A DNA stretch of 64,000 nt from an uncultured Lachnospiraceae bacterium. GTDB lineage: Bacteria; Bacillota; Clostridia; Lachnospirales; Lachnospiraceae. The position numbers and the translations under genes were made by a program. Positions 1-64,000 of the stretch are shown here, one piece after another; position 1 is the stretch's first letter, and the number at the start of each line of letters is the position of its first letter. A model generated the notes under the pieces. It was not told the DNA's origin and did not search any database. It was given only the letters and a program-made list of their open reading frames with translations. The stretch is from assembly GCA_947626435.1 (NCBI GenBank), contig CANQSB010000015.1, positions 1-64,000 of the forward strand, read 5' to 3'.

Positions 1-43
1 TTGTGAACGAAAGCAAAGGCAAACATACATTCCCTATAACAGA

Positions 44-424
44 TTAAAAAAATGTCCTTGACAAGGGGTACAATTTAAGCAGCGTATCTTCGTCAAGCCC
101 GTCGTTTGGCTTCAGCGTGATTTTGTATATGTTTTCGGGAATTGCGGGGACTTCGGCGGATATGTTTATTATGTTTTCTTTTGTTCCTATCGTGCCTTCA
201 TATTTGTATGATGCCTGCTGCGGTGTGATATCAGCAGACTGCTCCGTCTGCGGCTGTTCGTGTTTTTTGTCTGATGCTACAATGTCCTTAACATTTTGCT
301 CTACTTCCCCCTGCGCGTGCATTATTCCGTCGCTCTGCACAGCCTTTGGCGCTTTCTCACAGCCAAAAAGGACTGACGCGCACAGGACGCATACCGCCGT
401 CATTGGCAATAGTTTTCTTTTCAT
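44..424 (-). CDS. Small lipoprotein, possibly C-terminally truncated
   Basis: 126-residue protein with a lipoprotein signal peptide: basic start, hydrophobic stretch and lipobox LFGC with the acylated Cys at residue 22. A hydrophilic linker follows, then a short beta-rich segment (YKYEGTIGTKENIINISAEV). It ends abruptly in LYPLSRTFF, which makes me suspect loss of a longer C-terminal domain, though no downstream remnant is clear. The ribosome binding site GGAGG lies just upstream of the ATG. A TATAAT box and two direct repeats lie 45-105 bp upstream, so it is a likely target of the LytTR system at 2370-4423. Function unknown; presumably anchored on the outer face of the membrane. Confidence 0.85.
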   Translation of the reverse strand: MKRKLLPMTAVCVLCASVLFGCEKAPKAVQSDGIMHAQGEVEQNVKDIVASDKKHEQPQTEQSADITPQQASYKYEGTIGTKENIINISAEVPAIPENIYKITLKPNDGLDEDTLLKLYPLSRTFF

Positions 425-467
425 AAGGTTTTCCTCCGTTTTTTCAGTTTTGGTGATATCTTATTGA

Positions 468-530
468 ATTATAGCATGAGATTGCAGAAAATTTTGCGAT
501 TGGCGAAAATTGACTATGTTTTTGGCGAAA
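468..530 (-). promoter_or_regulatory. Promoter with LytTR-type direct repeats for the lipoprotein at 44-424
   Basis: On the minus strand a TATAAT box (468-473) has no good -35 hexamer. About 27 bp further upstream are two identical 9-mers, TTGGCGAAA on the plus strand, at 500-508 and 522-530, exactly 22 bp apart. Two direct repeats one or two helical turns apart next to a weak -35 is the usual architecture for LytTR (AgrA/VirR-like) activators. The same geometry is seen upstream of the lipoprotein at 1113-2216. That the regulator at 2370-3074 binds here is inferred from proximity. Confidence 0.55.
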
Positions 531-616
531 TTGGCTGACTGCCATGTTTCCTATGCTGACAAAGCCCGCATTGTGCTAAATCATGGAGGTTATGAAATTT
601 GATATTAATTTTTACA

Positions 617-1000
617 TTTCTCACAAATGTCAAAACAGGTCAAATTTATAGTGACAATGTCACTCTCTGTGTGGTAGACTTAAATAAAACGGAGCTTGCC
701 ACAGACGAGGACAAAAAATATGGCATTGATAAATAGGCGAAGCTTTTTAAATCAAAGACATGGGAGGCGGTAAAAATGTTGGCGGAGGAAGATGTTTATA
801 TCAACGAGGCTTCTAAGACAATCTATGAACTATGTGCAGATTTTGAAGTTAAGAAACGCTGTTGGGAGCGTGAAGAATTTGAGGACTATGCAGAGAGGCT
901 TGCCGAGGCAGAAGCTAAGCTTGCCCAAAAGGATGCGGCACTTGAACAGGCAGAAAAATACCGCAGATGGGCGTTGGCACATGGTTATAAGGAAGACTAA
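617..1000 (+). pseudogene. Rpn-family nuclease/transposase-like protein, C-terminal remnant
   Basis: The frame ending at 1000 reads, from about 617, a segment typical of Rpn-family (PD-(D/E)XK recombination-promoting nuclease) C-termini: NVKTGQIYSDNVTLCVVDL, then LATDEDKKYGIDK, an in-frame TAG at 734-736, AKLFKSKTWEAVKMLAEED and a coiled coil ending HGYKED. The stop replaces what is usually Trp in this family (K-W-A-K), so TGG to TAG is the likely change. The N-terminal nuclease core is absent. The ATG at 776 would give a 74-residue fragment. A second, more deleted copy of the same C-terminus lies at 4714-4806. Confidence 0.75.
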
Positions 1001-1051
1001 ATAAATGAGGACATCTCTATACTAAAGCGCATGAACAAAAGTCTGCAAATT

Positions 1052-1083
1052 GGGCTGAAGGCTCTTTGATGAGCTTCCAGCCC
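1052..1083. terminator. Imperfect hairpin between convergent genes
   Basis: GGGCTGAAGGCTC and GAGCTTCCAGCCC form a 13-bp stem with two mismatches around a 6-nt loop. It lies between the Rpn remnant (plus) and the lipoprotein gene (minus), where a terminator is expected. The T-tract on either side is poor, so it may not be an efficient intrinsic terminator. Confidence 0.4.
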
Positions 1084-1112
1084 TTGCTTGACTGTTGAAA
1101 AAATTCCGCGGT

Positions 1113-2216
1113 TTAATTAAGTTCATCAATATTTGGATTGTCGGAAGTTTTACGAAACAAATAGGTTGTTACTTTAGCGTTCTCAAAATGACCAACATGG
1201 TCAAAGCAGACAACCGCAAGGTCATTATCAAGCGTTATGCTGCCGCTTACGCCGCCTCTTTCATCGGATGCGAAAGAAATTTTTCCTTCCGCCAGACTGC
1301 CAATACACGCATCATATCCTATGTCACGGAAAAGACTGATCTGTATGAGATAAGAACCATCCTCATTCTGCCGGATTTCAAGACTTGGATCACCATTGTC
1401 ATCGCAGTATTCCCCTTCATATTTTGGCATCTGCGCATCATTATCTTCTGTCTCAGATGAAACAGCAATCACACTATATCCGTCAAAACAACTATATGGG
1501 TTTTTAATCAATTCAACAGTTATTTTGCGCTTTTGCATGGAATCTGTTCCATCATACCCTGTTTCCAAGTAAGCGGTGACGATTGCTCCATCGTTCGTCT
1601 CCTCGTAACTATATTCAGAAATCCAGCCGTAATTCAACGGGCTGGCAGCATCATTTCTATTTACAGTTTCACCTGCCTCCAATGAAAAATCCACTTCTGT
1701 ATTCGTAAGCGAATATTGAATATAATTTAGCTGAGCCGCACTGATCTGTCCGTTATTTTCCTCCGAAATCATATCTAAATAGTCAAACGATACCCTTGAA
1801 TTTTGAATAAACCGAGCAATGAAAATTTCTTTCCAGTTCTCACTGCTAACAGAATCCTTACCAAAATTATCATAACTAAGCGCTAATTGAGTAATAGCGG
1901 TTTTTAAATTGTTTCCCAAAGAAAATTCTGACGGGTATTCATATTTTTGGATTCCCAATGTTTCATAATCAATGCTGTTTGCGGCAGCTATGTCTGCGGA
2001 ATTGTCAGTGCTGCTGTGAGCGATCGATTGTTCTTCCGGCGTATCACTTTCATTCTCAGTTATTGATACATTATTTTGTGTTTCTATTTCTGCATTGTTT
2101 TCTTCAATAAATTCTATTTCTTCTATATCGTCCGCCTTTCCAGCATCTTTGCATCCTGTAAATAAAGCGCTTATTACAATGCTGCTTAATAAAACACTTA
2201 AAATCCTCTTTAACAT
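1113..2216 (-). CDS. Lipoprotein of unknown function
   Basis: 367-residue lipoprotein. The start at 2216 is chosen because MLKRILSVLLSSIVISALF followed by the lipobox FTGC is a standard lipoprotein signal and GAGGGG precedes it; the open frame reaches 2306 but that extension looks non-coding. After the Cys comes an acidic, Ser/Thr-rich linker to about residue 85, then a mixed alpha/beta region and a C-terminal segment (CDDNGDPSLEIRQNEDGSYL onward) resembling a small lipocalin-like beta-barrel. I recognise no family with certainty. It lies downstream of the LytTR system and has direct repeats in its promoter, so it is probably regulated by it. Confidence 0.88.
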   Translation of the reverse strand: MLKRILSVLLSSIVISALFTGCKDAGKADDIEEIEFIEENNAEIETQNNVSITENESDTPEEQSIAHSSTDNSADIAAANSIDYETLGIQKYEYPSEFSLGNNLKTAITQLALSYDNFGKDSVSSENWKEIFIARFIQNSRVSFDYLDMISEENNGQISAAQLNYIQYSLTNTEVDFSLEAGETVNRNDAASPLNYGWISEYSYEETNDGAIVTAYLETGYDGTDSMQKRKITVELIKNPYSCFDGYSVIAVSSETEDNDAQMPKYEGEYCDDNGDPSLEIRQNEDGSYLIQISLFRDIGYDACIGSLAEGKISFASDERGGVSGSITLDNDLAVVCFDHVGHFENAKVTTYLFRKTSDNPNIDELN

Positions 2217-2256
2217 ATTTCGCCCCTCACTCAAAATTTTAATTTTTAGCGCTTTA

Positions 2257-2321
2257 TTTATATCACAACAGAAAAAATAATAAAATACTATTTGCGCAAA
2301 CAACATCTTTTTTGCGCAAAC
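2257..2321 (-). promoter_or_regulatory. Promoter with direct repeats for the lipoprotein at 1113-2216
   Basis: A TATAAA-like -10 (2257-2262, minus strand) is followed 29 bp upstream by two copies of TTTGCGCAAAC at 2291-2301 and 2311-2321, 20 bp apart. Each copy is itself a palindrome (TTTGCGCAAA). Distance from the -10 to the proximal repeat matches that upstream of the lipoprotein at 44-424 (27 bp). Binding by the LytTR regulator encoded next door is an inference. Confidence 0.5.
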
Positions 2322-2369
2322 GACACAGAACCGCAGATGTCAAATCACGCCAGTCTTGCTTATGTTTAA

Positions 2370-3074
2370 TCAGTTGTCAAACCACATTCTCCACTTAAAA
2401 AATTCCTTTTTAAACGCATCTCTGCAGGCTCTCCCGACAATTACCTTTAATCCATTACAAAGCGTAACCTCATGGCTTTGCGCCTTTTCGATATATTTTA
2501 AATTGACAATATACGACCGATGTATTCGGAAAAATCCAAATGCGTATAAACTTCGTGCGGCTTCCGATATGCGCCCTTCGCAAAAATATTCCTTCCCATC
2601 AAGCATAAGGTATCTCAATTTTCTTCCATATGTTTCAACAAGAAGAAGCTCATTCAGATTTATTCCGATGCCTATCCCCGCGGTATCATTACGGAAAATA
2701 ATCCGATCCTGAATCTTTGTTTTCAGGAAAGAATCAAGCGCCTCACCCACTTCTTCCAAATGCTTTTTGTCTATATACCTGAAAGCATTCACCTTATATC
2801 CCAATCTTGCCAGCTCCGTATGGGAAGTCAAAAAACATATTTTGCATTTATTTCCATCATGCATCAACCGTTCTGCGATTTGAAAACCGTCTTCGCCCTC
2901 TGCGAGTTCAATATCCAGAAACAGCAGATCTGTATCTGAATTTTTCATAAAATCTTTTCCATTGCCATAAGAATTAACCTGAACCGGAATATTTTTATCC
3001 CTGCAATATTTTTCGATAATACCCTGTATCTTATCCCTCCATACTGCTTCGTCCTCTACAATGCCTATTTTCAT
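2370..3074 (-). CDS. LytTR-family response regulator (AgrA-like)
   Basis: 234 residues. N-terminal receiver domain (1-120) has the acidic pocket at Glu7-Asp8-Glu9, the phospho-acceptor Asp54 in LLFLDIEL, Thr83 and a conserved Lys near 103. C-terminal LytTR DNA-binding domain (about 130-232) has the family hallmark FFRIHRSYIVNLKYI. It lies 57 bp downstream of its histidine kinase with its own GGGAGG ribosome binding site, beneath a palindrome. It should bind pairs of short direct repeats; candidates are at 500-530 and 2291-2321. No agrB/agrD genes are visible in the window, so the signal is unknown. Confidence 0.93.
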   Translation of the reverse strand: MKIGIVEDEAVWRDKIQGIIEKYCRDKNIPVQVNSYGNGKDFMKNSDTDLLFLDIELAEGEDGFQIAERLMHDGNKCKICFLTSHTELARLGYKVNAFRYIDKKHLEEVGEALDSFLKTKIQDRIIFRNDTAGIGIGINLNELLLVETYGRKLRYLMLDGKEYFCEGRISEAARSLYAFGFFRIHRSYIVNLKYIEKAQSHEVTLCNGLKVIVGRACRDAFKKEFFKWRMWFDN

Positions 3075-3087
3075 GCCTATACCTCCC

Positions 3088-3135
3088 GTGCGCTTCAGCG
3101 CACATTAATTCAATATTTGAAAGTTTACTTTCAAA
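3088..3135. repeat. Two inverted repeats in the kinase-regulator junction
   Basis: GTGCGCTTCAGCGCAC (3088-3103) is a 7-bp perfect inverted repeat with a 2-nt centre, directly abutting the ribosome binding site of the response regulator. TTTGAAAGT (3116-3124) and ACTTTCAAA (3127-3135) form a second 9-bp inverted repeat overlapping the stop codon of the kinase. Either could fold in the mRNA and modulate the kinase-to-regulator ratio. Confidence 0.6.
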
Positions 3136-4423
3136 CTTTTACCTCCCTGGGTATGGCAATGCTGATTTTAAACAGCATTTCTCCGTTTTCTGATACAGTC
3201 TCCATATAACATTCGCCGTGATACTTTTTTACTGTCGCAGCGATATTTTTCAGACCAAACCCGTGACTTATTTTGTCCTTTTTTGAAGTCACAAAAAGCT
3301 TTTTGTCATTTACCGCTTCATCTGTACTGTTGAGGACGACTATAAATATTTCTTCCGCATGTTCTATGAGTTCAACGTGTATTTTGGGAACATTCGCTTT
3401 TAATGCCGCCTCAAAAGCGTTTTGTAAAATATTTCCGACCAATGTTGTAATGTCAAACATCTCAAGCTGGATTTTTTCAGTCAGCCTTCCTGATACCGTA
3501 AATTCTACTTTCTCTTTTTCAGCCAAATACGAATAATAATTTACAATGATGTCAAGGAAGCTGTCTCCTGTATGAATCTTCAAATCAAACTCACTCTGAA
3601 TATTCCATATCGTATCTATATATTCCTTGGCTTCCTTTGTCTTTTTCTCATTTAACAGTTCCCTTAAAACCCCCATATGATTTACTAAATCGTGTTTAAA
3701 CCGCCGTACAGCCACAGATTGCCGCAACTGGTAGTCGTATTGCTGTTTCTGCATATACATAAAAGATTGGAGTTCCCTGTTCTGCCTGTCTGACAATACA
3801 TTTTTCACAGCCAGACTGAGCGTGAGAAAAACAGAATAGATTGCGCCTGTTATGCTGATAAAAAATACTGCATATGCGTCCCAGCCATACATGGTATGAT
3901 TTTCGTTAAAGGAAACAAAGACAAAATTGTAAAACATTTGAAAGATACTTCCCTGAATCAAAAGCGCAAGCTTATATTTTAACCCTATATCATGCAAATA
4001 AACTTCATGTTTCCTTAAAATCAGCCAATAAACTAAGAGATATATTAAAAATGAAAGAAAATAGGCAGGTTCCATCCACCATGCAATATTTGCGCCGGTA
4101 ATTCCTCTGCCTATCATTACAACCTGTATCAGCATAACGCTGAATGTATCTATTATCCCGGTAAAATACATTATGGAAGCGCTTAATATAGTTAAATGGA
4201 CTAACCTATCCTCAAAGAACAGAATAATGGAAAACACACTCCAAAGAATGTAAACAATCGGAGAATTGACATCATAATATGCGCTCAAAGCGCCTGCAGA
4301 CAGTACGACTACTATAGAAGCGCCAGCAAAAAGCTTGTTTTTTCTGGGATTGATCCTAAATCCAAAATAAATTATGAATAAATATATTAGATAATTTAAT
4401 ATGTTATCTACAATATAAATCAT
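3131..4423 (-). CDS. GHKL sensor histidine kinase (AgrC-like)
   Basis: 430 residues. Six or more predicted membrane segments fill residues 1-210, followed by a dimerisation helix with the phospho-acceptor His244 in RRFKHDLVNHMG, an N box around residues 331-335 (NILQNAFEAA) and a glycine box HGFGLKNIAATVKKYHG. This is the AgrC/CitA-like HPK10 architecture: a polytopic sensor that typically detects a peptide or small ligand. AGGAG precedes the ATG. It forms an operon with the regulator at 2370-3074. A fragment at 12003-12120 is clearly related in sequence to residues around 137-170 of this protein. Confidence 0.93.
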   Translation of the reverse strand: MIYIVDNILNYLIYLFIIYFGFRINPRKNKLFAGASIVVVLSAGALSAYYDVNSPIVYILWSVFSIILFFEDRLVHLTILSASIMYFTGIIDTFSVMLIQVVMIGRGITGANIAWWMEPAYFLSFLIYLLVYWLILRKHEVYLHDIGLKYKLALLIQGSIFQMFYNFVFVSFNENHTMYGWDAYAVFFISITGAIYSVFLTLSLAVKNVLSDRQNRELQSFMYMQKQQYDYQLRQSVAVRRFKHDLVNHMGVLRELLNEKKTKEAKEYIDTIWNIQSEFDLKIHTGDSFLDIIVNYYSYLAEKEKVEFTVSGRLTEKIQLEMFDITTLVGNILQNAFEAALKANVPKIHVELIEHAEEIFIVVLNSTDEAVNDKKLFVTSKKDKISHGFGLKNIAATVKKYHGECYMETVSENGEMLFKISIAIPREVKV

Positions 4424-4444
4424 ATCTTTTTACACTTCTCCTTA

Positions 4445-4806
4445 AAGGCAAACGGGCTATTGCAGATTAAAATAGCACCAATAAAACCGCCTGCCAATGT
4501 ATTTATCACCGCTGGTATGTGCTGCCAATTTTTATTATATACATACAATCTGGAAAACACAAATTATAATTTTTTGTAAAGCTTTTTCCAATAGCAGATT
4601 TGCATAAAGGTATCGCTCCATCTGCGGCGTATGGTATTCATTTTAGTTTTGATGATATCTTATTGAATTATAGCATGAGATTTACAGAAAATTTTTCGAT
4701 TGGCGAAGCTGAGGCAGAAGCTAAGCTTGCCCAAAAGGATGCGGAGCTTGAACAGGCAGAAAAATACCACAGATGGGCGTTGGAACATGGTTATAAGGAA
4801 GACTAA
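4445..4806 (+). pseudogene. Deletion-scarred duplicate of the 1-1000 region, ending in an Rpn C-terminus
   Basis: 4445-4475 resembles 13-53 (AAAGGCAAAC then CAGATTAAAA). 4644-4700 matches 447-510, including the TATAAT-containing promoter of the lipoprotein. 4704-4806 matches 901-1000, encoding the Rpn tail EAEAKLAQKDAELEQAEKY up to HGYKED. The lipoprotein gene and about 390 bp downstream are missing. The junction falls at GGCGAA/GCTGAGGC inside the first operator repeat. The 68-codon ORF from 4600 is therefore a chimera of promoter and Rpn tail, not a real gene. Confidence 0.7.
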
Positions 4807-4816
4807 ATAAATTATC

Positions 4817-6259
4817 CTACCTAAGCGCCACAGCCTCCGCCCTCGTTTTGTAAAACACAGCCCTTGAAACCTTGCTTTTTTCCAAATATCCGTTTGCTTC
4901 AAGATTTTGAAGCACCTTCCTGCGCAGATATGTCGAATCGCTAACCCCAAGATACTCTGCAATCTCCAAAACTTTCCGCGCCTTATAATAACAGAAAGAC
5001 AAAACCCTTCCGTCAAGCTCCGTACCGTTCGGCACAGGCGCATAATCAAGCTCCGGAACGCTGCTGTCCTCAACTCCGCGGTCATATGTCAAATCAGGAA
5101 GCACTAATGTAAAATGGTCTGATGAAGAATATATATACGGCTTATGAGGCAAATCAGCCTCCATATATTCTTCCGTTATTTTGTCAAAGCCTGTTCCCGC
5201 AGCTTCCATTACATTACAGGCAACAAGCACATTGGATATCAATTCATTTCTTCTTTTGGATATGACACCTGACAAATCATAAGTTTTCCCCAGCTTTTCT
5301 CCCCTGTAAAAACCTCCCGGCGATGATATCTCCAATCTGTCTTTAAACATATCTATTTGTATTTGCGTGCCGTCCAAAAAATAATCCCTATGCGCAACCG
5401 CATTTATAACTCCCTCAAACAGCGCACGCTTAGGATAAGCATCAACATTCTTTCTGGCATCATCTAATTTAACCACAGAATGATTCATTCTCTGATTTAC
5501 AAAATCCATAATGTAATTGATGACCGCCGTAATATTTCCGCTAAACCTGTTTATCGTCACTATTCTCTCGCTTCCTTTATTGAAGCCCGAAAAAACAGAA
5601 CACTGAACCTGAGTTTTTTTATCACTGTAATCGTCCGAAAACAAGACAGCGCCATTCAGCAGATAGCCCTCGGCATTATAAAATCCCATTGACTGCAGAG
5701 CCTTTTCTTTTAGTTCTCTGCCGCCATTATGCTCAGAATAAAAATCCCTCAGCGCCGAAAATTTTGACGCGTCATATTTTGTGCCTGAAACCAAAACATC
5801 ATATTGTGTGTTTTTGCTTTTCACGCTCATTTCAATAATTTCCTCATATGTAGCGCCGTTTGTAAATCCATCCCTCCTCATAAAAATGGAAGGAATACCC
5901 TTATATTTCAAAATAATCGGCTTAATCGGCGATTCATCAACACTGACCTTGATTATAAAACGCTCACTCTGATTTATCTCATAGCGGACAAACGAAAGCT
6001 TCATCTGCGGTCTTGGGACTAAATGCTCATTGACCTGATTATTAAAGTAATTCCGCTCGTTATCGGCAGACTTTCTGTCAAATCCAATCAGTTTATTCGT
6101 CTTATCTTCAACCCCGATGTAAAAATCTCCTCCGCCCGCATTGGCAAATCCTGCTATGCTTTTGAGCCATCCGACAACATCGTCACGGTTCAGCACGCTT
6201 TTACATTCAAATTTATCGCTTTCAAGCTGCAAATCGCCTATAATTTCTTCCAAATACAT
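4817..6259 (-). CDS. AlbA_2 (Schlafen-type) domain transcriptional regulator with ATPase-fold domain
   Basis: 480 residues. The N-terminal AlbA_2 domain (about 8-130) has ESDKFECKSVL and the glycine-rich ANAGGGDFYIGVED motif. A central HATPase_c_4-like segment (about 265-340) shows ALFEGVINAVAHRDY, DRLEISSPGG. The C-terminus (about 420-475) is a winged-helix-like region. Proteins of this build are annotated as RecG-like helicases or ATP-binding regulators but lack helicase motifs. It is monocistronic, with an unusual phased TTCAA array 27 bp upstream of the ATG, which suggests autoregulation. Confidence 0.9.
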   Translation of the reverse strand: MYLEEIIGDLQLESDKFECKSVLNRDDVVGWLKSIAGFANAGGGDFYIGVEDKTNKLIGFDRKSADNERNYFNNQVNEHLVPRPQMKLSFVRYEINQSERFIIKVSVDESPIKPIILKYKGIPSIFMRRDGFTNGATYEEIIEMSVKSKNTQYDVLVSGTKYDASKFSALRDFYSEHNGGRELKEKALQSMGFYNAEGYLLNGAVLFSDDYSDKKTQVQCSVFSGFNKGSERIVTINRFSGNITAVINYIMDFVNQRMNHSVVKLDDARKNVDAYPKRALFEGVINAVAHRDYFLDGTQIQIDMFKDRLEISSPGGFYRGEKLGKTYDLSGVISKRRNELISNVLVACNVMEAAGTGFDKITEEYMEADLPHKPYIYSSSDHFTLVLPDLTYDRGVEDSSVPELDYAPVPNGTELDGRVLSFCYYKARKVLEIAEYLGVSDSTYLRRKVLQNLEANGYLEKSKVSRAVFYKTRAEAVALR

Positions 6260-6285
6260 AAAACCACCCTGTCGTTTTTAATTAA

Positions 6286-6369
6286 TTCAATAATACTTCA
6301 ATATCAGTTCAATGTCAACTTCAATATTACTTCAATTATAACTTCAATATATGTTCAAGTAAGCTTCAA
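6286..6369. promoter_or_regulatory. Eight helically phased TTCAA boxes upstream of the AlbA_2 gene
   Basis: TTCAA begins at 6286, 6297, 6308, 6320, 6331, 6343, 6354 and 6365: steps of 11, 11, 12, 11, 12, 11 and 11 bp. Most boxes extend to ACTTCAATAT. A ninth, inverted box (TTTGAA at 6374-6379) follows. All direct boxes would lie on one face of the helix. The array sits immediately upstream of the AlbA_2 gene and is likely a multi-site operator. Confidence 0.75.
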
Positions 6370-6382
6370 TTTCTTTGAATTA

Positions 6383-6463
6383 TCAAAAGTATTTCACGTA
6401 CAGCCGCGCTTTATGCAACTTAAATTCCTTCCCGCCTCTTTCATAATCATATTTTTCCATCAT
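6383..6463 (-). CDS. Possible 26-residue peptide
   Basis: A short frame MMEKYDYERGGKEFKLHKAR... to TGA at 6383 is preceded by GGAGG about 10 nt upstream. It is charged, lacks a signal sequence, and lies upstream of the TTCAA array. It could be a leader peptide, a remnant, or chance. The rest of 6260-6633 holds the array and no other gene I can support. Confidence 0.25.
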   Translation of the reverse strand: MMEKYDYERGGKEFKLHKARLYVKYF

Positions 6464-6633
6464 TATCCTATCCTCCATCCCTATACTTTTTCAAACTGAA
6501 ACGTAAATAGAAATGGCGGGCGATAAGAAAAGCGTCCATTGGTTTTCTCCCAACAAACGCTTTCCTGCCTTAAATGCCTATTTTGTTTTACTGTTGTCTT
6601 ATTCAAATCCTGCTTTGACTTTTATTTTACACC

Positions 6634-7680
6634 TCAATAGACTTCTGCCCCATACTCAATGTCAATCCCTTTATGTTCGTTCAGGACATAATCCTTCCCG
6701 CCGATTGTCACAGTCTGTCCGGGCTGGAATTTATCAAGCTGAAATGTCTTTCCGCTGACAAGCGCATTATACCGTTTGTCATATGTTTCCTTATCGAAAA
6801 GCGTCATGGCGTCCTTGTTGGCGGACAGATAATAACTTTGGGAGCGATTTCCCACAGTCACAGTGAAAAAACCGTTCTGAATACCAACATCCGTCAACTT
6901 CTGCCTGATTTCTTTCTGACTGTAACGCTGTTCAATGCTCCATACATTCCCATGCGCCACATCCTCCCAAAACTCCGCATACTCCACTGCTTCCTTGTCA
7001 ATGCGTTCTTTCCCAAAATTGGCAAATGTGCCTGCGTTTAATGAAGATCCCATCGAAAGCACAGTATGGTTTCTGCCGTCCTTCCCCTTGAACTGATAAT
7101 ATGAATAGCTGTCAAAACGCACCTCGTTATCCTTTACGGACATCTGTTTGGGATTGTGGATTCCCAGCGCATCATTTACATCATCCGGATTAAAATACAT
7201 CTTTTCACCAACGGGATGGCTTCCGGCGTACTTGCCATTGCTTCTATATTCGTTCTCGCGCCCCTGAAAATAAGTCAATCTTCCGTCATAGCCAAGCGTA
7301 TAGCTGTCATATTTTTTGATTGCATCCAGTATTTGCTGCCCTGAATAAAATGGTCTTCTTTGGCTCGGTCTTGCGCCCGCCAAAGTTCCCTGTCTTGTAT
7401 AAAGCTTCGATTCTGTACGGTTTCCCCTGTGGTAAAGGATGCCGTCCTTCATATATGTTTTGGAATACTTATTGACGCGGTTTCTGTCCGCATTTTTATT
7501 TCCTACGTGGTAAAGGACGCCGTCCTTCATATATGTTTTGGAATACTTATTGACACGATTCCAGTTCGGCATATTTGCACTCCCGACATTCCTGCTTCCA
7601 AACATTCCTGACATTGTGGAATGTCGGTTAAAAAAGCTGCTGCTCATAAAATTATTAAAGAAATTTCCATTGATTCTCAT
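6634..7680 (-). CDS. Unknown protein with tandem internal repeat (cassette gene 3)
   Basis: 348 residues, no signal peptide and no membrane segment. Residues about 40-92 contain two copies of NRVNKYSKTYMKDG(V/I)LYH followed by GN; the coding DNA is nearly identical too, so the duplication is recent or maintained. The rest is mixed alpha/beta with many Tyr and Gly (for example the segment SYSYYQFKGKDGRN). No family recognised. AAGGAGGG precedes the ATG and the sequence GGATTTCAAGCT, shared with the leaders of the next two genes, lies 35 bp upstream. Third gene of the cassette downstream of LytTR system 2. Confidence 0.85.
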   Translation of the reverse strand: MRINGNFFNNFMSSSFFNRHSTMSGMFGSRNVGSANMPNWNRVNKYSKTYMKDGVLYHVGNKNADRNRVNKYSKTYMKDGILYHRGNRTESKLYTRQGTLAGARPSQRRPFYSGQQILDAIKKYDSYTLGYDGRLTYFQGRENEYRSNGKYAGSHPVGEKMYFNPDDVNDALGIHNPKQMSVKDNEVRFDSYSYYQFKGKDGRNHTVLSMGSSLNAGTFANFGKERIDKEAVEYAEFWEDVAHGNVWSIEQRYSQKEIRQKLTDVGIQNGFFTVTVGNRSQSYYLSANKDAMTLFDKETYDKRYNALVSGKTFQLDKFQPGQTVTIGGKDYVLNEHKGIDIEYGAEVY

Positions 7681-7702
7681 AGCTTTTCCCTCCTTGCGCT
7701 TA

Positions 7703-7726
7703 ACAGCTTGAAATCCATTTCCTAAC
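7703..7726 (-). repeat. Short leader segment shared by the cassette genes
   Basis: On the minus strand GGAAATGGATTTCAAGCTG precedes the ribosome binding site of the gene at 6634-7680. The equivalent block GGAAACGGATTTCAAGCTA occurs before the gene at 7739-8566, and GGAAACGGAGTTCAAATAA before that at 8677-9507. The three leaders therefore share ancestry. Confidence 0.6.
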
Positions 7727-7738
7727 TCACATCAAAGC

Positions 7739-8566
7739 TTACAGCCTTACGTCTACATGGGCATATACAGCGCTCTGCTGCTCTGCGGGAGCTTCTGCGT
7801 CCAAAAGGGGTTCGGAAGCGTCTGTGCCTTTACTGGTTTTATTGCTGTCCGCATGAACGCTGTCTGGCTGCTCATTTTCTGATACATTGTCTTTTGTCTT
7901 TTCTTCTTCGGCATCTGACGCGTTGGTGTCTTTGTCTGCTGCCTGTTCGTCGGCTTTCTTGGCTTCTTCTAATGCCTTATTCGCTTCACCAAGCGTTTCT
8001 GCCTGCGCCTTGGTAACATCCATTGCTTTCTGTTCCACTTCGGCAAGCTCCGCTTTCTTTCCCTCTGTATTGGCTGTCTTCCCGCCTGTCGCGCGGGCTT
8101 CATCAAGCTTAATCTCTATTTCCAGAACTCCCGCCCTGCCCTCAAAGGCTGATGCGACATTGCCTTGGATTTTTGCCTGCTTTAAGGATGTATCCGCTGA
8201 AATCATCGCTGCCATATTTGCCTGAGAAATTCCTGCGCTCCTGCTGTCCGCATTTGCGCCCTTGCCGCCAAGCATATCGTCCATGGAAGAGCCTTTTGCC
8301 TGCTGCTTTTCTGAGCGTTCCGCCCTGCGTTGTTCCATCTGGTGTTGTCTGAGCTGCATATTCAGGTCGCTGATCTGCTGCTGTATTTCCTGACGCTTCT
8401 TCATCTTTTCTTCCAGTGTCATTTCTTCGTTGGAAGAAAGCTCCTGTAACTGTTTCTGCGCATTGGCAATCTGGTTTTGAATGTTCTTGCTGTATGAGTC
8501 CATTGCCTGATTCATTCCCATCTGCGCTGTCTGCGTGTTTGCTCCGCTGATTCCGTTAATTGTCAT
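7739..8566 (-). CDS. FlxA-like coiled-coil protein (cassette gene 2)
   Basis: 275 residues, start at 8566 (MTINGISG) with AGGAGGATTGACA just upstream; the open frame beyond is leader repeat. Residues 20-90 form a heptad-rich coiled coil with the pattern of FlxA-like proteins (IQNQIANAQKQLQELSSNEE, then KRQEIQQQISDL). The C-terminal third is Ala/Glu/Lys-rich and probably disordered. There is no signal peptide, so it is cytoplasmic or exported by a leaderless route; E. coli flxA is linked to flagellar regulation, but this is not evidence of function here. Forms a set with the genes at 6634 and 8677. Confidence 0.85.
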   Translation of the reverse strand: MTINGISGANTQTAQMGMNQAMDSYSKNIQNQIANAQKQLQELSSNEEMTLEEKMKKRQEIQQQISDLNMQLRQHQMEQRRAERSEKQQAKGSSMDDMLGGKGANADSRSAGISQANMAAMISADTSLKQAKIQGNVASAFEGRAGVLEIEIKLDEARATGGKTANTEGKKAELAEVEQKAMDVTKAQAETLGEANKALEEAKKADEQAADKDTNASDAEEEKTKDNVSENEQPDSVHADSNKTSKGTDASEPLLDAEAPAEQQSAVYAHVDVRL

Positions 8567-8572
8567 TGTCAA

Positions 8573-8656
8573 TCCTCCTCGTTTTCCGAAGGAAAATGCG
8601 CGCCTTGCGGGCAGAGGATTTTCCTCCCTGAATTTGATAGCTTGAAATCCGTTTCC
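8573..8656 (-). repeat. Intergenic leader repeat carrying the ribosome binding site
   Basis: Contains, reading on the plus strand, TCCTCCTCGTTTTCCGAAGG, a 6-bp hairpin (TTTTCC-GAA-GGAAAA), GAGGATTTTCCTCC and the GGATTTCAAGCT block (minus strand). Related copies lie at 9514-9645 and, twice in tandem, at 43063-43170. The hairpin places the AGGAGG of the downstream gene next to a stable stem. Confidence 0.7.
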
Positions 8657-8676
8657 CGTTTTCAATTCAAAAGCTT

Positions 8677-9507
8677 TTATATCTGCATATCAAAATTGTT
8701 ACCTGACACAACAGGATTTTTTACCTTATCGGGCTGTTCCTGCGCTTCTTCTTTTGCCGCATTGATAAAAATCTTCATGTCATCATCATTAAAATAAATC
8801 TTTCCGTCGTCCGCATTTTCCAGCTTTTCTGAAAACAGCTTTTCAGCCTTATCCTGTGCAGTATCAGATTTGACAACAACAATGCTGCCCTGATCCTGAC
8901 TGTCTTTTGTCTTTTTTGCTTCTTCGGCTTTTTCTTCTAACTGTTCCGTAAGCTGCTCTGCCTTTTTACGGGCATTTTCGCGGGTTTTTTCTATCTGCTT
9001 TTTGGAATTTTCTTCTGCTTCCTTGCGGAGTTTTTCATTTAATTCGTCCTTTTTTATTGTCATAGCTGTATGGCAATATTTTCCATTGGCATCTATGTAG
9101 CTGTGCCTATATACTACAACACGCCCACTGGCTCTACACATATTCTCACGCCATTGCGTCATTTTCTCAACACCTTGTATTAGCTCTTTCATTTCCTTTT
9201 CCTTTGCGGGATCATTTTGCATTTTCTCCAAAAGTTTCGGGTTAATAGTCAATGTCTTACCCGTTTTATCAGTGGCATAGCTATTCCCAATGCGAAATTC
9301 TACGCTTGGCGCGAGCTTTTCTAATTCTTTCATGTACTCCGCTGTGCTGTTTGCCTTGCTGCTTTCTGTGTTGGAATTTTTCCGTGCAGCCGTCATTTCC
9401 GATACTTCCGATTTTGAAGCTGCTTTCTGCTTTGCTGTTTCCTGTTGTTTTTGCGTCGCATAGGTATTCTCATATGCGTTATAATTGTTTGTAATCTCCA
9501 TTGCCAT
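8677..9507 (-). CDS. DUF6033-like protein (cassette gene 1)
   Basis: 276 residues, start at 9507 with AAGGAGGATTTATT directly upstream. A Lys/Gln/Glu-rich N-terminus (1-60) leads to a conserved-looking core, EKLAPSVEFRIGNSYATDKT, LTINPKLLEKMQNDPAKEKE, with RVVVYRHSYIDANG; then a long charged coiled coil (about 165-215) and a short C-terminal domain. The core resembles proteins annotated DUF6033 in Lachnospiraceae, assigned from memory. No signal peptide. First gene after the putative LytTR operator at 9722-9753 and probably cotranscribed with the next two. Confidence 0.83.
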   Translation of the reverse strand: MAMEITNNYNAYENTYATQKQQETAKQKAASKSEVSEMTAARKNSNTESSKANSTAEYMKELEKLAPSVEFRIGNSYATDKTGKTLTINPKLLEKMQNDPAKEKEMKELIQGVEKMTQWRENMCRASGRVVVYRHSYIDANGKYCHTAMTIKKDELNEKLRKEAEENSKKQIEKTRENARKKAEQLTEQLEEKAEEAKKTKDSQDQGSIVVVKSDTAQDKAEKLFSEKLENADDGKIYFNDDDMKIFINAAKEEAQEQPDKVKNPVVSGNNFDMQI

Positions 9508-9513
9508 AATAAA

Positions 9514-9645
9514 TCCTCCTTGTTTTCCGAAGGAAAATATCTGCCATACCTGCATGGATTGCGTCTTTGCAGGAACAATGTCCAACATGCTGTACAGGAT
9601 TTTCCTTCTTGATAATTGAAATTATTTGAACTCCGTTTCCATTTT
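9514..9645 (-). repeat. Leader repeat, extended copy
   Basis: Same family as 8573-8656: TCCTCCTTGTTTTCCGAAGG with the TTTTCC-GAA-GGAAAA hairpin, then about 45 bp of copy-specific sequence, GGATTTTCCTTCTTGATA and the block GAACTCCGTTTCC. The plus-strand ends match the other copies while the middle is longer, which suggests an insertion into the loop region. Confidence 0.6.
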
Positions 9646-9721
9646 CCCATTACTGCCACTTGCCATAATGTCACCCTTCTGTAAAATTTATCGGAGGAAA
9701 TTTACCAAAATTAACAAAATT

Positions 9722-9753
9722 GTTGTGAACAGCCCTTTTTATGTTGTGAACAG
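9722..9753 (-). promoter_or_regulatory. LytTR-type direct repeats upstream of the three-gene cassette
   Basis: GTTGTGAACAG occurs at 9722-9732 and 9743-9753, period 21 bp. The same GTTGTGAA core is found twice upstream of the response regulator gene (11948 and 11970, period 22). Two 9-11-bp direct repeats at about 21-bp spacing fit LytTR binding sites. The sites lie about 215 bp upstream of the start codon at 9507; a weak -10 (TAAATT, minus strand) lies about 32 bp downstream. A 14-codon frame (9622-9666, minus) with an AAGGG ribosome binding site follows and might be a leader peptide. Confidence 0.62.
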
Positions 9754-9760
9754 TCTTTTT

Positions 9761-11107
9761 TTATTTAATCTGAAGCATAATGCTCACAATCACTTCGCCG
9801 TCCCGCTGTTCAAAAGATACGTCTCCCATATATTTTCTTGCAACCCTGCGTATATTTTTCAATCCTATGCCATGTTCCCCGCTCTTTTTTGTTGTAAACG
9901 GCAGTCCGCTTTCCGAATCAATGTACAATTTACCCTGAAAGCTGTTTCGGATAATCAGCGTATATACACTGTTTTGACGGAAGGAATATATCCTTATATA
10001 CGGCTTATCTCCATTTGCCGACTCCATACAATTATTGAGCGCATTATATAAAATAACGCTGAGGTCAAACGCATTCAGCTTCGTATTTTCAGGATAATGG
10101 AAATCACAGCCGAACGCGATTCCCGCTTTCTCGGCTTCTTTCTTCTTTTCCAGCAAAATGATATCTGTGACAGGATTGCCTGTTTTTATTTCGGGCGTAA
10201 GCTCTTTCCATTCATCACTTAGCCTTTCCAAATATGCGCGGGCTTCCCCGCTGTTCTCAGTGCCGATAAGACGCTCCAGTACCTGAATATGGTTTCCCAT
10301 ATCGTGGCGCATGGAACGGATGTCGCTGTAAAGCCTTTCCACTCCTTCAATGTGGATTTTCATATCATTTATCTGGCTTGCAATAAGCTCCCTGTCCGAC
10401 TGTTCCTCCTGCGATGTTTTCAGGCTTTGAAAAACAAAAATCATAACAAGGATTGCTGTTATAGATATGAGGTAATACAATATGCACAGTACATCATATA
10501 TCCCCGCCATTCCGGATTTGACCTGATAAAACCGAAATATCGCGCTGCCAATCACCTCTGACAGCGACGGGACAATCAATAAAAGCAGCTCCCTTATTCC
10601 CATGTACCTGTTTTTGCTCTCATATGTCCTATTAACTGTCCTGACTGACAGATATAAAAAGAGTGTGCAGAGAAAGATATTTAAAATCCTTACTGACACA
10701 TAGACTCCATACCACAGCCATTCCATCGCCGCGATTTTCTCACTCATAATCAACGGCTCAAAAAAAAGACTGTCTATTTTCCCAGCCAAGGCAGACGACA
10801 GCTCACATAAAGAAAAAAATGTAACCGAAAGGAAAATTTTCTGGTTTATATTTTTCCTGTCCTCTATGCACATTACGATAAAAACTGCCAATATGCCCGC
10901 GAAATAAGCAAAAAAGTTATTTACCTGTACAGGCAGCCTATATAAGAAGACCATCACAGCCAAATAGACTATTCCGACACTGAAGGCTTTTTTCCGCTCC
11001 CACAAATAGGGCAAAACATATATGATCAGGCACGCTGCCACGAAGATAAGCTGGATAATATCCGCGGCATAAGATGTGCCGTTCCACCATAGCTCCAGTC
11101 GGCTCAT
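9761..11107 (-). CDS. GHKL sensor histidine kinase (AgrC-like), system 2
   Basis: 448 residues. Six or seven membrane segments in residues 15-230, a coiled linker, the phospho-acceptor His268 in SMRHDMGNHIQVLERL, N box with Asn355/Asn359 (LYNALNNCMESA) and G box HGIGLKNIRRVARKYMG. It starts inside the stop codon of the response regulator gene (ATGA overlap), so the two are translationally coupled, in the order regulator then kinase. That is opposite to system 1. No peptide-processing gene (agrB) or obvious autoinducer precursor lies nearby. Confidence 0.93.
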   Translation of the reverse strand: MSRLELWWNGTSYAADIIQLIFVAACLIIYVLPYLWERKKAFSVGIVYLAVMVFLYRLPVQVNNFFAYFAGILAVFIVMCIEDRKNINQKIFLSVTFFSLCELSSALAGKIDSLFFEPLIMSEKIAAMEWLWYGVYVSVRILNIFLCTLFLYLSVRTVNRTYESKNRYMGIRELLLLIVPSLSEVIGSAIFRFYQVKSGMAGIYDVLCILYYLISITAILVMIFVFQSLKTSQEEQSDRELIASQINDMKIHIEGVERLYSDIRSMRHDMGNHIQVLERLIGTENSGEARAYLERLSDEWKELTPEIKTGNPVTDIILLEKKKEAEKAGIAFGCDFHYPENTKLNAFDLSVILYNALNNCMESANGDKPYIRIYSFRQNSVYTLIIRNSFQGKLYIDSESGLPFTTKKSGEHGIGLKNIRRVARKYMGDVSFEQRDGEVIVSIMLQIK

Positions 11108-11874
11108 TTGATTTCCATACCTTTCTTTGTAGTGTATTTCAAATATTTTTTCACAAAATCCGAATAATTAGGCTTCGCAATCGGCACTGTTCCAATGCCC
11201 ATTTCTACTGATGAGGCATCATATTTCTGTACATATTTAAAATGTATCAGGTACGACCTGTGCGGTCTGAAAAAATCTTCTCCCGCCTTTTTCTCCAAAT
11301 CTGAAATTTTTCCATAATACTCAACCGCGCCGTCCACCATATGGACAATGATTTTTCTATTGAACACTTCAGCGTATATTATCTTTGCCAGCGAAAGCTT
11401 TGTATGGATTCCCGACATCTGCACCATAATATATTCTCCCTCATCAGCTTCCGCCAGCTTTCTGCTCTCGACCTTTTTTACTGCCTTTTCCAAAACATCA
11501 AGAAATTTATCATCTGAAAAGGGCTTGACAATATAATTAAGCGCATCGACATCAAATGCCTGAAAAACGTATTCTTCAATCGCCGTGACAAATATAATGA
11601 GCGTGCTGTTATGTTGTCCCCGCAAAGTCCTTGCCGTTTCCATTCCATCAATTCCCGTCATCTGTATGTCCAAAAACAGGATATCTATATGAAACGTACT
11701 GTTCAGCAGCTCATTTCCTGAAGAGAATTTGCGTACCACCGCATTAGGCAATGCAGCTTTTATTTTTTCCTCAAGCATATCACACATAATCTGCTCGTCG
11801 TCGCAAACCGCTATGTAGACTGTATCGTTGCTTATCAGTCTGACCGAAGCGCTCTTGGTGAAATTGTGATCCAT
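11104..11874 (-). CDS. LytTR-family response regulator, system 2
   Basis: 256 residues. Receiver domain about 18-140: acidic pair Asp25-Asp26, phospho-acceptor Asp69 in DILFLDIQMTG, Thr97 and Lys117 (YIVKPFS). LytTR domain about 150-250 with FFRPHRSYLIHFKYVQ. The ATG at 11874 has CAGGAGGACAAGG upstream; the N-terminal extension of about 17 residues before the receiver is unusual and an internal start is possible. Two GTTGTGAA boxes 22 bp apart lie 75-105 bp upstream, and a matching pair lies before the cassette at 9507, which suggests autoregulation plus activation of the cassette. Confidence 0.93.
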   Translation of the reverse strand: MDHNFTKSASVRLISNDTVYIAVCDDEQIMCDMLEEKIKAALPNAVVRKFSSGNELLNSTFHIDILFLDIQMTGIDGMETARTLRGQHNSTLIIFVTAIEEYVFQAFDVDALNYIVKPFSDDKFLDVLEKAVKKVESRKLAEADEGEYIMVQMSGIHTKLSLAKIIYAEVFNRKIIVHMVDGAVEYYGKISDLEKKAGEDFFRPHRSYLIHFKYVQKYDASSVEMGIGTVPIAKPNYSDFVKKYLKYTTKKGMEIK

Positions 11875-11947
11875 AAATGCCTTGTCCTCCTGCTGTAGTT
11901 TCCTTAATATTTGATTATATCATATATTTTCGGATTTCATTGTGCAT

Positions 11948-11977
11948 GTTGTGAATGATACCTTGTTTTGTTGTGAA
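11948..11977 (-). promoter_or_regulatory. LytTR-type direct repeats upstream of system 2
   Basis: GTTGTGAA at 11948-11955 and 11970-11977, period 22 bp, in the promoter region of the regulator/kinase operon. Core identical to the pair at 9722-9753. A further single TTGTGAA lies at 12008-12014. Confidence 0.6.
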
Positions 11978-12002
11978 AATTTTGTTATCATTTATTGAAT
12001 GG

Positions 12003-12120
12003 CAAAATTGTGAAGTATTTGAAAAATATTTCCATGAATTAAGAGCGCGAGATTGTATTTTAACCCATCTCGCGCAAATAGACTTCATATTTTTTTAGAT
12101 CTGTCAACAGACTCTGGCGT
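12003..12120 (-). pseudogene. Fragment of a third AgrC-like histidine kinase
   Basis: The minus strand reads LKKYEVYLREMG, then after a stop and a frame change NLALLIHGNIFQILHNF. This lines up with LRKHEVYLHDIGLKYKLALL and IQGSIFQMFYNF of the kinase at 3131-4423. The DNA also aligns directly with 3930-4040. Only about 110 bp remain, with stops and a frameshift. Confidence 0.75.
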
Positions 12121-12125
12121 ATATC

Positions 12126-12935
12126 TCATACGAGTCCCGAAAACTCCATGAAGATATTTGCGTCGCTGCCTTGGGGATACCAAAAAAAGAATCCGATTCT
12201 TCCTTTATATAGATACCAGCCATGCAATGGTGATCTCTCATCTCCCAGCCACTTTTCAATAAACTTTTCTTTATTTTCCAGCCATATATCTATACTGTAT
12301 CCGAGTTCCATATAAACTGTTCCTCTGTAGTCCGTAAGCCTGTGTTCGATTTCGTCAATGCCAATGAAATCAGCAAGCGACACCTCATTCCCGTCAGCAA
12401 GCGATACGGTAACGGCATAACATCTATTGTCTACGCCTCCGCCGAATCCAGTCGTGCTATGATAAAAAATACTGATATAATTTTCATCCGCATTCGCTAT
12501 ATCGTAATAGCAAGAATATTCCGCATTGATTTCCTGTCCTAATTTTTCATCGTAATTGAGCATTGCCGTTTCATAGAAGATCCGATTGATTTTTTCGCCC
12601 AGTCTATCATTTATGGCTTTATCGGAAAATTTTATGTTTGGATATTTTACACTGGAATACTCAGGCAGGAAGTGGTCATGGTCAATCACATACGTTTCTT
12701 TCGTGATCTCATAGCTTTCACCGTTACTCAACCGTACCGTTATTTCTTCAAGCGCTTCATCCCAAATATTGGTGGTGCCAATCTTCACTCTTGTATGCGA
12801 CATGGCAAGGCAAATGAGCGTCACGCCCAGTAAACAAAGCAGGATTATACATATCTTATATTTAGTTTGGAAAATCTTTTTTATCGATAGCCTCGATGAT
12901 TTCATTTCAGCTTCTTTCTGCCTTTCCCTTAGCAT
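12126..12935 (-). CDS. Membrane-anchored protein with RsiV/DUF3298-like domain
   Basis: 269 residues. Basic N-terminus, one membrane segment (about 29-46, ICIILLCLLGVTLICLAM), then an extracytoplasmic domain with features of the DUF3298/RsiV fold: a Tyr-rich core, HSTTGFGGGVDNRCYAVTVS, a DGNEVSLADFI motif and a C-terminal GRIGFFFWYPQG segment. In RsiV this fold senses lysozyme, but no sigma-factor gene is adjacent, so that role is not implied. It starts 19 bp after the methyltransferase gene, so the two may be cotranscribed. No strong ribosome binding site is visible and the second Met (about residue 11) is an alternative start. Confidence 0.8.
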   Translation of the reverse strand: MLRERQKEAEMKSSRLSIKKIFQTKYKICIILLCLLGVTLICLAMSHTRVKIGTTNIWDEALEEITVRLSNGESYEITKETYVIDHDHFLPEYSSVKYPNIKFSDKAINDRLGEKINRIFYETAMLNYDEKLGQEINAEYSCYYDIANADENYISIFYHSTTGFGGGVDNRCYAVTVSLADGNEVSLADFIGIDEIEHRLTDYRGTVYMELGYSIDIWLENKEKFIEKWLGDERSPLHGWYLYKGRIGFFFWYPQGSDANIFMEFSGLV

Positions 12936-12954
12936 TACAAAATTTCAAAAAGGA

Positions 12955-13752
12955 TTATCCCTTTCTTCCCACGATTACCGCGTGATTGCTCATATCTATT
13001 ATTGTTTTTTCTGAGCATACTGACAGATGATAGTTTAACCATGTCGTGAATTGCTCATCATTCCAGCTGTCTACCTTATTATGAAACAACGGCGCTAAGC
13101 CGTCCTGCGCAAAATGGTCTACTATTTCCATGCCGTTTTCCATATACATTTTCTGCATCTCATCAAATGATGAATAATATGTATCAGTCCAAAAGCATTT
13201 TGGATCGTCATGCAGCAGGACACCTGTGTCCCTGATTTGGCACAGTAAGTCTTTGTCTAAATATTTATTGTCCGACACAGCCATCATCTGATTGAGGTAC
13301 AACCTTGGAATGTATGCGGTAATAAGATACCCGCCTTTCTTTAGGACTCTTAGAGATTCGCCTAAACATTTTTTCCTCGATTCCTCTTTTGTCAGGTGAT
13401 AGAACGGTCCCATATTTAAAACCACATCAAACATTTCATCTTGGAAACAGCTCATATCAGTTGCGTCCAATACTTTTGTTTCCATTGAATATGGCTTGCT
13501 TTCCAGTTGAGCGTCAATTATTTTGATATGCCGCGGGGTTATGTCTGTCGCGGTTAATTTATGTCCTTTATCAGCCAGATAAAAAGCGTATGCTCCTGTT
13601 CCAGCGGCGCAGTCTAAAATATTAAGACTTCCTTTTAACAAATCATCAAATTTTTTTATTGTTGTGAGGAACTCTATTTTTCTTGCGTTATTTGTTGTAA
13701 TTCTGTCTTCTTCGCGATAATTTTCATAATAATTTACTACTTCATTGCTCAT
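12955..13752 (-). CDS. Class I SAM-dependent methyltransferase
   Basis: 265 residues. Motif I is LDCAAGTGAYAFYLADKGH (about 45-64), followed by an acidic motif II (ATDITPRHI), then FDVVLNMGPFYHL, the motif IV region, with LRVLKKGGYLITAYIP after it. This is a UbiE/Methyltransf_25-type Rossmann methyltransferase, presumably acting on a small molecule; the substrate cannot be read from the sequence. GGGAGATATT precedes the ATG. Probably heads a two-gene transcript with 12126-12935. Confidence 0.9.
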   Translation of the reverse strand: MSNEVVNYYENYREEDRITTNNARKIEFLTTIKKFDDLLKGSLNILDCAAGTGAYAFYLADKGHKLTATDITPRHIKIIDAQLESKPYSMETKVLDATDMSCFQDEMFDVVLNMGPFYHLTKEESRKKCLGESLRVLKKGGYLITAYIPRLYLNQMMAVSDNKYLDKDLLCQIRDTGVLLHDDPKCFWTDTYYSSFDEMQKMYMENGMEIVDHFAQDGLAPLFHNKVDSWNDEQFTTWLNYHLSVCSEKTIIDMSNHAVIVGRKG

Positions 13753-13917
13753 AATATCTCCCTTTTCGCTTTAACAGAGCAAGCCATAATAATAAACGCT
13801 ACCTTCGCATTTTTCCGTGAAAAGACTAATACTTCTTTAATTGTACATTTATTTATTTTTCACACCAATACCCCATTCTTAATGCACCTGCGTATTTGTG
13901 CCCTAATCACAAATTGA

Positions 13918-15612
13918 CTAATTTTCATCTATCAGAACTTCCTTACCTTTAAATGCAAAACCGTACTTGCGTATTTTTTCGGCGGGTATGCCTTCAGCTG
14001 TCAATCCTGCCGCGTACCCTTTTTCTTCTATCTGATTTAACGCCGCCTTTAGGGTATCATCAAGCGTCTTGTCCCTGCGCGTGTTAAATACCTTAAATTC
14101 TATTATGATAGCGTCGTCCTGCATATTTTTTGGTTTCAGCATCACGTCATATCTGCCAAAGCCGCTCTCTCGGTTTGACGTTATCACATACCTGTCCTTT
14201 AGCTCCACTATAAGCCCTAGTACAAAACCATGGTAAAAACGTTCAGGCTCAGTGCGTTCAGAGCTGCGACCGCCCGTATCAAAGCTGCTGAATATTTCCT
14301 CCGATACTCTGTTCATGTATTCGTTCATCGCGTCAATATCCCCAAGCAGCAGCGCTTCCACAAACTCTCCGTAGCCTGACGCCTGCCTGAACCACCCTCG
14401 TATCATTTTTTCAAACATAACTGTGACTTCATGATTTGTAAGCACCAGCTCGTACTCCTGATTTTCGTCCTCGCCAATGTCGCCATAGCCTTTATAACTT
14501 TTAACGCGCAGATAGCCCGACGCAAGCATAAGGCTCCATAACGTTTCTGGGCTGCCGTCAAGCTGGTTGTAGACAAGCTGCTCATCTATGTCTGTCAGTA
14601 TAGAACCGCCGCCAAGCAGGACTTCAAAAAGCTTCTTCGTACCCGCACCCGACTCGCGTACCTGTTTGTTTATAAGGCTGTTGGAGCTGGTGTCCGCCCA
14701 GTAAGGCGCAAATTTTTTGGAAGCTAAATAATTCAATATCGACCATGGATTATATATATCTGTTTTTCTGCCGAACGTGAACCCATCATACCACCATTTA
14801 ACCGTGTCCTTGTCCATAAGCCCAAACTCGTCCATCGCACTAAAAACTTCCTGTTCGGTGAAGCCAAACATATTGGCATATTTGTCAGAAATAGTCGTTA
14901 CAATCTCCAAATTATTCAAATCGGAAAAAATCGACTCCTTACTAACCCTTGTAATCCCTATCATAATCCCGCGCTCAAGCCACGGGTTTGTCTTAAATGC
15001 TGCATTATACAAATTTCGCATAAAAACGACAAATTCATTTCCATATCCAGCAGCATATGCTTCCTGCATCGGCGTGTCATATTCATCTATAAGGATTATT
15101 ACCTTTTTGCCATAGTAACGCGCCAGAAAATCAGATAATCGGCAAATCGCCATAATGGCAGTTGTATCACTCATATCAAATGATACCATATCAAAAAAAT
15201 CCATATCCGCTTGTGACATCGTATCACTGTTTCTTATAAATGAATACTGCATATAAAGATTGACAATAATCCAACAGACTTTTTCCTTTGCGGCTTTATA
15301 GGTTCTTTCCTTTATGTCAGCAAAACTTAGACTTATTACAGGATAAGTCCCTTGAAGCTTTCGATATTTTTCATCATTCCAAATGTTCAGCCCCTCAAAA
15401 ATACTGCCTTTTCCCGCATGATTCACGGAAAAAAATCTCTCCACCATGCTCATAGTGATTGTTTTCGCGAAGCGGCGCGGACGCGTGATAAGCGTCACAC
15501 TGTCATTGCTCTCCCACCAGTCCTTGATAAAGTCTGTCTTGTCTATATAAAAACAATTTCTTGATATAATTGTCTCAAAATCCTGTATTCCTATGCCTAC
15601 TGTCCTTGCCAT
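13918..15612 (-). CDS. AAA-ATPase-like protein with C-terminal PD-(D/E)XK nuclease domain (DUF1703 type)
   Basis: 564 residues from the ATG at 15612, which has GGGAGA upstream and gives the standard family start MARTVGIGIQDFETI. Residues about 5-210 are the AAA-ATPase_like domain with IDKTDFIKDWW, a degenerate P-loop (TRPRRFAKTITMS) and Walker B VIILIDEYDTPM. The C-terminal PDDEXK_9 domain (about 470-560) has GRYDVMLKPKN and IIIEFKVF, matching D-x-E-x-K. This family is very abundant in gut Clostridia and Bacteroidetes; function not established, possibly linked to mobile elements or defence. Intact and monocistronic. Confidence 0.92.
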   Translation of the reverse strand: MARTVGIGIQDFETIISRNCFYIDKTDFIKDWWESNDSVTLITRPRRFAKTITMSMVERFFSVNHAGKGSIFEGLNIWNDEKYRKLQGTYPVISLSFADIKERTYKAAKEKVCWIIVNLYMQYSFIRNSDTMSQADMDFFDMVSFDMSDTTAIMAICRLSDFLARYYGKKVIILIDEYDTPMQEAYAAGYGNEFVVFMRNLYNAAFKTNPWLERGIMIGITRVSKESIFSDLNNLEIVTTISDKYANMFGFTEQEVFSAMDEFGLMDKDTVKWWYDGFTFGRKTDIYNPWSILNYLASKKFAPYWADTSSNSLINKQVRESGAGTKKLFEVLLGGGSILTDIDEQLVYNQLDGSPETLWSLMLASGYLRVKSYKGYGDIGEDENQEYELVLTNHEVTVMFEKMIRGWFRQASGYGEFVEALLLGDIDAMNEYMNRVSEEIFSSFDTGGRSSERTEPERFYHGFVLGLIVELKDRYVITSNRESGFGRYDVMLKPKNMQDDAIIIEFKVFNTRRDKTLDDTLKAALNQIEEKGYAAGLTAEGIPAEKIRKYGFAFKGKEVLIDEN

Positions 15613-15747
15613 ATTTGTCTCCCGTATGTGCTGCATAACCTTCGATTATTTTTAAACCATTTTAGCATATACCACGTATAATTTAAATAAATTTCACACA
15701 TTTTGATTTCAAAACCGCAATTAGGTCTCAGAACTCCCTTTTACCTG

Positions 15748-15905
15748 TTAATAAACGCCTCTTTTGATTTTTTCCCATTCTTCATTTCCCCGCATATACT
15801 CAAACGCTTCATCATCTCTAAGCGCTTTTAAAATCTTCTACTTTAATCCGTCTGAAAAATCAGAATCAACAGTTTTTTCGCCATCTCATGATTATCATCT
15901 TCCAT
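15748..15905 (-). pseudogene. Degenerate small gene
   Basis: On the minus strand a frame reads VDSDFSDGLK, a stop, then ILKALRDDEAFEYMRGNEEW and ends KIKRGVY. A neighbouring frame just upstream reads MEDDNHEMAKKL. With one frameshift and one stop removed these would join into a roughly 50-60-residue protein. Family not recognised. It could also be chance, but the density of plausible codons argues for a decayed gene. Confidence 0.35.
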
Positions 15906-15971
15906 ATAAAGGACGCAGGAATTATTTTTTACTATCAGTTAATTTTTGACTGCCTGCTATCACAGCTCCAT

Positions 15972-17225
15972 TTATAAATCAAGACTATGCTGGTCCAGCA
16001 AAAACTGCCTTATTCCCATTGTAGTAATGCCGACATCATCTCTTTTCAGCTTAATGTTATTTCCAACCACCACAATTTTCTTGAACGAATCTCCTATAGA
16101 AAGCAGCGGCTTTTCTTCCTGTGCTTTCTTCTCATCATCAAAAATCGCAAATGCCGACTGAATATAATACTTGTTGTTTCCTCTATATGCTATAAAGTCA
16201 ACCTCCAGCTGTTTTCTCAGCCGTTTTCCTGCGCTGTCAGTCTCTCTTACCTCGACAAGTCCCACATCAACCGCATATCCGCGCCTTTTCAGCTCATTGT
16301 AAATTATATTTTCCATCAAATGAGTTTCTTCGATTTGTCTAAAGCCAAGTCTCGCATTGCGCAGTCCGATATCGACAAAATAAATCTTTACTGGTGTACC
16401 AATATATTTTTTCCCCTTTATGTCATAGCGGTTTGCAATATCCACAAGAAAAGCATCCTGAAGATAGTCAATGTACTTTTTGATTGTCTTGTTTGTTATA
16501 CTGCTCTGCGCAACAGAATGAAATGTTTTCTCCAATCTAGTCGAATTAGTGAGCGAGCCGACTGACGATGCAAGGATATTTACCAAATCCTCCAATTCTT
16601 CCGTGTTAGCTATTCCGTTATGCTCAATCAAATCTTTTAAATAAGTTTCCTTAAACAAATCCGTCAGGTACTTTGCTTTCCGCTCATCTGTATTAAATGA
16701 TAAAATTTGAGGCAGACCTCCGTATGTCATATATTCATTAAACGCCTCGTCCTGCGTTCCATTAAACGCCGATACATATTCTTCAAAGGATAATGGATAT
16801 ACTCTTATTTCATCACCACGTCCCCTGAATTCCGTAAGAATATCCGAGGACAAAAATTTTGAATTGCTTCCCGTTGCATATACATCCAGATTTTCAATTT
16901 GAAGCAGGGAATTTAATACCTCTGAAAAATCCGGTACAAGTTGGATTTCGTCCAGCATCACATAATATTGTCCATCGTCTTTTATCTGCTCTTTAATATT
17001 CTTATACAACACTAACGGTTCTCGAAGCCATTTATTTTCGATATTGTCCAGAGCAATCGATATGATATGGTTTTCCAAAACCCCTCTGTCAATCAAATCC
17101 CTTTTAAATATTTTAAACAAGAGATATGATTTACCGCTTCTCCTTACGCCCGTTATTACTTTGACAAAGCCGTTTTTTTCTCTCTCTCTTATTTGTTCCA
17201 AATAAAAATTTCTTGATATTTCCAT
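15972..17225 (-). CDS. AAA_14/DUF4143 ATPase
   Basis: 417 residues. The start at 17225 is preferred over 17234 because AAGGA lies 9 nt upstream of it but directly abuts the other. N-terminal P-loop domain: GVRRSGKSYLLF (Walker A), YYVMLDEIQ (Walker B), YATGSNSKFL (sensor). The C-terminal DUF4143 domain (about 200-410) carries restriction-endonuclease-fold features including VDIGLRNARLGF and LEVDFIAYRGNNKYYIQ. Common in many bacteria; function unsettled. A palindrome at 17245-17258 sits 20 bp upstream of the start. Confidence 0.92.
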   Translation of the reverse strand: MEISRNFYLEQIREREKNGFVKVITGVRRSGKSYLLFKIFKRDLIDRGVLENHIISIALDNIENKWLREPLVLYKNIKEQIKDDGQYYVMLDEIQLVPDFSEVLNSLLQIENLDVYATGSNSKFLSSDILTEFRGRGDEIRVYPLSFEEYVSAFNGTQDEAFNEYMTYGGLPQILSFNTDERKAKYLTDLFKETYLKDLIEHNGIANTEELEDLVNILASSVGSLTNSTRLEKTFHSVAQSSITNKTIKKYIDYLQDAFLVDIANRYDIKGKKYIGTPVKIYFVDIGLRNARLGFRQIEETHLMENIIYNELKRRGYAVDVGLVEVRETDSAGKRLRKQLEVDFIAYRGNNKYYIQSAFAIFDDEKKAQEEKPLLSIGDSFKKIVVVGNNIKLKRDDVGITTMGIRQFLLDQHSLDL

Positions 17226-17244
17226 ACATTTCATTCCTTATTTT

Positions 17245-17258
17245 AGGTCAAATGACCT
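17245..17258. promoter_or_regulatory. Palindrome AGGTCAAATGACCT upstream of the DUF4143 ATPase
   Basis: A 6-bp perfect inverted repeat (AGGTCA/TGACCT) around AA, 20 bp before the chosen start codon and followed by an A/T-rich stretch. Position suggests an operator; no regulator can be named. Confidence 0.4.
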
Positions 17259-17309
17259 GTTTTGTGTAATTATATCATCTTGCCGTCAAGCAGTAAAGAC
17301 TTTCATTCC

Positions 17310-17810
17310 TTATATCAATTTTTCCATCAGAAAAAATCTGCCTTTTCTCCAATCAGCAATACCGACTTTGGAATATCCACTATCAGCATACAGTTTCAAT
17401 GCATATGGATTTTGGGAAAATACATCCAACCGAATAGCCTTTATACTGCAGCATTTTAACTGGTTCTCAATATATTGCAGCGTCATCCGCGCAATACCCC
17501 TGTTCTGATAAGTTGGCGCAACGCATAATCTGTGGATTACACAATAGTCTTCACCGCCGTACCGCCACTCTCCATTTCGGTACTGTGCGTCACATTCTTT
17601 GTTTAAAGCATATACAACTGCAATTTCATTATGAAGCGCACCTATATACAATTCGTTTTTTCTGACATCTGCAATGAAATCCCCTTTAGTAGGATAAATC
17701 TCATCCCATTGCTCGATACCACATCTCTCCATTTGCCTGACAGCGCCTTCAACCAAACGGAAAATTTCATCTATATCAGTCATCTCAGCTTTTCTATATA
17801 TAATTTTCAT
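17310..17810 (-). CDS. GNAT family N-acetyltransferase
   Basis: 166 residues covering a full GNAT fold: MKIIYRKAEMTDIDEIFRLV at the start, acetyl-CoA-binding motif A in VIHRLCVAPTYQNRGIARM, helix MTLQYIENQLK and the C-terminal motif B region AIRLDVFSQNPYALKLYADS. GAGGA lies upstream of the ATG. Substrate unknown. Stands alone between the DUF4143 ATPase and another acetyltransferase pair. Confidence 0.92.
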   Translation of the reverse strand: MKIIYRKAEMTDIDEIFRLVEGAVRQMERCGIEQWDEIYPTKGDFIADVRKNELYIGALHNEIAVVYALNKECDAQYRNGEWRYGGEDYCVIHRLCVAPTYQNRGIARMTLQYIENQLKCCSIKAIRLDVFSQNPYALKLYADSGYSKVGIADWRKGRFFLMEKLI

Positions 17811-17945
17811 TTGTCCGTCCTCATTTAAAATTTCATACAGCCAAAAGCCGCAGCAAAAAATTTCTTTTTATTCTAGCATAAAACGCTTGCGATTTAAATG
17901 GATTTTATTCTATTAGCTCTGTTTATTAACTCTTTTTATCTGAAA

Positions 17946-18413
17946 TCACAAAAAATTGCCTATATGCTTCCTGTAAATCCTCGACGGTTCTCCCTCCATA
18001 TCATTCATCATCTGATAAAACTCAAATCCATACTTTTCATAAAGCCCGATATGATTTGTAGATATAAAAATATCCCGTACATTTTGGGACTGCGCGATTT
18101 TTTCAATTTCACCAAGCAACCTGCCAAAATAATGATGCCCTCTGTACTGCGGAAATGTATATACAAACCCTATCCATGGCGTAAGCGTTGTCGGCTGTAT
18201 ATCGTCTTTCTCCGCATATGTGCAGAATGAAACAAGCTCATCTCCATCAACAAGCATCAAAACCTTGGAATTTTCCCCTACTGTTTTCTTAAATGTATTT
18301 CCGCTCAACAATTCATACAGAAACTGCCCCGCGCTCCATTCGCTTTTACTTATCTGCTCCAGCCAGTGCTGCTGCCTGTCACAGGCATAATAATCTATTA
18401 CTTGCATTTTCAT
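17946..18413 (-). CDS. GNAT family N-acetyltransferase, coupled to methyltransferase
   Basis: 155 residues from the ATG at 18413, which overlaps the upstream stop codon (ATGA) and follows AAGGGGGAAA. GNAT motifs: LVSFCTYAEKDDI, GFVYTFPQYRGHHYFGRLLG (acetyl-CoA loop) and ISTNHIGLYEKYGFEFYQMM. The tight overlap means translational coupling with the methyltransferase at 18410-19111. The substrates are unknown; acetylation plus methylation of one target is possible but not shown. Confidence 0.9.
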   Translation of the reverse strand: MKMQVIDYYACDRQQHWLEQISKSEWSAGQFLYELLSGNTFKKTVGENSKVLMLVDGDELVSFCTYAEKDDIQPTTLTPWIGFVYTFPQYRGHHYFGRLLGEIEKIAQSQNVRDIFISTNHIGLYEKYGFEFYQMMNDMEGEPSRIYRKHIGNFL

Positions 18414-19111
18414 TTTCCCCCTTTTCGGCACACAATAATCGCGGCAGCCTCGTCAAATACTTTCTCAACCGTAAATCCCGCCTCCTGCAGCAAAGCCTTC
18501 TCATGCTCCATAGTCAGCGGAATATCAAAATGGACAAAACAGTCATCTGGAATATCGGACTGATTTCTCCGTTTCAAATAGGCATCCCGCAAAAGCTCCT
18601 CCTCCTCGTCGCAGCAGGCAATGTAGTCCCCTAAAATAAAGACGCCTCCCGTCTTCACGCTGCCGTAAATTTTGGAATACAATTCCTTTTTCCGCTCTGG
18701 CAGGAAATGATGAAAGCTTTCAAATGAAATAACGGCGTCCCACCGCTCATTCCCAAAATCGTATTTAAAATAGTCCTGAAAAATCGGAGTAAAACGCTTA
18801 TCGGAATGTTTCTCCATCAATTTTTCAAGCATGTTTTGGCACAAGTCCACGCCTGTCACCTCCACGTCAGGCTTCCTCTGCCAAATCTTATCCAGCTCCA
18901 AACCAGTGCCGCAGCCTAAATCCAAGATTTTTTGACATTCAGGCGGCACTTCTTCTGCAAACAATTTATACGATTTCTCCCAAGCGGACATATGCTCCTC
19001 ATAACTGTCCAAACGATTGGCAAAAAAAGACGACATTTCCTCCAACGGGACATCTGCCGTGTCATAAAGCCACTGTTTTAATCCTTGCAAATATTCTTTC
19101 TGTGTTTTCAT
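18410..19111 (-). CDS. Class I SAM-dependent methyltransferase
   Basis: 233 residues. Motif I ILDLGCGTGLELDKIW (about 63-78), acidic motif II VTGVDLCQNMLEKL, then WDAVISFESFHHFLPERKK and GGVFILGDYIACCDEEEELL. A Methyltransf_25-type enzyme for a small molecule; the N-terminal helical segment (1-55) may cap the substrate pocket. Overlaps the downstream acetyltransferase by 4 bp. Confidence 0.92.
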   Translation of the reverse strand: MKTQKEYLQGLKQWLYDTADVPLEEMSSFFANRLDSYEEHMSAWEKSYKLFAEEVPPECQKILDLGCGTGLELDKIWQRKPDVEVTGVDLCQNMLEKLMEKHSDKRFTPIFQDYFKYDFGNERWDAVISFESFHHFLPERKKELYSKIYGSVKTGGVFILGDYIACCDEEEELLRDAYLKRRNQSDIPDDCFVHFDIPLTMEHEKALLQEAGFTVEKVFDEAAAIIVCRKGGK

Positions 19112-19261
19112 GATAATTTTTCTCCCTGCATGATTTTTTCATATATAGATAACTACAAAACGTTTTCTAAAGCATTTGAATTTGTGCAAAATATGCAATT
19201 CCTATTTTTCATATAAAGTGTAGCATATCTCAAGACCGCCTTCCACCTCGCGCTTTTTTAT

Positions 19262-19308
19262 AAAAAAATATGAGCCGATACTGGCATAAACTACGCCAAG
19301 TATCAGCC
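19262..19308 (-). terminator. Intrinsic terminator after the CD3324-like gene
   Basis: On the minus strand GGCTGATACTTGGC and GCCAGTATCGGCT pair with one mismatch around a 9-nt loop, followed by TATTTTTTTA. It lies directly downstream of the stop codon at 19316. Confidence 0.75.
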
Positions 19309-19315
19309 CACAGCT

Positions 19316-19585
19316 TTATTTGCTCATTTTTCTCAGAATACGCTGTATGCTCTTTACCGACAGAAAATATTTGCAGGCTAATTCCGAGGTTTTACTCCCC
19401 GCAAGGTGCTCCTCGTAGATTTGCCTGTCACGCGCCCAAAGCTCCTGCCTGATTTGCGTTCCCGCGCCCCACTCCTGCCTGTTCGCCCGCTTGCGCGGAA
19501 TGTAAATATTTTCGCCGTCAACATACTGCTGCACCAATTCCATTACTTCAATGGGCAGAATTTCTTCTGCTCTTATATAGCCCAT
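19316..19585 (-). CDS. CD3324-like small helix-turn-helix protein
   Basis: 89 residues. MGYIRAEEILPIEVMELVQQ, then YVDGENIYIPRK and a C-terminal helix-turn-helix, SKTSELACKYFLSVKSIQRI. This matches the short Firmicute proteins annotated as CD3324 family (Mor-like HTH). GGGAGG lies 7 nt upstream. Probably a DNA-binding protein of unknown target. Monocistronic, with a terminator immediately after it. Confidence 0.88.
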   Translation of the reverse strand: MGYIRAEEILPIEVMELVQQYVDGENIYIPRKRANRQEWGAGTQIRQELWARDRQIYEEHLAGSKTSELACKYFLSVKSIQRILRKMSK

Positions 19586-19760
19586 GTCTGCCTCCCTAAA
19601 TCAATATTTTTTAGGAATAGCATTGGCTACAGCAACCTCATGAACATAACTTTTATTGCAATAGCCAGTGCTATGCAGACATAACATATCGTTTCATATG
19701 AAAAATCCCTCCTCCTGCAATTTCCAAAAACACAATATTCCAAATGGTTAAAAACTGCGC

Positions 19761-20075
19761 CTAATACATCTTGCTTTCATAATCCTGCAGCTCGTGAAAA
19801 ATATTATCCACAAATACTACATTGTCTACAATACGATACAGCATAAAATATTTATGATTTAAAAAGTTAATGCGATGATATCCTAATTTGCGAAGTCTCT
19901 CATTATCACACAGCTTCAAGCTTTTTGCCACGAGTTTAAGACTTTCGATTGTCGCATCATAATCATTCAGCAAATTTTCCGCCGCCTGTATGCTCTCTTT
20001 CTCGACAATGAGATATTTGATAAAACGCTCTAAATCTTCTTCTGCATCTTTTGTAACCACAACTCTATAATCCAT
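19761..20075 (-). CDS. Type II toxin, RelE/ParE family
   Basis: 104 residues with the RelE/ParE fold: YRVVVTKDAEEDLERFIKYL at the start, a helical middle (AAENLLNDYDATIESLKLVA), and C-terminal strands YHRINFLNHKYFMLYRIVD and VVFVDNIFHELQDYES. Expected to be an mRNA interferase or gyrase poison. It overlaps the antitoxin gene by 11 bp, in the usual antitoxin-then-toxin order. Length is normal; appears intact. Confidence 0.9.
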   Translation of the reverse strand: MDYRVVVTKDAEEDLERFIKYLIVEKESIQAAENLLNDYDATIESLKLVAKSLKLCDNERLRKLGYHRINFLNHKYFMLYRIVDNVVFVDNIFHELQDYESKMY

Positions 20076-20352
20076 ACTTTTCCCTCATATCGCGGGAAAC
20101 CTCCGCCGCCTCCTTATACATTCCCAGATTCGCGTGTTTGCGCGATTTTTCCAGCTTATCCAGTATTTCATGCTCTGTCAATGCCCCATACGGATTTACC
20201 CGTTTTATTTCAAATGGAAAGCCATTTACCGCCAATGCCCGCGTTAAAAACATACGAATTGCGGTCGTGGTATCTGTTCCTAAATCCTTAAAAAGAGCAT
20301 CTGACTTCGCCTTTAAATCATCATCTACCCTTACCTGAATCGTACTCGCCAT
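20065..20352 (-). CDS. Type II antitoxin, RelB/DinJ family
   Basis: 95 residues. Ribbon-helix-helix N-terminus MASTIQVRVDDDLKAKSDAL with DLGTDTTTAIRMFLTRALA is characteristic of RelB/DinJ. The C-terminal half (EKSRKHANLGMYKEAAEVSR) would wrap the toxin. GGGAGA lies upstream. The pair probably autoregulates from the A/T-rich region 20353-20500. Confidence 0.92.
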   Translation of the reverse strand: MASTIQVRVDDDLKAKSDALFKDLGTDTTTAIRMFLTRALAVNGFPFEIKRVNPYGALTEHEILDKLEKSRKHANLGMYKEAAEVSRDMREKYGL

Positions 20353-20535
20353 TTACGCCGTCTCCCTTCCATATTTTAACTTTATAGGTAATTGCGAAAC
20401 GCGTTCTAAACCGTCCAAATAGAATTACACAAATGCCTATTAGCCTTATGGTAATAATAACAAACAAGTAATGCTAAGTCAATACATTTAAAATGTTTTA
20501 GCATTGCTGATGAATGAAAAATAAATAAAAACATA

Positions 20536-20565
20536 TTGCCTGACAATTCACGCTAATGGTATAAT
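20536..20565 (+). promoter_or_regulatory. Promoter for the DUF1848 gene
   Basis: TTGCCT (20536-20541), an 18-bp spacer and TATAAT (20560-20565), about 95 bp upstream of the ATG at 20666. The 313-bp gap 20353-20665 separates the divergent toxin-antitoxin and DUF1848 genes and holds nothing else I can support. Confidence 0.55.
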
Positions 20566-20665
20566 ATTTCCATAAATAATCCAAAAATAAAACACGCGCC
20601 ATCATCTAATTCCCACATTCTACCAAAGCATTAATAAAAAATCATCAAACCCGAGGACTACAACA

Positions 20666-21607
20666 ATGATACTAAGCGCAAGCCGCAGAACCGACATTCC
20701 AAACTACTATTCGGAATGGTTTTTTAACAGAATAAAAGAAGGTTTCGCATACGTCAGAAACCCAATGAACGCGCATCAGGTAAGCAGGCTCGACATAACG
20801 CCGAAAGCCGTAGACTGCATTGTATTCTGGACAAAAAATCCAGCGCCAATGCTTGACAGGCTAGACGAGCTTGACCAGTACAATTACTATTTCCAGTTTA
20901 CGCTGACTGGATACGGAAAAGATATCGAGCTTAATGTCCCGCACAAAAAGGATAAAATGATTCCCACATTTCAAAAGCTGTCACAAGAACTTGGTATGAA
21001 AAGAGTGATATGGCGGTATGATCCTGTCATTTTCACAAAAAGATATACCCATGAATATCATTTGAAAGCGTTCAGCCAGATTGCGGCGTCGCTTAGCGGC
21101 TATACCGAAAAATGCGTTATCAGCTTTGTTGACATATATGCCAAAAACAGAAAAAATATGGCTCATCTAAACACCTACGAACCCAGCAAAAACGAGCTGT
21201 TAGAATTTGCAGGGAAAATATCCGAAATTGCCGCCGAAAACGGAATATCCGTAGGCAGCTGCGCCGAAAGCATAGATTTAGGCAAGTGCAATATCACGCA
21301 TAATTGCTGCATTGACAAAGCCCTTATTGAAGATATAATCGGGTACAGGCTTAACGCGGCAAAGGATAAAAACCAGCGCGCAGAGTGTGGCTGCATTGAA
21401 AGCATAGACATCGGAGCATACAACACCTGTAAAAACGGTTGCAAATATTGTTACGCAAATTACAGCGAGGAAAACGCCGCCAAAAATTATGCCAAATATA
21501 ACCCAAATTCACCGATACTATGCAGCGCTATAGACGAAGATGATAAAATAACAATAAGAACAACAAAATTGCTGAAAGAACAGCAGTTAAGCATTTTTAA
21601 TTTATAA
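20666..21607 (+). CDS. DUF1848 protein (radical-SAM/SPL-like)
   Basis: 313 residues. MILSASRRTDIPNYYSEWFF at the start, VDCIVFWTKNPAPMLDRLDE, and a TIM-barrel-like body with VIWRYDPVIFT are hallmarks of DUF1848. The C-terminal cysteine cluster TCKNGCKYCYANY has the CX3CX2C spacing of radical-SAM [4Fe-4S] sites, with more Cys just before it (CGCIES). These proteins are related to spore photoproduct lyase-like enzymes, but their reaction is unknown. It is one of only three plus-strand genes in the window, with its own promoter and terminator. Confidence 0.92.
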   Translation: MILSASRRTDIPNYYSEWFFNRIKEGFAYVRNPMNAHQVSRLDITPKAVDCIVFWTKNPAPMLDRLDELDQYNYYFQFTLTGYGKDIELNVPHKKDKMIPTFQKLSQELGMKRVIWRYDPVIFTKRYTHEYHLKAFSQIAASLSGYTEKCVISFVDIYAKNRKNMAHLNTYEPSKNELLEFAGKISEIAAENGISVGSCAESIDLGKCNITHNCCIDKALIEDIIGYRLNAAKDKNQRAECGCIESIDIGAYNTCKNGCKYCYANYSEENAAKNYAKYNPNSPILCSAIDEDDKITIRTTKLLKEQQLSIFNL

Positions 21608-21625
21608 AAAACAATCATTTAGACA

Positions 21626-21656
21626 ATCTAAAGCTGCGTCTTTTGCAGCCTTAGAT
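21626..21656. terminator. Bidirectional terminator hairpin
   Basis: ATCTAAAGCTGC and GCAGCCTTAGAT form a stem of about 12 bp around GTCTTTT, between convergent genes ending at 21607 (plus) and 21671 (minus). The tract TTTTGCAGCCTTA recurs in the hairpin at 26401-26457. Confidence 0.7.
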
Positions 21657-21670
21657 TTCTTTAATGTTTT

Positions 21671-22438
21671 TTATCGGTTCATTTCATCGACAATCTCTTT
21701 CGGCTTCGCGGTCATTTCCACCCATGCAGGGATAAATCCGCTTTTGACCGCGTTCCTCGCCGAGCGGATATTCGACCATGCCGAACAGTAAAACGGGACT
21801 TTTCCTCTTTTTAATATTTCCATAGCCAAACAGCTTGTCAGCGCCGACGCTATTCCCTTTCGCCTGTATTCGGGAAGCACGTCTATGCCAATCTGCCACA
21901 TAGTATCACAGTCTGCCGAGCAGCCCGCCAGCCCTATAAGTTTCCCATCCAAATATGCTCCCACGCCCAAGATGTCTAACTCTTTCCTGTCCGCGCACAG
22001 CGCATTTCCCCATTCGGGCGTGTACAACTCGCCAAAATCAGTCGGCTCTAAAATCCTAATCTCAAAGTCACACGGCATAATTTGTAATTTCTCTATATCT
22101 GGCAGATAATATTCCGCCATAAAGCACACCATCTGCCCTTTCTGCAGCAGCCGCTCATTCAGCCAGTGCATATTCGGTGTCTCAAAACAGTGGTAAAATT
22201 CAAACTTATTTATATATTCTTCAACAATTTCCCTGTATTCATCACGGACAGACGCGACAATATTATTTCCATATGAAACAAGATTGCAGGCAATCGGCTC
22301 CTTATAATATCTCCGCGCACCCGCGCCCACGCCTGACTTTACGATAACATGCTTATCACAAAGAAAATCAGACGCCTTACAGTTTATATCTGTTGCAGAC
22401 TGCTCCATTGCGATTTTGAGTATTTCCTTATTTGTCAT
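21671..22438 (-). CDS. GNAT family N-acetyltransferase
   Basis: 255 residues from the ATG at 22438, which has GGAGATGTAATT upstream. The N-terminal half (about 1-140) is a divergent GNAT-like domain (DINCKASDFLCDKHVIV); the C-terminal half is a canonical GNAT fold with KLIGLAGCSADCDTMWQIGI, VLPEYRRKGIASALTSCLAM and FYCSAWSNIRSARNAVKSGF. It resembles the group of two-domain acetyltransferases in Clostridia. Substrate unknown. Confidence 0.9.
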   Translation of the reverse strand: MTNKEILKIAMEQSATDINCKASDFLCDKHVIVKSGVGAGARRYYKEPIACNLVSYGNNIVASVRDEYREIVEEYINKFEFYHCFETPNMHWLNERLLQKGQMVCFMAEYYLPDIEKLQIMPCDFEIRILEPTDFGELYTPEWGNALCADRKELDILGVGAYLDGKLIGLAGCSADCDTMWQIGIDVLPEYRRKGIASALTSCLAMEILKRGKVPFYCSAWSNIRSARNAVKSGFIPAWVEMTAKPKEIVDEMNR

Positions 22439-22490
22439 AATTACATCTCCACAGTTTTTTCTTGTGCAATCCTTGACATTAAGGTATCCG

Positions 22491-22856
22491 CTATTTTGAG
22501 TATGCCGTATCATTTTTCGCAAGAAGATAAACACAATACTGGTTCATGCTAATGCCCTCCCTTTTGGAGTGTTCCGCTAAAGAACGGGGCAGACTGCGCG
22601 GCATTCTAATCTTAAACTGTCCAGAATAATTTTCCAGGCTGTCTGGCTCATAAATTTCTATATTTTCATCAATCGCAGCTTCCAGCCATGCTTTCTTGGC
22701 ATCCAGTGCGTTAGCAGCCGCCGATTCGATAGTTTCTCCACAGGTAATGCAGCCAGGGAGTTCTGGATATGAAACCACAAAACCGCCCTCCTCAGTATCC
22801 TCTACAATTTCCATGCGATAATTTAATTTCATGTATTCATTCAGCGTTTTCATCAT
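22491..22856 (-). CDS. HicB-like antitoxin
   Basis: About 121 residues. The N-terminal HicB pseudo-RNase fold shows YRMEIVEDTEEGGFVVSYPE, LPGCITCGETIESAAANA; the C-terminal ribbon-helix-helix shows FKIRMPRSLPRSLAEHSKRE and GISMNQYCVYLLA. The gene overlaps the end of a broken small frame (22837-22944) where a toxin partner would be expected. It therefore may be an orphan antitoxin or act as a free regulator. The start at 22856 (MMKTLNEY) is likely; 22868 is possible. Confidence 0.9.
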   Translation of the reverse strand: MMKTLNEYMKLNYRMEIVEDTEEGGFVVSYPELPGCITCGETIESAAANALDAKKAWLEAAIDENIEIYEPDSLENYSGQFKIRMPRSLPRSLAEHSKREGISMNQYCVYLLAKNDTAYSK

Positions 22857-22944
22857 TATCACCCTCACTCTCTACAACCTGCTTCACCATCTCTACGTAA
22901 ACCCTTTTGATGGGCTCATGCTTTGGTATTGCAACATGCCCCCA
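22837..22944 (-). pseudogene. Frameshifted small ORF upstream of hicB
   Basis: The minus strand encodes GHVAIPKHEPIKRVYVEMVK to ENAE-stop, overlapping the hicB start. An ATG at about 22964 reads MDKLKCDGG in another frame and meets it at a run of five G, so one missing base splits what would be a 40-residue frame. It sits where the partner toxin gene of hicB would be, but sequence similarity to HicA is too weak to assert. Upstream, 22965-23219 holds short plausible reading frames broken by stops and no gene I can support. Confidence 0.4.
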
Positions 22945-23219
22945 TCACACTTAAGTTTATCCATAATTTTTCTGCCGAATGTTCTTTAAACCTAATGAAT
23001 CCTTGTCCAATCACGGCTTTATCAGGACAAGCTATTGCAACTTGATACTGTCCATTTCCATAAGCTTAATATTGATAAAAAACGAATCACACGATATGCA
23101 CCGCCTAAATGCCAGACTTCAATCTCAGCCTTCTTATAAATCTTTTGGAAACCCTATAAAACATTCCTCAAAATTAGATGTTCTTATCAATTCTTACATA
23201 CAGAATATATTGTAATAAC

Positions 23220-24092
23220 TTATTCAAAATAAAATTCTGTTTTAAAGAATTTTTCATTTTCCAACAGCAATGGAACATAACTAATGAGCAATTCCATCAA
23301 ATCCTCCGAATAACTATGATACTGTTCAAAATTTTCCTCACTAATACCGCCCGTAGTTGCTACAAGAGTTCTTGCCTTAATTGCCAGATTATCAAGTTCC
23401 TGCATAAAAGATAAATACGTTACACTATCTTTTTGATCCGAAAACAGCACTTCGCAATGCTTTTTTATTTCCCAAAAAACATCTGAATTGCCCTCATTTG
23501 CATGTTCTCTTGCAAGCGGAATAGTCAAATCGTTTACTTTATAGCTGTCACTTTCAATAAGATCTCCAAGAATATGAACATAATAAATCAAAGCGCTAAA
23601 ACTATTGCATTGTCCACAGACTCTTCCAAACAGCTCATTTCTTAAACCGAAGTCAAAAACCTTATTAACAGTTGAACATAGCAATTTCCTTCTTACCTGC
23701 CAGTTAGCTTTGTCATGTTTTTCTCCTTTTGGTATTGTGTATGAATAATCCCATCCACGATGAGTGTAATTTCGATGATTACCAAAAAAAATACCAGTCA
23801 AATCAAAATCATTAAGTTTAGGAATATTTTTTACTTTTTGTTCTTTTAAAAAATTTAATTCATTTACACCGCTGCCTCCACATTGATCGATAGCAAGATA
23901 CGAAGCATATTCTAACATTTGAATTTTTTCACTAATGGATTTTGTGTGTGAATTTTTAAAATTACCATCTCCAAACAAAACCTGCTCCAAATATGCATCA
24001 TGTTTATCAGCATCAAAGGCATATGTTTGTGTCGTAAAAAAACAAAACAGCAAACTGACCGTTATTACAAAAGACATTACTCGCTTTATCAT
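23220..24092 (-). CDS. Secreted protein with possible zinc-hydrolase-like motif
   Basis: 290 residues with a clear signal peptide (MIKRVMSFVITVSLLFCFFT, cleavage near TYA-FD). The mature protein is mostly helical. It shows DADKHDAYLEQVLFG near the start, NYTHRGWDYSY in the middle and YYVHILGDLIESDS, where H-x-L-G-D resembles a zinc-ligand motif of phospholipase C/S1-P1 nuclease folds. This is a weak hint only. It begins within the last codons of the lipoprotein gene 24089-26293 (ATGA overlap), so the two are cotranscribed and probably act together at the cell surface. Confidence 0.85.
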   Translation of the reverse strand: MIKRVMSFVITVSLLFCFFTTQTYAFDADKHDAYLEQVLFGDGNFKNSHTKSISEKIQMLEYASYLAIDQCGGSGVNELNFLKEQKVKNIPKLNDFDLTGIFFGNHRNYTHRGWDYSYTIPKGEKHDKANWQVRRKLLCSTVNKVFDFGLRNELFGRVCGQCNSFSALIYYVHILGDLIESDSYKVNDLTIPLAREHANEGNSDVFWEIKKHCEVLFSDQKDSVTYLSFMQELDNLAIKARTLVATTGGISEENFEQYHSYSEDLMELLISYVPLLLENEKFFKTEFYFE

Positions 24093-26293
24093 TTATTTAC
24101 CCTTTCAAATCGAACTTTGGGAAAAGGCTTTCCCTTCTTTACAACATTGTATGTCAACTCAATAACATCATCAGGCAATTCAGGAGCAGGTGTTATCTTG
24201 ATCACAACCTTCATCCCGTCTGAATATTTAAACTTATCTGCCGTTTTGCTTTCATATGATGCCATAAAGTCAGTGTACAAAGCGCCTTTTTTTCTCGTGA
24301 CTTCACTTAATACCCAATCATCAAATACAGTTTCGTTTCCAGCATTATTTACTATCACACTAATTGATGAATTTAATGCCATATATGATGCAGGAATAAC
24401 AAGCTTCTCTCCATCAAAAGATAAATCATCTTCATTAATATTCAAAGTTTCATCTTTGTCAAACCGAAAACGATTATCAATAAACTGCATCAAAAAAATA
24501 GGATTTCCGTTTTCATGCAAAATACTGTCAATTTCATCTTTTTCCTTTGATGAAATTTTTAATTCATCAGCAAGGGAAAACAGCAAATCACAATTTAGAT
24601 ATAGAGCCTCGCTAATAGGAGGAAGCGCCGTTTTCCTTTCTGCCTTCAACATTTTATTATATTGCTTAATTTCCTCCTTTTCACGTTTAGTAGCGTTTTT
24701 GGGCGTTTCTGCTTTAACTATATCAGCAAGATATTTTTCATTTAAATTCCTTTGCTCATCAACAAGATAATTTACATTATCATATGCAATTTCATATGCT
24801 TTTTTCGCATACTCTTTATTATTAGTCTGAGCATACAAATCAAGATAGACCTGAGCAACATAATATGTAAGTGTCCAATCTGTATTATCACAATTATCTA
24901 AAATAATTTCTGCGTACTTTTCAGCTGTTTCAATATACTTATTATTTCCATATATCTGTTTAGACGCAATAATTCCAAGTGAAAGAACCTTTGCATAATC
25001 ATAGTCTTTCCTAAAAATGCGAGATGAGATGTCTTCATATTTTTCTATAGCATCTATACACTTCCTATACTCATTGTTCTCATAGTAACTCTCTGCCAAA
25101 GTCAACCAATATGTACCAAATTCCTTATATGTTGATTGATTCGATTCCAAAAATGATATTCTGCGTGTAATGTTAGTATTATTTTTCCATGTTACAAACT
25201 CCTGAACAGCAGCTTCATTCAATGCATAATCGCCTGGAATATCATTGTCTCTAACTATGCTCACCATGTAATTAAATGCCTGTTTTCTACTGTTATGAAG
25301 TTCGGCAGACTCCTCATCATCTAATTCCCATCCGTCCTGTAAATATTCCAGATCTGTCTGCTTAATATAGTTTGAGTAACTTGCATATGAATCAATCCCC
25401 ATATATACCACTGATGCAATGGATTTTAACAAATCTGCTGAATGCACAACATTAAGAACGCTAAGCGGACTTGGGATAGCCTGTCTAATAGCTTGTGCGC
25501 GATTTTGCTCATAAATGTACGCCAAACGTTCGCGCTTTACATCCACCATTCGATATCCTTCAAGTGTGTCCAAAATATTCATTAATTGAGCCTGAGTTCT
25601 TGAATCAACCGCATTGGGAAATGTATTATTCAACAAAGATGAATAGACACTTTCAATATATAGTCTGCTTCCCTTAGAAGCATTTATTTCCTGAGTGAGA
25701 ACAGTGAGAAAATTCAGCATATTCAAAGAATTTCTTTGGGTATCTGTCATACCATTTTCTTTTTCATATGCCACTATAGCGCTATTATCAGGATCGGCAG
25801 CATTATCTTCTTTTTTTACTGACTGTTCATCAATAATGTTTTCTGTGCTTTGAACAGTTACTGTTTCTGTTTCCTTTCCTTCAATAATCGAGGCTGAATA
25901 TTCTACGGTAGTAGTTTCTGTAGACTCATCATCATATGTTTGCTCAGTAATGTTATCAGACTCAGCTGTGCCATCCAATTCTTCTATTGACTGTTCAACA
26001 ATGGTGTTCTCCCCATTTTCAACATCTACAAGTTCTGTTTCTTGTTCCTCAACAACAGCAGAGGTCGTTGTAACTTCAGATTCTACAGATTCCTCAGTTT
26101 CTGCAAAAGTATAGTCTGTTTCTTCTTCTATAAGTGCCTCAACTACGGAAGCAGACTCGTCATAACTATTTTCAGCAACAACTGCGCTTGACTCCGTAGA
26201 TGTATTGCCTTGTTCTCCGCAGCCGCATAAAGTCGCTAACACCATACAAAAAGGAATTAACAAATCAAATAATCTGTATATTCTCTTTTTCAT
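24089..26293 (-). CDS. Large lipoprotein with acidic repeats and TPR-like helices
   Basis: 734 residues. Lipoprotein signal ends LATLCGCGEQ. Residues about 35-185 are a low-complexity Glu/Thr/Ser/Val region with degenerate repeats (SIIEGKETETVTVQSTENII and NIIDEQSVKKEDN-like), probably an extended stalk. Residues about 190-620 are helical and contain TPR-like pairs (YWLTLAESYYENNEYRKCID; TLTYYVAQVYLDLYAQTNNK). A C-terminal beta-rich domain (about 640-734) ends KGKPFPKVRFERVNK. Family unknown. It overlaps the secreted protein gene by 4 bp. The domain layout suggests surface scaffolding. Confidence 0.88.
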   Translation of the reverse strand: MKKRIYRLFDLLIPFCMVLATLCGCGEQGNTSTESSAVVAENSYDESASVVEALIEEETDYTFAETEESVESEVTTTSAVVEEQETELVDVENGENTIVEQSIEELDGTAESDNITEQTYDDESTETTTVEYSASIIEGKETETVTVQSTENIIDEQSVKKEDNAADPDNSAIVAYEKENGMTDTQRNSLNMLNFLTVLTQEINASKGSRLYIESVYSSLLNNTFPNAVDSRTQAQLMNILDTLEGYRMVDVKRERLAYIYEQNRAQAIRQAIPSPLSVLNVVHSADLLKSIASVVYMGIDSYASYSNYIKQTDLEYLQDGWELDDEESAELHNSRKQAFNYMVSIVRDNDIPGDYALNEAAVQEFVTWKNNTNITRRISFLESNQSTYKEFGTYWLTLAESYYENNEYRKCIDAIEKYEDISSRIFRKDYDYAKVLSLGIIASKQIYGNNKYIETAEKYAEIILDNCDNTDWTLTYYVAQVYLDLYAQTNNKEYAKKAYEIAYDNVNYLVDEQRNLNEKYLADIVKAETPKNATKREKEEIKQYNKMLKAERKTALPPISEALYLNCDLLFSLADELKISSKEKDEIDSILHENGNPIFLMQFIDNRFRFDKDETLNINEDDLSFDGEKLVIPASYMALNSSISVIVNNAGNETVFDDWVLSEVTRKKGALYTDFMASYESKTADKFKYSDGMKVVIKITPAPELPDDVIELTYNVVKKGKPFPKVRFERVNK

Positions 26294-26400
26294 ATATTTT
26301 CCAGTCCTTTCTTAATATTACTATAATCCGCTACACACTCTCTAAAATTTTTCATATAACGCAAATAAAACTCAGTTTTAACATTTTCTCAGACATTTAC

Positions 26401-26457
26401 AAATATTAGGAAAGTTTTAGACTATGCCTTTTGCAGCCTTAAACTTTCCTAATATTT
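26401..26457. terminator. Long perfect hairpin downstream of the ornithine carbamoyltransferase gene
   Basis: AAATATTAGGAAAGTTT (26401-26417) and its exact complement at 26441-26457 enclose a 23-nt loop. The loop and left arm reappear partially at 26462-26492 (TTAGACTATG...TTGCAACCTT), a second imperfect copy next to the stop codon. Likely an intrinsic terminator; the length is unusual. Confidence 0.65.
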
Positions 26458-26493
26458 AATCTTAGACTATGTTTCTTGCAACCTTGAATTTTC

Positions 26494-27489
26494 TCACTGC
26501 CCCGCCCCAAGCGTCGCAGCAATCACAGCCTTGATAGTGTGCATACGGTTCTCCGCCTCGTCAAACACAAGCGACTGTTTGGACTCAAATACCTCGTCAG
26601 TGACCTCCAAATCCTTAAATCCGTACTTTTCCCCCTGCTCCTTGCCTATAGTCGTCTTTAAATCATGGAACGCAGGCAGACAGTGCAGAAATACCGCCTG
26701 TTCCCCCGCATTTTCCATTATCTGCTTTGTGACCTTATACGGCGCGAGCGCCTTAATACGCTCCTCCCAGACCTGCTCAGGCTCGCCCATTGACACCCAG
26801 ACATCTGTATAAATAACATCTGCGCCCTTCGTTCCCGCATCCACATCCTCTGTAAGCGTAATGGTCGCGCCAGTCTGCTTTGCGTATTCCCTGCACTGCT
26901 CTACCAGGGCATTATTCGGAAAATACTCCTTCGCCGTACACGCCGTAAAATGCATTCCCAGCTTAGAGCAGGCTATCATAAGCGAATTGCCCATATTGTA
27001 ACGCGCATCGCCCATATATGTAAGCTTTATCCCTTCAAGCCTGCCAAAATGCTCCCTTATCGTAAGCATATCCGCAAGCATCTGCGTAGGGTGGTACTCG
27101 TTCGTAAGCCCGTTCCACACAGGCACGCCCGCGTACTTTGCAAGCTCCTCCACAATGCTCTGCTCAAAGCCCCTGTACTCAATGCCCTCATACATTCTGC
27201 CAAGCACCCTCGCCGTGTCGGCAATCGACTCCTTCTTGCCAATCTGCGAGCCTGTCGGGTCAAGATAAGTCGTGCCCATTCCCAAATCATGCGCCGCCAC
27301 CTCAAAAGAACAACGCGTGCGCGTGCTTGTCTTCTCAAATATAAGCGCTATATTTTTTCCGCGCAGAGTGTCATGCGGTATTCCTTTTCTTTTCTTATCC
27401 TTATACTCCGCCGCCAAATCAAGCAGATAAATAATCTCTTCCTTAGAAAAATCCTTCAATGTCAAAAAGCTGCGTCCCTTTAAATCCAT
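26494..27489 (-). CDS. argF: Ornithine carbamoyltransferase
   Basis: 331 residues. Joins carbamoyl phosphate and ornithine to citrulline. Carbamoyl-phosphate loop [15 protein letters not shown] (about 50-64), [15 protein letters not shown], the carbamoyl-binding/ornithine residues in [10 protein letters not shown], the SMG loop VWVSMGEP and the catalytic HCLPAFHD. Length and motifs are complete. It cannot be told from sequence alone whether it is biosynthetic (argF) or catabolic (arcB); no arcA/arcC or arg genes are adjacent. GGAGG precedes the ATG; a promoter lies at 27523-27551. Confidence 0.95.
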
Positions 27490-27522
27490 AATCTCTTCCT
27501 CCGTTCTGCGAATTTATACTTT

Positions 27523-27551
27523 ATTCTACTACTTTTCACACAAATACGCAA
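27523..27551 (-). promoter_or_regulatory. Promoter of the ornithine carbamoyltransferase gene
   Basis: Minus strand TTGCGT (27546-27551), a 17-bp spacer and TAGAAT (27523-27528), giving a leader of about 30 nt. Confidence 0.5.
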
Positions 27552-27656
27552 ATCAAACGGCTGAAAAACTTATCAGAATATTCCGTTTATCTTTAATCCG
27601 AACCAAAAAATCATCCCATTGAAAATACAAACATCATGCTGCCAATACACTAACTA

Positions 27657-27820
27657 GCCCGAGCGTGGGCATATACCTCCTAAGGACCTTGGGAAGCGTC
27701 GGCACTTAGCGAAATAAGCTGCAAAAGCGCAGCTCCTTTTGTAGCGCCATTAAGCTTAGTACCGCTACGCTTCCCACTGAGCGCAAGCGATGTCCGCAGG
27801 AGGTATATGCCCACGCTCGG
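27657..27820 (+). repeat. Structured dispersed element, copy 1
   Basis: A 164-bp unit with 23-bp perfectly complementary ends (27659-27681 and 27798-27820; left end CCGAGCGTGGGCATATACC). Inside, GGGAAGCG pairs with CGCTTCCC and GCTGCAAAAG with CTTTTGTAGC around the conserved loop CGCAGCTC. A conserved tract AGCTTAGTACCGCTACGCTT follows. Copies 2 and 3 lie at 31605-31770 and 56972-57137 (opposite strand). It fills most of the 413-bp gap 27490-27902. Confidence 0.85.
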
Positions 27821-27902
27821 ACACCATCATTCGCATAACAAAAAGGAAGCGCCGAAAAAACCAACGCTTCCCCATTTTTTAATTATCTCCACCCCGCAAT
27901 AT

Positions 27903-29933
27903 TTAAGGCAGCTCAAACTGATGCACCATCTCATTGAGCGTAGTCGCCTGCGCCGCAAGCTCCTGCGAAGTAGCCGAGCTCTCCTGCGCCGTAGCCGAAT
28001 TGTCCTGTATTCCCTGAGAAATGTCCTCTATGCCGATACGTATCTGCTCCATGCTCTGTGTCTGCAGCGCCGCATTTTCAGCCGCCTCGGTAATCATTTT
28101 GCTCACGCGCTCAACCGCTGCCACGGTATCACGCAGCGACAGCACTACATCGCCCGCGCGCTCATTACCCTTATCAATCTCCTCCATAGACACATTGATG
28201 AGATCCCTCGTGGTATTCGCCGCCTTGGAGCTCTCGTCAGCAAGCTTTCCAATCTCGCCCGCAACCACTGCAAAGCCCTTGCCCGACTCGCCCGCGCGCG
28301 CCGCCTCTATGGAAGCGTTAAGCGACAGCAGATTTGTCTGATCCGCAATCTCCTCAATAGTCTGGATAATTCCTACTACCTGACGCGACGTCTCCTGAAT
28401 TTTCGTCATAGCCTCCATCATCTGGTTCATCTGATTCTGGCTGTGCTCCATCATTGCCGTTACCTGCTTAGTCTCGTTTGCGGAAGCCTCAAAGCCCTTC
28501 CTGCTCTCATTTACCTGCTCTACCACAGAGCTTGATGTCGCCACAAGCTCCTCAACAGCCGCAGCCTGCGTACCTGCGCCCTCCGCGAGCGCCTGAGCCG
28601 CGTTTGCAAGCTCGTCCGCGCCTGCCGACACCTGATAAGCGCTCTCCGTGATGCCGCCCATCACTTCAATCATAGACTTGGAAATAAGCAGCAGCGCATC
28701 CTTAAGCTTTGCGAACTCGCCCACATAGTCATTTTTAAGCGAAACCGCAAGCTTGCCCTGCGCCATATCGCCAAGCACGTCTGAAATCTCGTCTATATAG
28801 CATATGTACTCTTTAAGCCTTGTAACCGTAGCGCTGATGCTGTCGCCAAGCTGTCCGATTTCATTCTCCGAATGTACATGTATCTCCACATCCAGCTCGC
28901 CCGCCGCAAGCTTCTTAGCCGTCTCGTTTAGATCCTTAATCGGCTCTGAAAGGCTGTGCGACGTCTTCATAATGCTAACCGAAATAACCACAATGCCCAC
29001 GCCAAACGCAACAATAAGTGCAACCAGCATACCGTAAATCATTTCGTGGTACTCAAACGACGGCAGGCTGCTCAAGACGCTGTAGCCCGTCTCGCCCACA
29101 TTTGCCGTAAAGCCGTACTTTGTACCGCTTTGAGACTTATATTTCATAAACTTCTGCTCACAGTTTTCAATAGCGCTCACTACGTTGCCCGAAAGTCCTG
29201 ACTCGTTGATATTCTTCTGTATCAGCGATTCGTCCTCGTCATAGAGAATAGTGCCTGCCGACGTCACCAAAATCACGTAGCCGCCGCGCCCTATGGTATA
29301 TGACTTCATAACGCTGATTATCTGGTCAAGCGAGGTATCAAGCCCTGCCGCCCCGATAATATTTCCCGATGAAGAACGCACGGGCGTTACCACGCTGAGT
29401 ATCATATCGCCTGTACTTGAATCAATATACGGCTCAGTCAAAACCGTCTCTCCCGTCTGCGTGCATACAGACCATGCGCGCGCCGAAAAATCCCAGCCGT
29501 CGCCCGATGTAAAGCCGTCTGACTGCGTGAGAATGCTCGCGTCCATATCGGCTACCCATGCCGCCATAATGTTATCCGCGTCAACACCCGCAATATTTAC
29601 CAAATCCTCATATACCGTCGGGAAATTAGGCTTTTGGGTGATATCGTCACCCGCCGATGTTTCCTCCAGCAATGCCACTATCTCGGGATTGACAGCCATC
29701 TGCTGCGACATCTTTATATACTGGTCAAAGAAGCCCGTGAGCCTGTTTGCCGCCGACTCCGATTCCAGCGTAAGCTCCGTCTCCTTTGCCGACATAATAG
29801 CCGACCAAACCATGACAATCGCGATAACAGCAACCACCACAAAGACTACAAAGACTCTTGTGCCAATCTCAACCATAATTTCCTCTGCAATCCTTTTGCG
29901 CGAGTGGCCTTTCTTTTTTGTGTTTGAACCCAT
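27903..29933 (-). CDS. Methyl-accepting chemotaxis protein with Cache-type sensor
   Basis: 676 residues from the ATG at 29933, which has GAGGAAAAA upstream. Cytoplasmic basic start, membrane segment (about 24-46), extracellular double-Cache-like domain (about 50-300; VWVADMDASILT style PAS core with YVILVTSAGTILYDEDESLI), second membrane segment (about 310-332), HAMP (about 333-390, SEPIKDLNETAKKLAAGELD) and a long signalling hairpin with the tip EIADQTNLLSLNASIEAARA. Its presence implies a chemotaxis system and probably motility. No other che or fla genes are in the window. Confidence 0.95.
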   Translation of the reverse strand: MGSNTKKKGHSRKRIAEEIMVEIGTRVFVVFVVVAVIAIVMVWSAIMSAKETELTLESESAANRLTGFFDQYIKMSQQMAVNPEIVALLEETSAGDDITQKPNFPTVYEDLVNIAGVDADNIMAAWVADMDASILTQSDGFTSGDGWDFSARAWSVCTQTGETVLTEPYIDSSTGDMILSVVTPVRSSSGNIIGAAGLDTSLDQIISVMKSYTIGRGGYVILVTSAGTILYDEDESLIQKNINESGLSGNVVSAIENCEQKFMKYKSQSGTKYGFTANVGETGYSVLSSLPSFEYHEMIYGMLVALIVAFGVGIVVISVSIMKTSHSLSEPIKDLNETAKKLAAGELDVEIHVHSENEIGQLGDSISATVTRLKEYICYIDEISDVLGDMAQGKLAVSLKNDYVGEFAKLKDALLLISKSMIEVMGGITESAYQVSAGADELANAAQALAEGAGTQAAAVEELVATSSSVVEQVNESRKGFEASANETKQVTAMMEHSQNQMNQMMEAMTKIQETSRQVVGIIQTIEEIADQTNLLSLNASIEAARAGESGKGFAVVAGEIGKLADESSKAANTTRDLINVSMEEIDKGNERAGDVVLSLRDTVAAVERVSKMITEAAENAALQTQSMEQIRIGIEDISQGIQDNSATAQESSATSQELAAQATTLNEMVHQFELP

Positions 29934-30040
29934 TTTTTCCTCATTTCTGCGCGGCAAAACCCCAGAATATGCAGAAACCGCGCGTCTGCATATCTGTTTA
30001 GATGCAGGCATTTTGTCAATGCCAAATTAGTTACATTTAT

Positions 30041-30069
30041 ATTTTAACAGATTTATACATTATGCTCAA
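30041..30069 (-). promoter_or_regulatory. Promoter of the chemoreceptor gene
   Basis: Minus strand TTGAGC (30064-30069), a 17-bp spacer and TAAAAT (30041-30046). A small hairpin GGCATT/AATGCC (30007-30022) lies in the leader. No flagellar sigma-28-type sequence is evident. Confidence 0.5.
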
Positions 30070-30156
30070 TTATTTTTTGTCGGTTTTGGTATTTTTGGCT
30101 ATTTTCATAAAAAATTGATAAAAATTTAGTGAAAATATTTCCCTTGACACATAAAA

Positions 30157-30183
30157 AACGCCTGTGCCGAAACACAGACGTTT
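30157..30183 (-). terminator. Intrinsic terminator after the wall hydrolase gene
   Basis: Minus strand AAACGTCTGTG and CACAGGCGTTT form an 11-bp stem with one mismatch around a 5-6-nt loop, followed by TTTTTTATG. Confidence 0.8.
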
Positions 30184-30231
30184 ATTCACAAATGTTTATA
30201 TGCCTATTCCCTGCCGTACCAGAAGCCTATC

Positions 30232-31380
30232 TTACCAGAATACCTGATTTCCTATTATAATGCCATCCTTGCTGCCCGCGCGTCTGAAATGGAGCGCGTC
30301 ACCTACATTCGTAACGCCGTTTATCGCCTCCTGCGCCGCCTGTATGCATGATGCCTTGATGTTGCCGTTTAATATGAGCGACTGCATCCTTCCGCCTGAC
30401 GCCGGTGAAAACTGACCTGACGCATATATGACATCAATAATATTATTTGGATACGCGCCGCACCTTACGCGGTTCATAACTACAGCTCCGACTGCTACCT
30501 GACCTTCATAAGGCTCGCCGCCCGCCTCACATTGTATAAGCGCCGCAAGTATGCTCAGCTCATCGCCCGTAGCGATAGCCGCCTCTCTCTGCGCATTGCG
30601 CTCCGCCTTCTTCTTCTCCTCAGCCTTCTTTTTCTCGGCTTCCTCCCTCGCCAATATAGCTTCCATGGATTCCGCCGTATCAAGCTTAAACTCAACCTTT
30701 ACATACTCCGCTGACACATATCCCGTCGTACCCTCGTAGCTCACGCTCACCCAGTCGCCGTCCTCCGATATCGCCTCAAGCATCTCGCCCTCTGACAAAA
30801 GCCCAAGCACCGGCGCGTTTTTATCCGCCGCCTTTCTAACCCTCAAGGTCTGCGTATTGGAATACGCTGTAAGCATGCCCACATTCTCCGCAAGCTCCTT
30901 GGCTTCTTCACCAAAATATAAATAATCATCCTTTACCCAACCGGTAACATCGCCTGACTTAAGCTTAGTCCATCCATCCTTGCGTTCAATAATCTCTCCG
31001 CCACAATCCTTGTAAAGCACACCAAGCTTCTTCGCGTCCGAATCAGCGCTTTCCCTGATGTTCACATACTGGTTTACATTCGCCATGACAAGCGTATCCT
31101 GTACCTCTTCCTTGTCGGCTTCCTCAATCTTCTTTTCTTCCATCTTCCTGTCAACAGGCAATGTCTTCTTCTGAACAATCCTTTGAATGTCAAGCTCACT
31201 CTCCAAAATGTCCACATCAAGCACCAATGCCGCGCCTGCTGCCGTATTGTTTGAATTCATCTTGTTTAAGGTGGTCTTGCTAGCGTCCTCTGCATTCGAA
31301 ATCATAGGCACCGTACTAAACGCCGTAGCTACTGCCGTACCAATCAGCAGATATTTCCACTTTCTGCAATTTGTCTTCAT
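30232..31380 (-). CDS. Cell wall hydrolase with SH3 domains and SleB-type catalytic domain
   Basis: 382 residues. Signal peptide (1-30), a short variable stretch, two bacterial SH3 domains (about 97-150, NVNQYVNIRESADSDAKKLG; about 170-225, TLRVRKAADKNAPVLGLLSE), an Ala/Glu/Lys-rich helical linker (about 235-265) and a Hydrolase_2 (SleB-like) domain (about 270-382) with LAALIQCEAGGEPYEGQVAV and GAVVMNRVRCG; the Glu in QCEAGGE is the expected catalytic residue. It should cleave peptidoglycan glycan strands in the growing wall or in spore cortex. A strong promoter lies at 31522-31550. Confidence 0.95.
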   Translation of the reverse strand: MKTNCRKWKYLLIGTAVATAFSTVPMISNAEDASKTTLNKMNSNNTAAGAALVLDVDILESELDIQRIVQKKTLPVDRKMEEKKIEEADKEEVQDTLVMANVNQYVNIRESADSDAKKLGVLYKDCGGEIIERKDGWTKLKSGDVTGWVKDDYLYFGEEAKELAENVGMLTAYSNTQTLRVRKAADKNAPVLGLLSEGEMLEAISEDGDWVSVSYEGTTGYVSAEYVKVEFKLDTAESMEAILAREEAEKKKAEEKKKAERNAQREAAIATGDELSILAALIQCEAGGEPYEGQVAVGAVVMNRVRCGAYPNNIIDVIYASGQFSPASGGRMQSLILNGNIKASCIQAAQEAINGVTNVGDALHFRRAGSKDGIIIGNQVFW

Positions 31381-31521
31381 AACTTACCTCCATGTTACAC
31401 TTATGCCACAACTATTTCCGTCATTTTTAGCAAGAAATTTAAAATTTATAACAAATTTTAGTGCATTTCTTACGATTTTGTTTTAAATATTACATAATTG
31501 TTACATATTTATGTTTTTAAT

Positions 31522-31550
31522 ATATTAACAAAGAGTTTTTGCCTTGTCAA
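31522..31550 (-). promoter_or_regulatory. Strong sigma-A promoter of the wall hydrolase gene
   Basis: Minus strand consensus TTGACA (31545-31550), a 17-bp spacer and TAATAT (31522-31527). The leader is about 135 nt. Structured element copy 2 lies 55 bp upstream of this promoter, outside the transcript. Confidence 0.7.
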
Positions 31551-31604
31551 GTTATGAAGAAAATTTTATTGTATATTTTTCCGTACAAAGTTACCTTGTA
31601 CATA

Positions 31605-31770
31605 GCCCGAACAGGGTTATACACCCCCTAAGGACCCTTGGAAAGCGTCGGTCCTTAGCGAGGCAGACTTTAAAAGCGTAGCTCCTTTTAAAACACTGCC
31701 GAGCTTAGTACCGCTACGCTTTCCACCGAGCGCAAGCGCGTCCGCAGGGGGTATATAACCCTGTTCGGGC
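31605..31770 (+). repeat. Structured dispersed element, copy 2
   Basis: 166 bp. Outer arms GCCCGAACAGGGTTATA (31605-31621) and its exact complement (31754-31770), extended by CCCCCT/AGGGGG. Inner pairs: AAGGACC/GGTCCTT, GGAAAGCG/CGCTTTCC, GGCAG/CTGCC and CTTTAAAAG/CTTTTAAAA. The AGCTTAGTACCGCTACGCTT tract is identical to copies 1 and 3. A 62-codon frame across it on the minus strand is not credible as a gene. Confidence 0.85.
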
Positions 31771-31801
31771 GACCTCGCGCCATAATATCCAAGGTTCCAA
31801 G

Positions 31802-32605
31802 TCACACCCCCTTAGCCTTATCCACACAAGCCCCCACAGCATCAATCACAGCCCCTCTAAACCCTTTCTCCTCCAACACCTTCACCGCCTCAATCGTAGT
31901 CCCCGCCGGAGAGCAAACCATATCCTTCAACTCCCCGGGATGCTTCCCCGTCTCCAACATCAGCTTAGCGCTCCCCAACACAGACTGCGCGGCAAACTCA
32001 TACGCCTGTCCTCTAGGCATACCCGCCGCCACAGCCGCATCCGCCATCGCCTCTATAAACATAAACACATAAGCAGGCGAACTCCCCGCCACTCCAATAA
32101 ACGCATCCATCAGCCTCTCAGGCAAAATGCTAGCCTTCCCAAAGCTTCCCATAATCGCCATCACGACCGCCTTATCCGCATCCGCCACATCATCTTTCAA
32201 GCACACACAGGTACACCCCTCGCCAACCATAGCAGGCGTATTCGGCATACAGCGCGCCAACCTCATCGGCGCCCCAAACTGCTCCTCAATCCACGCAATC
32301 GTCTTACCCGCGGCAATAGATATCACAAGCTTATCCGCACCTTTCTCCATGACAATATCCCTTATCTCGTCAATCACTTCCGCAAAAAAAACAGGCTTTA
32401 CAGCAAGAATTATAACATCAGCCTCACTCGCCGTTTTCCTGTTGTCCGTACCGGTTTCAATACCATATTTCTCCGCAATACGCCTCGCCGTCTCCTCCGT
32501 TTTAGACGAGCCCGTTATTTCAGAACTCTTGCAAAGCCCCTTTCCCAAAATACCTCCAATCATAGCCGAAGCCATATTTCCAAGTCCTATAAATCCTATT
32601 TTCAT
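31802..32605 (-). CDS. proC: Pyrroline-5-carboxylate reductase
   Basis: 267 residues, the family length. Last step of proline synthesis: NAD(P)H reduction of pyrroline-5-carboxylate. Rossmann motif MKIGFIGLGNMASAMIGGIL, VIILAVKPVFFAEVIDEI, ISIAAGKTIAWIEEQ, MPNTPAMVGEG and the C-terminal signature AGSSPAYVFMFIEAMADAAV, with SPAGTTIEAVKVLEEKGFRG. Complete. Separated from the rRNA methyltransferase by 45 bp and probably cotranscribed with it. Confidence 0.97.
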   Translation of the reverse strand: MKIGFIGLGNMASAMIGGILGKGLCKSSEITGSSKTEETARRIAEKYGIETGTDNRKTASEADVIILAVKPVFFAEVIDEIRDIVMEKGADKLVISIAAGKTIAWIEEQFGAPMRLARCMPNTPAMVGEGCTCVCLKDDVADADKAVVMAIMGSFGKASILPERLMDAFIGVAGSSPAYVFMFIEAMADAAVAAGMPRGQAYEFAAQSVLGSAKLMLETGKHPGELKDMVCSPAGTTIEAVKVLEEKGFRGAVIDAVGACVDKAKGV

Positions 32606-32650
32606 ACTGCTTGTCCTCTCTTCCTTCTATATATATGTATTTGCAAAACA

Positions 32651-33451
32651 CTATTTATCCACGCGCCTTACCCGCGCCGCCTCATACACCAATATCGCCG
32701 TCGCTATAGCCGCATTCAGCGACTCCACCAATCCCGCCATAGGTATACTGATACACCGCGAAGCCAGCTTTATAGTATCAGGCTTTAAACCGTTCCCCTC
32801 ATTTCCTATAAGAAACGCCGTCGGTCCGGTATAATCCGCCTTGTCATACACGCACGCACCGCCCTCCTCGGAATCGACCGCCGCCGCATAGACCGACACG
32901 CCCACAGCCTTTAAAAGCCCTATTGCCGCACTAAGCTCATCCACCGAAAAAAACGGCACGCGGTAAATCGATCCCATCGTAGAGCGCACTACCTTTGGAT
33001 TAAAAATATCAACCGTATTTTTTGACATAACCACGCCGTCCACACCCGCACCCTCGCATACGCGGAGTATTGTCCCCAAATTTCCGGGGTCCTGTATATC
33101 CTCAAGCAAGACAAAAAGAGGATTTTTTCCCGCCGAAGCCGCAACCGCCTGTTTCAAATCGTAACGCGGCTGTTTTATGACGCTCAAAATCCCCTGCGGT
33201 GTCTGCGTATCTGACATCTTCACAAAAACTTCGTCCGCAACTATCTCATAATCGATTCCCTGCAGGCTGCTGTCTTTGTATTTATTATAGAAGGAATACG
33301 ATACATAAACCTCCTCAACCCAGTTCCTCGGCGCCTCGAAAAACATCTTTATGCCCTCAGCTATGAAAACGCCTTCCTCCCTGCGTGCCTTTGACTTCGC
33401 GCAAAGCGCCCTTACTCTTTTTACGCGGTTATTCGCTAAGCTGTTTATCAT
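32651..33451 (-). CDS. TrmH/SpoU-family RNA 2'-O-methyltransferase
   Basis: 266 residues from the ATG at 33451 with GGGGAATAAAT upstream. N-terminal RNA-binding substrate domain (about 1-95, VRALCAKSKARREEGVFIAE), then a SPOUT knot domain with LLEDIQDPGNLGTILRVCEG, FLIGNEGNGLKPDTI and ISIPMAGLVESLNAAIATAI, the three SpoU motifs. Likely methylates rRNA ribose (23S rRNA, RlmB-like). Target nucleotide not determinable. Confidence 0.95.
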   Translation of the reverse strand: MINSLANNRVKRVRALCAKSKARREEGVFIAEGIKMFFEAPRNWVEEVYVSYSFYNKYKDSSLQGIDYEIVADEVFVKMSDTQTPQGILSVIKQPRYDLKQAVAASAGKNPLFVLLEDIQDPGNLGTILRVCEGAGVDGVVMSKNTVDIFNPKVVRSTMGSIYRVPFFSVDELSAAIGLLKAVGVSVYAAAVDSEEGGACVYDKADYTGPTAFLIGNEGNGLKPDTIKLASRCISIPMAGLVESLNAAIATAILVYEAARVRRVDK

Positions 33452-33477
33452 ATTTATTCCCCATTCCACTCTCATTT

Positions 33478-33542
33478 TTCAGCCAGCCAATATTTGCCCG
33501 CACCACGAAACAGATGAGCAAACAAATAAGTGATTTGGCTGA
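33478..33542 (-). terminator. Hairpin between ktrA and the RNA methyltransferase gene
   Basis: TTCAGCCA (33478-33485) and TGGCTGAA (33535-33542) with inner ATTTGC/GCAAAC pairings enclose a long loop just after the ktrA stop codon. A weak terminator or attenuator. Confidence 0.4.
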
Positions 33543-33562
33543 ATATCAATAATAACAGTACA

Positions 33563-34237
33563 CTAACGCTTCACGAAAAGCTTATTGTCGCTGAGCAGCT
33601 TTTCTGCGGTATCGTTTTCCGCCATTATCATAAGGTTGTCATCATTTGTAATCACATAATCGGCTGAAGGCATAATGCTCATCTCGGCGTCCGTCTTCTT
33701 CTTTATGCCGAGTATCGAGATTTTATGCTTTGCAGCAATGTTTGACTCGCGTATGCTCTTTCCAATCCATTCTTTGAGCGGCAGCATCTCGTAAATGCCA
33801 AAACCGCCCGGCAGCGCGATATAGTCAAAAATGTTATCAAGACTGTAGCGCTCCGCCCATTTCTCGGCAATATCCTTCTCGGGATATATGACCTCGTCCG
33901 CGCCGTTTCTAAGCAGGAATTTAGCCTGAATGTCCCTTGTCGCCTTGCTTATCACGCGCTTTGCGCCAAGCTCCTTTAACAGACTTGTCACCTCAAGGCT
34001 GCTCTGGAAATTGGTGCCGATACATACAAAAACCACATCAAAGTTGCGTATGCCGAGGCTGTTCAGCACTTCCTCCTTAGTGCAGTCGCCAATCTTCGTG
34101 CTGGTGGCATACGGCACCATGTCCTCCACCTTTTCCTCGTTTTCGTCTATAATCATGACATCATGACCATTTTCGAGAAAATTCTTTGCCAAATGATGCC
34201 CGAAACGCCCCATTCCAACAATTAAAATAGATTTCAT
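33563..34237 (-). CDS. ktrA: Potassium uptake regulatory subunit KtrA/TrkA
   Basis: 224 residues from the ATG at 34237 with GGAGGATTA upstream. RCK_N Rossmann domain with KSILIVGMGRFGHHLAKNFL, VMIIDENEEKV and a second nucleotide-contact segment DVVFVCIGTNFQSSLEVTSL; RCK_C domain (about 140-220). It forms the cytosolic ring that gates the KtrB channel in response to ATP/ADP or NAD(H). It starts 23 bp after ktrB, in the same operon. Confidence 0.95.
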   Translation of the reverse strand: MKSILIVGMGRFGHHLAKNFLENGHDVMIIDENEEKVEDMVPYATSTKIGDCTKEEVLNSLGIRNFDVVFVCIGTNFQSSLEVTSLLKELGAKRVISKATRDIQAKFLLRNGADEVIYPEKDIAEKWAERYSLDNIFDYIALPGGFGIYEMLPLKEWIGKSIRESNIAAKHKISILGIKKKTDAEMSIMPSADYVITNDDNLMIMAENDTAEKLLSDNKLFVKR

Positions 34238-34260
34238 TAATCCTCCAATCCGCCCTAAGC

Positions 34261-35607
34261 TTAACCCACTATTATCCTCTCCTGCGGCAGACGCAGTGAA
34301 TTGACAGCGTTTTTCCTTGCAAATACCAGCGCAAAGGACAGGCTGCCCAGCCTTCCGCAATACATGAGGAATATTATGATAAGCCTCGACACTGTGTTTA
34401 AATCCCGCGTAATTCCCATAGTCATTCCCGTCGTGCCTATCGCGGAAAGCACCTCAAAAATCACATCGGCAAACCCAAGCCTTGGCTGCATAGCCATTAT
34501 AATGACCGCCGCCGCTGCCGCAAGTGAAAAGTTTATTGCCACTACGGCATTTGCCTTTTTCACCACATCATCAGTAAGCCGCCTGCCAAAGACATTTATA
34601 TCCTGGCGGTTGCGTATCATAGCTATAGCATAAAACAACAGCACTACTATAGTCGTAGTCTTCACGCCGCCCGCTGTGGAGCCGGGACTTCCGCCTATAA
34701 ACATATACAGCATAGTCAAAAGCTGCCCCGCATTTGACATTGACGCCGTATCCACAGTATTAAAGCCTGCCGTTCTGGGCGTCACCGACGCAAAAAGCGC
34801 CCCCGTAAGCCTTTCAGAAACGCTCATATCTGCAAAAACCGTATTATTTTCAAATACAAGGAAAAGCAGGCTGCCCACGACTGTAAGCGCAAGCGTCATT
34901 GAAAGCGCAAGCTTTGTATGGAGCAGATACCTCTTGAAATGCCACTTATTGCGCGCTATGTCATCCCAGACTATAAAGCCGATTCCCCCGACAAGTATGA
35001 GTGCACAGATTACAAGATTCACAAGCACATCGCCCTCAAACGCCGTAAACGACGAATACGCCTCGTCAATTCCCATCAAATCAAAGCCCGCGTTGCAGAA
35101 TGCCGATATTGAATGGAAAATTGAGAAATATATGCCTTTCGCCAAGCCAAATCTCGGTATAAAGCGTATTGAAAGCAGAGCCGCTCCCAAAAGCTCTATG
35201 CAGAGCGCTCCCTTGACGATGTTTTTCACAAGACGCACAATGCCTGCTATTTCAAGAGTATTTACACTCTCATGCAATGTCTCGCGCTCCTGCAGTCCTA
35301 TCCTGCGCTTTAGCAGTACGGATATATATACGCCAATCGTCATAAATCCAAGACCGCCCACCTGTATCATGCAGAGTATCACAAGCTGCCCGAAAAGCGT
35401 CCAGTTTTGATATGTGTCCGCCACCGCAAGCCCTGTCACGCAGGTGGCAGAGGTCGCAGTAAAAAGCGCCGTCAATGCATTGGTGCCTCCTGTGCGCGTG
35501 GCTATGGGGAGACTCAGCAGAAATGCTCCCAACAGTATTATCAGCGCAAAGCCAAGCGCGATAAATCTCGTGCTTGACCTTTTCATTTTAGTTGATTTTT
35601 TTTCCAT
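34261..35607 (-). CDS. ktrB: Potassium uptake channel subunit KtrB/TrkH
   Basis: 448 residues, highly hydrophobic, with four M1-P-M2 repeats: TSATCVTGLAVADTY, FCNAGFDLMGIDEAYSSF, SVTPRTAGFNTVDTASMSNA, and AIGTTGMTMGITRDLN. The Gly in each P-loop that lines the K+ filter is present. GGSPGSTAGGVKTTT is a family signature before the last repeat. It makes the membrane pore of the Ktr K+ (Na+-coupled) transporter with KtrA. Confidence 0.96.
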   Translation of the reverse strand: MEKKSTKMKRSSTRFIALGFALIILLGAFLLSLPIATRTGGTNALTALFTATSATCVTGLAVADTYQNWTLFGQLVILCMIQVGGLGFMTIGVYISVLLKRRIGLQERETLHESVNTLEIAGIVRLVKNIVKGALCIELLGAALLSIRFIPRFGLAKGIYFSIFHSISAFCNAGFDLMGIDEAYSSFTAFEGDVLVNLVICALILVGGIGFIVWDDIARNKWHFKRYLLHTKLALSMTLALTVVGSLLFLVFENNTVFADMSVSERLTGALFASVTPRTAGFNTVDTASMSNAGQLLTMLYMFIGGSPGSTAGGVKTTTIVVLLFYAIAMIRNRQDINVFGRRLTDDVVKKANAVVAINFSLAAAAAVIIMAMQPRLGFADVIFEVLSAIGTTGMTMGITRDLNTVSRLIIIFLMYCGRLGSLSFALVFARKNAVNSLRLPQERIIVG

Positions 35608-35715
35608 TAAATAATCCTTTTCAATCTTTTCTTCTAATTATCCCTCGTCCGCTTTACCCTGCTACACTTCTTAAATATCAAAAAGTTTCAATCGGCTTTA
35701 TTGTTTACTTAAAGC

Positions 35716-35748
35716 AATGCGGAAATACATTTGATGTACTTCCGCATT
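35716..35748 (-). terminator. Terminator hairpin downstream of pfkA region / upstream of ktrB
   Basis: AATGCGGAA and TTCCGCATT with an inner TACAT/ATGTA form a 14-bp stem with one mismatch around TTG. It lies 67 bp after the pfkA stop codon. Confidence 0.7.
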
Positions 35749-35814
35749 TATTGTTTTGCAGTAACTATTCAATATTTTCTCAGTTATTCCGCATTGCCTC
35801 TGTCGTCCTTATTT

Positions 35815-36789
35815 TTACTGCGACAGTCTCTTGCAGATTTCATACTGGTATTCGTCAATGCCCTTCTGCATATTCAATGCTTCCTCTATGTCGTAGTCAA
35901 CGAACTCGCCATGCTTGTAAGCCACAACTCTATTTGACTTGCCCGCGCACAAAATATCCGCCGCATACGCACCCATAATTGAGGCATAATAGCGGTCCTT
36001 GCAGGTGGGATTGCCGCCTCTTTGCAGATAGCCGAGTATCGTGGCTCTTGTTTCAATGCCTGTCGCCGCTTCGATACGCTTAGCCATTGAAGTAGAGTGT
36101 CCTATGCCCTCAGCGTTTATGATGATGTGGTGCGTCTTGCCGCGCTTTCTGCTCTTTACGATATTGTTGATGAGCTCCTGCTCGTTGTAATCATATTTTT
36201 CAGGAAGGAGTATGTCCTCCGCGCCTGTCGCCACGCCTGACCAAAGAGCGATATAGCCTGCATTCCTGCCCATAACCTCGATGATTGAGCAGCGCTCATG
36301 TGATGAGGAGGTATCTCTTACTTTATCAATCGCCTGCATAGCCGTATTGATAGCCGTATCAAAGCCGATAGTATACTCTGTACACGCTATGTCGAGGTCT
36401 ATCGTGCCTGGTACACCGATTGTATTTATGCCGTTTCTTGCAAGCGCCTGCGCGCCCCTGTACGAACCGTCGCCACCGATAACTACAAGTCCATCAATGC
36501 CATGCTTACGGCATATCTCAGCTCCCTTTGCCTGCACCTCGGGCTCCTTGAACTCAAGGCACCTAGCCGTACCAAGGATTGTGCCGCCCGTCTGGATAAT
36601 ATCAGACACGCTCTTTCTGTCCATATCATAGATATCCTCGCTCAAAAGCCCCAGATACCCGCGCCTGATACCCTTTACCTTGACGCCGTTTGTGATTGCC
36701 TTCCTTACTACCGCGCGTATCGCCGCATTCATGCCCGGCGCGTCGCCGCCGCTTGACAATACGCCGATTGTTTCTATTTTTTCAGACAT
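35815..36789 (-). CDS. pfkA: 6-phosphofructokinase
   Basis: 324 residues from the ATG at 36789 with GGAGGAAATAA upstream. Glycolytic phosphorylation of fructose 6-phosphate. ATP loop IGVLSSGGDAPGMNAAIRAV, GLVVIGGDGSYRGAQAL (Gly after GGD favours ATP over pyrophosphate), VPGTIDLDIACTEYTIGFDT, and MGRNAGYIALWSGVATGAED. One deviation: the usual TIDND is TIDLD here; the catalytic Asp of T-I-D is kept. Homotetrameric, cytosolic. Its promoter lies at 36867-36895 and dnaE follows upstream on the same strand. Confidence 0.96.
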   Translation of the reverse strand: MSEKIETIGVLSSGGDAPGMNAAIRAVVRKAITNGVKVKGIRRGYLGLLSEDIYDMDRKSVSDIIQTGGTILGTARCLEFKEPEVQAKGAEICRKHGIDGLVVIGGDGSYRGAQALARNGINTIGVPGTIDLDIACTEYTIGFDTAINTAMQAIDKVRDTSSSHERCSIIEVMGRNAGYIALWSGVATGAEDILLPEKYDYNEQELINNIVKSRKRGKTHHIIINAEGIGHSTSMAKRIEAATGIETRATILGYLQRGGNPTCKDRYYASIMGAYAADILCAGKSNRVVAYKHGEFVDYDIEEALNMQKGIDEYQYEICKRLSQ

Positions 36790-36866
36790 TTTATTTCCTC
36801 CATTCTGCCAGCCCTTTATCGCCGGCATAATATCCGCATAGAGGTTCTTCCCCTCTGACTGATAAC

Positions 36867-36895
36867 ATTTTAAACCATTTTTTTTAATATTACAA
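36867..36895 (-). promoter_or_regulatory. Promoter of pfkA
   Basis: Minus strand TTGTAA (36890-36895), a 17-bp A-rich spacer and TAAAAT (36867-36872). CTGATAA/TTATCAG half-sites flank the promoter at 36859 and 36915 and might form a loop or operator pair. Confidence 0.5.
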
Positions 36896-36923
36896 TATTA
36901 ATATGATAAAAATTTATCAGATA

Positions 36924-39900
36924 TCATCCCGTCACCTTCACATTCTCCTCCCCGCAAAGCCCGCGCAGCCTGTCAAGTAGCTCCGAATCTGCTTTAATAT
37001 TCTTATTCGCAGGAAGCTGCTTCTTTTGACGGGTTTCTTCTATATAAATAATCACGCTGTCATTCCCCTCCGATTCAAACATCGCGTCGGACAAAGTTTT
37101 CTCTTTCCGCACATAATCCTCCATATTGTGGAATCTCAGCCACACCTTCCTGGGCAGCTCGTCAAACGAGGTAATCTTCTCGCAAATAAGCTTGCCGTCA
37201 CGCTCCTCCTCAACAGAAACCCTCCCCTCTATAAACACCTTGCTGTCCTCCACAAGCTTTGCCGAATACTTCTCATAGCTCTGCGGAAACACGATAACCT
37301 CAACGCTCCCCACCAAATCTTCCAGATTTATGAAAGCCATAATCTTGTCATTCTTTGTGTACTTTATCTTTTTGTCCGTTATGATCCCGCCGATCACCGC
37401 CCTGCTGCCGTCCGCGACGGACACACTCCCCGTCTCGTCGTCAAGCATAAAATCAGATGTCTTTGCCGTAATCCTCTTTTCCCAGAGCGACTGGTACTCC
37501 TGCATAGGATGCCCGCTTATGTAAAAGCCAAGCACCTCCTTTTCAAAGCTAAGCACCATTTCCTTTGCATACTCGCCGACGTCTGGCATTTTTACCTCAA
37601 GCTCCTTTTTCTGCTCCTCCGATACTATGTCAAACAGCGACATCTGCCCCGACATGACTCCGCGCCTACCGTTTGCAATGCCGTCAAGTATCTGCATATA
37701 CACGCTCATATGCTGCTTTCTGGTAGGGCCGAAGCTGTCAAACGCTCCTGATTTTATAAAATTTTCTATGGCGCGTTTATTTATGTCAAGCGAAAGCGTC
37801 CTCTCGATAAAATCCTTGAGGCTCTGATAATTCCCATGCGCCTGCCGTTCCGCCACTATGCCGTCTATGACATTCCTGCCTATGCTTTTAATCGCAGTAA
37901 GCGCATACCTGATTGCGCCATTTGACACCGAAAACCCAGCCTCGCCCTCGTTTATGTCGGGCGGAAGTATCTCAATCCCCATGCTGCGGCACACCACAAT
38001 ATATCCTGATACTTTTGATGGAAAATCTATCACTGACGTGAGCAGCGCCGCCATAAATTCAACTGGATAATAGTATTTCAAATACGCAGTCTGATAAGCC
38101 ACTACCGCATAGCACGCCGCATGCGACTTGTTGAAGGCATACTTTGCAAAGTCCATCATAGTGCCGTATATATGCTCCGCCACTGCCTCGGGAATGCCGT
38201 TTGCCACGCACCCAGGCACGCCCTCCTGCGCGTTTCCATGGACAAAGTTTTCGCGTTCCTTTTCCATGACATACGCTTTTTTCTTGCTCATCGCGCGGCG
38301 CACGAGGTCGCTTCTGCCCATAGTGTACCCCCCAAGCTCACGCACTATCTGCATAACCTGCTCCTGATACACTATACAGCCGTAGGTGGGCGCCAAAATC
38401 GGTTCAAGCTGCGGACACTCATATGTCACTGCGGCGTGGTTGTTTTTACCCTTTATATATGCGGGGATAAAGTCCATAGGTCCCGGGCGGTACAGTGAAA
38501 TGCCAGCTATCACATCTTCAAGGTTCTGCGGCTTCAGTTCCTTCATAAAATTTTTCATGCCCTGGCTTTCAAGCTGGAACACGCCATCAGTCCTGCCCGT
38601 GCCAAGCGAGGCGAGTACCTTTTTGTCGTCATAATCAAGGCTGTCCACATCTATGTGAGTGCCTGTAGTCTTCTCGATATTGTCCACAGCGTTCTTTATA
38701 ACCGTAAGCGTACGCAGCCCGAGAAAATCCATCTTTAAAAGCCCCAGCTCCTCGATTGTCGTCATTGTAAACTGAGTAGTAATCGAGCCGTCACTCCCCC
38801 TCGAAAGCGGCACAAATTCGTCGGCAGGCTTCTGGCAGATAACGACGCCCGCGGCATGCATCGAAGTATGGCGCGGAAGCCCTTCCAGACGCTTGCTCAT
38901 GTCTATAAGATTCTTAACCTGTTCATCGTCCTGATAAAGCTTTCTAAGCTCAGGATTCATTTCAAGCGCACGAGAAATACTCACAGGAAAATTGTTCTCG
39001 CTAGGTATCATCTTGGCTATTCCGTCCACATAGCTGTATGGCAAATCGAGCGCACGCCCCACATCGCGGATAACGCCCTTCGCCGCCATAGTACCGAAGG
39101 TCACTATCTGCACGACTTTGTCATGTCCGTATTTTTCGCTGACATAATTGATTACCTCCTGCCTGCGCTCAAAACAAAAATCAATATCTATATCAGGCAT
39201 TGACACTCGCTCGGGATTTAAAAAACGCTCAAACAGAAGATTGTATTTTATCGGGTCTATATTTGTGATATGCAGACAGTACGACACTATACTCCCCGCC
39301 GCGCTGCCGCGCCCCGGGCCTACAGGTATGCCGTTTTCACGCGCCCAGTTGATGAAATCCCATACAATGAGGAAATAATCAACATAGCCCATATCCCTTA
39401 TTACGCCGAGCTCATATTCCATCTTTTTGGCAAGCTCACCGTCATCGTTGGGATAGCGCTCTTTCAGCCCGTCGCCGCAGAGCTTGTTTAGGTATGTCCA
39501 TGAATCGTAGCCCTCCGGCACATCAAAATGCGGGAGTTTTGTGACGCCAAACTCAATCTCGACATTGCACCTGTCGGCTATACGCGCCGTATTGTCAATC
39601 GCCTCCTGTGCATAGGGGAAAAGCCCGCGCATCTCCATCTCGCTTTTTACATAGTACTGCCCGCCCTCGTAGCGCATCCTGTCCCGGTCAGTCACCTTTT
39701 TTGCCGTCTGTATGCACAGAAGTATGTCGTGCGAGGCAGCATCGTCCGCGTATGTATAGTGGATATCGTTTGTAGCCACAAGCGGAATGTCAAGCTCCTT
39801 GCTAAGACGCAACAATGCGGCGTTTACTGTCTTCTGTTCAGGTATGCCATGATCCTGAAGTTCAAGGAAATAATTGCCCCTGCCGAAACAGTCAAGGTAT

Positions 39901-40382
39901 TTTTGGGCGCACTTTTTTGCCTCCTTATACAGTCCTTTTTCTATGAGGCGCGGCACTTCGCCCGCAAGACACGCCGACAGCGCGATAATGCCCTCGTGGT
40001 ATTGGCTTAGTACCTCCATGTCCACGCGCGGACGGTAATAATAGCCCTCAGTAAAGCCTTTGCTGACTATTTTCATAAGGTTTGCGTAGCCCTTGTTGTT
40101 TTCGGCAAGCAGGACAAGATGGTGGTATCTCTCCTCACCCCCGCCAACTTCCTTGTCAAAGCGCGAATTGGGCGCGACATAGACTTCGCAGCCGAGAATG
40201 GGCTTTATCCCGTTTGCCTTCGCTTCCTTATAAAAATCAATCACGCCGTACATAACGCCATGGTCTGTGATAGCGCCGCTGTCCATGCCAAGCTCCTTCA
40301 GGCGCCTGACATATTCCTTTATTTTGTTTGAGCCGTCTAAAAGGCTGTATTCCGTATGTACATGAAGATGTGTAAATGCCAT
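36924..40382 (-). CDS. dnaE: DNA polymerase III alpha subunit
   Basis: 1152 residues from the ATG at 40382 (MAFTHLHVHTEYSLLDG) with AAGGGGTAT upstream. PHP domain (1-250) with the metal-binding HLHVHTEYS; palm with VGPGRGSAAGSIVSYCL and the catalytic MPDIDIDFCFERR; fingers with MSKKKAYVMEKE; tandem HhH; C-terminal OB fold (about 975-1070, GGIITDKKIKYTKNDKIMAF). This is the DnaE1-type replicative polymerase; Firmicutes also have PolC, so its exact share in replication depends on the genome. Intact. Confidence 0.97.
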   Translation of the reverse strand: MAFTHLHVHTEYSLLDGSNKIKEYVRRLKELGMDSGAITDHGVMYGVIDFYKEAKANGIKPILGCEVYVAPNSRFDKEVGGGEERYHHLVLLAENNKGYANLMKIVSKGFTEGYYYRPRVDMEVLSQYHEGIIALSACLAGEVPRLIEKGLYKEAKKCAQKYLDCFGRGNYFLELQDHGIPEQKTVNAALLRLSKELDIPLVATNDIHYTYADDAASHDILLCIQTAKKVTDRDRMRYEGGQYYVKSEMEMRGLFPYAQEAIDNTARIADRCNVEIEFGVTKLPHFDVPEGYDSWTYLNKLCGDGLKERYPNDDGELAKKMEYELGVIRDMGYVDYFLIVWDFINWARENGIPVGPGRGSAAGSIVSYCLHITNIDPIKYNLLFERFLNPERVSMPDIDIDFCFERRQEVINYVSEKYGHDKVVQIVTFGTMAAKGVIRDVGRALDLPYSYVDGIAKMIPSENNFPVSISRALEMNPELRKLYQDDEQVKNLIDMSKRLEGLPRHTSMHAAGVVICQKPADEFVPLSRGSDGSITTQFTMTTIEELGLLKMDFLGLRTLTVIKNAVDNIEKTTGTHIDVDSLDYDDKKVLASLGTGRTDGVFQLESQGMKNFMKELKPQNLEDVIAGISLYRPGPMDFIPAYIKGKNNHAAVTYECPQLEPILAPTYGCIVYQEQVMQIVRELGGYTMGRSDLVRRAMSKKKAYVMEKERENFVHGNAQEGVPGCVANGIPEAVAEHIYGTMMDFAKYAFNKSHAACYAVVAYQTAYLKYYYPVEFMAALLTSVIDFPSKVSGYIVVCRSMGIEILPPDINEGEAGFSVSNGAIRYALTAIKSIGRNVIDGIVAERQAHGNYQSLKDFIERTLSLDINKRAIENFIKSGAFDSFGPTRKQHMSVYMQILDGIANGRRGVMSGQMSLFDIVSEEQKKELEVKMPDVGEYAKEMVLSFEKEVLGFYISGHPMQEYQSLWEKRITAKTSDFMLDDETGSVSVADGSRAVIGGIITDKKIKYTKNDKIMAFINLEDLVGSVEVIVFPQSYEKYSAKLVEDSKVFIEGRVSVEEERDGKLICEKITSFDELPRKVWLRFHNMEDYVRKEKTLSDAMFESEGNDSVIIYIEETRQKKQLPANKNIKADSELLDRLRGLCGEENVKVTG

Positions 40383-40477
40383 TTTTATACCCCTTGTCCG
40401 CCATGTAATTGTTTCCCGCAAATGCCGTTTTTGCATTTTGCTGCATTTTACCGTCCAACCGTTTTACCGCTAAATTT

Positions 40478-40505
40478 ATTTTAGCATAATGATGATGTTT
40501 TTCAA
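40478..40505 (-). promoter_or_regulatory. Possible promoter of dnaE
   Basis: Minus strand TTGAAA (40500-40505), a 16-bp spacer and TAAAAT (40478-40483), partly inside the last codon of the HAD hydrolase gene. Leader about 90 nt. Confidence 0.4.
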
Positions 40506-41113
40506 GGTATGCCGTTTATTTTCCGCAGCAATTCCTCCTCAAGCGCCGCAGCATCCTGATGGTACACTATCCCATCCATTCCCAAGCGCATACCTGCCTC
40601 AATGTTTGCGGGAGAATCATCTATAAAAACGCACTCCCCCGGCAAAAGCCCGAATGTGTCAAAAAAGCTTAAATACGCCTCCCTTTCGGGCTTTAAAAAT
40701 CCATGCTCGCAAGATATCCATATGTCGTCCATATACGCGATTGAAGCGATATTTTTTGAAAATCTGCGAAAGCGTCGCGAGGTATTTGAAAACAAATACA
40801 GTTTATAGCCTTCATTTTTTAATCGGCGCACCAAATTTTCCATGGGCGGATTGGGCTCCTGCTCCATACGAAACTCCGCTATAAACTGCCTTACGGTTTC
40901 ATGAAGCTCTTGCGGCACGCGCCTTTTTATCGAGTTTACGGCATCATCGTCGCTGATTGTGCCCCTGTCCATTTTTATCCACTCGACCGATGAGCAGACC
41001 TCATTTTTAATTATATCAAACTCCTGCTGAGATTTTACATACTTTTTTATATAATCCAAAAGGCTGTACTTAGTCAGCACATTTCCCATATCAAAAACTA
41101 TATTTTTTATCAT
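40502..41113 (-). CDS. HAD-superfamily (HAD-IA) hydrolase
   Basis: 203 residues. Motif I FDMGNVLTKY (note that the second Asp of the usual DxDG is Gly-Asn, DMGNV, a variation common in this subfamily), motif II LYLFSNTSRRF, motif III Lys in GFLKPEREAYLSFF and motif IV ECVFIDDSPANIEAGMRLGM. Four-helix cap between motifs I and II. It resembles YihX/epoxide-hydrolase-like phosphatases acting on sugar phosphates; substrate unknown. GGGGTAAAAT precedes the ATG. Confidence 0.92.
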   Translation of the reverse strand: MIKNIVFDMGNVLTKYSLLDYIKKYVKSQQEFDIIKNEVCSSVEWIKMDRGTISDDDAVNSIKRRVPQELHETVRQFIAEFRMEQEPNPPMENLVRRLKNEGYKLYLFSNTSRRFRRFSKNIASIAYMDDIWISCEHGFLKPEREAYLSFFDTFGLLPGECVFIDDSPANIEAGMRLGMDGIVYHQDAAALEEELLRKINGIP

Positions 41114-41307
41114 ATTTTACCCCATTTCCGCGCTCAGTTTCGCAAAATCCACGCGACTTAAATCCTTTATCTATTCCGAATTATTATTTTTCTAATACTA
41201 TATGACCCATCCTATAGGTCTGCCTTAAACAGAATGCAGGCAAAATATAAAGCTCCCAAAATATATATAGTCTATACATTCCGGAGCTCTTACTCCATAT
41301 TCTGTCA

Positions 41308-41403
41308 TTATTCATTTTTATCAGATACCGTTCCCAACATATCCAATCCAATTTTTATTTCCGATAATACTTTTTGAATAACAATCTTATCACTATGCTG
41401 CAT
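41308..41403 (-). pseudogene. Truncated HEPN (HepT-like) toxin partner
   Basis: A 31-codon frame, MQHSDKIVIQKVLSEIKIGL to SDKNE-stop, starts within the end of the MNT gene (ATG at 41403 overlaps its stop region). This matches the first helix of DUF86/HEPN proteins, which are normally about 110 residues. The rest is missing, so the MNT/HEPN toxin-antitoxin pair has lost its toxin domain. 41114-41307 otherwise holds only an AGCTCC/GGAGCT hairpin. Confidence 0.6.
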
Positions 41404-41737
41404 ATAATTCTACCACCTTGCCTATTTCAAGCAGGTCTGTTTCCTGCAATGGTCCATGTACCAGGTCAACATCGACGCCTAAAATTTCCTCTAATTGAAT
41501 ACGCATCCGCGAAAGCGTCAGCAATGTTATCAGCGAAAAAAACTCAACAATTAAATCCACATCACTTTCCGCACCGTTGCTCCCCGTAGCTCTTGAACCA
41601 AAAAGTACAATTTTTTTTATCGGGTATTCATTAACTATTGTAATCACTTTTTTTCTTATATCATCTATTGTCAAATATTCCACCGCCTTCTTCAAATTCT
41701 TTATTTGCAGGCTCTGCCTTTTAACCCATTGTACCAT
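41393..41737 (-). CDS. Minimal nucleotidyltransferase (MNT) antitoxin-type protein
   Basis: 114 residues. The MNT signature IVLFGSRATGSNGAESDVDL with IVEF gives G-S-x9-12-D-x-D, the nucleotidyltransferase active site; a third Asp is in LGVDVDLVHG. AGAGAGG precedes the ATG. In intact pairs the MNT protein adds AMP to, or otherwise neutralises, its HEPN RNase partner. Here the partner is truncated, so this is probably an orphan antitoxin. Confidence 0.88.
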   Translation of the reverse strand: MVQWVKRQSLQIKNLKKAVEYLTIDDIRKKVITIVNEYPIKKIVLFGSRATGSNGAESDVDLIVEFFSLITLLTLSRMRIQLEEILGVDVDLVHGPLQETDLLEIGKVVELYAA

Positions 41738-41799
41738 AACCTCTCTAATTTTCCTACCACATTTTCATTTTTCAACTGTTTCTCGCCAATTACCGCACC

Positions 41800-41835
41800 A
41801 AAAAAAGGCTACAACATCTCTGTTATAGCCTTTTT
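41800..41835 (-). terminator. Intrinsic terminator of metK
   Basis: Minus strand AAAGGCTATAACA and TGTTGTAGCCTTT pair around GAGA with one wobble/mismatch, followed by TTTT. It lies 16 bp after the metK stop codon. Confidence 0.85.
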
Positions 41836-41850
41836 GATGATTAAAAAATT

Positions 41851-43056
41851 TTATAAATATTTCTTCAATGTGTCAACCTTGTCCAGCTTCTCCCAAGGAA
41901 GGTCAAGGTCGTTGCGTCCGAAATGTCCGTAAGCCGCCGTCTGCTTGTAGATAGGTCTTCTGAGATCAAGCATCTTGATAATGCCCGCGGGACGCAGGTC
42001 AAAGTTCTCACGCACGATCTCAACAAGCTTCTCGCTTGAAAGCTTTCCTGTGCCGAAAGTGTCCACATTTATTGATGTAGGCTGCGCTACGCCGATAGCG
42101 TATGAGAGCTGTATCTCGCACTTATCCGCAAGTCCTGCCGCCACGATATTTTTCGCGACATATCTTGCCGCATACGCGCCGCTCCTGTCAACCTTCGTGC
42201 AGTCCTTGCCGGAAAAAGCTCCGCCGCCATGACGCGCATATCCGCCGTAGGTATCTACGATAATCTTGCGCCCCGTAAGTCCCGCGTCGCCATGAGGACC
42301 GCCGATAACAAAACGGCCTGTAGGATTGATAAAGAACTTGGTATCAGCATCGATAAGCTCCTTGGGAAGAATCATGTCAAATACGTGCTTCTTGATATCC
42401 TCGTGAATCTGCTCCTGCGTAACATCGGGGTCATGCTGCGTAGAAAGCACCACAGCCTCAAGCCTCTTTGGCTTGCCATTCTCATCATATTCTACGGAAA
42501 CCTGTGTCTTGCCGTCCGGTCTTAAATACTTTAACGTGCCATCCTTGCGAATCTTTGTAAGCTGCAATGCAAGCTTGTGCGCAAGAGAGATGGGATAAGG
42601 CATATACTCATCCGTCTCATTTGTGGCATAGCCAAACATCATGCCCTGATCGCCCGCGCCGATAGCCTCTATCTCCGCGTCGCTCATTTTGTTTTCTGAA
42701 TTGTCTTTAGACAATTTGGCTTCCAATGCCTTGTCAACGCCCATCGCGATATCGCTTGACTGCTCGTCAATCGCCGTAAGCACCGCGCAGGTATTGCCGT
42801 CAAAGCCGTACTCAGACTTGTCATATCCGATTTCCTTGACTGTCTCGCGGACAATCTTGGCAATATCGACATACGCCTTTGTAGTAATCTCACCCGTGAC
42901 AAGCACAAAGCCCGTGCATGTAGCCGTCTCGCAGGCTACTCGGCTCATGGGGTCCTGCTCCATAAGCGCATCCAAAATAGCGTCCGAAATGGCATCGCAC
43001 ACCTTGTCGGGATGCCCTTCCGTAACCGATTCAGAAGTAAACAGTAATTTCTCCAT
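41851..43056 (-). CDS. metK: S-adenosylmethionine synthetase
   Basis: 401 residues. Makes SAM from methionine and [23 protein letters not shown] at the N-terminus, [20 protein letters not shown], the loop [20 protein letters not shown] and [20 protein letters not shown] carry the ATP, Mg2+/K+ and methionine contacts. Full length. Regulated by a SAM-I riboswitch and terminator about 185-350 bp upstream, so it is repressed when SAM is abundant. Its own ribosome binding site is embedded in a 54-bp repeat duplicated in tandem. Confidence 0.98.
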
Positions 43057-43062
43057 TGTAAA

Positions 43063-43179
43063 TCCTCCTTGTTTTGCGAAGCAAAATGCGACTGCCCTTG
43101 CAGGAGCAGAGGATTTTCCTCCTTGTTTTGCGAAGCAAAATGCGACTGCCCTTGCAGGAGCAGAGGATTTTCCTCCTTG
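43063..43179 (-). repeat. Tandem 54-bp ribosome-binding-site repeat upstream of metK
   Basis: Two identical 54-bp units (43063-43116, 43117-43170) and a partial third. Each contains TCCTCCTTGTTTTGCGAAGC on the plus strand (AAGGAGGA on the coding strand), the hairpin TTTTGC-GAA-GCAAAA, and TTGCAGGAGCAGAGGATTTT. They lie between the riboswitch terminator and the metK start, and belong to the family seen at 8573 and 9514. Confidence 0.85.
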
Positions 43180-43241
43180 TTCTCCTTGTTTTACGTTTTT
43201 TGTTTCTTTCCCGCGAACCTTCCTCTTATAAGAATTGCAAC

Positions 43242-43273
43242 AAAAAATCCGCTTACCTTCAATAAGCGGATTT
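43242..43273 (-). terminator. Riboswitch expression-platform terminator
   Basis: Minus strand AAATCCGCTTA and TAAGCGGATTT, 11 bp perfect, loop TTGAAGG, followed by TTTTGTTG. Directly downstream of the SAM-I aptamer. Confidence 0.9.
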
Positions 43274-43298
43274 CATCAGTTTCATTGATAATCAAATC

Positions 43299-43410
43299 CT
43301 CTTATTGTTCGACTTATCTTACGACGTTAGCTCGCTCAGGTTGGCACCTTCCATACTGGGGTTGCCGTGGCTTCTCAGGTCCTCTGTACCTCCACCACTC
43401 TGAATAAGAG
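43299..43410 (-). promoter_or_regulatory. SAM-I (S-box) riboswitch aptamer
   Basis: On the minus strand: P1 CTCTTATTCAGAG, GGTGGAGG, CCTGAGAAGCCACGGCAACC, AAGGTGCCAACCTGAGCGAG, and closing AATAAGAG. These are the conserved S-box blocks in order (kink-turn GAAGCC, the CGGCAACC and GCC-AA-CCAG-like core, K-turn partner). It binds SAM and triggers the terminator at 43242-43273, reducing metK expression. Confidence 0.95.
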
Positions 43411-43445
43411 TAAAACTTTAAATATTAAATTTTCAAGTCCTTTAT

Positions 43446-43474
43446 ATATTATACCTATATGCAACGCTTGTCAA
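43446..43474 (-). promoter_or_regulatory. Promoter of the metK riboswitch transcript
   Basis: Minus strand TTGACA (43469-43474), a 17-bp spacer and TAATAT (43446-43451). The start would be about 30 nt before the aptamer. It overlaps the downstream flank of murA's stop. Confidence 0.7.
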
Positions 43475-43496
43475 CTGTTATTTTTCATAATAATAC

Positions 43497-44792
43497 TCAG
43501 CCGACCTTTAATTTGAACTTTGTAAACTCCTTGTCCGAATCAACCTTTTCTATAAGCGCGCCAAGGCTTTGCAGCTTTACTTCAAAATCCTCATAACCGC
43601 GCTCAATATATTTGATGTCGTCAACTGTACTGAAACCGTCTGCCGTAAGGCAGGCAAGCACAAGCGCCGCGCCCGCGCGTAAGTCTGGCGCCGTAATGTT
43701 GGCGCTCGTAAAATGATCCACACCCTCAATAATCGCGGTATTGCCGCCCTCAACCTTTATATTGGAGCCCATCTTGGCAAGCTCGTCCACATACTTAAAA
43801 CGATTGTCAAAAATGCTTTCCGTCACAATGCTGGTCCCTTCCGCAAGCGCAAGCGACACTGCTATCTGTGGCTGCATATCTGTCGGAAATCCGGGATACG
43901 GCAGTGTTTTTACATGCGTGTTGTTTAACCTCTTTGAAGCCGTCACACGCACCGCATCGTCCGACTCCTCTATCTGGCATCCCAATTCGATAAGCTTCGC
44001 GCTTATAGACTCGAGATGCTTCGGGATAACATTTTTTACCGTAACATCACCCTTGGTAATAGCCGCGCCAAACATGAACGTCCCCGCTTCTATCTGATCC
44101 GGTATGATTGAATATTCTGATGAGTGCAGCCTCTTCACTCCTGTAATCCTCACTACATCTGTACCCGCGCCTTTGATATTCGCGCCCATTGAGTTAAGGA
44201 AGTTTGCCACGTCAACCACGTGCGGCTCCTTCGCCGCGTTTTCTATGACCGTCTTGCCTTCGGCAAGCACTGCCGCAAGCATGATATTGATTGTCGCGCC
44301 AACTGATACAGTATCGAGATATATATGCGCTCCCTTTAGCTGCTTGGCATCAGCAATAATAAGACCATGCTCAATCTTTACCTGTGCGCCGAGCGCCTTA
44401 AAGCCTTTAATGTGAAGGTCAATCTTTCTGCTGCCGATATTGCAGCCGCCGGGCAGGGCGACCTCCGCGTGCTTGTACTTGCCAAGAAGCGCGCCAAGCA
44501 GATAATACGAAGCTCTTATCTTCTTTATATAATCGTCTTCAATCACGAGCCCTGAAATCATTGAAGCGTTAATCCTTACGGTATGTCTGTCGGTCCTGTA
44601 TATGATAACTCCGATGCTCTCCATCGCCTGTAAAAGAACATTTATATCCCTTACATCGGGAATGTTCTCAATAACTGTCCTGTCGTCAGTCATAATCGCC
44701 GCCGCAAGCACACCCAAAGCCGCGTTCTTGGCGCCGCCAATTTCCACCTCGCCGACAAGAGGGATGCCTCCCTTAATCGCGTATCGTTCCAT
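43497..44792 (-). CDS. murA: UDP-N-acetylglucosamine 1-carboxyvinyltransferase
   Basis: 431 residues from the ATG at 44792, which has GAGGTG at the right distance (44804 does not). First committed step of peptidoglycan synthesis: enolpyruvyl transfer to UDP-GlcNAc. IGGAKNAALGVLAAAIMTDD, ALPGGCNIGSRKIDLHIKGF with the active-site Cys that fosfomycin alkylates, and PYPGFPTDMQPQIAVSLAL. Complete. Firmicutes often have a second paralogue; whether this is MurA or MurAB cannot be settled here. Confidence 0.95.
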   Translation of the reverse strand: MERYAIKGGIPLVGEVEIGGAKNAALGVLAAAIMTDDRTVIENIPDVRDINVLLQAMESIGVIIYRTDRHTVRINASMISGLVIEDDYIKKIRASYYLLGALLGKYKHAEVALPGGCNIGSRKIDLHIKGFKALGAQVKIEHGLIIADAKQLKGAHIYLDTVSVGATINIMLAAVLAEGKTVIENAAKEPHVVDVANFLNSMGANIKGAGTDVVRITGVKRLHSSEYSIIPDQIEAGTFMFGAAITKGDVTVKNVIPKHLESISAKLIELGCQIEESDDAVRVTASKRLNNTHVKTLPYPGFPTDMQPQIAVSLALAEGTSIVTESIFDNRFKYVDELAKMGSNIKVEGGNTAIIEGVDHFTSANITAPDLRAGAALVLACLTADGFSTVDDIKYIERGYEDFEVKLQSLGALIEKVDSDKEFTKFKLKVG

Positions 44793-44907
44793 CGTACACC
44801 TCATAAACTTGTTTAATAGTCTTGATTATATACCTTTTTGCAGCTTTTGTAAACTGACAAAGCGTTCGTTATCTTTCAGAAATTAATAAAAATTTTAGCT
44901 ATTTTAA

Positions 44908-46491
44908 CTAATTCAGGTAATTCAATGGATTTACGGCGCTTCCATTAATTCGTATCTCAAAATGCACATGTGGACCTGTAGTTATGCCCGTGTTTCCACT
45001 AAGGGCTATGCGCTCGCCCTGCGCGACCTTCTGCCCCGGTTTTACAAGCACTTTGCTCAGATGTCCGTAACGCGTCTGCTTGCCGTCATCATGATTGATA
45101 TAGACCGCATACCCGTACCCGCTTGTCCAGCCTGCCGTCACTACCGTACCGGCATTTGAAGCCACTACGGTGGTACCTATAGGCGTAGCCCAGTCTATAC
45201 CCTTATGGTATGTCGATGCTCCTTTAGTCGGCGCGCTTCTCGCTCCAAAGCCCGAACTCAAGCGTCCCCCGGATATCGGCTTGATATACGTAGGTGGGAT
45301 TTTCGTGCCACGCTCTACAATCTTCGGCACAGCTTCCGCATATATTTCCTCTTTTAGTATTTCGCGCCCAAGCTCACTGTCATTTTTATGCCTGATAAGC
45401 GCGGCTACCTTGCGCCTTCCTGCCGACGGCGCCTGCAGCGTCACGCTCTGCGTCGTATACCAGTCGTCATTCGGCACATACTGAACCTCCGCCTCATAGT
45501 CCTCGACATATACCTGCTCCTCCTCCCATAAAATGGAAAGATCAGGCTCGGGCACCGTCAATATAAGCTCCTGACCGACGCGTATTATCGTGTTTTCATT
45601 TTCTAAAGCGTCATTCATAGCCACAAGCTCGTCCATCGGTATATCGTTGTCGAGAGAAATCTGGGAAAGCGTATCTCCTGACTTTACTTCGTATATCACC
45701 TGCATTTCCTGCTCCTTCGTCACAAGGTCAACCGCCTCGGAAACGCTCTGCAGCTCTCCTTTCATAAGATACGCCTCTGCCACCTCAACAGTATCGGCAT
45801 AGCCAATCCCCATAAGTCCTACATCATAATCGTCAAAGTCCATTTCCACTGCGGGCTCGATATCATAAAACATGGAAGTCAGCACTGCCTCAACTCCCGC
45901 CGTCTGCTGCGCTCCATTATCATTCTCCAAAGCCTCATCACTTTGTTCGACAACCTGCGCTTCGAGAACGTTCATCTCCCTGTCGCCGTCAAGCAAAAGC
46001 TCGACGTCATACTTGCCCTCCTCGTCATATGGCGCAAGCGCCTGCCTCAACAAATCATGAACCTCATCGGGCGAACTTAAGTTCACCGTAGTGTCGTTTA
46101 TCTTGACAGTGTATGCGCGTTGCAGCGTTTCCTGCGTACTATTTTTCATCACCTCGGCAAGCTTGGAAATAATCGTGTCGTCACTGTCAGTCTTTCCAAA
46201 TATAACCTCTTTTCCCGACATATCAAGAGAAAGATCCATAAAAAGCAAATCATCCGTTCCGCTCTCTGCCGATACGCTTTTCCGCGCTTCACCCATAAGC
46301 ATGTCAAGCCTGTCCGGCGAACTTACGCTGCCTACCTCGACGCCATTAAGCCTTACGGAAAAATAATTATCGCCCGAATGTTCAAAAAACACCAACGACG
46401 GCAGCAAAAAGGCGCACGCAATGATTGAAATAACAGCCGCCTCCATATAACACAGTCTGAATTTTCTTAAATAATTCCGTTTATTTTTCAT
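44908..46491 (-). CDS. M23 peptidoglycan endopeptidase with LysM and G5 domains
   Basis: 527 residues. One N-terminal membrane segment (about 17-36), an extracytoplasmic region with repeats, LysM (about 266-312, YEVKSGDTLSQISLDNDIPM), G5 (about 325-395, GREILKEEIYAEAVPKIVER) and a C-terminal LytM/M23 metallopeptidase (about 405-527). Zinc site residues: HKGIDWATPIG, GHLSKVLVKPGQ, and GPHVHFEIRING (HxH). Cleaves peptide crosslinks of the wall, in the pattern of sporulation or division hydrolases. Next to murA but with no clear cotranscription. Confidence 0.95.
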   Translation of the reverse strand: MKNKRNYLRKFRLCYMEAAVISIIACAFLLPSLVFFEHSGDNYFSVRLNGVEVGSVSSPDRLDMLMGEARKSVSAESGTDDLLFMDLSLDMSGKEVIFGKTDSDDTIISKLAEVMKNSTQETLQRAYTVKINDTTVNLSSPDEVHDLLRQALAPYDEEGKYDVELLLDGDREMNVLEAQVVEQSDEALENDNGAQQTAGVEAVLTSMFYDIEPAVEMDFDDYDVGLMGIGYADTVEVAEAYLMKGELQSVSEAVDLVTKEQEMQVIYEVKSGDTLSQISLDNDIPMDELVAMNDALENENTIIRVGQELILTVPEPDLSILWEEEQVYVEDYEAEVQYVPNDDWYTTQSVTLQAPSAGRRKVAALIRHKNDSELGREILKEEIYAEAVPKIVERGTKIPPTYIKPISGGRLSSGFGARSAPTKGASTYHKGIDWATPIGTTVVASNAGTVVTAGWTSGYGYAVYINHDDGKQTRYGHLSKVLVKPGQKVAQGERIALSGNTGITTGPHVHFEIRINGSAVNPLNYLN

Positions 46492-46642
46492 TTATGCCAG
46501 ATTACTCCATTCTATATTGCCCAATACGACATACCAATATCACTAACATACCACAGCCGGCGGGCATTGTAAAGTTTAATCAATAAACGCCTAAAGCCGC
46601 GAGCCTTTCTATAATGCATAGGTTATGCTTTTTACGCACATC

Positions 46643-47590
46643 TCATCCCACCATCAGCAAATACACAAAGTACACCCCATAACACGCAAGAAACGTAATC
46701 CCGTCGCGCCTTGAAAGCGTATCGTCGTCTTTTGAGAGAAAATACAAAAGCACCACCGCCACAATACCAATAATACCGTCAACTACAAACGACATCGAAA
46801 ACTCTACCGGCGAAATAAGCGCCACAGTGCCAAGCACAAATAGTATATTAAAAATGTTACTGCCAAGGATATTCCCAACCGCAATATCCGCGTTGCCCTT
46901 CCGCGCCGCCAGCACAGATGTCATAAGCTCAGGCAGCGACGTACCGAAGGCGACAATGGTAAGACCTATAAGCCTGTCGTCCATTCCAAGCATTGACGCA
47001 ATGATTTTGGCATTGTCAACCGCCAGATTGCTTCCCAAAATAATAGCGACAAGCCCCCCAACAATAAAAAGCACCAGTAAAAAAGCATTTTTAGACGCCG
47101 CCTTGTTCTCTTCACCGCCGTCAACCTCGCCGCTCTTTGCCATACGGAAAAGATGCGTGATAAAGAAAATCATAAGCGCCCAGAACACCACTCCCGCAAT
47201 GCGCCCCAACTTACCGAAAAATATTCCAAAGCCCACAAGCAAAAGCGTAATAATAAGATTAAACGGTATATCAAACTTTATGCTCGACTTGCCGATATGC
47301 AGCGGCACAATGCACGACGCAATGCCAAGTATCAGCAGGATATTCAGCAGATTGCTCCCGAGAATATTACCAATCGCAATACCGGTAGTCCCACTAAGCG
47401 CCGCCGAGATACTGATTGCCGCCTCGGGCGCGCTCGTGCCAAACGCCACTATCGTAAGCCCTATGATAATCTGCGGAATCTTAAACTTAGCCGCTATTCC
47501 CGAGGCGCCGTCCACAAAAAAATCAGCTCCCTTAATCAAAATGACAAACCCAACCACCATCAAAACAACACTTTTTACAGCCAAAATCAT
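46643..47590 (-). CDS. Calcium/sodium antiporter (CaCA family)
   Basis: 315 residues from the ATG at 47590 with AGGGGTAAATGT upstream. About ten membrane segments in two inverted repeats, each with the alpha-repeat motif: VAFGTSAPEAAISISAALSG and VAFGTSLPELMTSVLAARKG, followed by GNILGSNLLNILLILG and GNILGSNIFNILFVLG. This is a K+-dependent Na+/Ca2+-type exchanger (YrbG-like). It may export Ca2+ and so pair functionally with the Ca2+ ATPase at 48696-51350. Confidence 0.95.
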   Translation of the reverse strand: MILAVKSVVLMVVGFVILIKGADFFVDGASGIAAKFKIPQIIIGLTIVAFGTSAPEAAISISAALSGTTGIAIGNILGSNLLNILLILGIASCIVPLHIGKSSIKFDIPFNLIITLLLVGFGIFFGKLGRIAGVVFWALMIFFITHLFRMAKSGEVDGGEENKAASKNAFLLVLFIVGGLVAIILGSNLAVDNAKIIASMLGMDDRLIGLTIVAFGTSLPELMTSVLAARKGNADIAVGNILGSNIFNILFVLGTVALISPVEFSMSFVVDGIIGIVAVVLLYFLSKDDDTLSRRDGITFLACYGVYFVYLLMVG

Positions 47591-47748
47591 ACATTTACCC
47601 CTTTCCCGCGCCACCACGCACAATGTCAACAGCACATAATTTCATAAAAACTCAAAACCTGTACATCATTCTATTTTTCATTCTAAAGTGTGAAAGTATT
47701 TGTAGTTACTAAGGCAAATCTACAACTATTTTCATATTCAACAACGTA

Positions 47749-47827
47749 GAATTTGTGTGAAATATACAAAATAAGCGACGACTCGCACTGCGCATTAGTC
47801 GCGTTTTTGTATATTTCACACAAATTC
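47749..47827. terminator. Long perfect inverted repeat downstream of the HAD gene
   Basis: GAATTTGTGTGAAATATAC (continuing to 47770) is exactly complementary over 22 bp to 47806-47827. The 35-nt loop has a further GCGAC/GTCGC pair. It lies 37 bp after the HAD stop codon and 159 bp before the exchanger start. Probably a terminator, but the stem is much longer than needed. Confidence 0.6.
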
Positions 47828-47863
47828 GGTCTCATTAGAAAACCTTTATCAATCACTTACATT

Positions 47864-48631
47864 CTATATAAATTTTGAATAATTTTCCAGTATAAAATCA
47901 GAAAAAAACTCCTCATCAGTATCGCACACGGCGCACACCTCTATATTCGGCATATTTTGCATATCCTCCGTCTCCCAAAGCCCCTTCGGCGCAAACGCAA
48001 AATCAGCCTCCATAAGCATAGGCGCATCAAAAGCGCTGTCCCCCGCCGCAATGCACTTATCGGCTCCAAACCGCTGCCCAAACCGCCGTACCGCCGTGCC
48101 CTTGTCCATATTTTTCGGCACTGCATATATCTTCTGCCCGTTTGAAAATACCCCTGCTTTTTGCAAATCAAGCCCCGCCTTTAACCGCTCCACCGTTTCC
48201 TGCGGCTTTTCGCTCTTTGTAAAAAGAAAAAGCCCATAAATGCTGCGCACCTCAAAGCATCTGTTCTTATCACAGTCCATAAGCCCATACGCCTTTTTAA
48301 GCTCGTCTGCCGAATCCCTTATAAGCTCTAAGGAATCCCGATACCACTCCTCATCACGCACTCCGCCTTTAAGCAGCATACCGCCGTTACACACAAGCGC
48401 ATACTGAGGCTTTACTCCGAGGTCAATCCTCGCATACTGCTCCGGCGTGCGCGTCGTAACGGGCACAAAAAGCAGCCGCCTGTCAGCCTCTTTGAGCAGC
48501 GCGTATGATTTCCCCGTCATAAAAGATATAACCCTGTCATTGTAGAGCTCCACGCCCACCTTGTCCTCGCCTATGTCACGCTTATACGAATAAATAAGCG
48601 TATTGTCCAAATCCGAAAAAAAGACCGCCAT
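47864..48631 (-). CDS. HAD-superfamily phosphatase of the ter locus
   Basis: 255 residues. Motif I FFSDLDNTLIYSYKR with nucleophile and acid/base Asp, motif II PVTTRTPEQYARI (Thr), a C2-type cap in the middle (about 80-170), and motif IV CIAAGDSAFDAPMLMEADFA. Related to sucrose-phosphatase/Cof-type HADs. HAD phosphatases are known members of ter biosynthetic clusters, proposed to dephosphorylate a nucleotide-like intermediate. The position next to the Ca2+ ATPase and TerD genes supports membership. Confidence 0.9.
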   Translation of the reverse strand: MAVFFSDLDNTLIYSYKRDIGEDKVGVELYNDRVISFMTGKSYALLKEADRRLLFVPVTTRTPEQYARIDLGVKPQYALVCNGGMLLKGGVRDEEWYRDSLELIRDSADELKKAYGLMDCDKNRCFEVRSIYGLFLFTKSEKPQETVERLKAGLDLQKAGVFSNGQKIYAVPKNMDKGTAVRRFGQRFGADKCIAAGDSAFDAPMLMEADFAFAPKGLWETEDMQNMPNIEVCAVCDTDEEFFSDFILENYSKFI

Positions 48632-48651
48632 ACAAAAAATTTCCCCAAAAA

Positions 48652-48679
48652 AGATGTGCGGCGCTTAAACCGCACATCT
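48652..48679 (-). terminator. Intrinsic terminator after the P-type ATPase gene
   Basis: AGATGTGCGG (48652-48661) and CCGCACATCT (48670-48679) pair perfectly around an 8-nt loop. On the minus strand TTTTTT follows. It lies 17 bp after the ATPase stop codon, so the HAD gene has its own transcript or readthrough. Confidence 0.85.
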
Positions 48680-48695
48680 CTTAAAAAAACCAGCC

Positions 48696-51350
48696 TTACT
48701 CTTTCACAATAGCCTTCCTAATCAAATCCACAGGTATCATGGTCGCCGCAAGGATAAACACGGCTATCCAGCCTGTAATCCCGAACGGCACGCAGCTGAA
48801 CATATTTCCAATCCATGTAAACAGCGGGAACGGAATAAGCGCCGCATTCACTATAGCCGCCTGCACAAGTATTATAATGCAGAACACCTTCAAAAATCCC
48901 GTATTTTCATTCAAGCCCTTGAAAATGCCAAAGCCGTCGTCCCTCACATTGAAGCCGTTAAACAGCGCGCTCACGATAAACAGCACGAAATACCCCGTCA
49001 TATGCTGCTCCTCGCTGTCAAACAGATTCACAAAGAACGGATGCTTTAGATATACAAAGCTCAGAATAATAAGCCATGCGCCCATTATCAAAATCTGCGC
49101 CATCATCTTTTTGCTTATAATGCTCTCGTCTCTCCTTCTGGGCTTTTCCTTCATATACTTTTCAAGCGCAGGCTCGTTGCCAAGCATAATCGCGCCCAAG
49201 CCGTCCATTACAAGGTTTACGAACAAAAGATGCGTAACCTTTAACGGCTCCTCCACGCCGAAAAACGGAGCTATCGCGCTCACTACCACAGCCGTCACGT
49301 TTATTACAAGCTGGAACTTGCAGAACTTCAAAATATTGTGGTAAATCGTCCTGCCGTACCATATCGCGTCTTTGATTGACTTGAAATTGTCGTCAAGCAC
49401 GACAATCTTTCCTGCCTCTTTCGCCGCCTCAGTGCCGCTTCCCATGGCAAATCCGACGTCAGCGCGTTTAAGCGCGGGCGAATCGTTCACGCCGTCGCCC
49501 GTCATGCCCACTACAAGGTTCATCTCCTGACAGAGCCTTACCATTCTCGACTTGTCCGTAGGCAGCGCCCTCGCGATTACTCTGATATCCTTTATAATCG
49601 CCTTGACCTCGCCATCGCTCATAGAGTTAAGCTCTGCAGACGTTATCGCCCTGTCAGACGCCTGCGTGATAAGCCCCGCGTCCTTTGCAATGGAAACGGC
49701 AGTTTCAAGCCTGTCACCGGTAATCATTACAACCTGAATGCCAGCCTCCCTAACCTCTCTGATTGCCTCCTTAGCCTCGGGCCTTACGTCATCCCTTATC
49801 GCCACAAGACCTACAAGCACCACATCATCATTAATCTTATTCTCCGTAAGCGCGCTCTCAGAATACCCAAAAGCCAGCACGCGCATAGCACGCGACGCAA
49901 GCTCATTGATTTTTTTGTTGAGCTCGTCGAGATTTAAGTCCACCACATTTCCGTCTTTGTCAAGCGCCTTTTTCGCTGCGGCAAGAAATCTCTCGGGCGC
50001 GCCCTTGTAAAATGTCCTGCCTAAATTTCCGATATGCGCCTGGCTGAATTTGTTTGCCGAATTAAAGCCCTGGGACGCATCGACGACATACTCCTTATTT
50101 GCCGAAAGAAGATTGAACGTGTCCTCCCCGATAAACTTCATAAGCGCCTGGTCTGTCGCATTGCCGCCGATTACGCGGTGCTCCCTGTCAAACATAGATG
50201 CTGTATTCTTTCCAATCGCAATATCGAGCAGCTCCTTTATCTTTCCATGATTTTCAAGGCTGCCAATCTCTATCGTCTCGCCCTGCGCCGTGAAAAACTC
50301 CACAACCTCGAGCATACCCTTTGTGATCGTACCCGTCTTATCGCTGAAAAGAATATTCAAAGAGCCCGCTGTCTCAATACCCTCCGCCTTGCGCACAAGC
50401 ACGTTGTGGTCAAGCATTTTGCTCGTATTCTGCATAAGCACGAGCGAAATCATAAGCGGGAGTCCCTCGGGCACGGCACAGACGATAATAACAATCGCAA
50501 GCGTAACCGCCTCTATGACATCCTGCAGGATAACATTCCAGTCATTTGCAAAATACGCCGATATGCCGCCCGCCTGCGTTATAAAGAAAATAACATACAG
50601 CACGGCAATAGCAATCGCGCCGATATAGCCGAATGTAGAAATCTGCCCCGCGAGCTTGGCAAGCTTCACCTTTAACGGCGAATCAGGCTCGTCCTCCTGC
50701 ATCTCCTCCGCCATCTTGCCCATCATGGTTTTCAAGCCTACCTTGCGCACGTCGAGCACGCCCTCGCCGTCAAACACCACAGCGCCCCTGAAAAGCGAAT
50801 GCTTGTCCACGAACGTATCGCCCGTAATATTGTCGGCAAGCTCCACTCTGCCTTCCGCCGCCGTCTTTTTGCACTCCTCAGCCTCGCCGTTGAGCGCCGA
50901 GTTATCTACTCTCAAATCTCCATCGACAAGTATTCCGTCGGCGGGAATTTTATCTCCCGACTGCAGAAGCACGCTGTCGCCGACTACCACATCATCTACC
51001 TCTATCACAGTCACCATGCCGTTTCGGTAGACCTTGCAAGTATCCTTTTTAGTGCTGTCCTTGAGCTCGCGGTACTTCGTGTCGCTTGCCACGCTTGTCT
51101 TTGCGGACACCACCGCCACTATGAGCACAGCTACTATCGTGCCGACAGGCTCATAAATCTCCGCGTAGCCCAGAAAGAACATCACTATCATAATCGCCGC
51201 GATGATAAGCAGAATCTTTATCATCGGATCGCCGAAGGTTTCCTTGAACGCCTCCCAAAAGGTAGTAGGCTCCGAATCAGGTATCGCATTGGAGCCGTTT
51301 TTCTCCCTTGACTGGCGAACCTCCTCGTCTGTCAATCCATTAAATTTCAT
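48696..51350 (-). CDS. P-type Ca2+-transporting ATPase
   Basis: 884 residues. Cation_ATPase_N (1-70), actuator domain (about 115-230), phosphorylation motif LFSDKTGTITKGM (about 340), MITGDRLETAVSIAKDAGL, and the hinge GMTGDGVNDSPALKRADVGF. The transmembrane CAVPEGLPLMISL motif is that of SERCA/PMCA-type pumps. Pumps Ca2+ (or Mn2+) out of the cytosol at the expense of ATP. Calcium ATPases are frequent companions of TerD genes. It lies 82 bp downstream of a terD gene, same strand. Confidence 0.95.
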   Translation of the reverse strand: MKFNGLTDEEVRQSREKNGSNAIPDSEPTTFWEAFKETFGDPMIKILLIIAAIMIVMFFLGYAEIYEPVGTIVAVLIVAVVSAKTSVASDTKYRELKDSTKKDTCKVYRNGMVTVIEVDDVVVGDSVLLQSGDKIPADGILVDGDLRVDNSALNGEAEECKKTAAEGRVELADNITGDTFVDKHSLFRGAVVFDGEGVLDVRKVGLKTMMGKMAEEMQEDEPDSPLKVKLAKLAGQISTFGYIGAIAIAVLYVIFFITQAGGISAYFANDWNVILQDVIEAVTLAIVIIVCAVPEGLPLMISLVLMQNTSKMLDHNVLVRKAEGIETAGSLNILFSDKTGTITKGMLEVVEFFTAQGETIEIGSLENHGKIKELLDIAIGKNTASMFDREHRVIGGNATDQALMKFIGEDTFNLLSANKEYVVDASQGFNSANKFSQAHIGNLGRTFYKGAPERFLAAAKKALDKDGNVVDLNLDELNKKINELASRAMRVLAFGYSESALTENKINDDVVLVGLVAIRDDVRPEAKEAIREVREAGIQVVMITGDRLETAVSIAKDAGLITQASDRAITSAELNSMSDGEVKAIIKDIRVIARALPTDKSRMVRLCQEMNLVVGMTGDGVNDSPALKRADVGFAMGSGTEAAKEAGKIVVLDDNFKSIKDAIWYGRTIYHNILKFCKFQLVINVTAVVVSAIAPFFGVEEPLKVTHLLFVNLVMDGLGAIMLGNEPALEKYMKEKPRRRDESIISKKMMAQILIMGAWLIILSFVYLKHPFFVNLFDSEEQHMTGYFVLFIVSALFNGFNVRDDGFGIFKGLNENTGFLKVFCIIILVQAAIVNAALIPFPLFTWIGNMFSCVPFGITGWIAVFILAATMIPVDLIRKAIVKE

Positions 51351-51431
51351 AGTTGTCTCCTATATAATCTTATTTTAATCCTATATTGCCTAAAAACAGT
51401 TCCATATTCAGCCAAAACGCCGCCTTGCGCT

Positions 51432-52019
51432 TTACATGTAGCGTCCTACAAGCTCTCCCAAGCCCGGGTCAGTGGTTCCCTGTCCGATGGCGTTAAACTT
51501 CCACTCGCCATCATGCCTGTACACCTCTCCGAAAATAAGCGCGAGCATGCCCGAATAGTCGTCTGTAAGGTTATACCTGCAAAGCTCGGTATTGTTTGAA
51601 GCGTCTACTATGCGGATAAACGCATTTTTAATCATTCCGAAATGCTGTTTTCTCTGCACAGCCTGATAAATATTGACAACCACCGTTATCCTGTCATACT
51701 GCGCCGGAACATTCGCCAAATCAACAACAATCTGCTCGTCATCTCCGTCACCCGCGCCAGTAAGGTTATCTCCCATATGCTGTACAGAGCCCGATGGGTG
51801 CTTTAAATTCCCAAAAAATACGACATCCAGCTTATCAACAATCTTTCCATTTGTAAGCAGGAACGCCGACGCGTCACAGTCAATCGCCTGCGGCTTAGGC
51901 GCAAAAAGCCCTCTCTTTTGGGGCGCCTCATCCCAGCCAAGACCTATAATCACTCTTGAAAGTCCCGCCCTCTCCTTAGTCAGGCTGACCTTCTGGCCTT
52001 TTTGTAAACTAACCGACAT
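51432..52019 (-). CDS. TerD-family protein
   Basis: 195 residues. Contains IGLGWDEA, a [20 protein letters not shown] Ca2+-binding segment and [18 protein letters not shown]. It is the most divergent of the three paralogues, with an inserted Lys/Gly/Pro segment in the first 50 residues (QKRGLFAPKPQAIDC). TerD proteins bind Ca2+ and act in stress and tellurite resistance loci. AGGAGG precedes the ATG. Confidence 0.95.
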   Translation of the reverse strand: MSVSLQKGQKVSLTKERAGLSRVIIGLGWDEAPQKRGLFAPKPQAIDCDASAFLLTNGKIVDKLDVVFFGNLKHPSGSVQHMGDNLTGAGDGDDEQIVVDLANVPAQYDRITVVVNIYQAVQRKQHFGMIKNAFIRIVDASNNTELCRYNLTDDYSGMLALIFGEVYRHDGEWKFNAIGQGTTDPGLGELVGRYM

Positions 52020-52031
52020 CTTAAAAACCTC

Positions 52032-52613
52032 CTATTCTACTTCAACTCCATAATTTGCGCACAGCGCGGCAAGCCCGCCCTGATAGCCGCTGCCGATAGC
52101 GTTAAACTTCCACTCGCCGTTGTTTCTGTAAAGCTCGCCGAACACAGCCGCCGTCTCGATTGAGAAGTCCTCGCCCAAATCATACCTCAAAAGCTCCTCG
52201 CCGTTCGCCTCATTGTAAATGCGGATAAAAGCGTTTGAAACCTGTCCAAAATTCTGCCGTCTCTGCTCCGCTTCGTAAATCGTCACAGTAAACGCAATCT
52301 TTGTAATATTTGACGGCACTTTTGACAAATCAACCTTAATCTGCTCATCATCTCCGTCGCCCGCACCCGTAAGGTTATCGCCCATATGCTGCACAGCACC
52401 TGACGGATGTGTCAGATTTCCGAAAAACACAAAATCCTCAGACACAGACACCTTCCCGCTGTCCGTCAGCAAAAAAGCCGCCGTATCCAAATCGAAAGCC
52501 GAACCCGTGTCAAAAGCATTCACATCCCATCCAAGCCCCACAACAACCTTTGAAAGCCCCGGATTATCCTTAGTAATACTAACCTTCTGCCCCTTCTGTA
52601 AACTAACAGGCAT
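52032..52613 (-). CDS. terD: TerD-family protein
   Basis: 193 residues from the ATG at 52613 ([14 protein letters not shown]) with AAGGAGGTAG upstream. [11 protein letters not shown], the [20 protein letters not shown] Ca2+-binding loop, and [20 protein letters not shown]. Close to the next paralogue. It starts 12 bp before the divergent TerD gene, so they are cotranscribed; the hairpin at 52711-52765 lies upstream. Confidence 0.96.
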
Positions 52614-52710
52614 AACAACTACCTCCTTAACAAGATACAACAAATTACAAAAAATCTTTAAAACACCTGACTAAAACCCGAAAAGAACACCCGCCCTTGG
52701 CGTTCTTTGT

Positions 52711-52765
52711 AAAACCTAGCAAGTCTTAGCGTGTGTCTTTTACACGCTTAGAGTTGCTTGGTTTT
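52711..52765. terminator. 24-bp imperfect hairpin between terD genes
   Basis: AAAACCTAGCAAGTCTTAGC and its partner arm form a stem of 24 positions with 3 mismatches around GTCTTTT. It overlaps the end of the terD gene at 52764. It may attenuate transcription between the first and second terD genes. Confidence 0.6.
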
Positions 52766-53345
52766 ATGCTACCTCTATACCATAGTGCCCGCAAAGCGCA
52801 GCAAGCCCGCCCTGAAACCCGCTGCCGATGGCATTAAATTTCCACTCGCCATTGTGCCTGTAAAGCTCGCCTACAACAACCGCCGTCTCAATCGAGAAGT
52901 CCTCGCCCAAGTCATACCTTATAAGCTCCGTACCGGTATTTTCATCCACAATCCTTATAAACGCGTTGGAAACCTGTCCAAAATTCTGCCTCCGCGCCTC
53001 AGCATCATATATAGTCACAGTAAACGCAATCTTTGACACATTTGCAGGCACAGCGCTCAAATCAACCTCTATCTGCTCATCATCGCCTTCGCCTGCTCCT
53101 GTAAGGTTATCTCCCATATGCTTGACAGCGCCTGTCGGATGCTCCAGATTTCCGTAGAAAACAAATTCCTTCTCAGTAGGGCATTTCCCGTTTTCGCCCG
53201 CCATAAACGCGGCGGCGTCAAGATCAAAATCCGCGCCTGAATCAAACGCGTTTACGTCCCAGCCCAAGCCTACCATAACTTTTTTTAATCCCGGATTACC
53301 TTTTGTCAAGTCAACCTTCTGTCCCTTTGATAAATTAATTGGCAT
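52764..53345 (-). CDS. terD: TerD-family protein
   Basis: 193 residues ([14 protein letters not shown]). [40 protein letters not shown] and [20 protein letters not shown]. Three related TerD proteins in a row resemble B. subtilis yceC-yceD-yceE. AAAGAGG precedes the ATG. It lies 71 bp downstream of telA. Confidence 0.96.
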
Positions 53346-53416
53346 CTTTTTACCTCTTTCTGCGCTGCTCTTAATTATTATATCTGCGGTTTGCGGCAGC
53401 GCTCCTTCAAACCTTT

Positions 53417-54565
53417 TTACTTTGCGGGCGGCATATGATATCTTTGCTCAAAGTCAGCCTTAATCTGTTCAAGCCTTGCCTGATCCTCAATGCGCTTCTG
53501 GCGCGCGTTGTCCTGAATCTGCTTTGTCTCATTTATGCCGTCAACAATAGTTTTCCAAGTAGTTTCAAGCGTCTCAATTTTGATAGAACTGCCTGACGCA
53601 AGCTGCGTCGTAAGCTTTGACTGCTCTACGGTATTCTGCGCGTTTCTTATAAGCATCTCGTTTGTCTTTTCGTCAAGCGCGGAAATGGCGTCTGCCTGAA
53701 TACGCTGGCGCTTTAGCAGAATAGCCTGCGCAATGCCCTGCTTAAAAACAGGCAGCGTAATGATAAACGCTGAGTTTATCTTTCTTACAAGGTTCATATT
53801 ACTGAATTCCATTGTCTTTATCATAGGAATGGACTGCATAGCCACACTCTCAGCCGTGCGCAGATCCTGAGTCCTCTGCTCAAGCATCATCAACGCCTGT
53901 CTGAGCGACTGCAGCTCAAACTGGATTGAATTATCGCCCGTTACCTGCATGTCGTTCTCGCGCTTTGCTATGTATTCCTCAAGCTCCCTGCAGCCCTGCT
54001 CGCCCGCAAGGATATACTTTACAAGCTGATGGTAATAATTTACATTCGCCTCAAACATATCGTTGAGCTTGCGGTTTGACTGCTTTATCTCTGATTCATA
54101 CTGCTTTAGCTGCACATAAATCTTGTCAACCTCATCGCCCATCGTATGATACTTCGCGAGGAGCTTGTCAACCTGCTTGCGCATATTCCCGAAAAGCTTG
54201 TCAAAAAAACCCGGGTTGTCTTTAAGCTCGTCAGGATCAAACTTCTCCATTACCTTCGCAAGAGCATTGAGCATTTCGCTTGAATCGTCTATCTGCGACA
54301 TATTCATGCTGTTCAGTATAACGTCTGACGCTTTGGAAATCTCCTCCGCCGCCTCTGCGCCGAAGCTTACGATACTCTCCATATTATCAAGTTCAATCGT
54401 GCTGACAATGGCGTCAACCTCCGGAGAATTTACAAGCGCGGCGTTCATCTGCTGCCTGTCCGCCACGATATCATAGCTCTCCACAACCTCAATCTCCTGC
54501 TTTGGCTGCGCAGCCACAGCCGTTGTCTGGTCATTCTGTGATGCCCTGCTAAAATCAAGTCCCAT
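53417..54565 (-). CDS. telA: Toxic anion resistance protein TelA family (YceH-like)
   Basis: 382 residues, largely helical: [20 protein letters not shown] near the start, then long coiled coils ([36 protein letters not shown]-like stretch) and the conserved [20 protein letters not shown]. This is PF05816, found beside TerD and YceG in ter/yce operons. It starts 4 bp after yceG, so they are cotranscribed. Role unknown, perhaps membrane-associated stress scaffold. Confidence 0.95.
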
Positions 54566-54569
54566 AGTT

Positions 54570-56843
54570 TTAATTTCCTCTCTTAAAAATTATGTCACGC
54601 AATGAACGGCGTGAGTTAATGTTTACCTTGTCAAAATTCGGAATCGCCAAATCATATATATATTCGCCAATCTGGTGCTCCTCTATTATATTTTTCTCAA
54701 AATACTTTTCTACGCACTGATATCCCGTTGGCACGAAAAAAACTATGTCAAAGCCCACAAGATTTAAGAAAGCCGCCATAATGCTGTCCTCCAGAGAAAG
54801 CATGGCTTCCGAGGTATTGATGTATATGAGCTTCGGGTTTGTCTTCGTAAAGTCAAACCGCTGTATAAGCCTTAAAATATCCCTGTTAAGATTAAGCACG
54901 GTTGAAATTACCGTATATTGCGTACCGTTTTCATAAGTGCCGTCAATTATATTTGAATCAAGCAGCATCTGCAGCTTGTCAAGGATATGCTCCTGCATCT
55001 CGTCGCGCAGAAAGCCGTATGCGTAATTTTTATGCGCCTTGACTGCGTTTTTCTGCAGCTTTTTATCCTTGAGGAATGTCGCAGCCGCCGATTTAAACGG
55101 ATTTTCGTCCTCGCGCCGTATATAAGGCGCACCTTTTATGACAAACGTGTCATTTGTGATAAGTTTCTTTATCTCTGTCCAGTATTCAGGAACTTTGCCG
55201 TCCTTCACGCCCGATACCTTTGAAAAAATCACAGGCACGGTCACTATGGAATCCGTTATCGCAAAATTGGGGCGGAAGCGTATCTCCTCCTTCCACAGTA
55301 TCGCAATTTCCTCATATATAGAGCGCAGCGTCACGCAGACAGCCCGCTGGTACTGTTGGTTTCGGTACATTCCCGTGTCCTGGTACATCACGCTGTCAAG
55401 CTCACGCTCCGCGTGGTATGCCGCTGTGCCCATCTGCATATTCGTGTTTTCGCGCGGAAGCTTATCGACCTTTAGATAGTCCGCAAAGCGCTGCTCGTAC
55501 AGATTGTCCGCAGAAAGCCTGCATTTATCATTGATGTCAGGTATCAGTATAAGTACGTCGACAGGCAAGAGACTCAGCATTTTCATAAAAAGCGCCTCGC
55601 TGTCGTTGCGGCAGCCGCCGAGGTAAATAAACACGGCAACCTCGGGCATTTTCCAGCTTTTAAAAAGCCTGCCCTGATAGCGTCTGAGCCAGCAGAGCAG
55701 ATGCACCGCCTTGTTGGTGAGCTTGTTTATGGTGTCGTCGGTCTGCTTTATGTCCTCTAGCATAACGTCAATAAACGCCTTTTTCATAAGCTTCTGCAGC
55801 TCATTGCTTGGAGCGTATATGATGTTTGACGACAGCTCCTCCAGCATACGGTTTGTATTGTCGTAATTGTGCCTGCGTATGCCTGCTATTTCCTCGTTTG
55901 TCGGAGCGGGAATGCCATACTCGGCAAGCGCAAAACCTCTGTTTGAGCCTTTTATTTCCATATATAATTTATACAGGTCATTCAGATAAGTAATCTTGTC
56001 CTCCACGCCCTGCACACGCATAAAGCAGTTGTAAAAAAAGCGCTCGTCAGCGCCTCTTAGCGCGGCAGGCGTGAGTATATCGGCAAAGCCTTTTCCGCTT
56101 ATCCATGCATTCGTGCAGTTTACAAATGCGGGCGCGTCGCCGTAGAGCTTTTGAGTGTTGAATCTGTTCTCTATTTCCGCTCTGAGCCATTTTATGCCAA
56201 AATCCCTCGGAAACGCTGTCATATCGGGAAGTTCAAGATTGTCCGAATATTCAAGCTTTTTGTCCAGCTCGCGGTATGCGCTGTCGCCGTTGTACTGCAA
56301 AAGCACTATGTCACAGCCTGATTTGGAGAGCACGTTGAACATTTTAAGCTCATATCCGCTTATGCTGCCTTCGTACAAAATCTTTGGCAGCATGTTCCCG
56401 CCGAGAAGGTTCATGATGCGCTCAAATTTATAGTAGAGCCAGCACATGAATTTGATGTAGGCGTTCTTTAAAATGTTCTCGTTCTTTCCGTCTTTACGCA
56501 TTTGCTCGAGCGTATCGTAAAGCGCTTCGGCAACGTTTGTCCGCTGGTAGTCGTTCATGCGGGGCAGCCATTTTTTCAGGCCAAATGATATAAAGCTTAC
56601 GCTGAGCCTGAAATCTGAGCCCATTATTTCGACGTAGTAGGACAGGTTATTTTCGTCGGGGTTTGCGAGTCTCCCCTCGAGAATTACGCCTGTCTTGCGC
56701 GCCGCCTCATAGTATTTTAGGAGGAATTCTCTGACACTGTCATTATAGCCGTTTATTCTGTAGAAATATACGCCGCCTGCGCTGCGTTCATTGCATTTCA
56801 GGAAATAATCGTCTAAATTGCTTAGTGTCCTGCGTTCAAACAT
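54570..56843 (-). CDS. yceG: YceG-family protein of the ter biosynthetic module
   Basis: 757 residues from the ATG at 56843; the open frame from 56870 begins only with TTG. Matches the family labelled putative component of the biosynthetic module (B. subtilis YceG). Two related halves are visible: an N-terminal part to about 230 with FMCWLYYKFERIMNLLGGNM, LSKSGCDIVLLQYNGDS, and a second from about 380 with LLPVDVLILIPDINDKC, ending LVGFDIVFFVPTGYQCVEKY. The hydrophobic strands suggest an alpha/beta enzyme fold, but no catalytic residue can be named. Promoter at 56891-56919. Confidence 0.93.
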   Translation of the reverse strand: MFERRTLSNLDDYFLKCNERSAGGVYFYRINGYNDSVREFLLKYYEAARKTGVILEGRLANPDENNLSYYVEIMGSDFRLSVSFISFGLKKWLPRMNDYQRTNVAEALYDTLEQMRKDGKNENILKNAYIKFMCWLYYKFERIMNLLGGNMLPKILYEGSISGYELKMFNVLSKSGCDIVLLQYNGDSAYRELDKKLEYSDNLELPDMTAFPRDFGIKWLRAEIENRFNTQKLYGDAPAFVNCTNAWISGKGFADILTPAALRGADERFFYNCFMRVQGVEDKITYLNDLYKLYMEIKGSNRGFALAEYGIPAPTNEEIAGIRRHNYDNTNRMLEELSSNIIYAPSNELQKLMKKAFIDVMLEDIKQTDDTINKLTNKAVHLLCWLRRYQGRLFKSWKMPEVAVFIYLGGCRNDSEALFMKMLSLLPVDVLILIPDINDKCRLSADNLYEQRFADYLKVDKLPRENTNMQMGTAAYHAERELDSVMYQDTGMYRNQQYQRAVCVTLRSIYEEIAILWKEEIRFRPNFAITDSIVTVPVIFSKVSGVKDGKVPEYWTEIKKLITNDTFVIKGAPYIRREDENPFKSAAATFLKDKKLQKNAVKAHKNYAYGFLRDEMQEHILDKLQMLLDSNIIDGTYENGTQYTVISTVLNLNRDILRLIQRFDFTKTNPKLIYINTSEAMLSLEDSIMAAFLNLVGFDIVFFVPTGYQCVEKYFEKNIIEEHQIGEYIYDLAIPNFDKVNINSRRSLRDIIFKRGN

Positions 56844-56890
56844 AATGCTTTGTGTCACCTCGTCTGCCAAAACAATACTTTACTTTTTTT

Positions 56891-56919
56891 ATAATATCAT
56901 TTATTGCTGTTCAATTCAA
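56891..56919 (-). promoter_or_regulatory. Promoter of the yceG-telA-terD operon
   Basis: Minus strand TTGAAT (56914-56919), a 17-bp spacer and TATTAT (56891-56896). The structured element at 56972-57137 begins 53 bp upstream. Confidence 0.6.
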
Positions 56920-56971
56920 TAAAAAATGGGGGGTATAAATGTTAATTTTATTAATTATGTGGCGGCAGGCC

Positions 56972-57137
56972 GCCCGAGCAGGGGCATACACCCTATTCAG
57001 ACGCGCTTGCGCTCAGTGGAAAGCGTAGCGGTACTAAGCTCGGCAGTGCTTTAAAAGGAACCACGCTTTCAAAGCCTGCCTCGCTAAGGACCGACGCTTT
57101 CCAAGGGTCTTCATAGGGTGTATGCCCCTGCTCGGGC
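56972..57137 (-). repeat. Structured dispersed element, copy 3 (inverted orientation)
   Basis: 166 bp on the opposite strand to copies 1 and 2. Ends GCCCGAGCAGGGGCATACAC (through 56996) pair perfectly over 25 bp with 57113-57137. Internal: GGAAAGCG/CGCTTTCC, GGCAG/CTGCC, GCTTTGAAAG/CTTTTAAAGC. Flank TGCCAATACACTA is shared with copy 1 and GCGGCCTGCCGCC resembles copy 2's GCGACCTCGCGCC. Confidence 0.85.
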
Positions 57138-57202
57138 TAGTGTATTGGCATCCCCCACCCCACACACAATAACGCTTTCGCTGTTTTTTTTCGAAGACAA
57201 TT

Positions 57203-58750
57203 TTATGTTGTGAAGCCTCTTATGAAACTGTTGATAAATTCGTAGCCTACGGCGAGGTTTATGTTTTGTCCGTCGTCAAAGCCTGCGGTGCTTATGCCGA
57301 TTACTTCGCCGAACATGTTTAGGACTGCGCCGCCTGAACTGCCATGGGAGATGGGGGCTGTGAACTGTATCATGTCAATGTCGTCTATTTTTCTAAAGCC
57401 TGCGATGATTCCGTCTGATACGGAGTTGAACAGTCCTAATGGGCTTCCGATTGCAACTACCTTCTGACCGCGGACGAGCGGCTTTTCGCCTTTGTATATT
57501 GTAAGCGGATTGAGTGTGCGTTGTATACGGATTACTGCGAGGTCCAGCAGCTGGTTGTATTTTATTATTTCGTCGGTTTTGTAGACTGTATCGTCGTCTT
57601 CTATTCTGACAGAGTAGCTTAGTCCGCTGAATGCCACATGGCTGTTTGTGAGTATGTAGCCTTTCTGTCCTATCATGATGCCTGAGCCTGTGCCTGCTAT
57701 GTTTCCGTTTTTGTCATGTACGGCTATCATTACTACTGACGAGGCAAGGCGCGCAAGCTCCTCAAAATCAAGCTCGCGGTTATGTGTGCCGTTTCTCCGG
57801 GTTTGAATGTTATTCTGTACGCCTGTATTATTCACAGCTGAATTTTGCATACTTGTGTTTTGTGTGAATGCACTCTGCGTGTACGTATTCCGCATTCCTG
57901 CGTTTTGTGGATTAGCGTTTTGCGCAGCCGCATTTTTTCCGCGAGTCGGGTGTGTCACATCAACCACTATGCGCCCGCTGCCTTGACTTGGCGTAGCGCC
58001 TTGCGGTGCCGCCGAGGCTTGCGTATTCTGCCCGCATTTATATTTATTTTTATCATATCCGCTTATGTTTACATCACCAAAAGCGCCTATCTCTATTTTG
58101 CCCAGGCAGGGCAGCTCGGCGCATTTTTTGTCTATATCGCATTTACTCTGCAAAAGCAGCACATCTATCCCCAGACAGGTAAGCATATAGCAGAAGTAAA
58201 ATTCCTGCTCCTTTTGTATATTGTGAAAAACGCACTTCATAGAGCGGTGAATGTCCCACCCGTCAAGGAAATCTGCGCCTACGACATCAAGCCAATACAA
58301 AAGCTTTACCGCAAAGCTTTTCTCCATAGAGGAATTAGCGTTCGGATTATTTTTCCTGTAAATTTCAAGCGTTTCGTTTAACGCCGCGCCTGCGGGTTCA
58401 GATACATTTGAATGCGGCAGAACCGTCTTTGTTTCAAGGCTTCCTCTGCCGCCCTCCAGCCACTTTTCATAAAAAGCGCTGCAGCGGGCGACCTCATCTA
58501 TATCTGAAAGCGTGGGGAGTGAAAGCACTCTGGCGTATACGCCATGCCCTGCCTCCTCTGTCTTTGTCAAAAGCCTGTCCATTTCCTCTATGTCATTTAT
58601 ATATGAAGAATTAACTCCACATGCTTTGATAAAATACACATCTTTGCAGCCGCCGTTTACCCTGCCGCTCACATTGGCAAAAGCGGCAATTGAGGACAAA
58701 CCTATCGCATTGTATCTTCTCTCCAGCCCTTTTCTTCCTTCGCTATCCAT
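57203..58750 (-). CDS. YceG-like/trypsin-like serine protease fusion
   Basis: 515 residues. N-terminal about 230 residues resemble the N-terminus of YceG: SFAVKLLYWLDVVGADFLDG and YMLTCLGIDVLLLQSKCDID align with the corresponding CWLYYKFERIMNLL and LSKSGCDIVLLQYNGDSAY region. An Asn/Gln/Ala-rich linker (about 245-325) leads to a trypsin-like (HtrA-type) domain: His in YILTNSHVAFSG, Asp in LLDLAVIRIQ, Ser in SHGSSGGAVLNMFG. No PDZ domain. No signal peptide, so it acts inside the cell. Not described in the standard B. subtilis yce operon. Confidence 0.9.
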   Translation of the reverse strand: MDSEGRKGLERRYNAIGLSSIAAFANVSGRVNGGCKDVYFIKACGVNSSYINDIEEMDRLLTKTEEAGHGVYARVLSLPTLSDIDEVARCSAFYEKWLEGGRGSLETKTVLPHSNVSEPAGAALNETLEIYRKNNPNANSSMEKSFAVKLLYWLDVVGADFLDGWDIHRSMKCVFHNIQKEQEFYFCYMLTCLGIDVLLLQSKCDIDKKCAELPCLGKIEIGAFGDVNISGYDKNKYKCGQNTQASAAPQGATPSQGSGRIVVDVTHPTRGKNAAAQNANPQNAGMRNTYTQSAFTQNTSMQNSAVNNTGVQNNIQTRRNGTHNRELDFEELARLASSVVMIAVHDKNGNIAGTGSGIMIGQKGYILTNSHVAFSGLSYSVRIEDDDTVYKTDEIIKYNQLLDLAVIRIQRTLNPLTIYKGEKPLVRGQKVVAIGSPLGLFNSVSDGIIAGFRKIDDIDMIQFTAPISHGSSGGAVLNMFGEVIGISTAGFDDGQNINLAVGYEFINSFIRGFTT

Positions 58751-58824
58751 AAATCCATCACCATTCCAATTTACCGTAAAATACCCGTTATCAATCCCAA
58801 ACTAAGCAAATCTGCCAGCGCAAG

Positions 58825-58916
58825 CAATGGCATGCGCCAATAAAAGCTTAACAAATGTCTATTAGCACAAAATTCAAATCAAACATATCCGCCAACCGGA
58901 ACAATAGCATACGCCA
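58825..58916. repeat. Two imperfect direct repeats in the divergent protease-lyase region
   Basis: CAATGGCATGCGCCA (58825-58839) and CAATAGCATACGCCA (58902-58916), 77 bp apart, each embedded in about 30 bp of similar sequence (TGCCAGCG/CGCCAACC upstream and TAAAA downstream). Position between divergent promoters suggests regulator-binding sites. Confidence 0.45.
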
Positions 58917-58964
58917 TTTAAAACCCAACATTTTCATAATATCACAAATTTTCCAAACAGGCTA

Positions 58965-58993
58965 TTAATATTTGTTAAATGTTGTGATATAAT
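58965..58993 (+). promoter_or_regulatory. Promoter of the lyase gene
   Basis: TTAATA (58965-58970), a 17-bp spacer and TATAAT (58988-58993), leader about 55 nt. ATCACAA (58941) and TTGTGAT (58982-58988) form an inverted repeat overlapping the -10. The rest of 58751-59055 holds the two direct repeats and no gene. Confidence 0.5.
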
Positions 58994-59055
58994 ACAGTTA
59001 TTGTGCGCAATCTTAACCTTTGGCGCAAAATCAACCAGCATATACGGAGAAAATT

Positions 59056-60015
59056 ATGAAAAATTCTTTAATATATTACAGCGTCGGACCTCTGCTGTAC
59101 TGCCCCGCCAACAATGAAAAAATAGCGTCTTCCCTGATTAACCGGAAATTTGGCGACGGCTATTCACTTTCAATGTGCCTTGAGGATACCATAAATGACG
59201 GTCGCGTGGCTGAAGCGGAAAACCAGCTTATAAAATCAATCAAGGCTCTTTACGAGGCGCGTTTTGCCACACAGTTTTTTATGCCTAAGCTTTTTATACG
59301 CGTCAGAAATCCAATGCAGATAAACCGTCTTATTGGGCGCTTAGGCAGCGCGGCCGAGCTTGTCTGCGGCTTTATCGCGCCAAAATTTTCACCGGAGAAC
59401 GCCGACGAGTACCTTGACACAATGCAAAAAATAAACATGGGGCGCGACGGCACGATTTACTTTATGCCCATACTGGAAAGCCCTTGCATTGTCAATCTGT
59501 CCAACCGCGCGGAGGTTTTATATTCCTTAAAAGAAAAGCTTGATGCCGCCGCGGAGCTTGTGCTTAACATACGCGTCGGCGGCAACGACCTCTGCAATAT
59601 ATTCGGCTTCCGCCGCCATAGCGACGAATCCATACATAGAATCACGCCCATCGCAAATATTTTTTCGGACATCATTACGGTTTTCGGCACAGACTATGTG
59701 GTGTCAGGTCCTGTGTGGGAATATTATGACGGCGAAGGGTGGGACAGCGGACTTCAAAACGAGTTGAAGGACGATAGGCTCTGCGGTTTTATCGGCAAGA
59801 CCGTCATACACCCAAAGCAGATAAAGCTTGTAAACGAAGCCTATAAAGTGCCGCAAAAAGATTTTGACGATGCTAAAGCTATTCTTGGCTGGGACGGCGA
59901 CAGCGCAGCGCTTGTCGCGGGAAGCGCCGCCAAGGAGCGTATGAACGAATACAAAACACACTGTAACTGGGCGCAGAAAATTATGATGCTGGCGCAGGTC
60001 TACGGAGTTTCATAG
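59056..60015 (+). CDS. TIM-barrel C-C bond lyase of the HpcH/HpaI type (ter module)
   Basis: 319 residues from the ATG at 59056 with GGAGAAAATT upstream. YYSVGPLLYCPANNEKIASS at the N-terminus, DGYSLSMCLEDTINDGRVAE with acidic metal ligands, FIRVRNPMQINRL (Arg of the barrel), TIYFMPILES, and CGFIGKTVIHPKQI near the C-terminus, a citrate-lyase-beta/HpaI hallmark. HpcH/HpaI-like lyases are recurrent in ter biosynthetic clusters. It faces away from the protease gene, from which it is separated by a likely shared regulatory region. Confidence 0.92.
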   Translation: MKNSLIYYSVGPLLYCPANNEKIASSLINRKFGDGYSLSMCLEDTINDGRVAEAENQLIKSIKALYEARFATQFFMPKLFIRVRNPMQINRLIGRLGSAAELVCGFIAPKFSPENADEYLDTMQKINMGRDGTIYFMPILESPCIVNLSNRAEVLYSLKEKLDAAAELVLNIRVGGNDLCNIFGFRRHSDESIHRITPIANIFSDIITVFGTDYVVSGPVWEYYDGEGWDSGLQNELKDDRLCGFIGKTVIHPKQIKLVNEAYKVPQKDFDDAKAILGWDGDSAALVAGSAAKERMNEYKTHCNWAQKIMMLAQVYGVS

Positions 60016-60185
60016 ACTACCTTGTATTTTCACGCAAAAAAGAGTATTCTTAATAATAAGCGCTGCTTGGTTATTTGCAAAATGTTTTTCATGCTATCCG
60101 AATGGAATTTTGCAATTTCTAATTATATTAAGCGGCAAAGAACGGTATAAATTTAGACCGTAAAAAACGAAATGGGGGATTTTTT

Positions 60186-61043
60186 ATGGAAGAAAATAAA
60201 ACTGTGATAAAACAAGCTTATTATACGGGAGAGCGCCCTCTTTTTGGCACGCATAATTTGTCAATCTACGACACTATTTTTACTGACGGCGAATCGCCGC
60301 TGAAGGAATGCTCGGATATAGAGCTTTCGGGGTGCATGTTTAAGTGGAAATACCCTTTATGGTATTCAAAAAACATACGCGCCAGAGAGTGTGTCTGGTT
60401 TGAAATGGCGCGGGCGGGCGTATGGTACACTGACAATATAGATGTGGAGGACTGCCAGATTGAGGCGCCTAAAAATTTCCGCCGCTGCAATGGCATAATG
60501 TTCAAAAATGTGTCATTTCCAAACGCCGCCGAAACCCTATGGAGCTGCCAAAACATAAATATGGAGCAGGTGGTCGCAAAGGGTGATTATTTTGCGATGA
60601 ACAGCACCGACATGAAAGTAAACAATTTCACGCTTTATGGCAACTATTCATTTGACGGCGCGAAGAATGTCGAGATACATAATTCAAGGCTGCTTTCCAA
60701 GGATGCCTTCTGGAACAGCGAAAATGTCACAGTATACAATTCCTTTATATCAGGTGAATACCTTGGCTGGAACGCAAAAAACCTGACGCTTATAGACTGC
60801 ACGATTGAAAGCCTTCAAGGGATGTGCTACATTGACAATCTGGTTATGAAAAACTGCAAGCTGATAAACACCACTCTCGCCTTTGAATATTCCACAGTCG
60901 AGGCGGACATCACCGGCAAAATCAACAGCGTAATAAACCCGAGCGCAGGCTCTATCACCGCAGACAGCATTGACGAGCTTATTATTGAAAAAGATAAGAT
61001 TGACCCATCAAAAACAATAATTACATGTCGAAATAATTCTTGA
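60186..61043 (+). CDS. DUF3737 beta-helix protein
   Basis: 285 residues with DUF3737 features: YYTGERPLFGTHNLSIYDTI, FKWKYPLWYSKNIRARECVW and EYLGWNAKNLTLIDCTIES. The sequence has a periodic pattern (NIDVEDCQIE, KNVEIHNSRL, LVMKNCKLIN) typical of a right-handed parallel beta-helix. No signal peptide. GGGGGATTTTTT precedes the ATG. The family is common in Firmicutes; its role is unknown. 170 bp separates it from the lyase gene with no clear promoter beyond a TATAA-like box near 60151. Confidence 0.92.
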   Translation: MEENKTVIKQAYYTGERPLFGTHNLSIYDTIFTDGESPLKECSDIELSGCMFKWKYPLWYSKNIRARECVWFEMARAGVWYTDNIDVEDCQIEAPKNFRRCNGIMFKNVSFPNAAETLWSCQNINMEQVVAKGDYFAMNSTDMKVNNFTLYGNYSFDGAKNVEIHNSRLLSKDAFWNSENVTVYNSFISGEYLGWNAKNLTLIDCTIESLQGMCYIDNLVMKNCKLINTTLAFEYSTVEADITGKINSVINPSAGSITADSIDELIIEKDKIDPSKTIITCRNNS

Positions 61044-61076
61044 ATATTTATGCCTTTATTCAATTTCAGACAATAA

Positions 61077-61142
61077 AAAATCCCAATGTAGCTATATCTT
61101 TGGTCATTAAGCTTATAACCGCATACCCTACATTGGGATTTT
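61077..61142. terminator. Bidirectional terminator
   Basis: AAAATCCCAATGTAG (61077-61091) is exactly complementary to 61128-61142 with a 36-nt loop. It separates the convergent DUF3737 (plus) and SHOCT-like (minus) genes, with T/A tracts on both sides. Confidence 0.8.
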
Positions 61143-61154
61143 CATCAAAATATT

Positions 61155-61685
61155 TTACTGCAAAATAGCGCGGGTTTTCTCCTCATATTCTTCCCTTGAT
61201 ATAATGTCCATCTGGTACTGCAGTTCTACCTTTTTGAGCGCCTCGAAATTATCCAGCCTTTTCTGCGCCTTGGCAAGCTTTTCCTCATACTCCTCTGTGG
61301 AAATTACATCCATCTCCAGCGCCTTGTCGAGTTTTTTCTTCTCGCCGTCATACTGGTCCTGCGCCTTTTTTCTGTCCTTTTCGATATTGTTTTGCTTTAT
61401 CTGCTGCTCCCTCTGTTTTAGCTGCGCGTCAATCTCGGCAATCTTTTCGAGCTCGGGCTTTATCTGTTCAATGATATCAGATACATCAAACGCGTCATAC
61501 TGATACGAGTTTTCGATGTATGCGACATACTTTTTGCCAATCTCCGCATAGCGGCTTTCAAGCCTCTTTTCTATTGCCGCTTTCTTAATTTTCATATTAG
61601 CGGCCTCCGTCTGCTCGCGCGTCACATTGCCTATCGTGTTTCCTACTTCCTTTGCCTTTCTTGTAGCTTTGTCAAAAAAATCCAT
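61155..61685 (-). CDS. SHOCT-like coiled-coil protein
   Basis: 176 residues from the ATG at 61685 (GGAGAAAATAAA upstream; MDFFDKATRKAKEVGNTIGN). A long coiled coil (about 75-110) is followed by two SHOCT-type short helical hairpins: LDKALEMDVISTEEYEEKLA and VELQYQMDIISREEYEEKTR. SHOCT motifs usually mediate oligomerisation. It lies in the ter locus next to the ATP-grasp gene, consistent with a scaffold role. No signal peptide. Confidence 0.88.
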   Translation of the reverse strand: MDFFDKATRKAKEVGNTIGNVTREQTEAANMKIKKAAIEKRLESRYAEIGKKYVAYIENSYQYDAFDVSDIIEQIKPELEKIAEIDAQLKQREQQIKQNNIEKDRKKAQDQYDGEKKKLDKALEMDVISTEEYEEKLAKAQKRLDNFEALKKVELQYQMDIISREEYEEKTRAILQ

Positions 61686-61858
61686 TTTATTTTCTCCTCT
61701 CCCTGCTGACATTCCATCAGACATTTACATGCAATAGCGCCGTCCGGCGCTTCATAGCCTTATTTTATCATCTGGTCAAAATTTTTCCAGCAAACAATTT
61801 ATAAAAACCATAAAGAAAATCTTAAATAAACGGTAATAAAAAACATAATCCCATAACT

Positions 61859-62866
61859 TTAGATTACAATCTGCGGTATCTCTATATATGAAACTACTTT
61901 TTCACCTCTAAACGGCGTCCAGCCTACTTCCTTTCCCAAAAGCTTGTTTAGCGCAATATTGGGAATGTTAATTCCTGACGCAAGACAGCTCATAGGTACG
62001 CCGCCGGACATCCGCGTGTTTATTTCCAAAAGGTACGGCGTCCCGTCCTCCGAGAGCTTAAACTGAATATTGCATGGATATTCGAGTCCAATGCCATCCA
62101 CCACAACCTCACACATTTTGTAAATCGCCTCGTCGAAGAAAACACGCTCGTCCCGCGTCCAGCCTTTCCTGCGCATAACCGCAATCAGTCCCCGACTTGT
62201 CGAAAGGCAGTCCACGCTTATCTCATCGCCTGAAAGATACGGCATTACAAGCATGTCCTTAAAGCTTTCCTGACTCCTTAAAATATCCGCCAGCTCGCGG
62301 TAAGCGATTTTTGCGCCCTGATAATAGCTAAGCGACTCAAATCGGTCGATTTCGCCAACAATCCTCCGAAAGCTCATTCCTCCTTCGTCCTGCACATATT
62401 TACAGCACACGCCGCCAGCACTTTGACAGAGCTTTTCATATGCCCGTTCAAACTCCGCGCTGTTGTTTACGACAAAATAATCAGGCACATTTATGTCCTT
62501 ATTCTTCTTGAAGAACTCATATGTCTTCGCCTTATCGCTCAAAAAGGAAATTTTATCATATCCGTCCGCCAAAAGCCTGACGCCAAGGCTTTCAAACCGT
62601 TCCCTCTGGCGGCTTATCTCAACCATCTCCCTGCGCGGTACAAAAACATCTATATTATGAGCCTTGCAAAATTCCAAGCAAAAACTGACATAGCTGTCAC
62701 CTTTAAGCTCACTGTCCACATACCACTCGTCGCAGGCATTTCTTATCACAGAATTAACAGCCAAGTTGCTGCCGACTACATATATCTCCTGACTTTCATC
62801 TCGTTTCATAAGCCCTATTATCTGGTGCGCCGTACTAAACCAATGATTAAACCACACCCGTACCAT
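61859..62866 (-). CDS. ATP-grasp ligase of the ter biosynthetic module
   Basis: 335 residues from the ATG at 62866 (MVRVWFNHWFSTAHQIIGLM). N-terminal preATP-grasp Rossmann part (1-110), then an ATP-grasp fold resembling the carbamoyl-phosphate synthase large-subunit type: GDEISVDCLSTSRGLIAVMR, IGLEYPCNIQFKLSEDG and the Mg2+/ATP loop LLEINTRMSGGVPMSCLASG. Substrate unknown; such ligases accompany TerD genes with StiP, PRTase and HAD partners. The frame stays open upstream through a G9 run and four 63-bp repeats, starting only with TTG, so the longer product is doubtful. Confidence 0.88.
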   Translation of the reverse strand: MVRVWFNHWFSTAHQIIGLMKRDESQEIYVVGSNLAVNSVIRNACDEWYVDSELKGDSYVSFCLEFCKAHNIDVFVPRREMVEISRQRERFESLGVRLLADGYDKISFLSDKAKTYEFFKKNKDINVPDYFVVNNSAEFERAYEKLCQSAGGVCCKYVQDEGGMSFRRIVGEIDRFESLSYYQGAKIAYRELADILRSQESFKDMLVMPYLSGDEISVDCLSTSRGLIAVMRRKGWTRDERVFFDEAIYKMCEVVVDGIGLEYPCNIQFKLSEDGTPYLLEINTRMSGGVPMSCLASGINIPNIALNKLLGKEVGWTPFRGEKVVSYIEIPQIVI

Positions 62867-62876
62867 ACTGCCACCA

Positions 62877-62885
62877 CCCCCCCCC
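62877..62885 (-). repeat. G9 homopolymer at the start of the ATP-grasp gene
   Basis: Nine C on the plus strand (nine G in the mRNA), 10 bp upstream of the start codon at 62866. An ATG at 62887 also runs through it in frame (Met-Gly-Gly...). A change in length would alter the spacing of the G-rich ribosome binding site or the frame of the upstream starts. Confidence 0.6.
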
Positions 62886-62957
62886 ATCTCTCTGACCATT
62901 TTTTTAAATATCAGCCTAGACAACCGCAAGAAAAACGCCGACCTTGCGTTTTTCGGC

Positions 62958-63208
62958 GCGAAACTTAGATGTTCTTTGCGAAACGCCCATTGGCGTGAGC
63001 AATTAGAACATCTTTTCTGCGCGAAACTTAGATGTTCTTTGCGAAGCGCCCATTGGCGTGAGCAATTAGAACATCTTTTCTGCGCGAAACTTAGATGTTC
63101 TTTGCGAAGCGCCCATTGGCGTGAGCAATTAGAACATCTTTTCTGCGCGAAACTTAGATGTTCTTTGCGAAGCGCCCATTGGCGTGAGCAATTAGAACAT
63201 CTTTTCGC
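62958..63208 (-). repeat. Four tandem 63-bp palindromic repeats
   Basis: Units begin at 62958, 63021, 63084 and 63147, exactly 63 bp apart and nearly identical (one G/A difference in the first). Each has 9-bp inverted arms AGATGTTCT/AGAACATCT around TGCTCACGCCAATGGGCGC-like loop. 63 bp is 21 codons, so the minus frame stays open. They lie between the StiP-like gene and the ATP-grasp gene. Confidence 0.9.
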
Positions 63209-63209
63209 G

Positions 63210-64000
63210 CTATGCCTCAGCAAGCTTCCTGATAATCCCGCATGCCTTATAATTTACAAGCGAATAATACTCAACTTCGACGCCCTTTTCCTCAGCCAGC
63301 CTCAAAAGATGCATAAGCGCCTCATCATCTCTATCTTTTTCATTTATAAGCACCTTCCAAGGCACTCTGCGCAGAAGCACCCTGGTAGCCTCTCCTATGC
63401 CCGGCTTTATCAGGTTAATATCGTCAACGCCAAAATCTTTTGCTATCCGCCTTACCTCATCTATCCCTTTAATCTCCCTGTCAGATATGACACCAGTGTC
63501 ATTTTTCTTGTCATCCGGCAGAAAAGCAAATCGTCCCTCTATCGCCTCTATAAAAGCATACGACAAATCCACATCCGCAAGCTCCCCATAATATACAGCG
63601 CCATGAAAATCATCTTTCCCTATAATGTCGTCCCGCAGAAATGTACGGCTGATAAGCCCGGAAACAGTACAGTTAAGACATGAGCTTGGAATAAGTATAT
63701 CCTCATGAGTACCGCACAAATCAGTCACTCCCGCGGGGTCTGCTATGACGGCAAGTTCGGCAGACACGCCCTCATATGCGCTTACGCATTTTTCAAGCTC
63801 GCCCAGAATCGCTCCTTTTCCTATCCAGCCGTCCACAAACTGCAGTTCATCCGCCCTATGGCGTTTTAATATATACCGCATGGCGTTATCGTCTATGCCA
63901 CGCCCTTTTATTATCGAAATGGCATAGTGCTCGACATTTACACTGTACCGTTTTTTCATATACCTTTTAAGCAGCACGCCTATAGGTATTCCCGCCCGCG
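63210..64000 (-). CDS. StiP-like protein with C-terminal PELOTA domain (5' end outside window)
   Basis: Partial: the frame is open to the window edge (AGIPIGVLLKRYMKKRYSVN), so the N-terminus is missing. The body has YAISIIKGRGIDDNAMRYIL, FVDGWIGKGAI, VTDLCGTHEDILIPSSCLNC and TVSGLISRTFL, features of the StiP family; Cys residues in this stretch would be the proposed protease nucleophile. The C-terminus NLIKPGIGEATRVLLRRVPW with YKACGIIRKLAEA resembles the PELOTA_1 RNA-binding-like domain. Both are known in ter clusters. It ends 2 bp before the 63-bp repeats begin. Confidence 0.88.
   Translation of the reverse strand, partial: RAGIPIGVLLKRYMKKRYSVNVEHYAISIIKGRGIDDNAMRYILKRHRADELQFVDGWIGKGAILGELEKCVSAYEGVSAELAVIADPAGVTDLCGTHEDILIPSSCLNCTVSGLISRTFLRDDIIGKDDFHGAVYYGELADVDLSYAFIEAIEGRFAFLPDDKKNDTGVISDREIKGIDEVRRIAKDFGVDDINLIKPGIGEATRVLLRRVPWKVLINEKDRDDEALMHLLRLAEEKGVEVEYYSLVNYKACGIIRKLAEA

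Follow-up and report, generated by a model that had tools for sequence, protein, structure and literature searches.

The three hairpin repeats carried by a 64,000-nt stretch of DNA from an uncultured Lachnospiraceae bacterium (contig CANQSB010000015.1; hereafter the window) proved to be copies of one palindromic element of ~166 bp, and very likely belong to a dispersed palindromic mobile family, which is apparently unnamed, is found mainly in Lachnospiraceae and has no known mobiliser. On balance, the observations are best explained by a non-autonomous interspersed family in which a ~166-bp hairpin, flanked at both ends by ~12 bp that are weakly conserved, is acted upon by an enzyme that reads hairpin DNA. 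Covariation is normally read as the best evidence that an RNA fold is under selection; this family combines strong covariation with an outer part that has no RNA signature, and its arms differ between close species by multi-base steps that create complementarity. It offers a natural test bed for RNA selection versus DNA-hairpin processes, and it calls for caution when RNAs are discovered by covariance in repeats.

The preliminary description of the window had reported three foldable copies with a conserved core and co-varying internal stems, and all three were confirmed with these features (Table 1). Copy 2, but not copies 1 and 3, was among the 26 diverse cores used to build a covariance model (R1). 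This model scored the three at 78–90 bits (E 4e-19 to 2e-22), and the remaining matches in the window reached at most 20.2 bits, three of them being the opposite strand of the same palindromes. Folding of copy 2 gave −97.4 kcal/mol (z −9.4) as RNA and −56.8 kcal/mol (z −8.9) as DNA, each value being equalled by 0 of 200 shuffles. The perfect arm pairing of 23, 17 and 25 bp given earlier stood for copy 3 (25 bp) and required refinement for the other two, since copy 1 pairs over 1 bp, one mismatch and then 23 bp, and copy 2 over 17 bp, one mismatch and then 7 bp. The terminal mismatch of copy 1 arises because its right end reads CTCGGAC, as against CTCGGGC in other copies.

Table 1. Window coordinates of the three hairpin elements, of the mapped parts of copy 2 and of two flanks
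Feature	Position	Strand	Description
Copy 1 (L030)	27657..27822	+	hairpin element; right terminus partly decayed
Copy 2 (L001)	31605..31770	+	hairpin element; syntenic place in genome G028 without element
Copy 3 (L002)	56972..57137	-	hairpin element; same place occupied in G017 and G028, outer arms identical (22/22 pairs)
Copy 2, outer arm, left (P1)	31605..31629	+	paired with 31746-31770 at 24 of 25 positions
Copy 2, outer arm, right	31746..31770	+	partner of 31605..31629
Copy 2, inner stem, lower part GGAAAGCG	31640..31647	+	pairs with 31717-31724; co-varies among copies; G-U excess
Copy 2, inner stem, lower part, 3' side CGCTTTCC	31717..31724	+	partner of 31640..31647
Copy 2, conserved core, 5' side TCGGNNCTTAGCGA	31648..31661	+	T.T mismatch and tandem G.A step
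Copy 2, conserved core, 3' side GAGCTTAGNNCCGCTAC	31701..31717	+	2-nt CT bulge
Copy 2, small hairpin P3	31728..31739	+	GNRA-type loop, GCAA at 31732-31735
Copy 1, left flank TGCCAATACACTAACTA	27640..27656	+	similar to the common left flank of the family
Copy 3, left flank TGCCAATACACTA (read on -)	57138..57150	-	similar to the common left flank of the family

The overall fold is a three-way junction formed by an outer arm of ~25 bp, a conserved inner stem and a small hairpin (P3) with a GNRA-type loop. The letters of the outer arm vary among copies while their pairing hardly varies, and the arm begins 43–45 nt ahead of the core CGG in 86 of 119 elements, even where the arm sequences are unrelated. 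The inner stem contains a fixed T.T mismatch, a tandem G.A step and a CT bulge, above which stands a variable apical hairpin. Among the recognised copies of three close species, 109 of 111 have a GNRA loop in P3, as do 24 of 26 diverse copies (the exceptions being L092 and L109), and in some copies a second palindrome is inserted in this small hairpin. About 12 bp beyond each end are weakly common to copies, the commonest letters in 103 copies being CCAANANNCTA before the element and GNCCTNTTNCCA after it; at the ends themselves, CTA precedes the element (57–97% for each letter) and G-N-C-C follows the stem.

The figure of three copies turned out to be a large undercount. In the genome that contains the window (G000), BLAST returned 51 matching pieces, with 40 of 62 candidates scored. 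R1, applied to 106 candidates per genome, recognised at least 52 copies there, at least 41 in each of G017 and G028, at least 22 in G026, at least two in G004 and at least one in G002, and it matched nothing in the other 32 of 38 genomes from the genus. Among 245 genomes sampled from the order, with at most 16 candidates scored per genome, 23 genomes from 12 genera carried the element, and all 23 fall within the 41 same-family genomes listed, the 202 genomes with no match being left off that list. Five carriers were present in a phylum sample of 398 genomes, four of them from the same family and the fifth (G641) from another class, with 7 copies. Many Lachnospiraceae MAGs were among the matches listed in a pattern scan of named genomes, and by eye no element was present around the pattern matches in Gemmatimonadetes, Halogranum, Psychrobacter and UBP16. 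The same scan also matched an Actinophytocola record, as a pattern match only.

A phage or plasmid origin was rejected because the phage and plasmid collections yielded zero element matches, one of the pattern scans having used a fixed 3-base gap that would miss the 2-base form. A known RNA family was likewise rejected, since the only match in the window at the gathering score of Rfam 15 was a SAM riboswitch elsewhere in it, and a permissive Rfam search of nine element loci returned sub-threshold matches only. No such Lachnospiraceae element appeared in the titles and abstract openings of the literature searched, which lay outside subscription journals and preprints. The earlier remark that no described family was known to match was borne out in Rfam and in this literature.

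The dispersed, intergenic, orientation-independent and mobile-looking character ascribed to the repeats was supported. Orientation was scored at 42 places in G000, three of which are pieces in L024, with open frames serving as neighbour genes. The element ran in the same direction as both neighbours at 13 places and opposite to both at 12, was flanked by convergent genes at 8 and by divergent genes at 6, and had an unknown arrangement at 3. This even orientation indicates that the element is not a leader or terminator, and both candidates were rejected on this ground together with the lack of a T-run at the element end. Neighbour families that recurred in other genomes were GH25, ABC transporter and two-component genes, and a conserved partner gene was rejected because these are ordinary and the rest were near-identical genes of sister MAGs. 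No transposase was among ten neighbour proteins from genomes with one or two copies, which included products of rhamnose-pathway, glycosyltransferase and fatty-acid genes. In two species of another genus, a single copy (L293/L296) occupies the same place, in the gap between an rmlD-like and an rmlB-like gene, and elements L289 and L295 flank opposite sides of a formyltransferase gene in two species.

Of six genomes searched for the Y1 transposase (PF01797), two gave matches, a single interrupted copy in G017 and fragments in G028, whereas G000 gave none; the element was absent within ~1.5 kb around the G017 and G028 matches (best model score 7.6 bits, E 0.67). Mobilisation by Y1 in the present genome was rejected because PF01797 is absent from G000. 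An autonomous parent marked by solo ends was also considered, for which a few unusual ends were inspected out of the many listed; C1:240335 is an apparent deletion scar, and C13:77665 sits within an open frame. No autonomous parent was found among the Y1 search, the neighbour genes and the solo ends inspected.

Among the 26 diverse cores, two-sided change was present at 11 of 23 pairs (6.4 in shuffles) and in 59 cells (16 in shuffles), and 96.5% of cells paired, compared with 28–47% in slid controls. The preliminary description had pointed to further copies whose arms do not co-vary as a sign against its reading; in 115 of 119 further elements, at least 12 of 17 outer positions paired. Compensatory change alone does not imply a selected fold, because copying of DNA can also make covariation in a palindrome. 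The covariation claimed earlier is real, but it is not by itself proof of the selection drawn from it, and orthologues show changes of the DNA-copying kind.

RNA helices tolerate G-U and not A-C, whereas in DNA G-U and A-C are each other's complement. The outer arm, counted in 115 of 119 elements with a pairing choice that scored G-U slightly above A-C, comprised 1913 Watson-Crick, 13 G-U, 8 A-C and 21 other combinations in 1955 cells, and in the G026 set (18 copies, one decayed copy, L313, being dropped) the 360 cells comprised 350, 2, 3 and 5, respectively. The SAM riboswitch served as a control and gave 765 Watson-Crick, 46 G-U, 1 A-C and 0 other in 29 distinct sequences of the genus, although this control is generous, its structure having come from a prediction method with its own preference for G-U; the difference between outer arm and control had a Fisher p of 0.0002, with copies that are not independent. 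Counted by locus, the lower inner stem showed 18 G-U and 1 A-C, at three positions (23 and 2 when the 119 elements were counted), with the G on the left in 17 of the 18 G-U cells, and the apical stem showed 4 G-U and 7 A-C (0 and 5 in the 119-element count). The outer arm and apical stem thus look like DNA and the lower inner stem like RNA, and for the outer arm the counts lend no support to selection as RNA.

Comparison of orthologues from G000, G017 and G028 covered 22 outer pairs in 51 comparisons, with four comparisons skipped and local-duplicate groups left out, and revealed 50 two-sided changes, all of them compensated, 20 one-sided changes and zero two-sided failures. In 37 of the 50 compensated changes, whole-element replacement was apparent, orthology was doubtful or a paired 1-bp deletion had been counted several times, so that 13 remain. 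Of 124 elements, 104 had a perfect inner inverted repeat of 10 bp, and five, at four loci, had one of 19–29 bp, each with a 10-bp orthologue; at these four loci the left inner arm is now complementary to the right, as in L008 versus L210 and L072 versus L038. The outer repeat was exactly 25 bp in 59 of 124 elements, ending at the tandem G.A step or its AA/GC variant, and exceeded 25 bp in 11, with an orthologue of at most 25 bp at five loci; a GA-to-TC change distinguishes the outer repeats in the pair L039 versus L202. Longer forms were taken to be derived because they are rare. Template switching yields multi-base changes that make one arm of a hairpin the complement of the other, so that covariation results from a single event (PMC8794818). 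Some arms of the element have been homogenised by multi-base changes of this kind, and its covariation is partly made by mutation. The fixed mismatches persist in most copies and in other genera, which argues for selection in the copies that spread. Among the 11 long outer repeats, that of L107 extends outward and not inward, and at one of the five outer loci the longer form is present in two of the three species.

Many copies are old, the element being present at 12 loci common to the three close species and at further loci common to two. Interspecies identity was 94.7% for the element and 93.5% for the best-aligned flank stretches, with the element higher in 37 of 52 comparisons; since the two are close, these values do not demonstrate strong copy-by-copy constraint. 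At a few loci the element is far more diverged than its flanks (82% against 98% identity for L067 versus L025, and 83% against 94% for L020 versus L053), which fits replacement by another copy. Divergence among copies was 27–29% in the outer arm and 5% in the core in G026 (11 of 18 copies), and the contrast was weaker in G000, at 30% and 16% (27 copies). Two G000 copies that lie 1,247 bp apart are identical across 170 bp with different flanks; excluding this pair, nearest-paralogue identity in G000 had a median of 90% (39 copies).

Sites lacking the element were also compared. The L239 site holds a solo arm in both G028 and G000 (C1:240335 in G000) and the L331 site in G028 holds a collapsed hairpin, and these absences look like deletion scars. 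The empty regions opposite L001, L018, L032, L330 and the first L326 copy are too diverged for such a reading, with ~45 bp not aligning in the counterpart of L001 (window copy 2), and neither a clean pre-insertion site nor a target duplication was seen at the seven absence sites compared. An outer arm copied from the target, for which the solo arm at C1:240335 and in G028 would fit an empty site, was dropped because microhomology at the solo arm fits deletion and the identical pair shows that arms are copied with the element. Apparent arm repeats were noticed in the flanks of L006, L021, L027, L039 and L040, by eye and without a control, and our reading of them is tandem duplication with deletion.

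We infer that the element moves, and hairpin DNA is somewhat favoured as the form that is recognised. A putative enzyme acting in trans would spread the element by recognising one strand of its DNA in hairpin or cruciform shape. It would read the conserved core, the fixed mismatches and the GNNA-type loop by sequence, and the ~25-bp outer arm chiefly as a stretch of near-perfect duplex, which would let the letters of the arm drift while pairing stays. Some copies would be lost through hairpin deletion that leaves an arm scar. A more specific version, which we put forward tentatively, is that the element may be the substrate of an enzyme that reads a folded single strand, the core by sequence and the outer arm as a fixed length of duplex, with the arm letters free and template switching helping to keep the arm near-perfect; if this were true, one family would hold very many arms that differ in sequence and are nonetheless paired. 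Current activity of the element is rather doubtful.

The same covariation would be ordinary RNA selection if the element worked as a folded RNA, either a small RNA or the intermediate of its own mobility. Such a role would account for the G-U excess of the lower inner stem, the strong conservation of unpaired core letters and of the tandem G.A and T.T mismatches, and covariation in excess of shuffles, as well as the GNRA loop of P3, which fits DNA equally well. We nevertheless consider it unlikely, although worth keeping in view, since G-U scarcely exceeds A-C in the outer arm and falls below it in the G026 set and the apical stem, orientation to genes is even and Rfam provided no match; the left-hand G of the inner-stem G-U cells could itself reflect C-to-T mutation in a pyrimidine-rich right arm.

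Alternatively, the copies might be old and dead, with an unselected hairpin whose complementarity is kept by replication template switching alone. Arms rewritten relative to orthologues at four inner and five outer loci, and an element identity so near that of the flanks, are what this would predict, but rewriting would erase fixed mismatches, the same kinds of which survive in most copies and in distant genera, and the core of the G026 set is far more conserved than the arm, making this account improbable. Still harder to sustain, and in our view very improbable, is the idea that the elements are nucleoid, replication or mRNA-stability sites of the host that are kept copy by copy through selection: the 12 loci common to three species, many with unchanged arms, and the shared rmlD-like/rmlB-like place of L293 and L296 would suit it, but the element was not found in most genomes of the genus, copies are missing or replaced between close species, and orientation is even with no clear preference for a gene arrangement. 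The preferred reading remains that of a mobile palindrome recognised as hairpin DNA.

In architecture and spread, our verdict is a new family of the REPIN/bcr/MITE kind, with covariation largely at the DNA level; as expected of a MITE, the element is short, high-copy and non-coding and has terminal inverted repeats. Integron attC is a recombination site read as a folded single strand with extrahelical bases, and its stem letters vary; the element differs from it in size and core, and no cassettes or arrays were seen with the element. REPINs are REP doublets linked to RAYT transposases (PMC3116915). REPINs resemble the element in being dispersed palindromes of fixed layout, in combining a stem part that undergoes compensatory changes with others that are conserved, and in having a variable part whose length and hairpin capacity appear to matter (PMC3116915). 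A REPIN has two conserved REP ends and a variable middle, whereas in the element it is the core that is conserved and the outer arm that varies. The element further differs as a three-way junction without a fixed GTAG tag, no RAYT-type gene was found in G000, and by the tests made it is not part of the REPIN/RAYT system.

Similarly to the element, bcr1 and other Bacillus cereus repeats are Firmicutes repeats, of 100–400 bp, with features of mobile DNA, and bcr1 averages 39 per strain (PMC6542083). Their host group is unrelated, and bcr mobility is tied to TTTAT repeats, a motif absent from the flank consensus of the element (18 nt on each side, 103 copies). The GTAG- and CGTC-tagged repeats are palindromic with unpaired end tags and measure 20–40 bp, compared with ~166 bp for the element, and the CGTC repeats have no known transposase, as is the case here (PMC3733652); no unpaired GTAG or CGTC tag is present at the element ends, where G-N-C-C follows the stem instead. 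The template switching treated in PMC8794818 concerns RNA genes; in this element the process works on a DNA palindrome that looks mobile, and conserved mismatches can be erased by it.

Copies of the hairpin element were found beyond the genus of the window's own genome. Two species from a different genus each had one diverged copy, located between an rmlD-like and an rmlB-like gene (loci L293 and L296). Single copies were also present in two species of another genus at L289 and L295; both lay in the same gene cluster, but on opposite sides of a formyltransferase gene. Outside Lachnospiraceae, seven copies with the same core were present in a genome of another class of the phylum (G641, locus L341), suggesting transfer.

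Within the window's own genome (G000), locus L326 carried a pair of copies that match exactly across 170 bp and point the same way; 1,247 bp separate them, and their flanking sequences differ. Comparison with a close species of the same genus (G028, locus L107) revealed a different copy near one member of this pair, whereas no copy aligned with the second member.

At L006, L021, L027, L039 and L040, fragments of the variable arm of the copy itself recurred 30-70 bp beyond its left end, an arrangement that may reflect tandem duplication with deletion. The small hairpin (P3) of several copies was interrupted by a second palindrome, AAACGGAAAGATTTTC... (L037, L066, L095, L112 and L131; also contig C36 of G000), a pattern with five occurrences in G000 when ≤1 mismatch was allowed. 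A subtype carried an additional small hairpin of the GCTGCAAAGAACGCAGC type in the apical region (L029, L226, L252, L330 and L331).

The window contained one SAM riboswitch, a family whose members throughout the genus served as the control for RNA. An intergenic palindromic stretch of the window that matched the element's covariance model weakly is probably an unrelated hairpin or terminator.

Coordinates of element copies and other structured stretches
Feature	Sequence	Position	Strand	Match
Region with the identical pair (L326)	G000, contig C1	34500-39500		
Second palindrome	G000, contig C36	6873		
SAM riboswitch	window	43299-43410	-	RF00162, 67.6 bits
Palindromic stretch	window	52697-52796		element model, 19 bits
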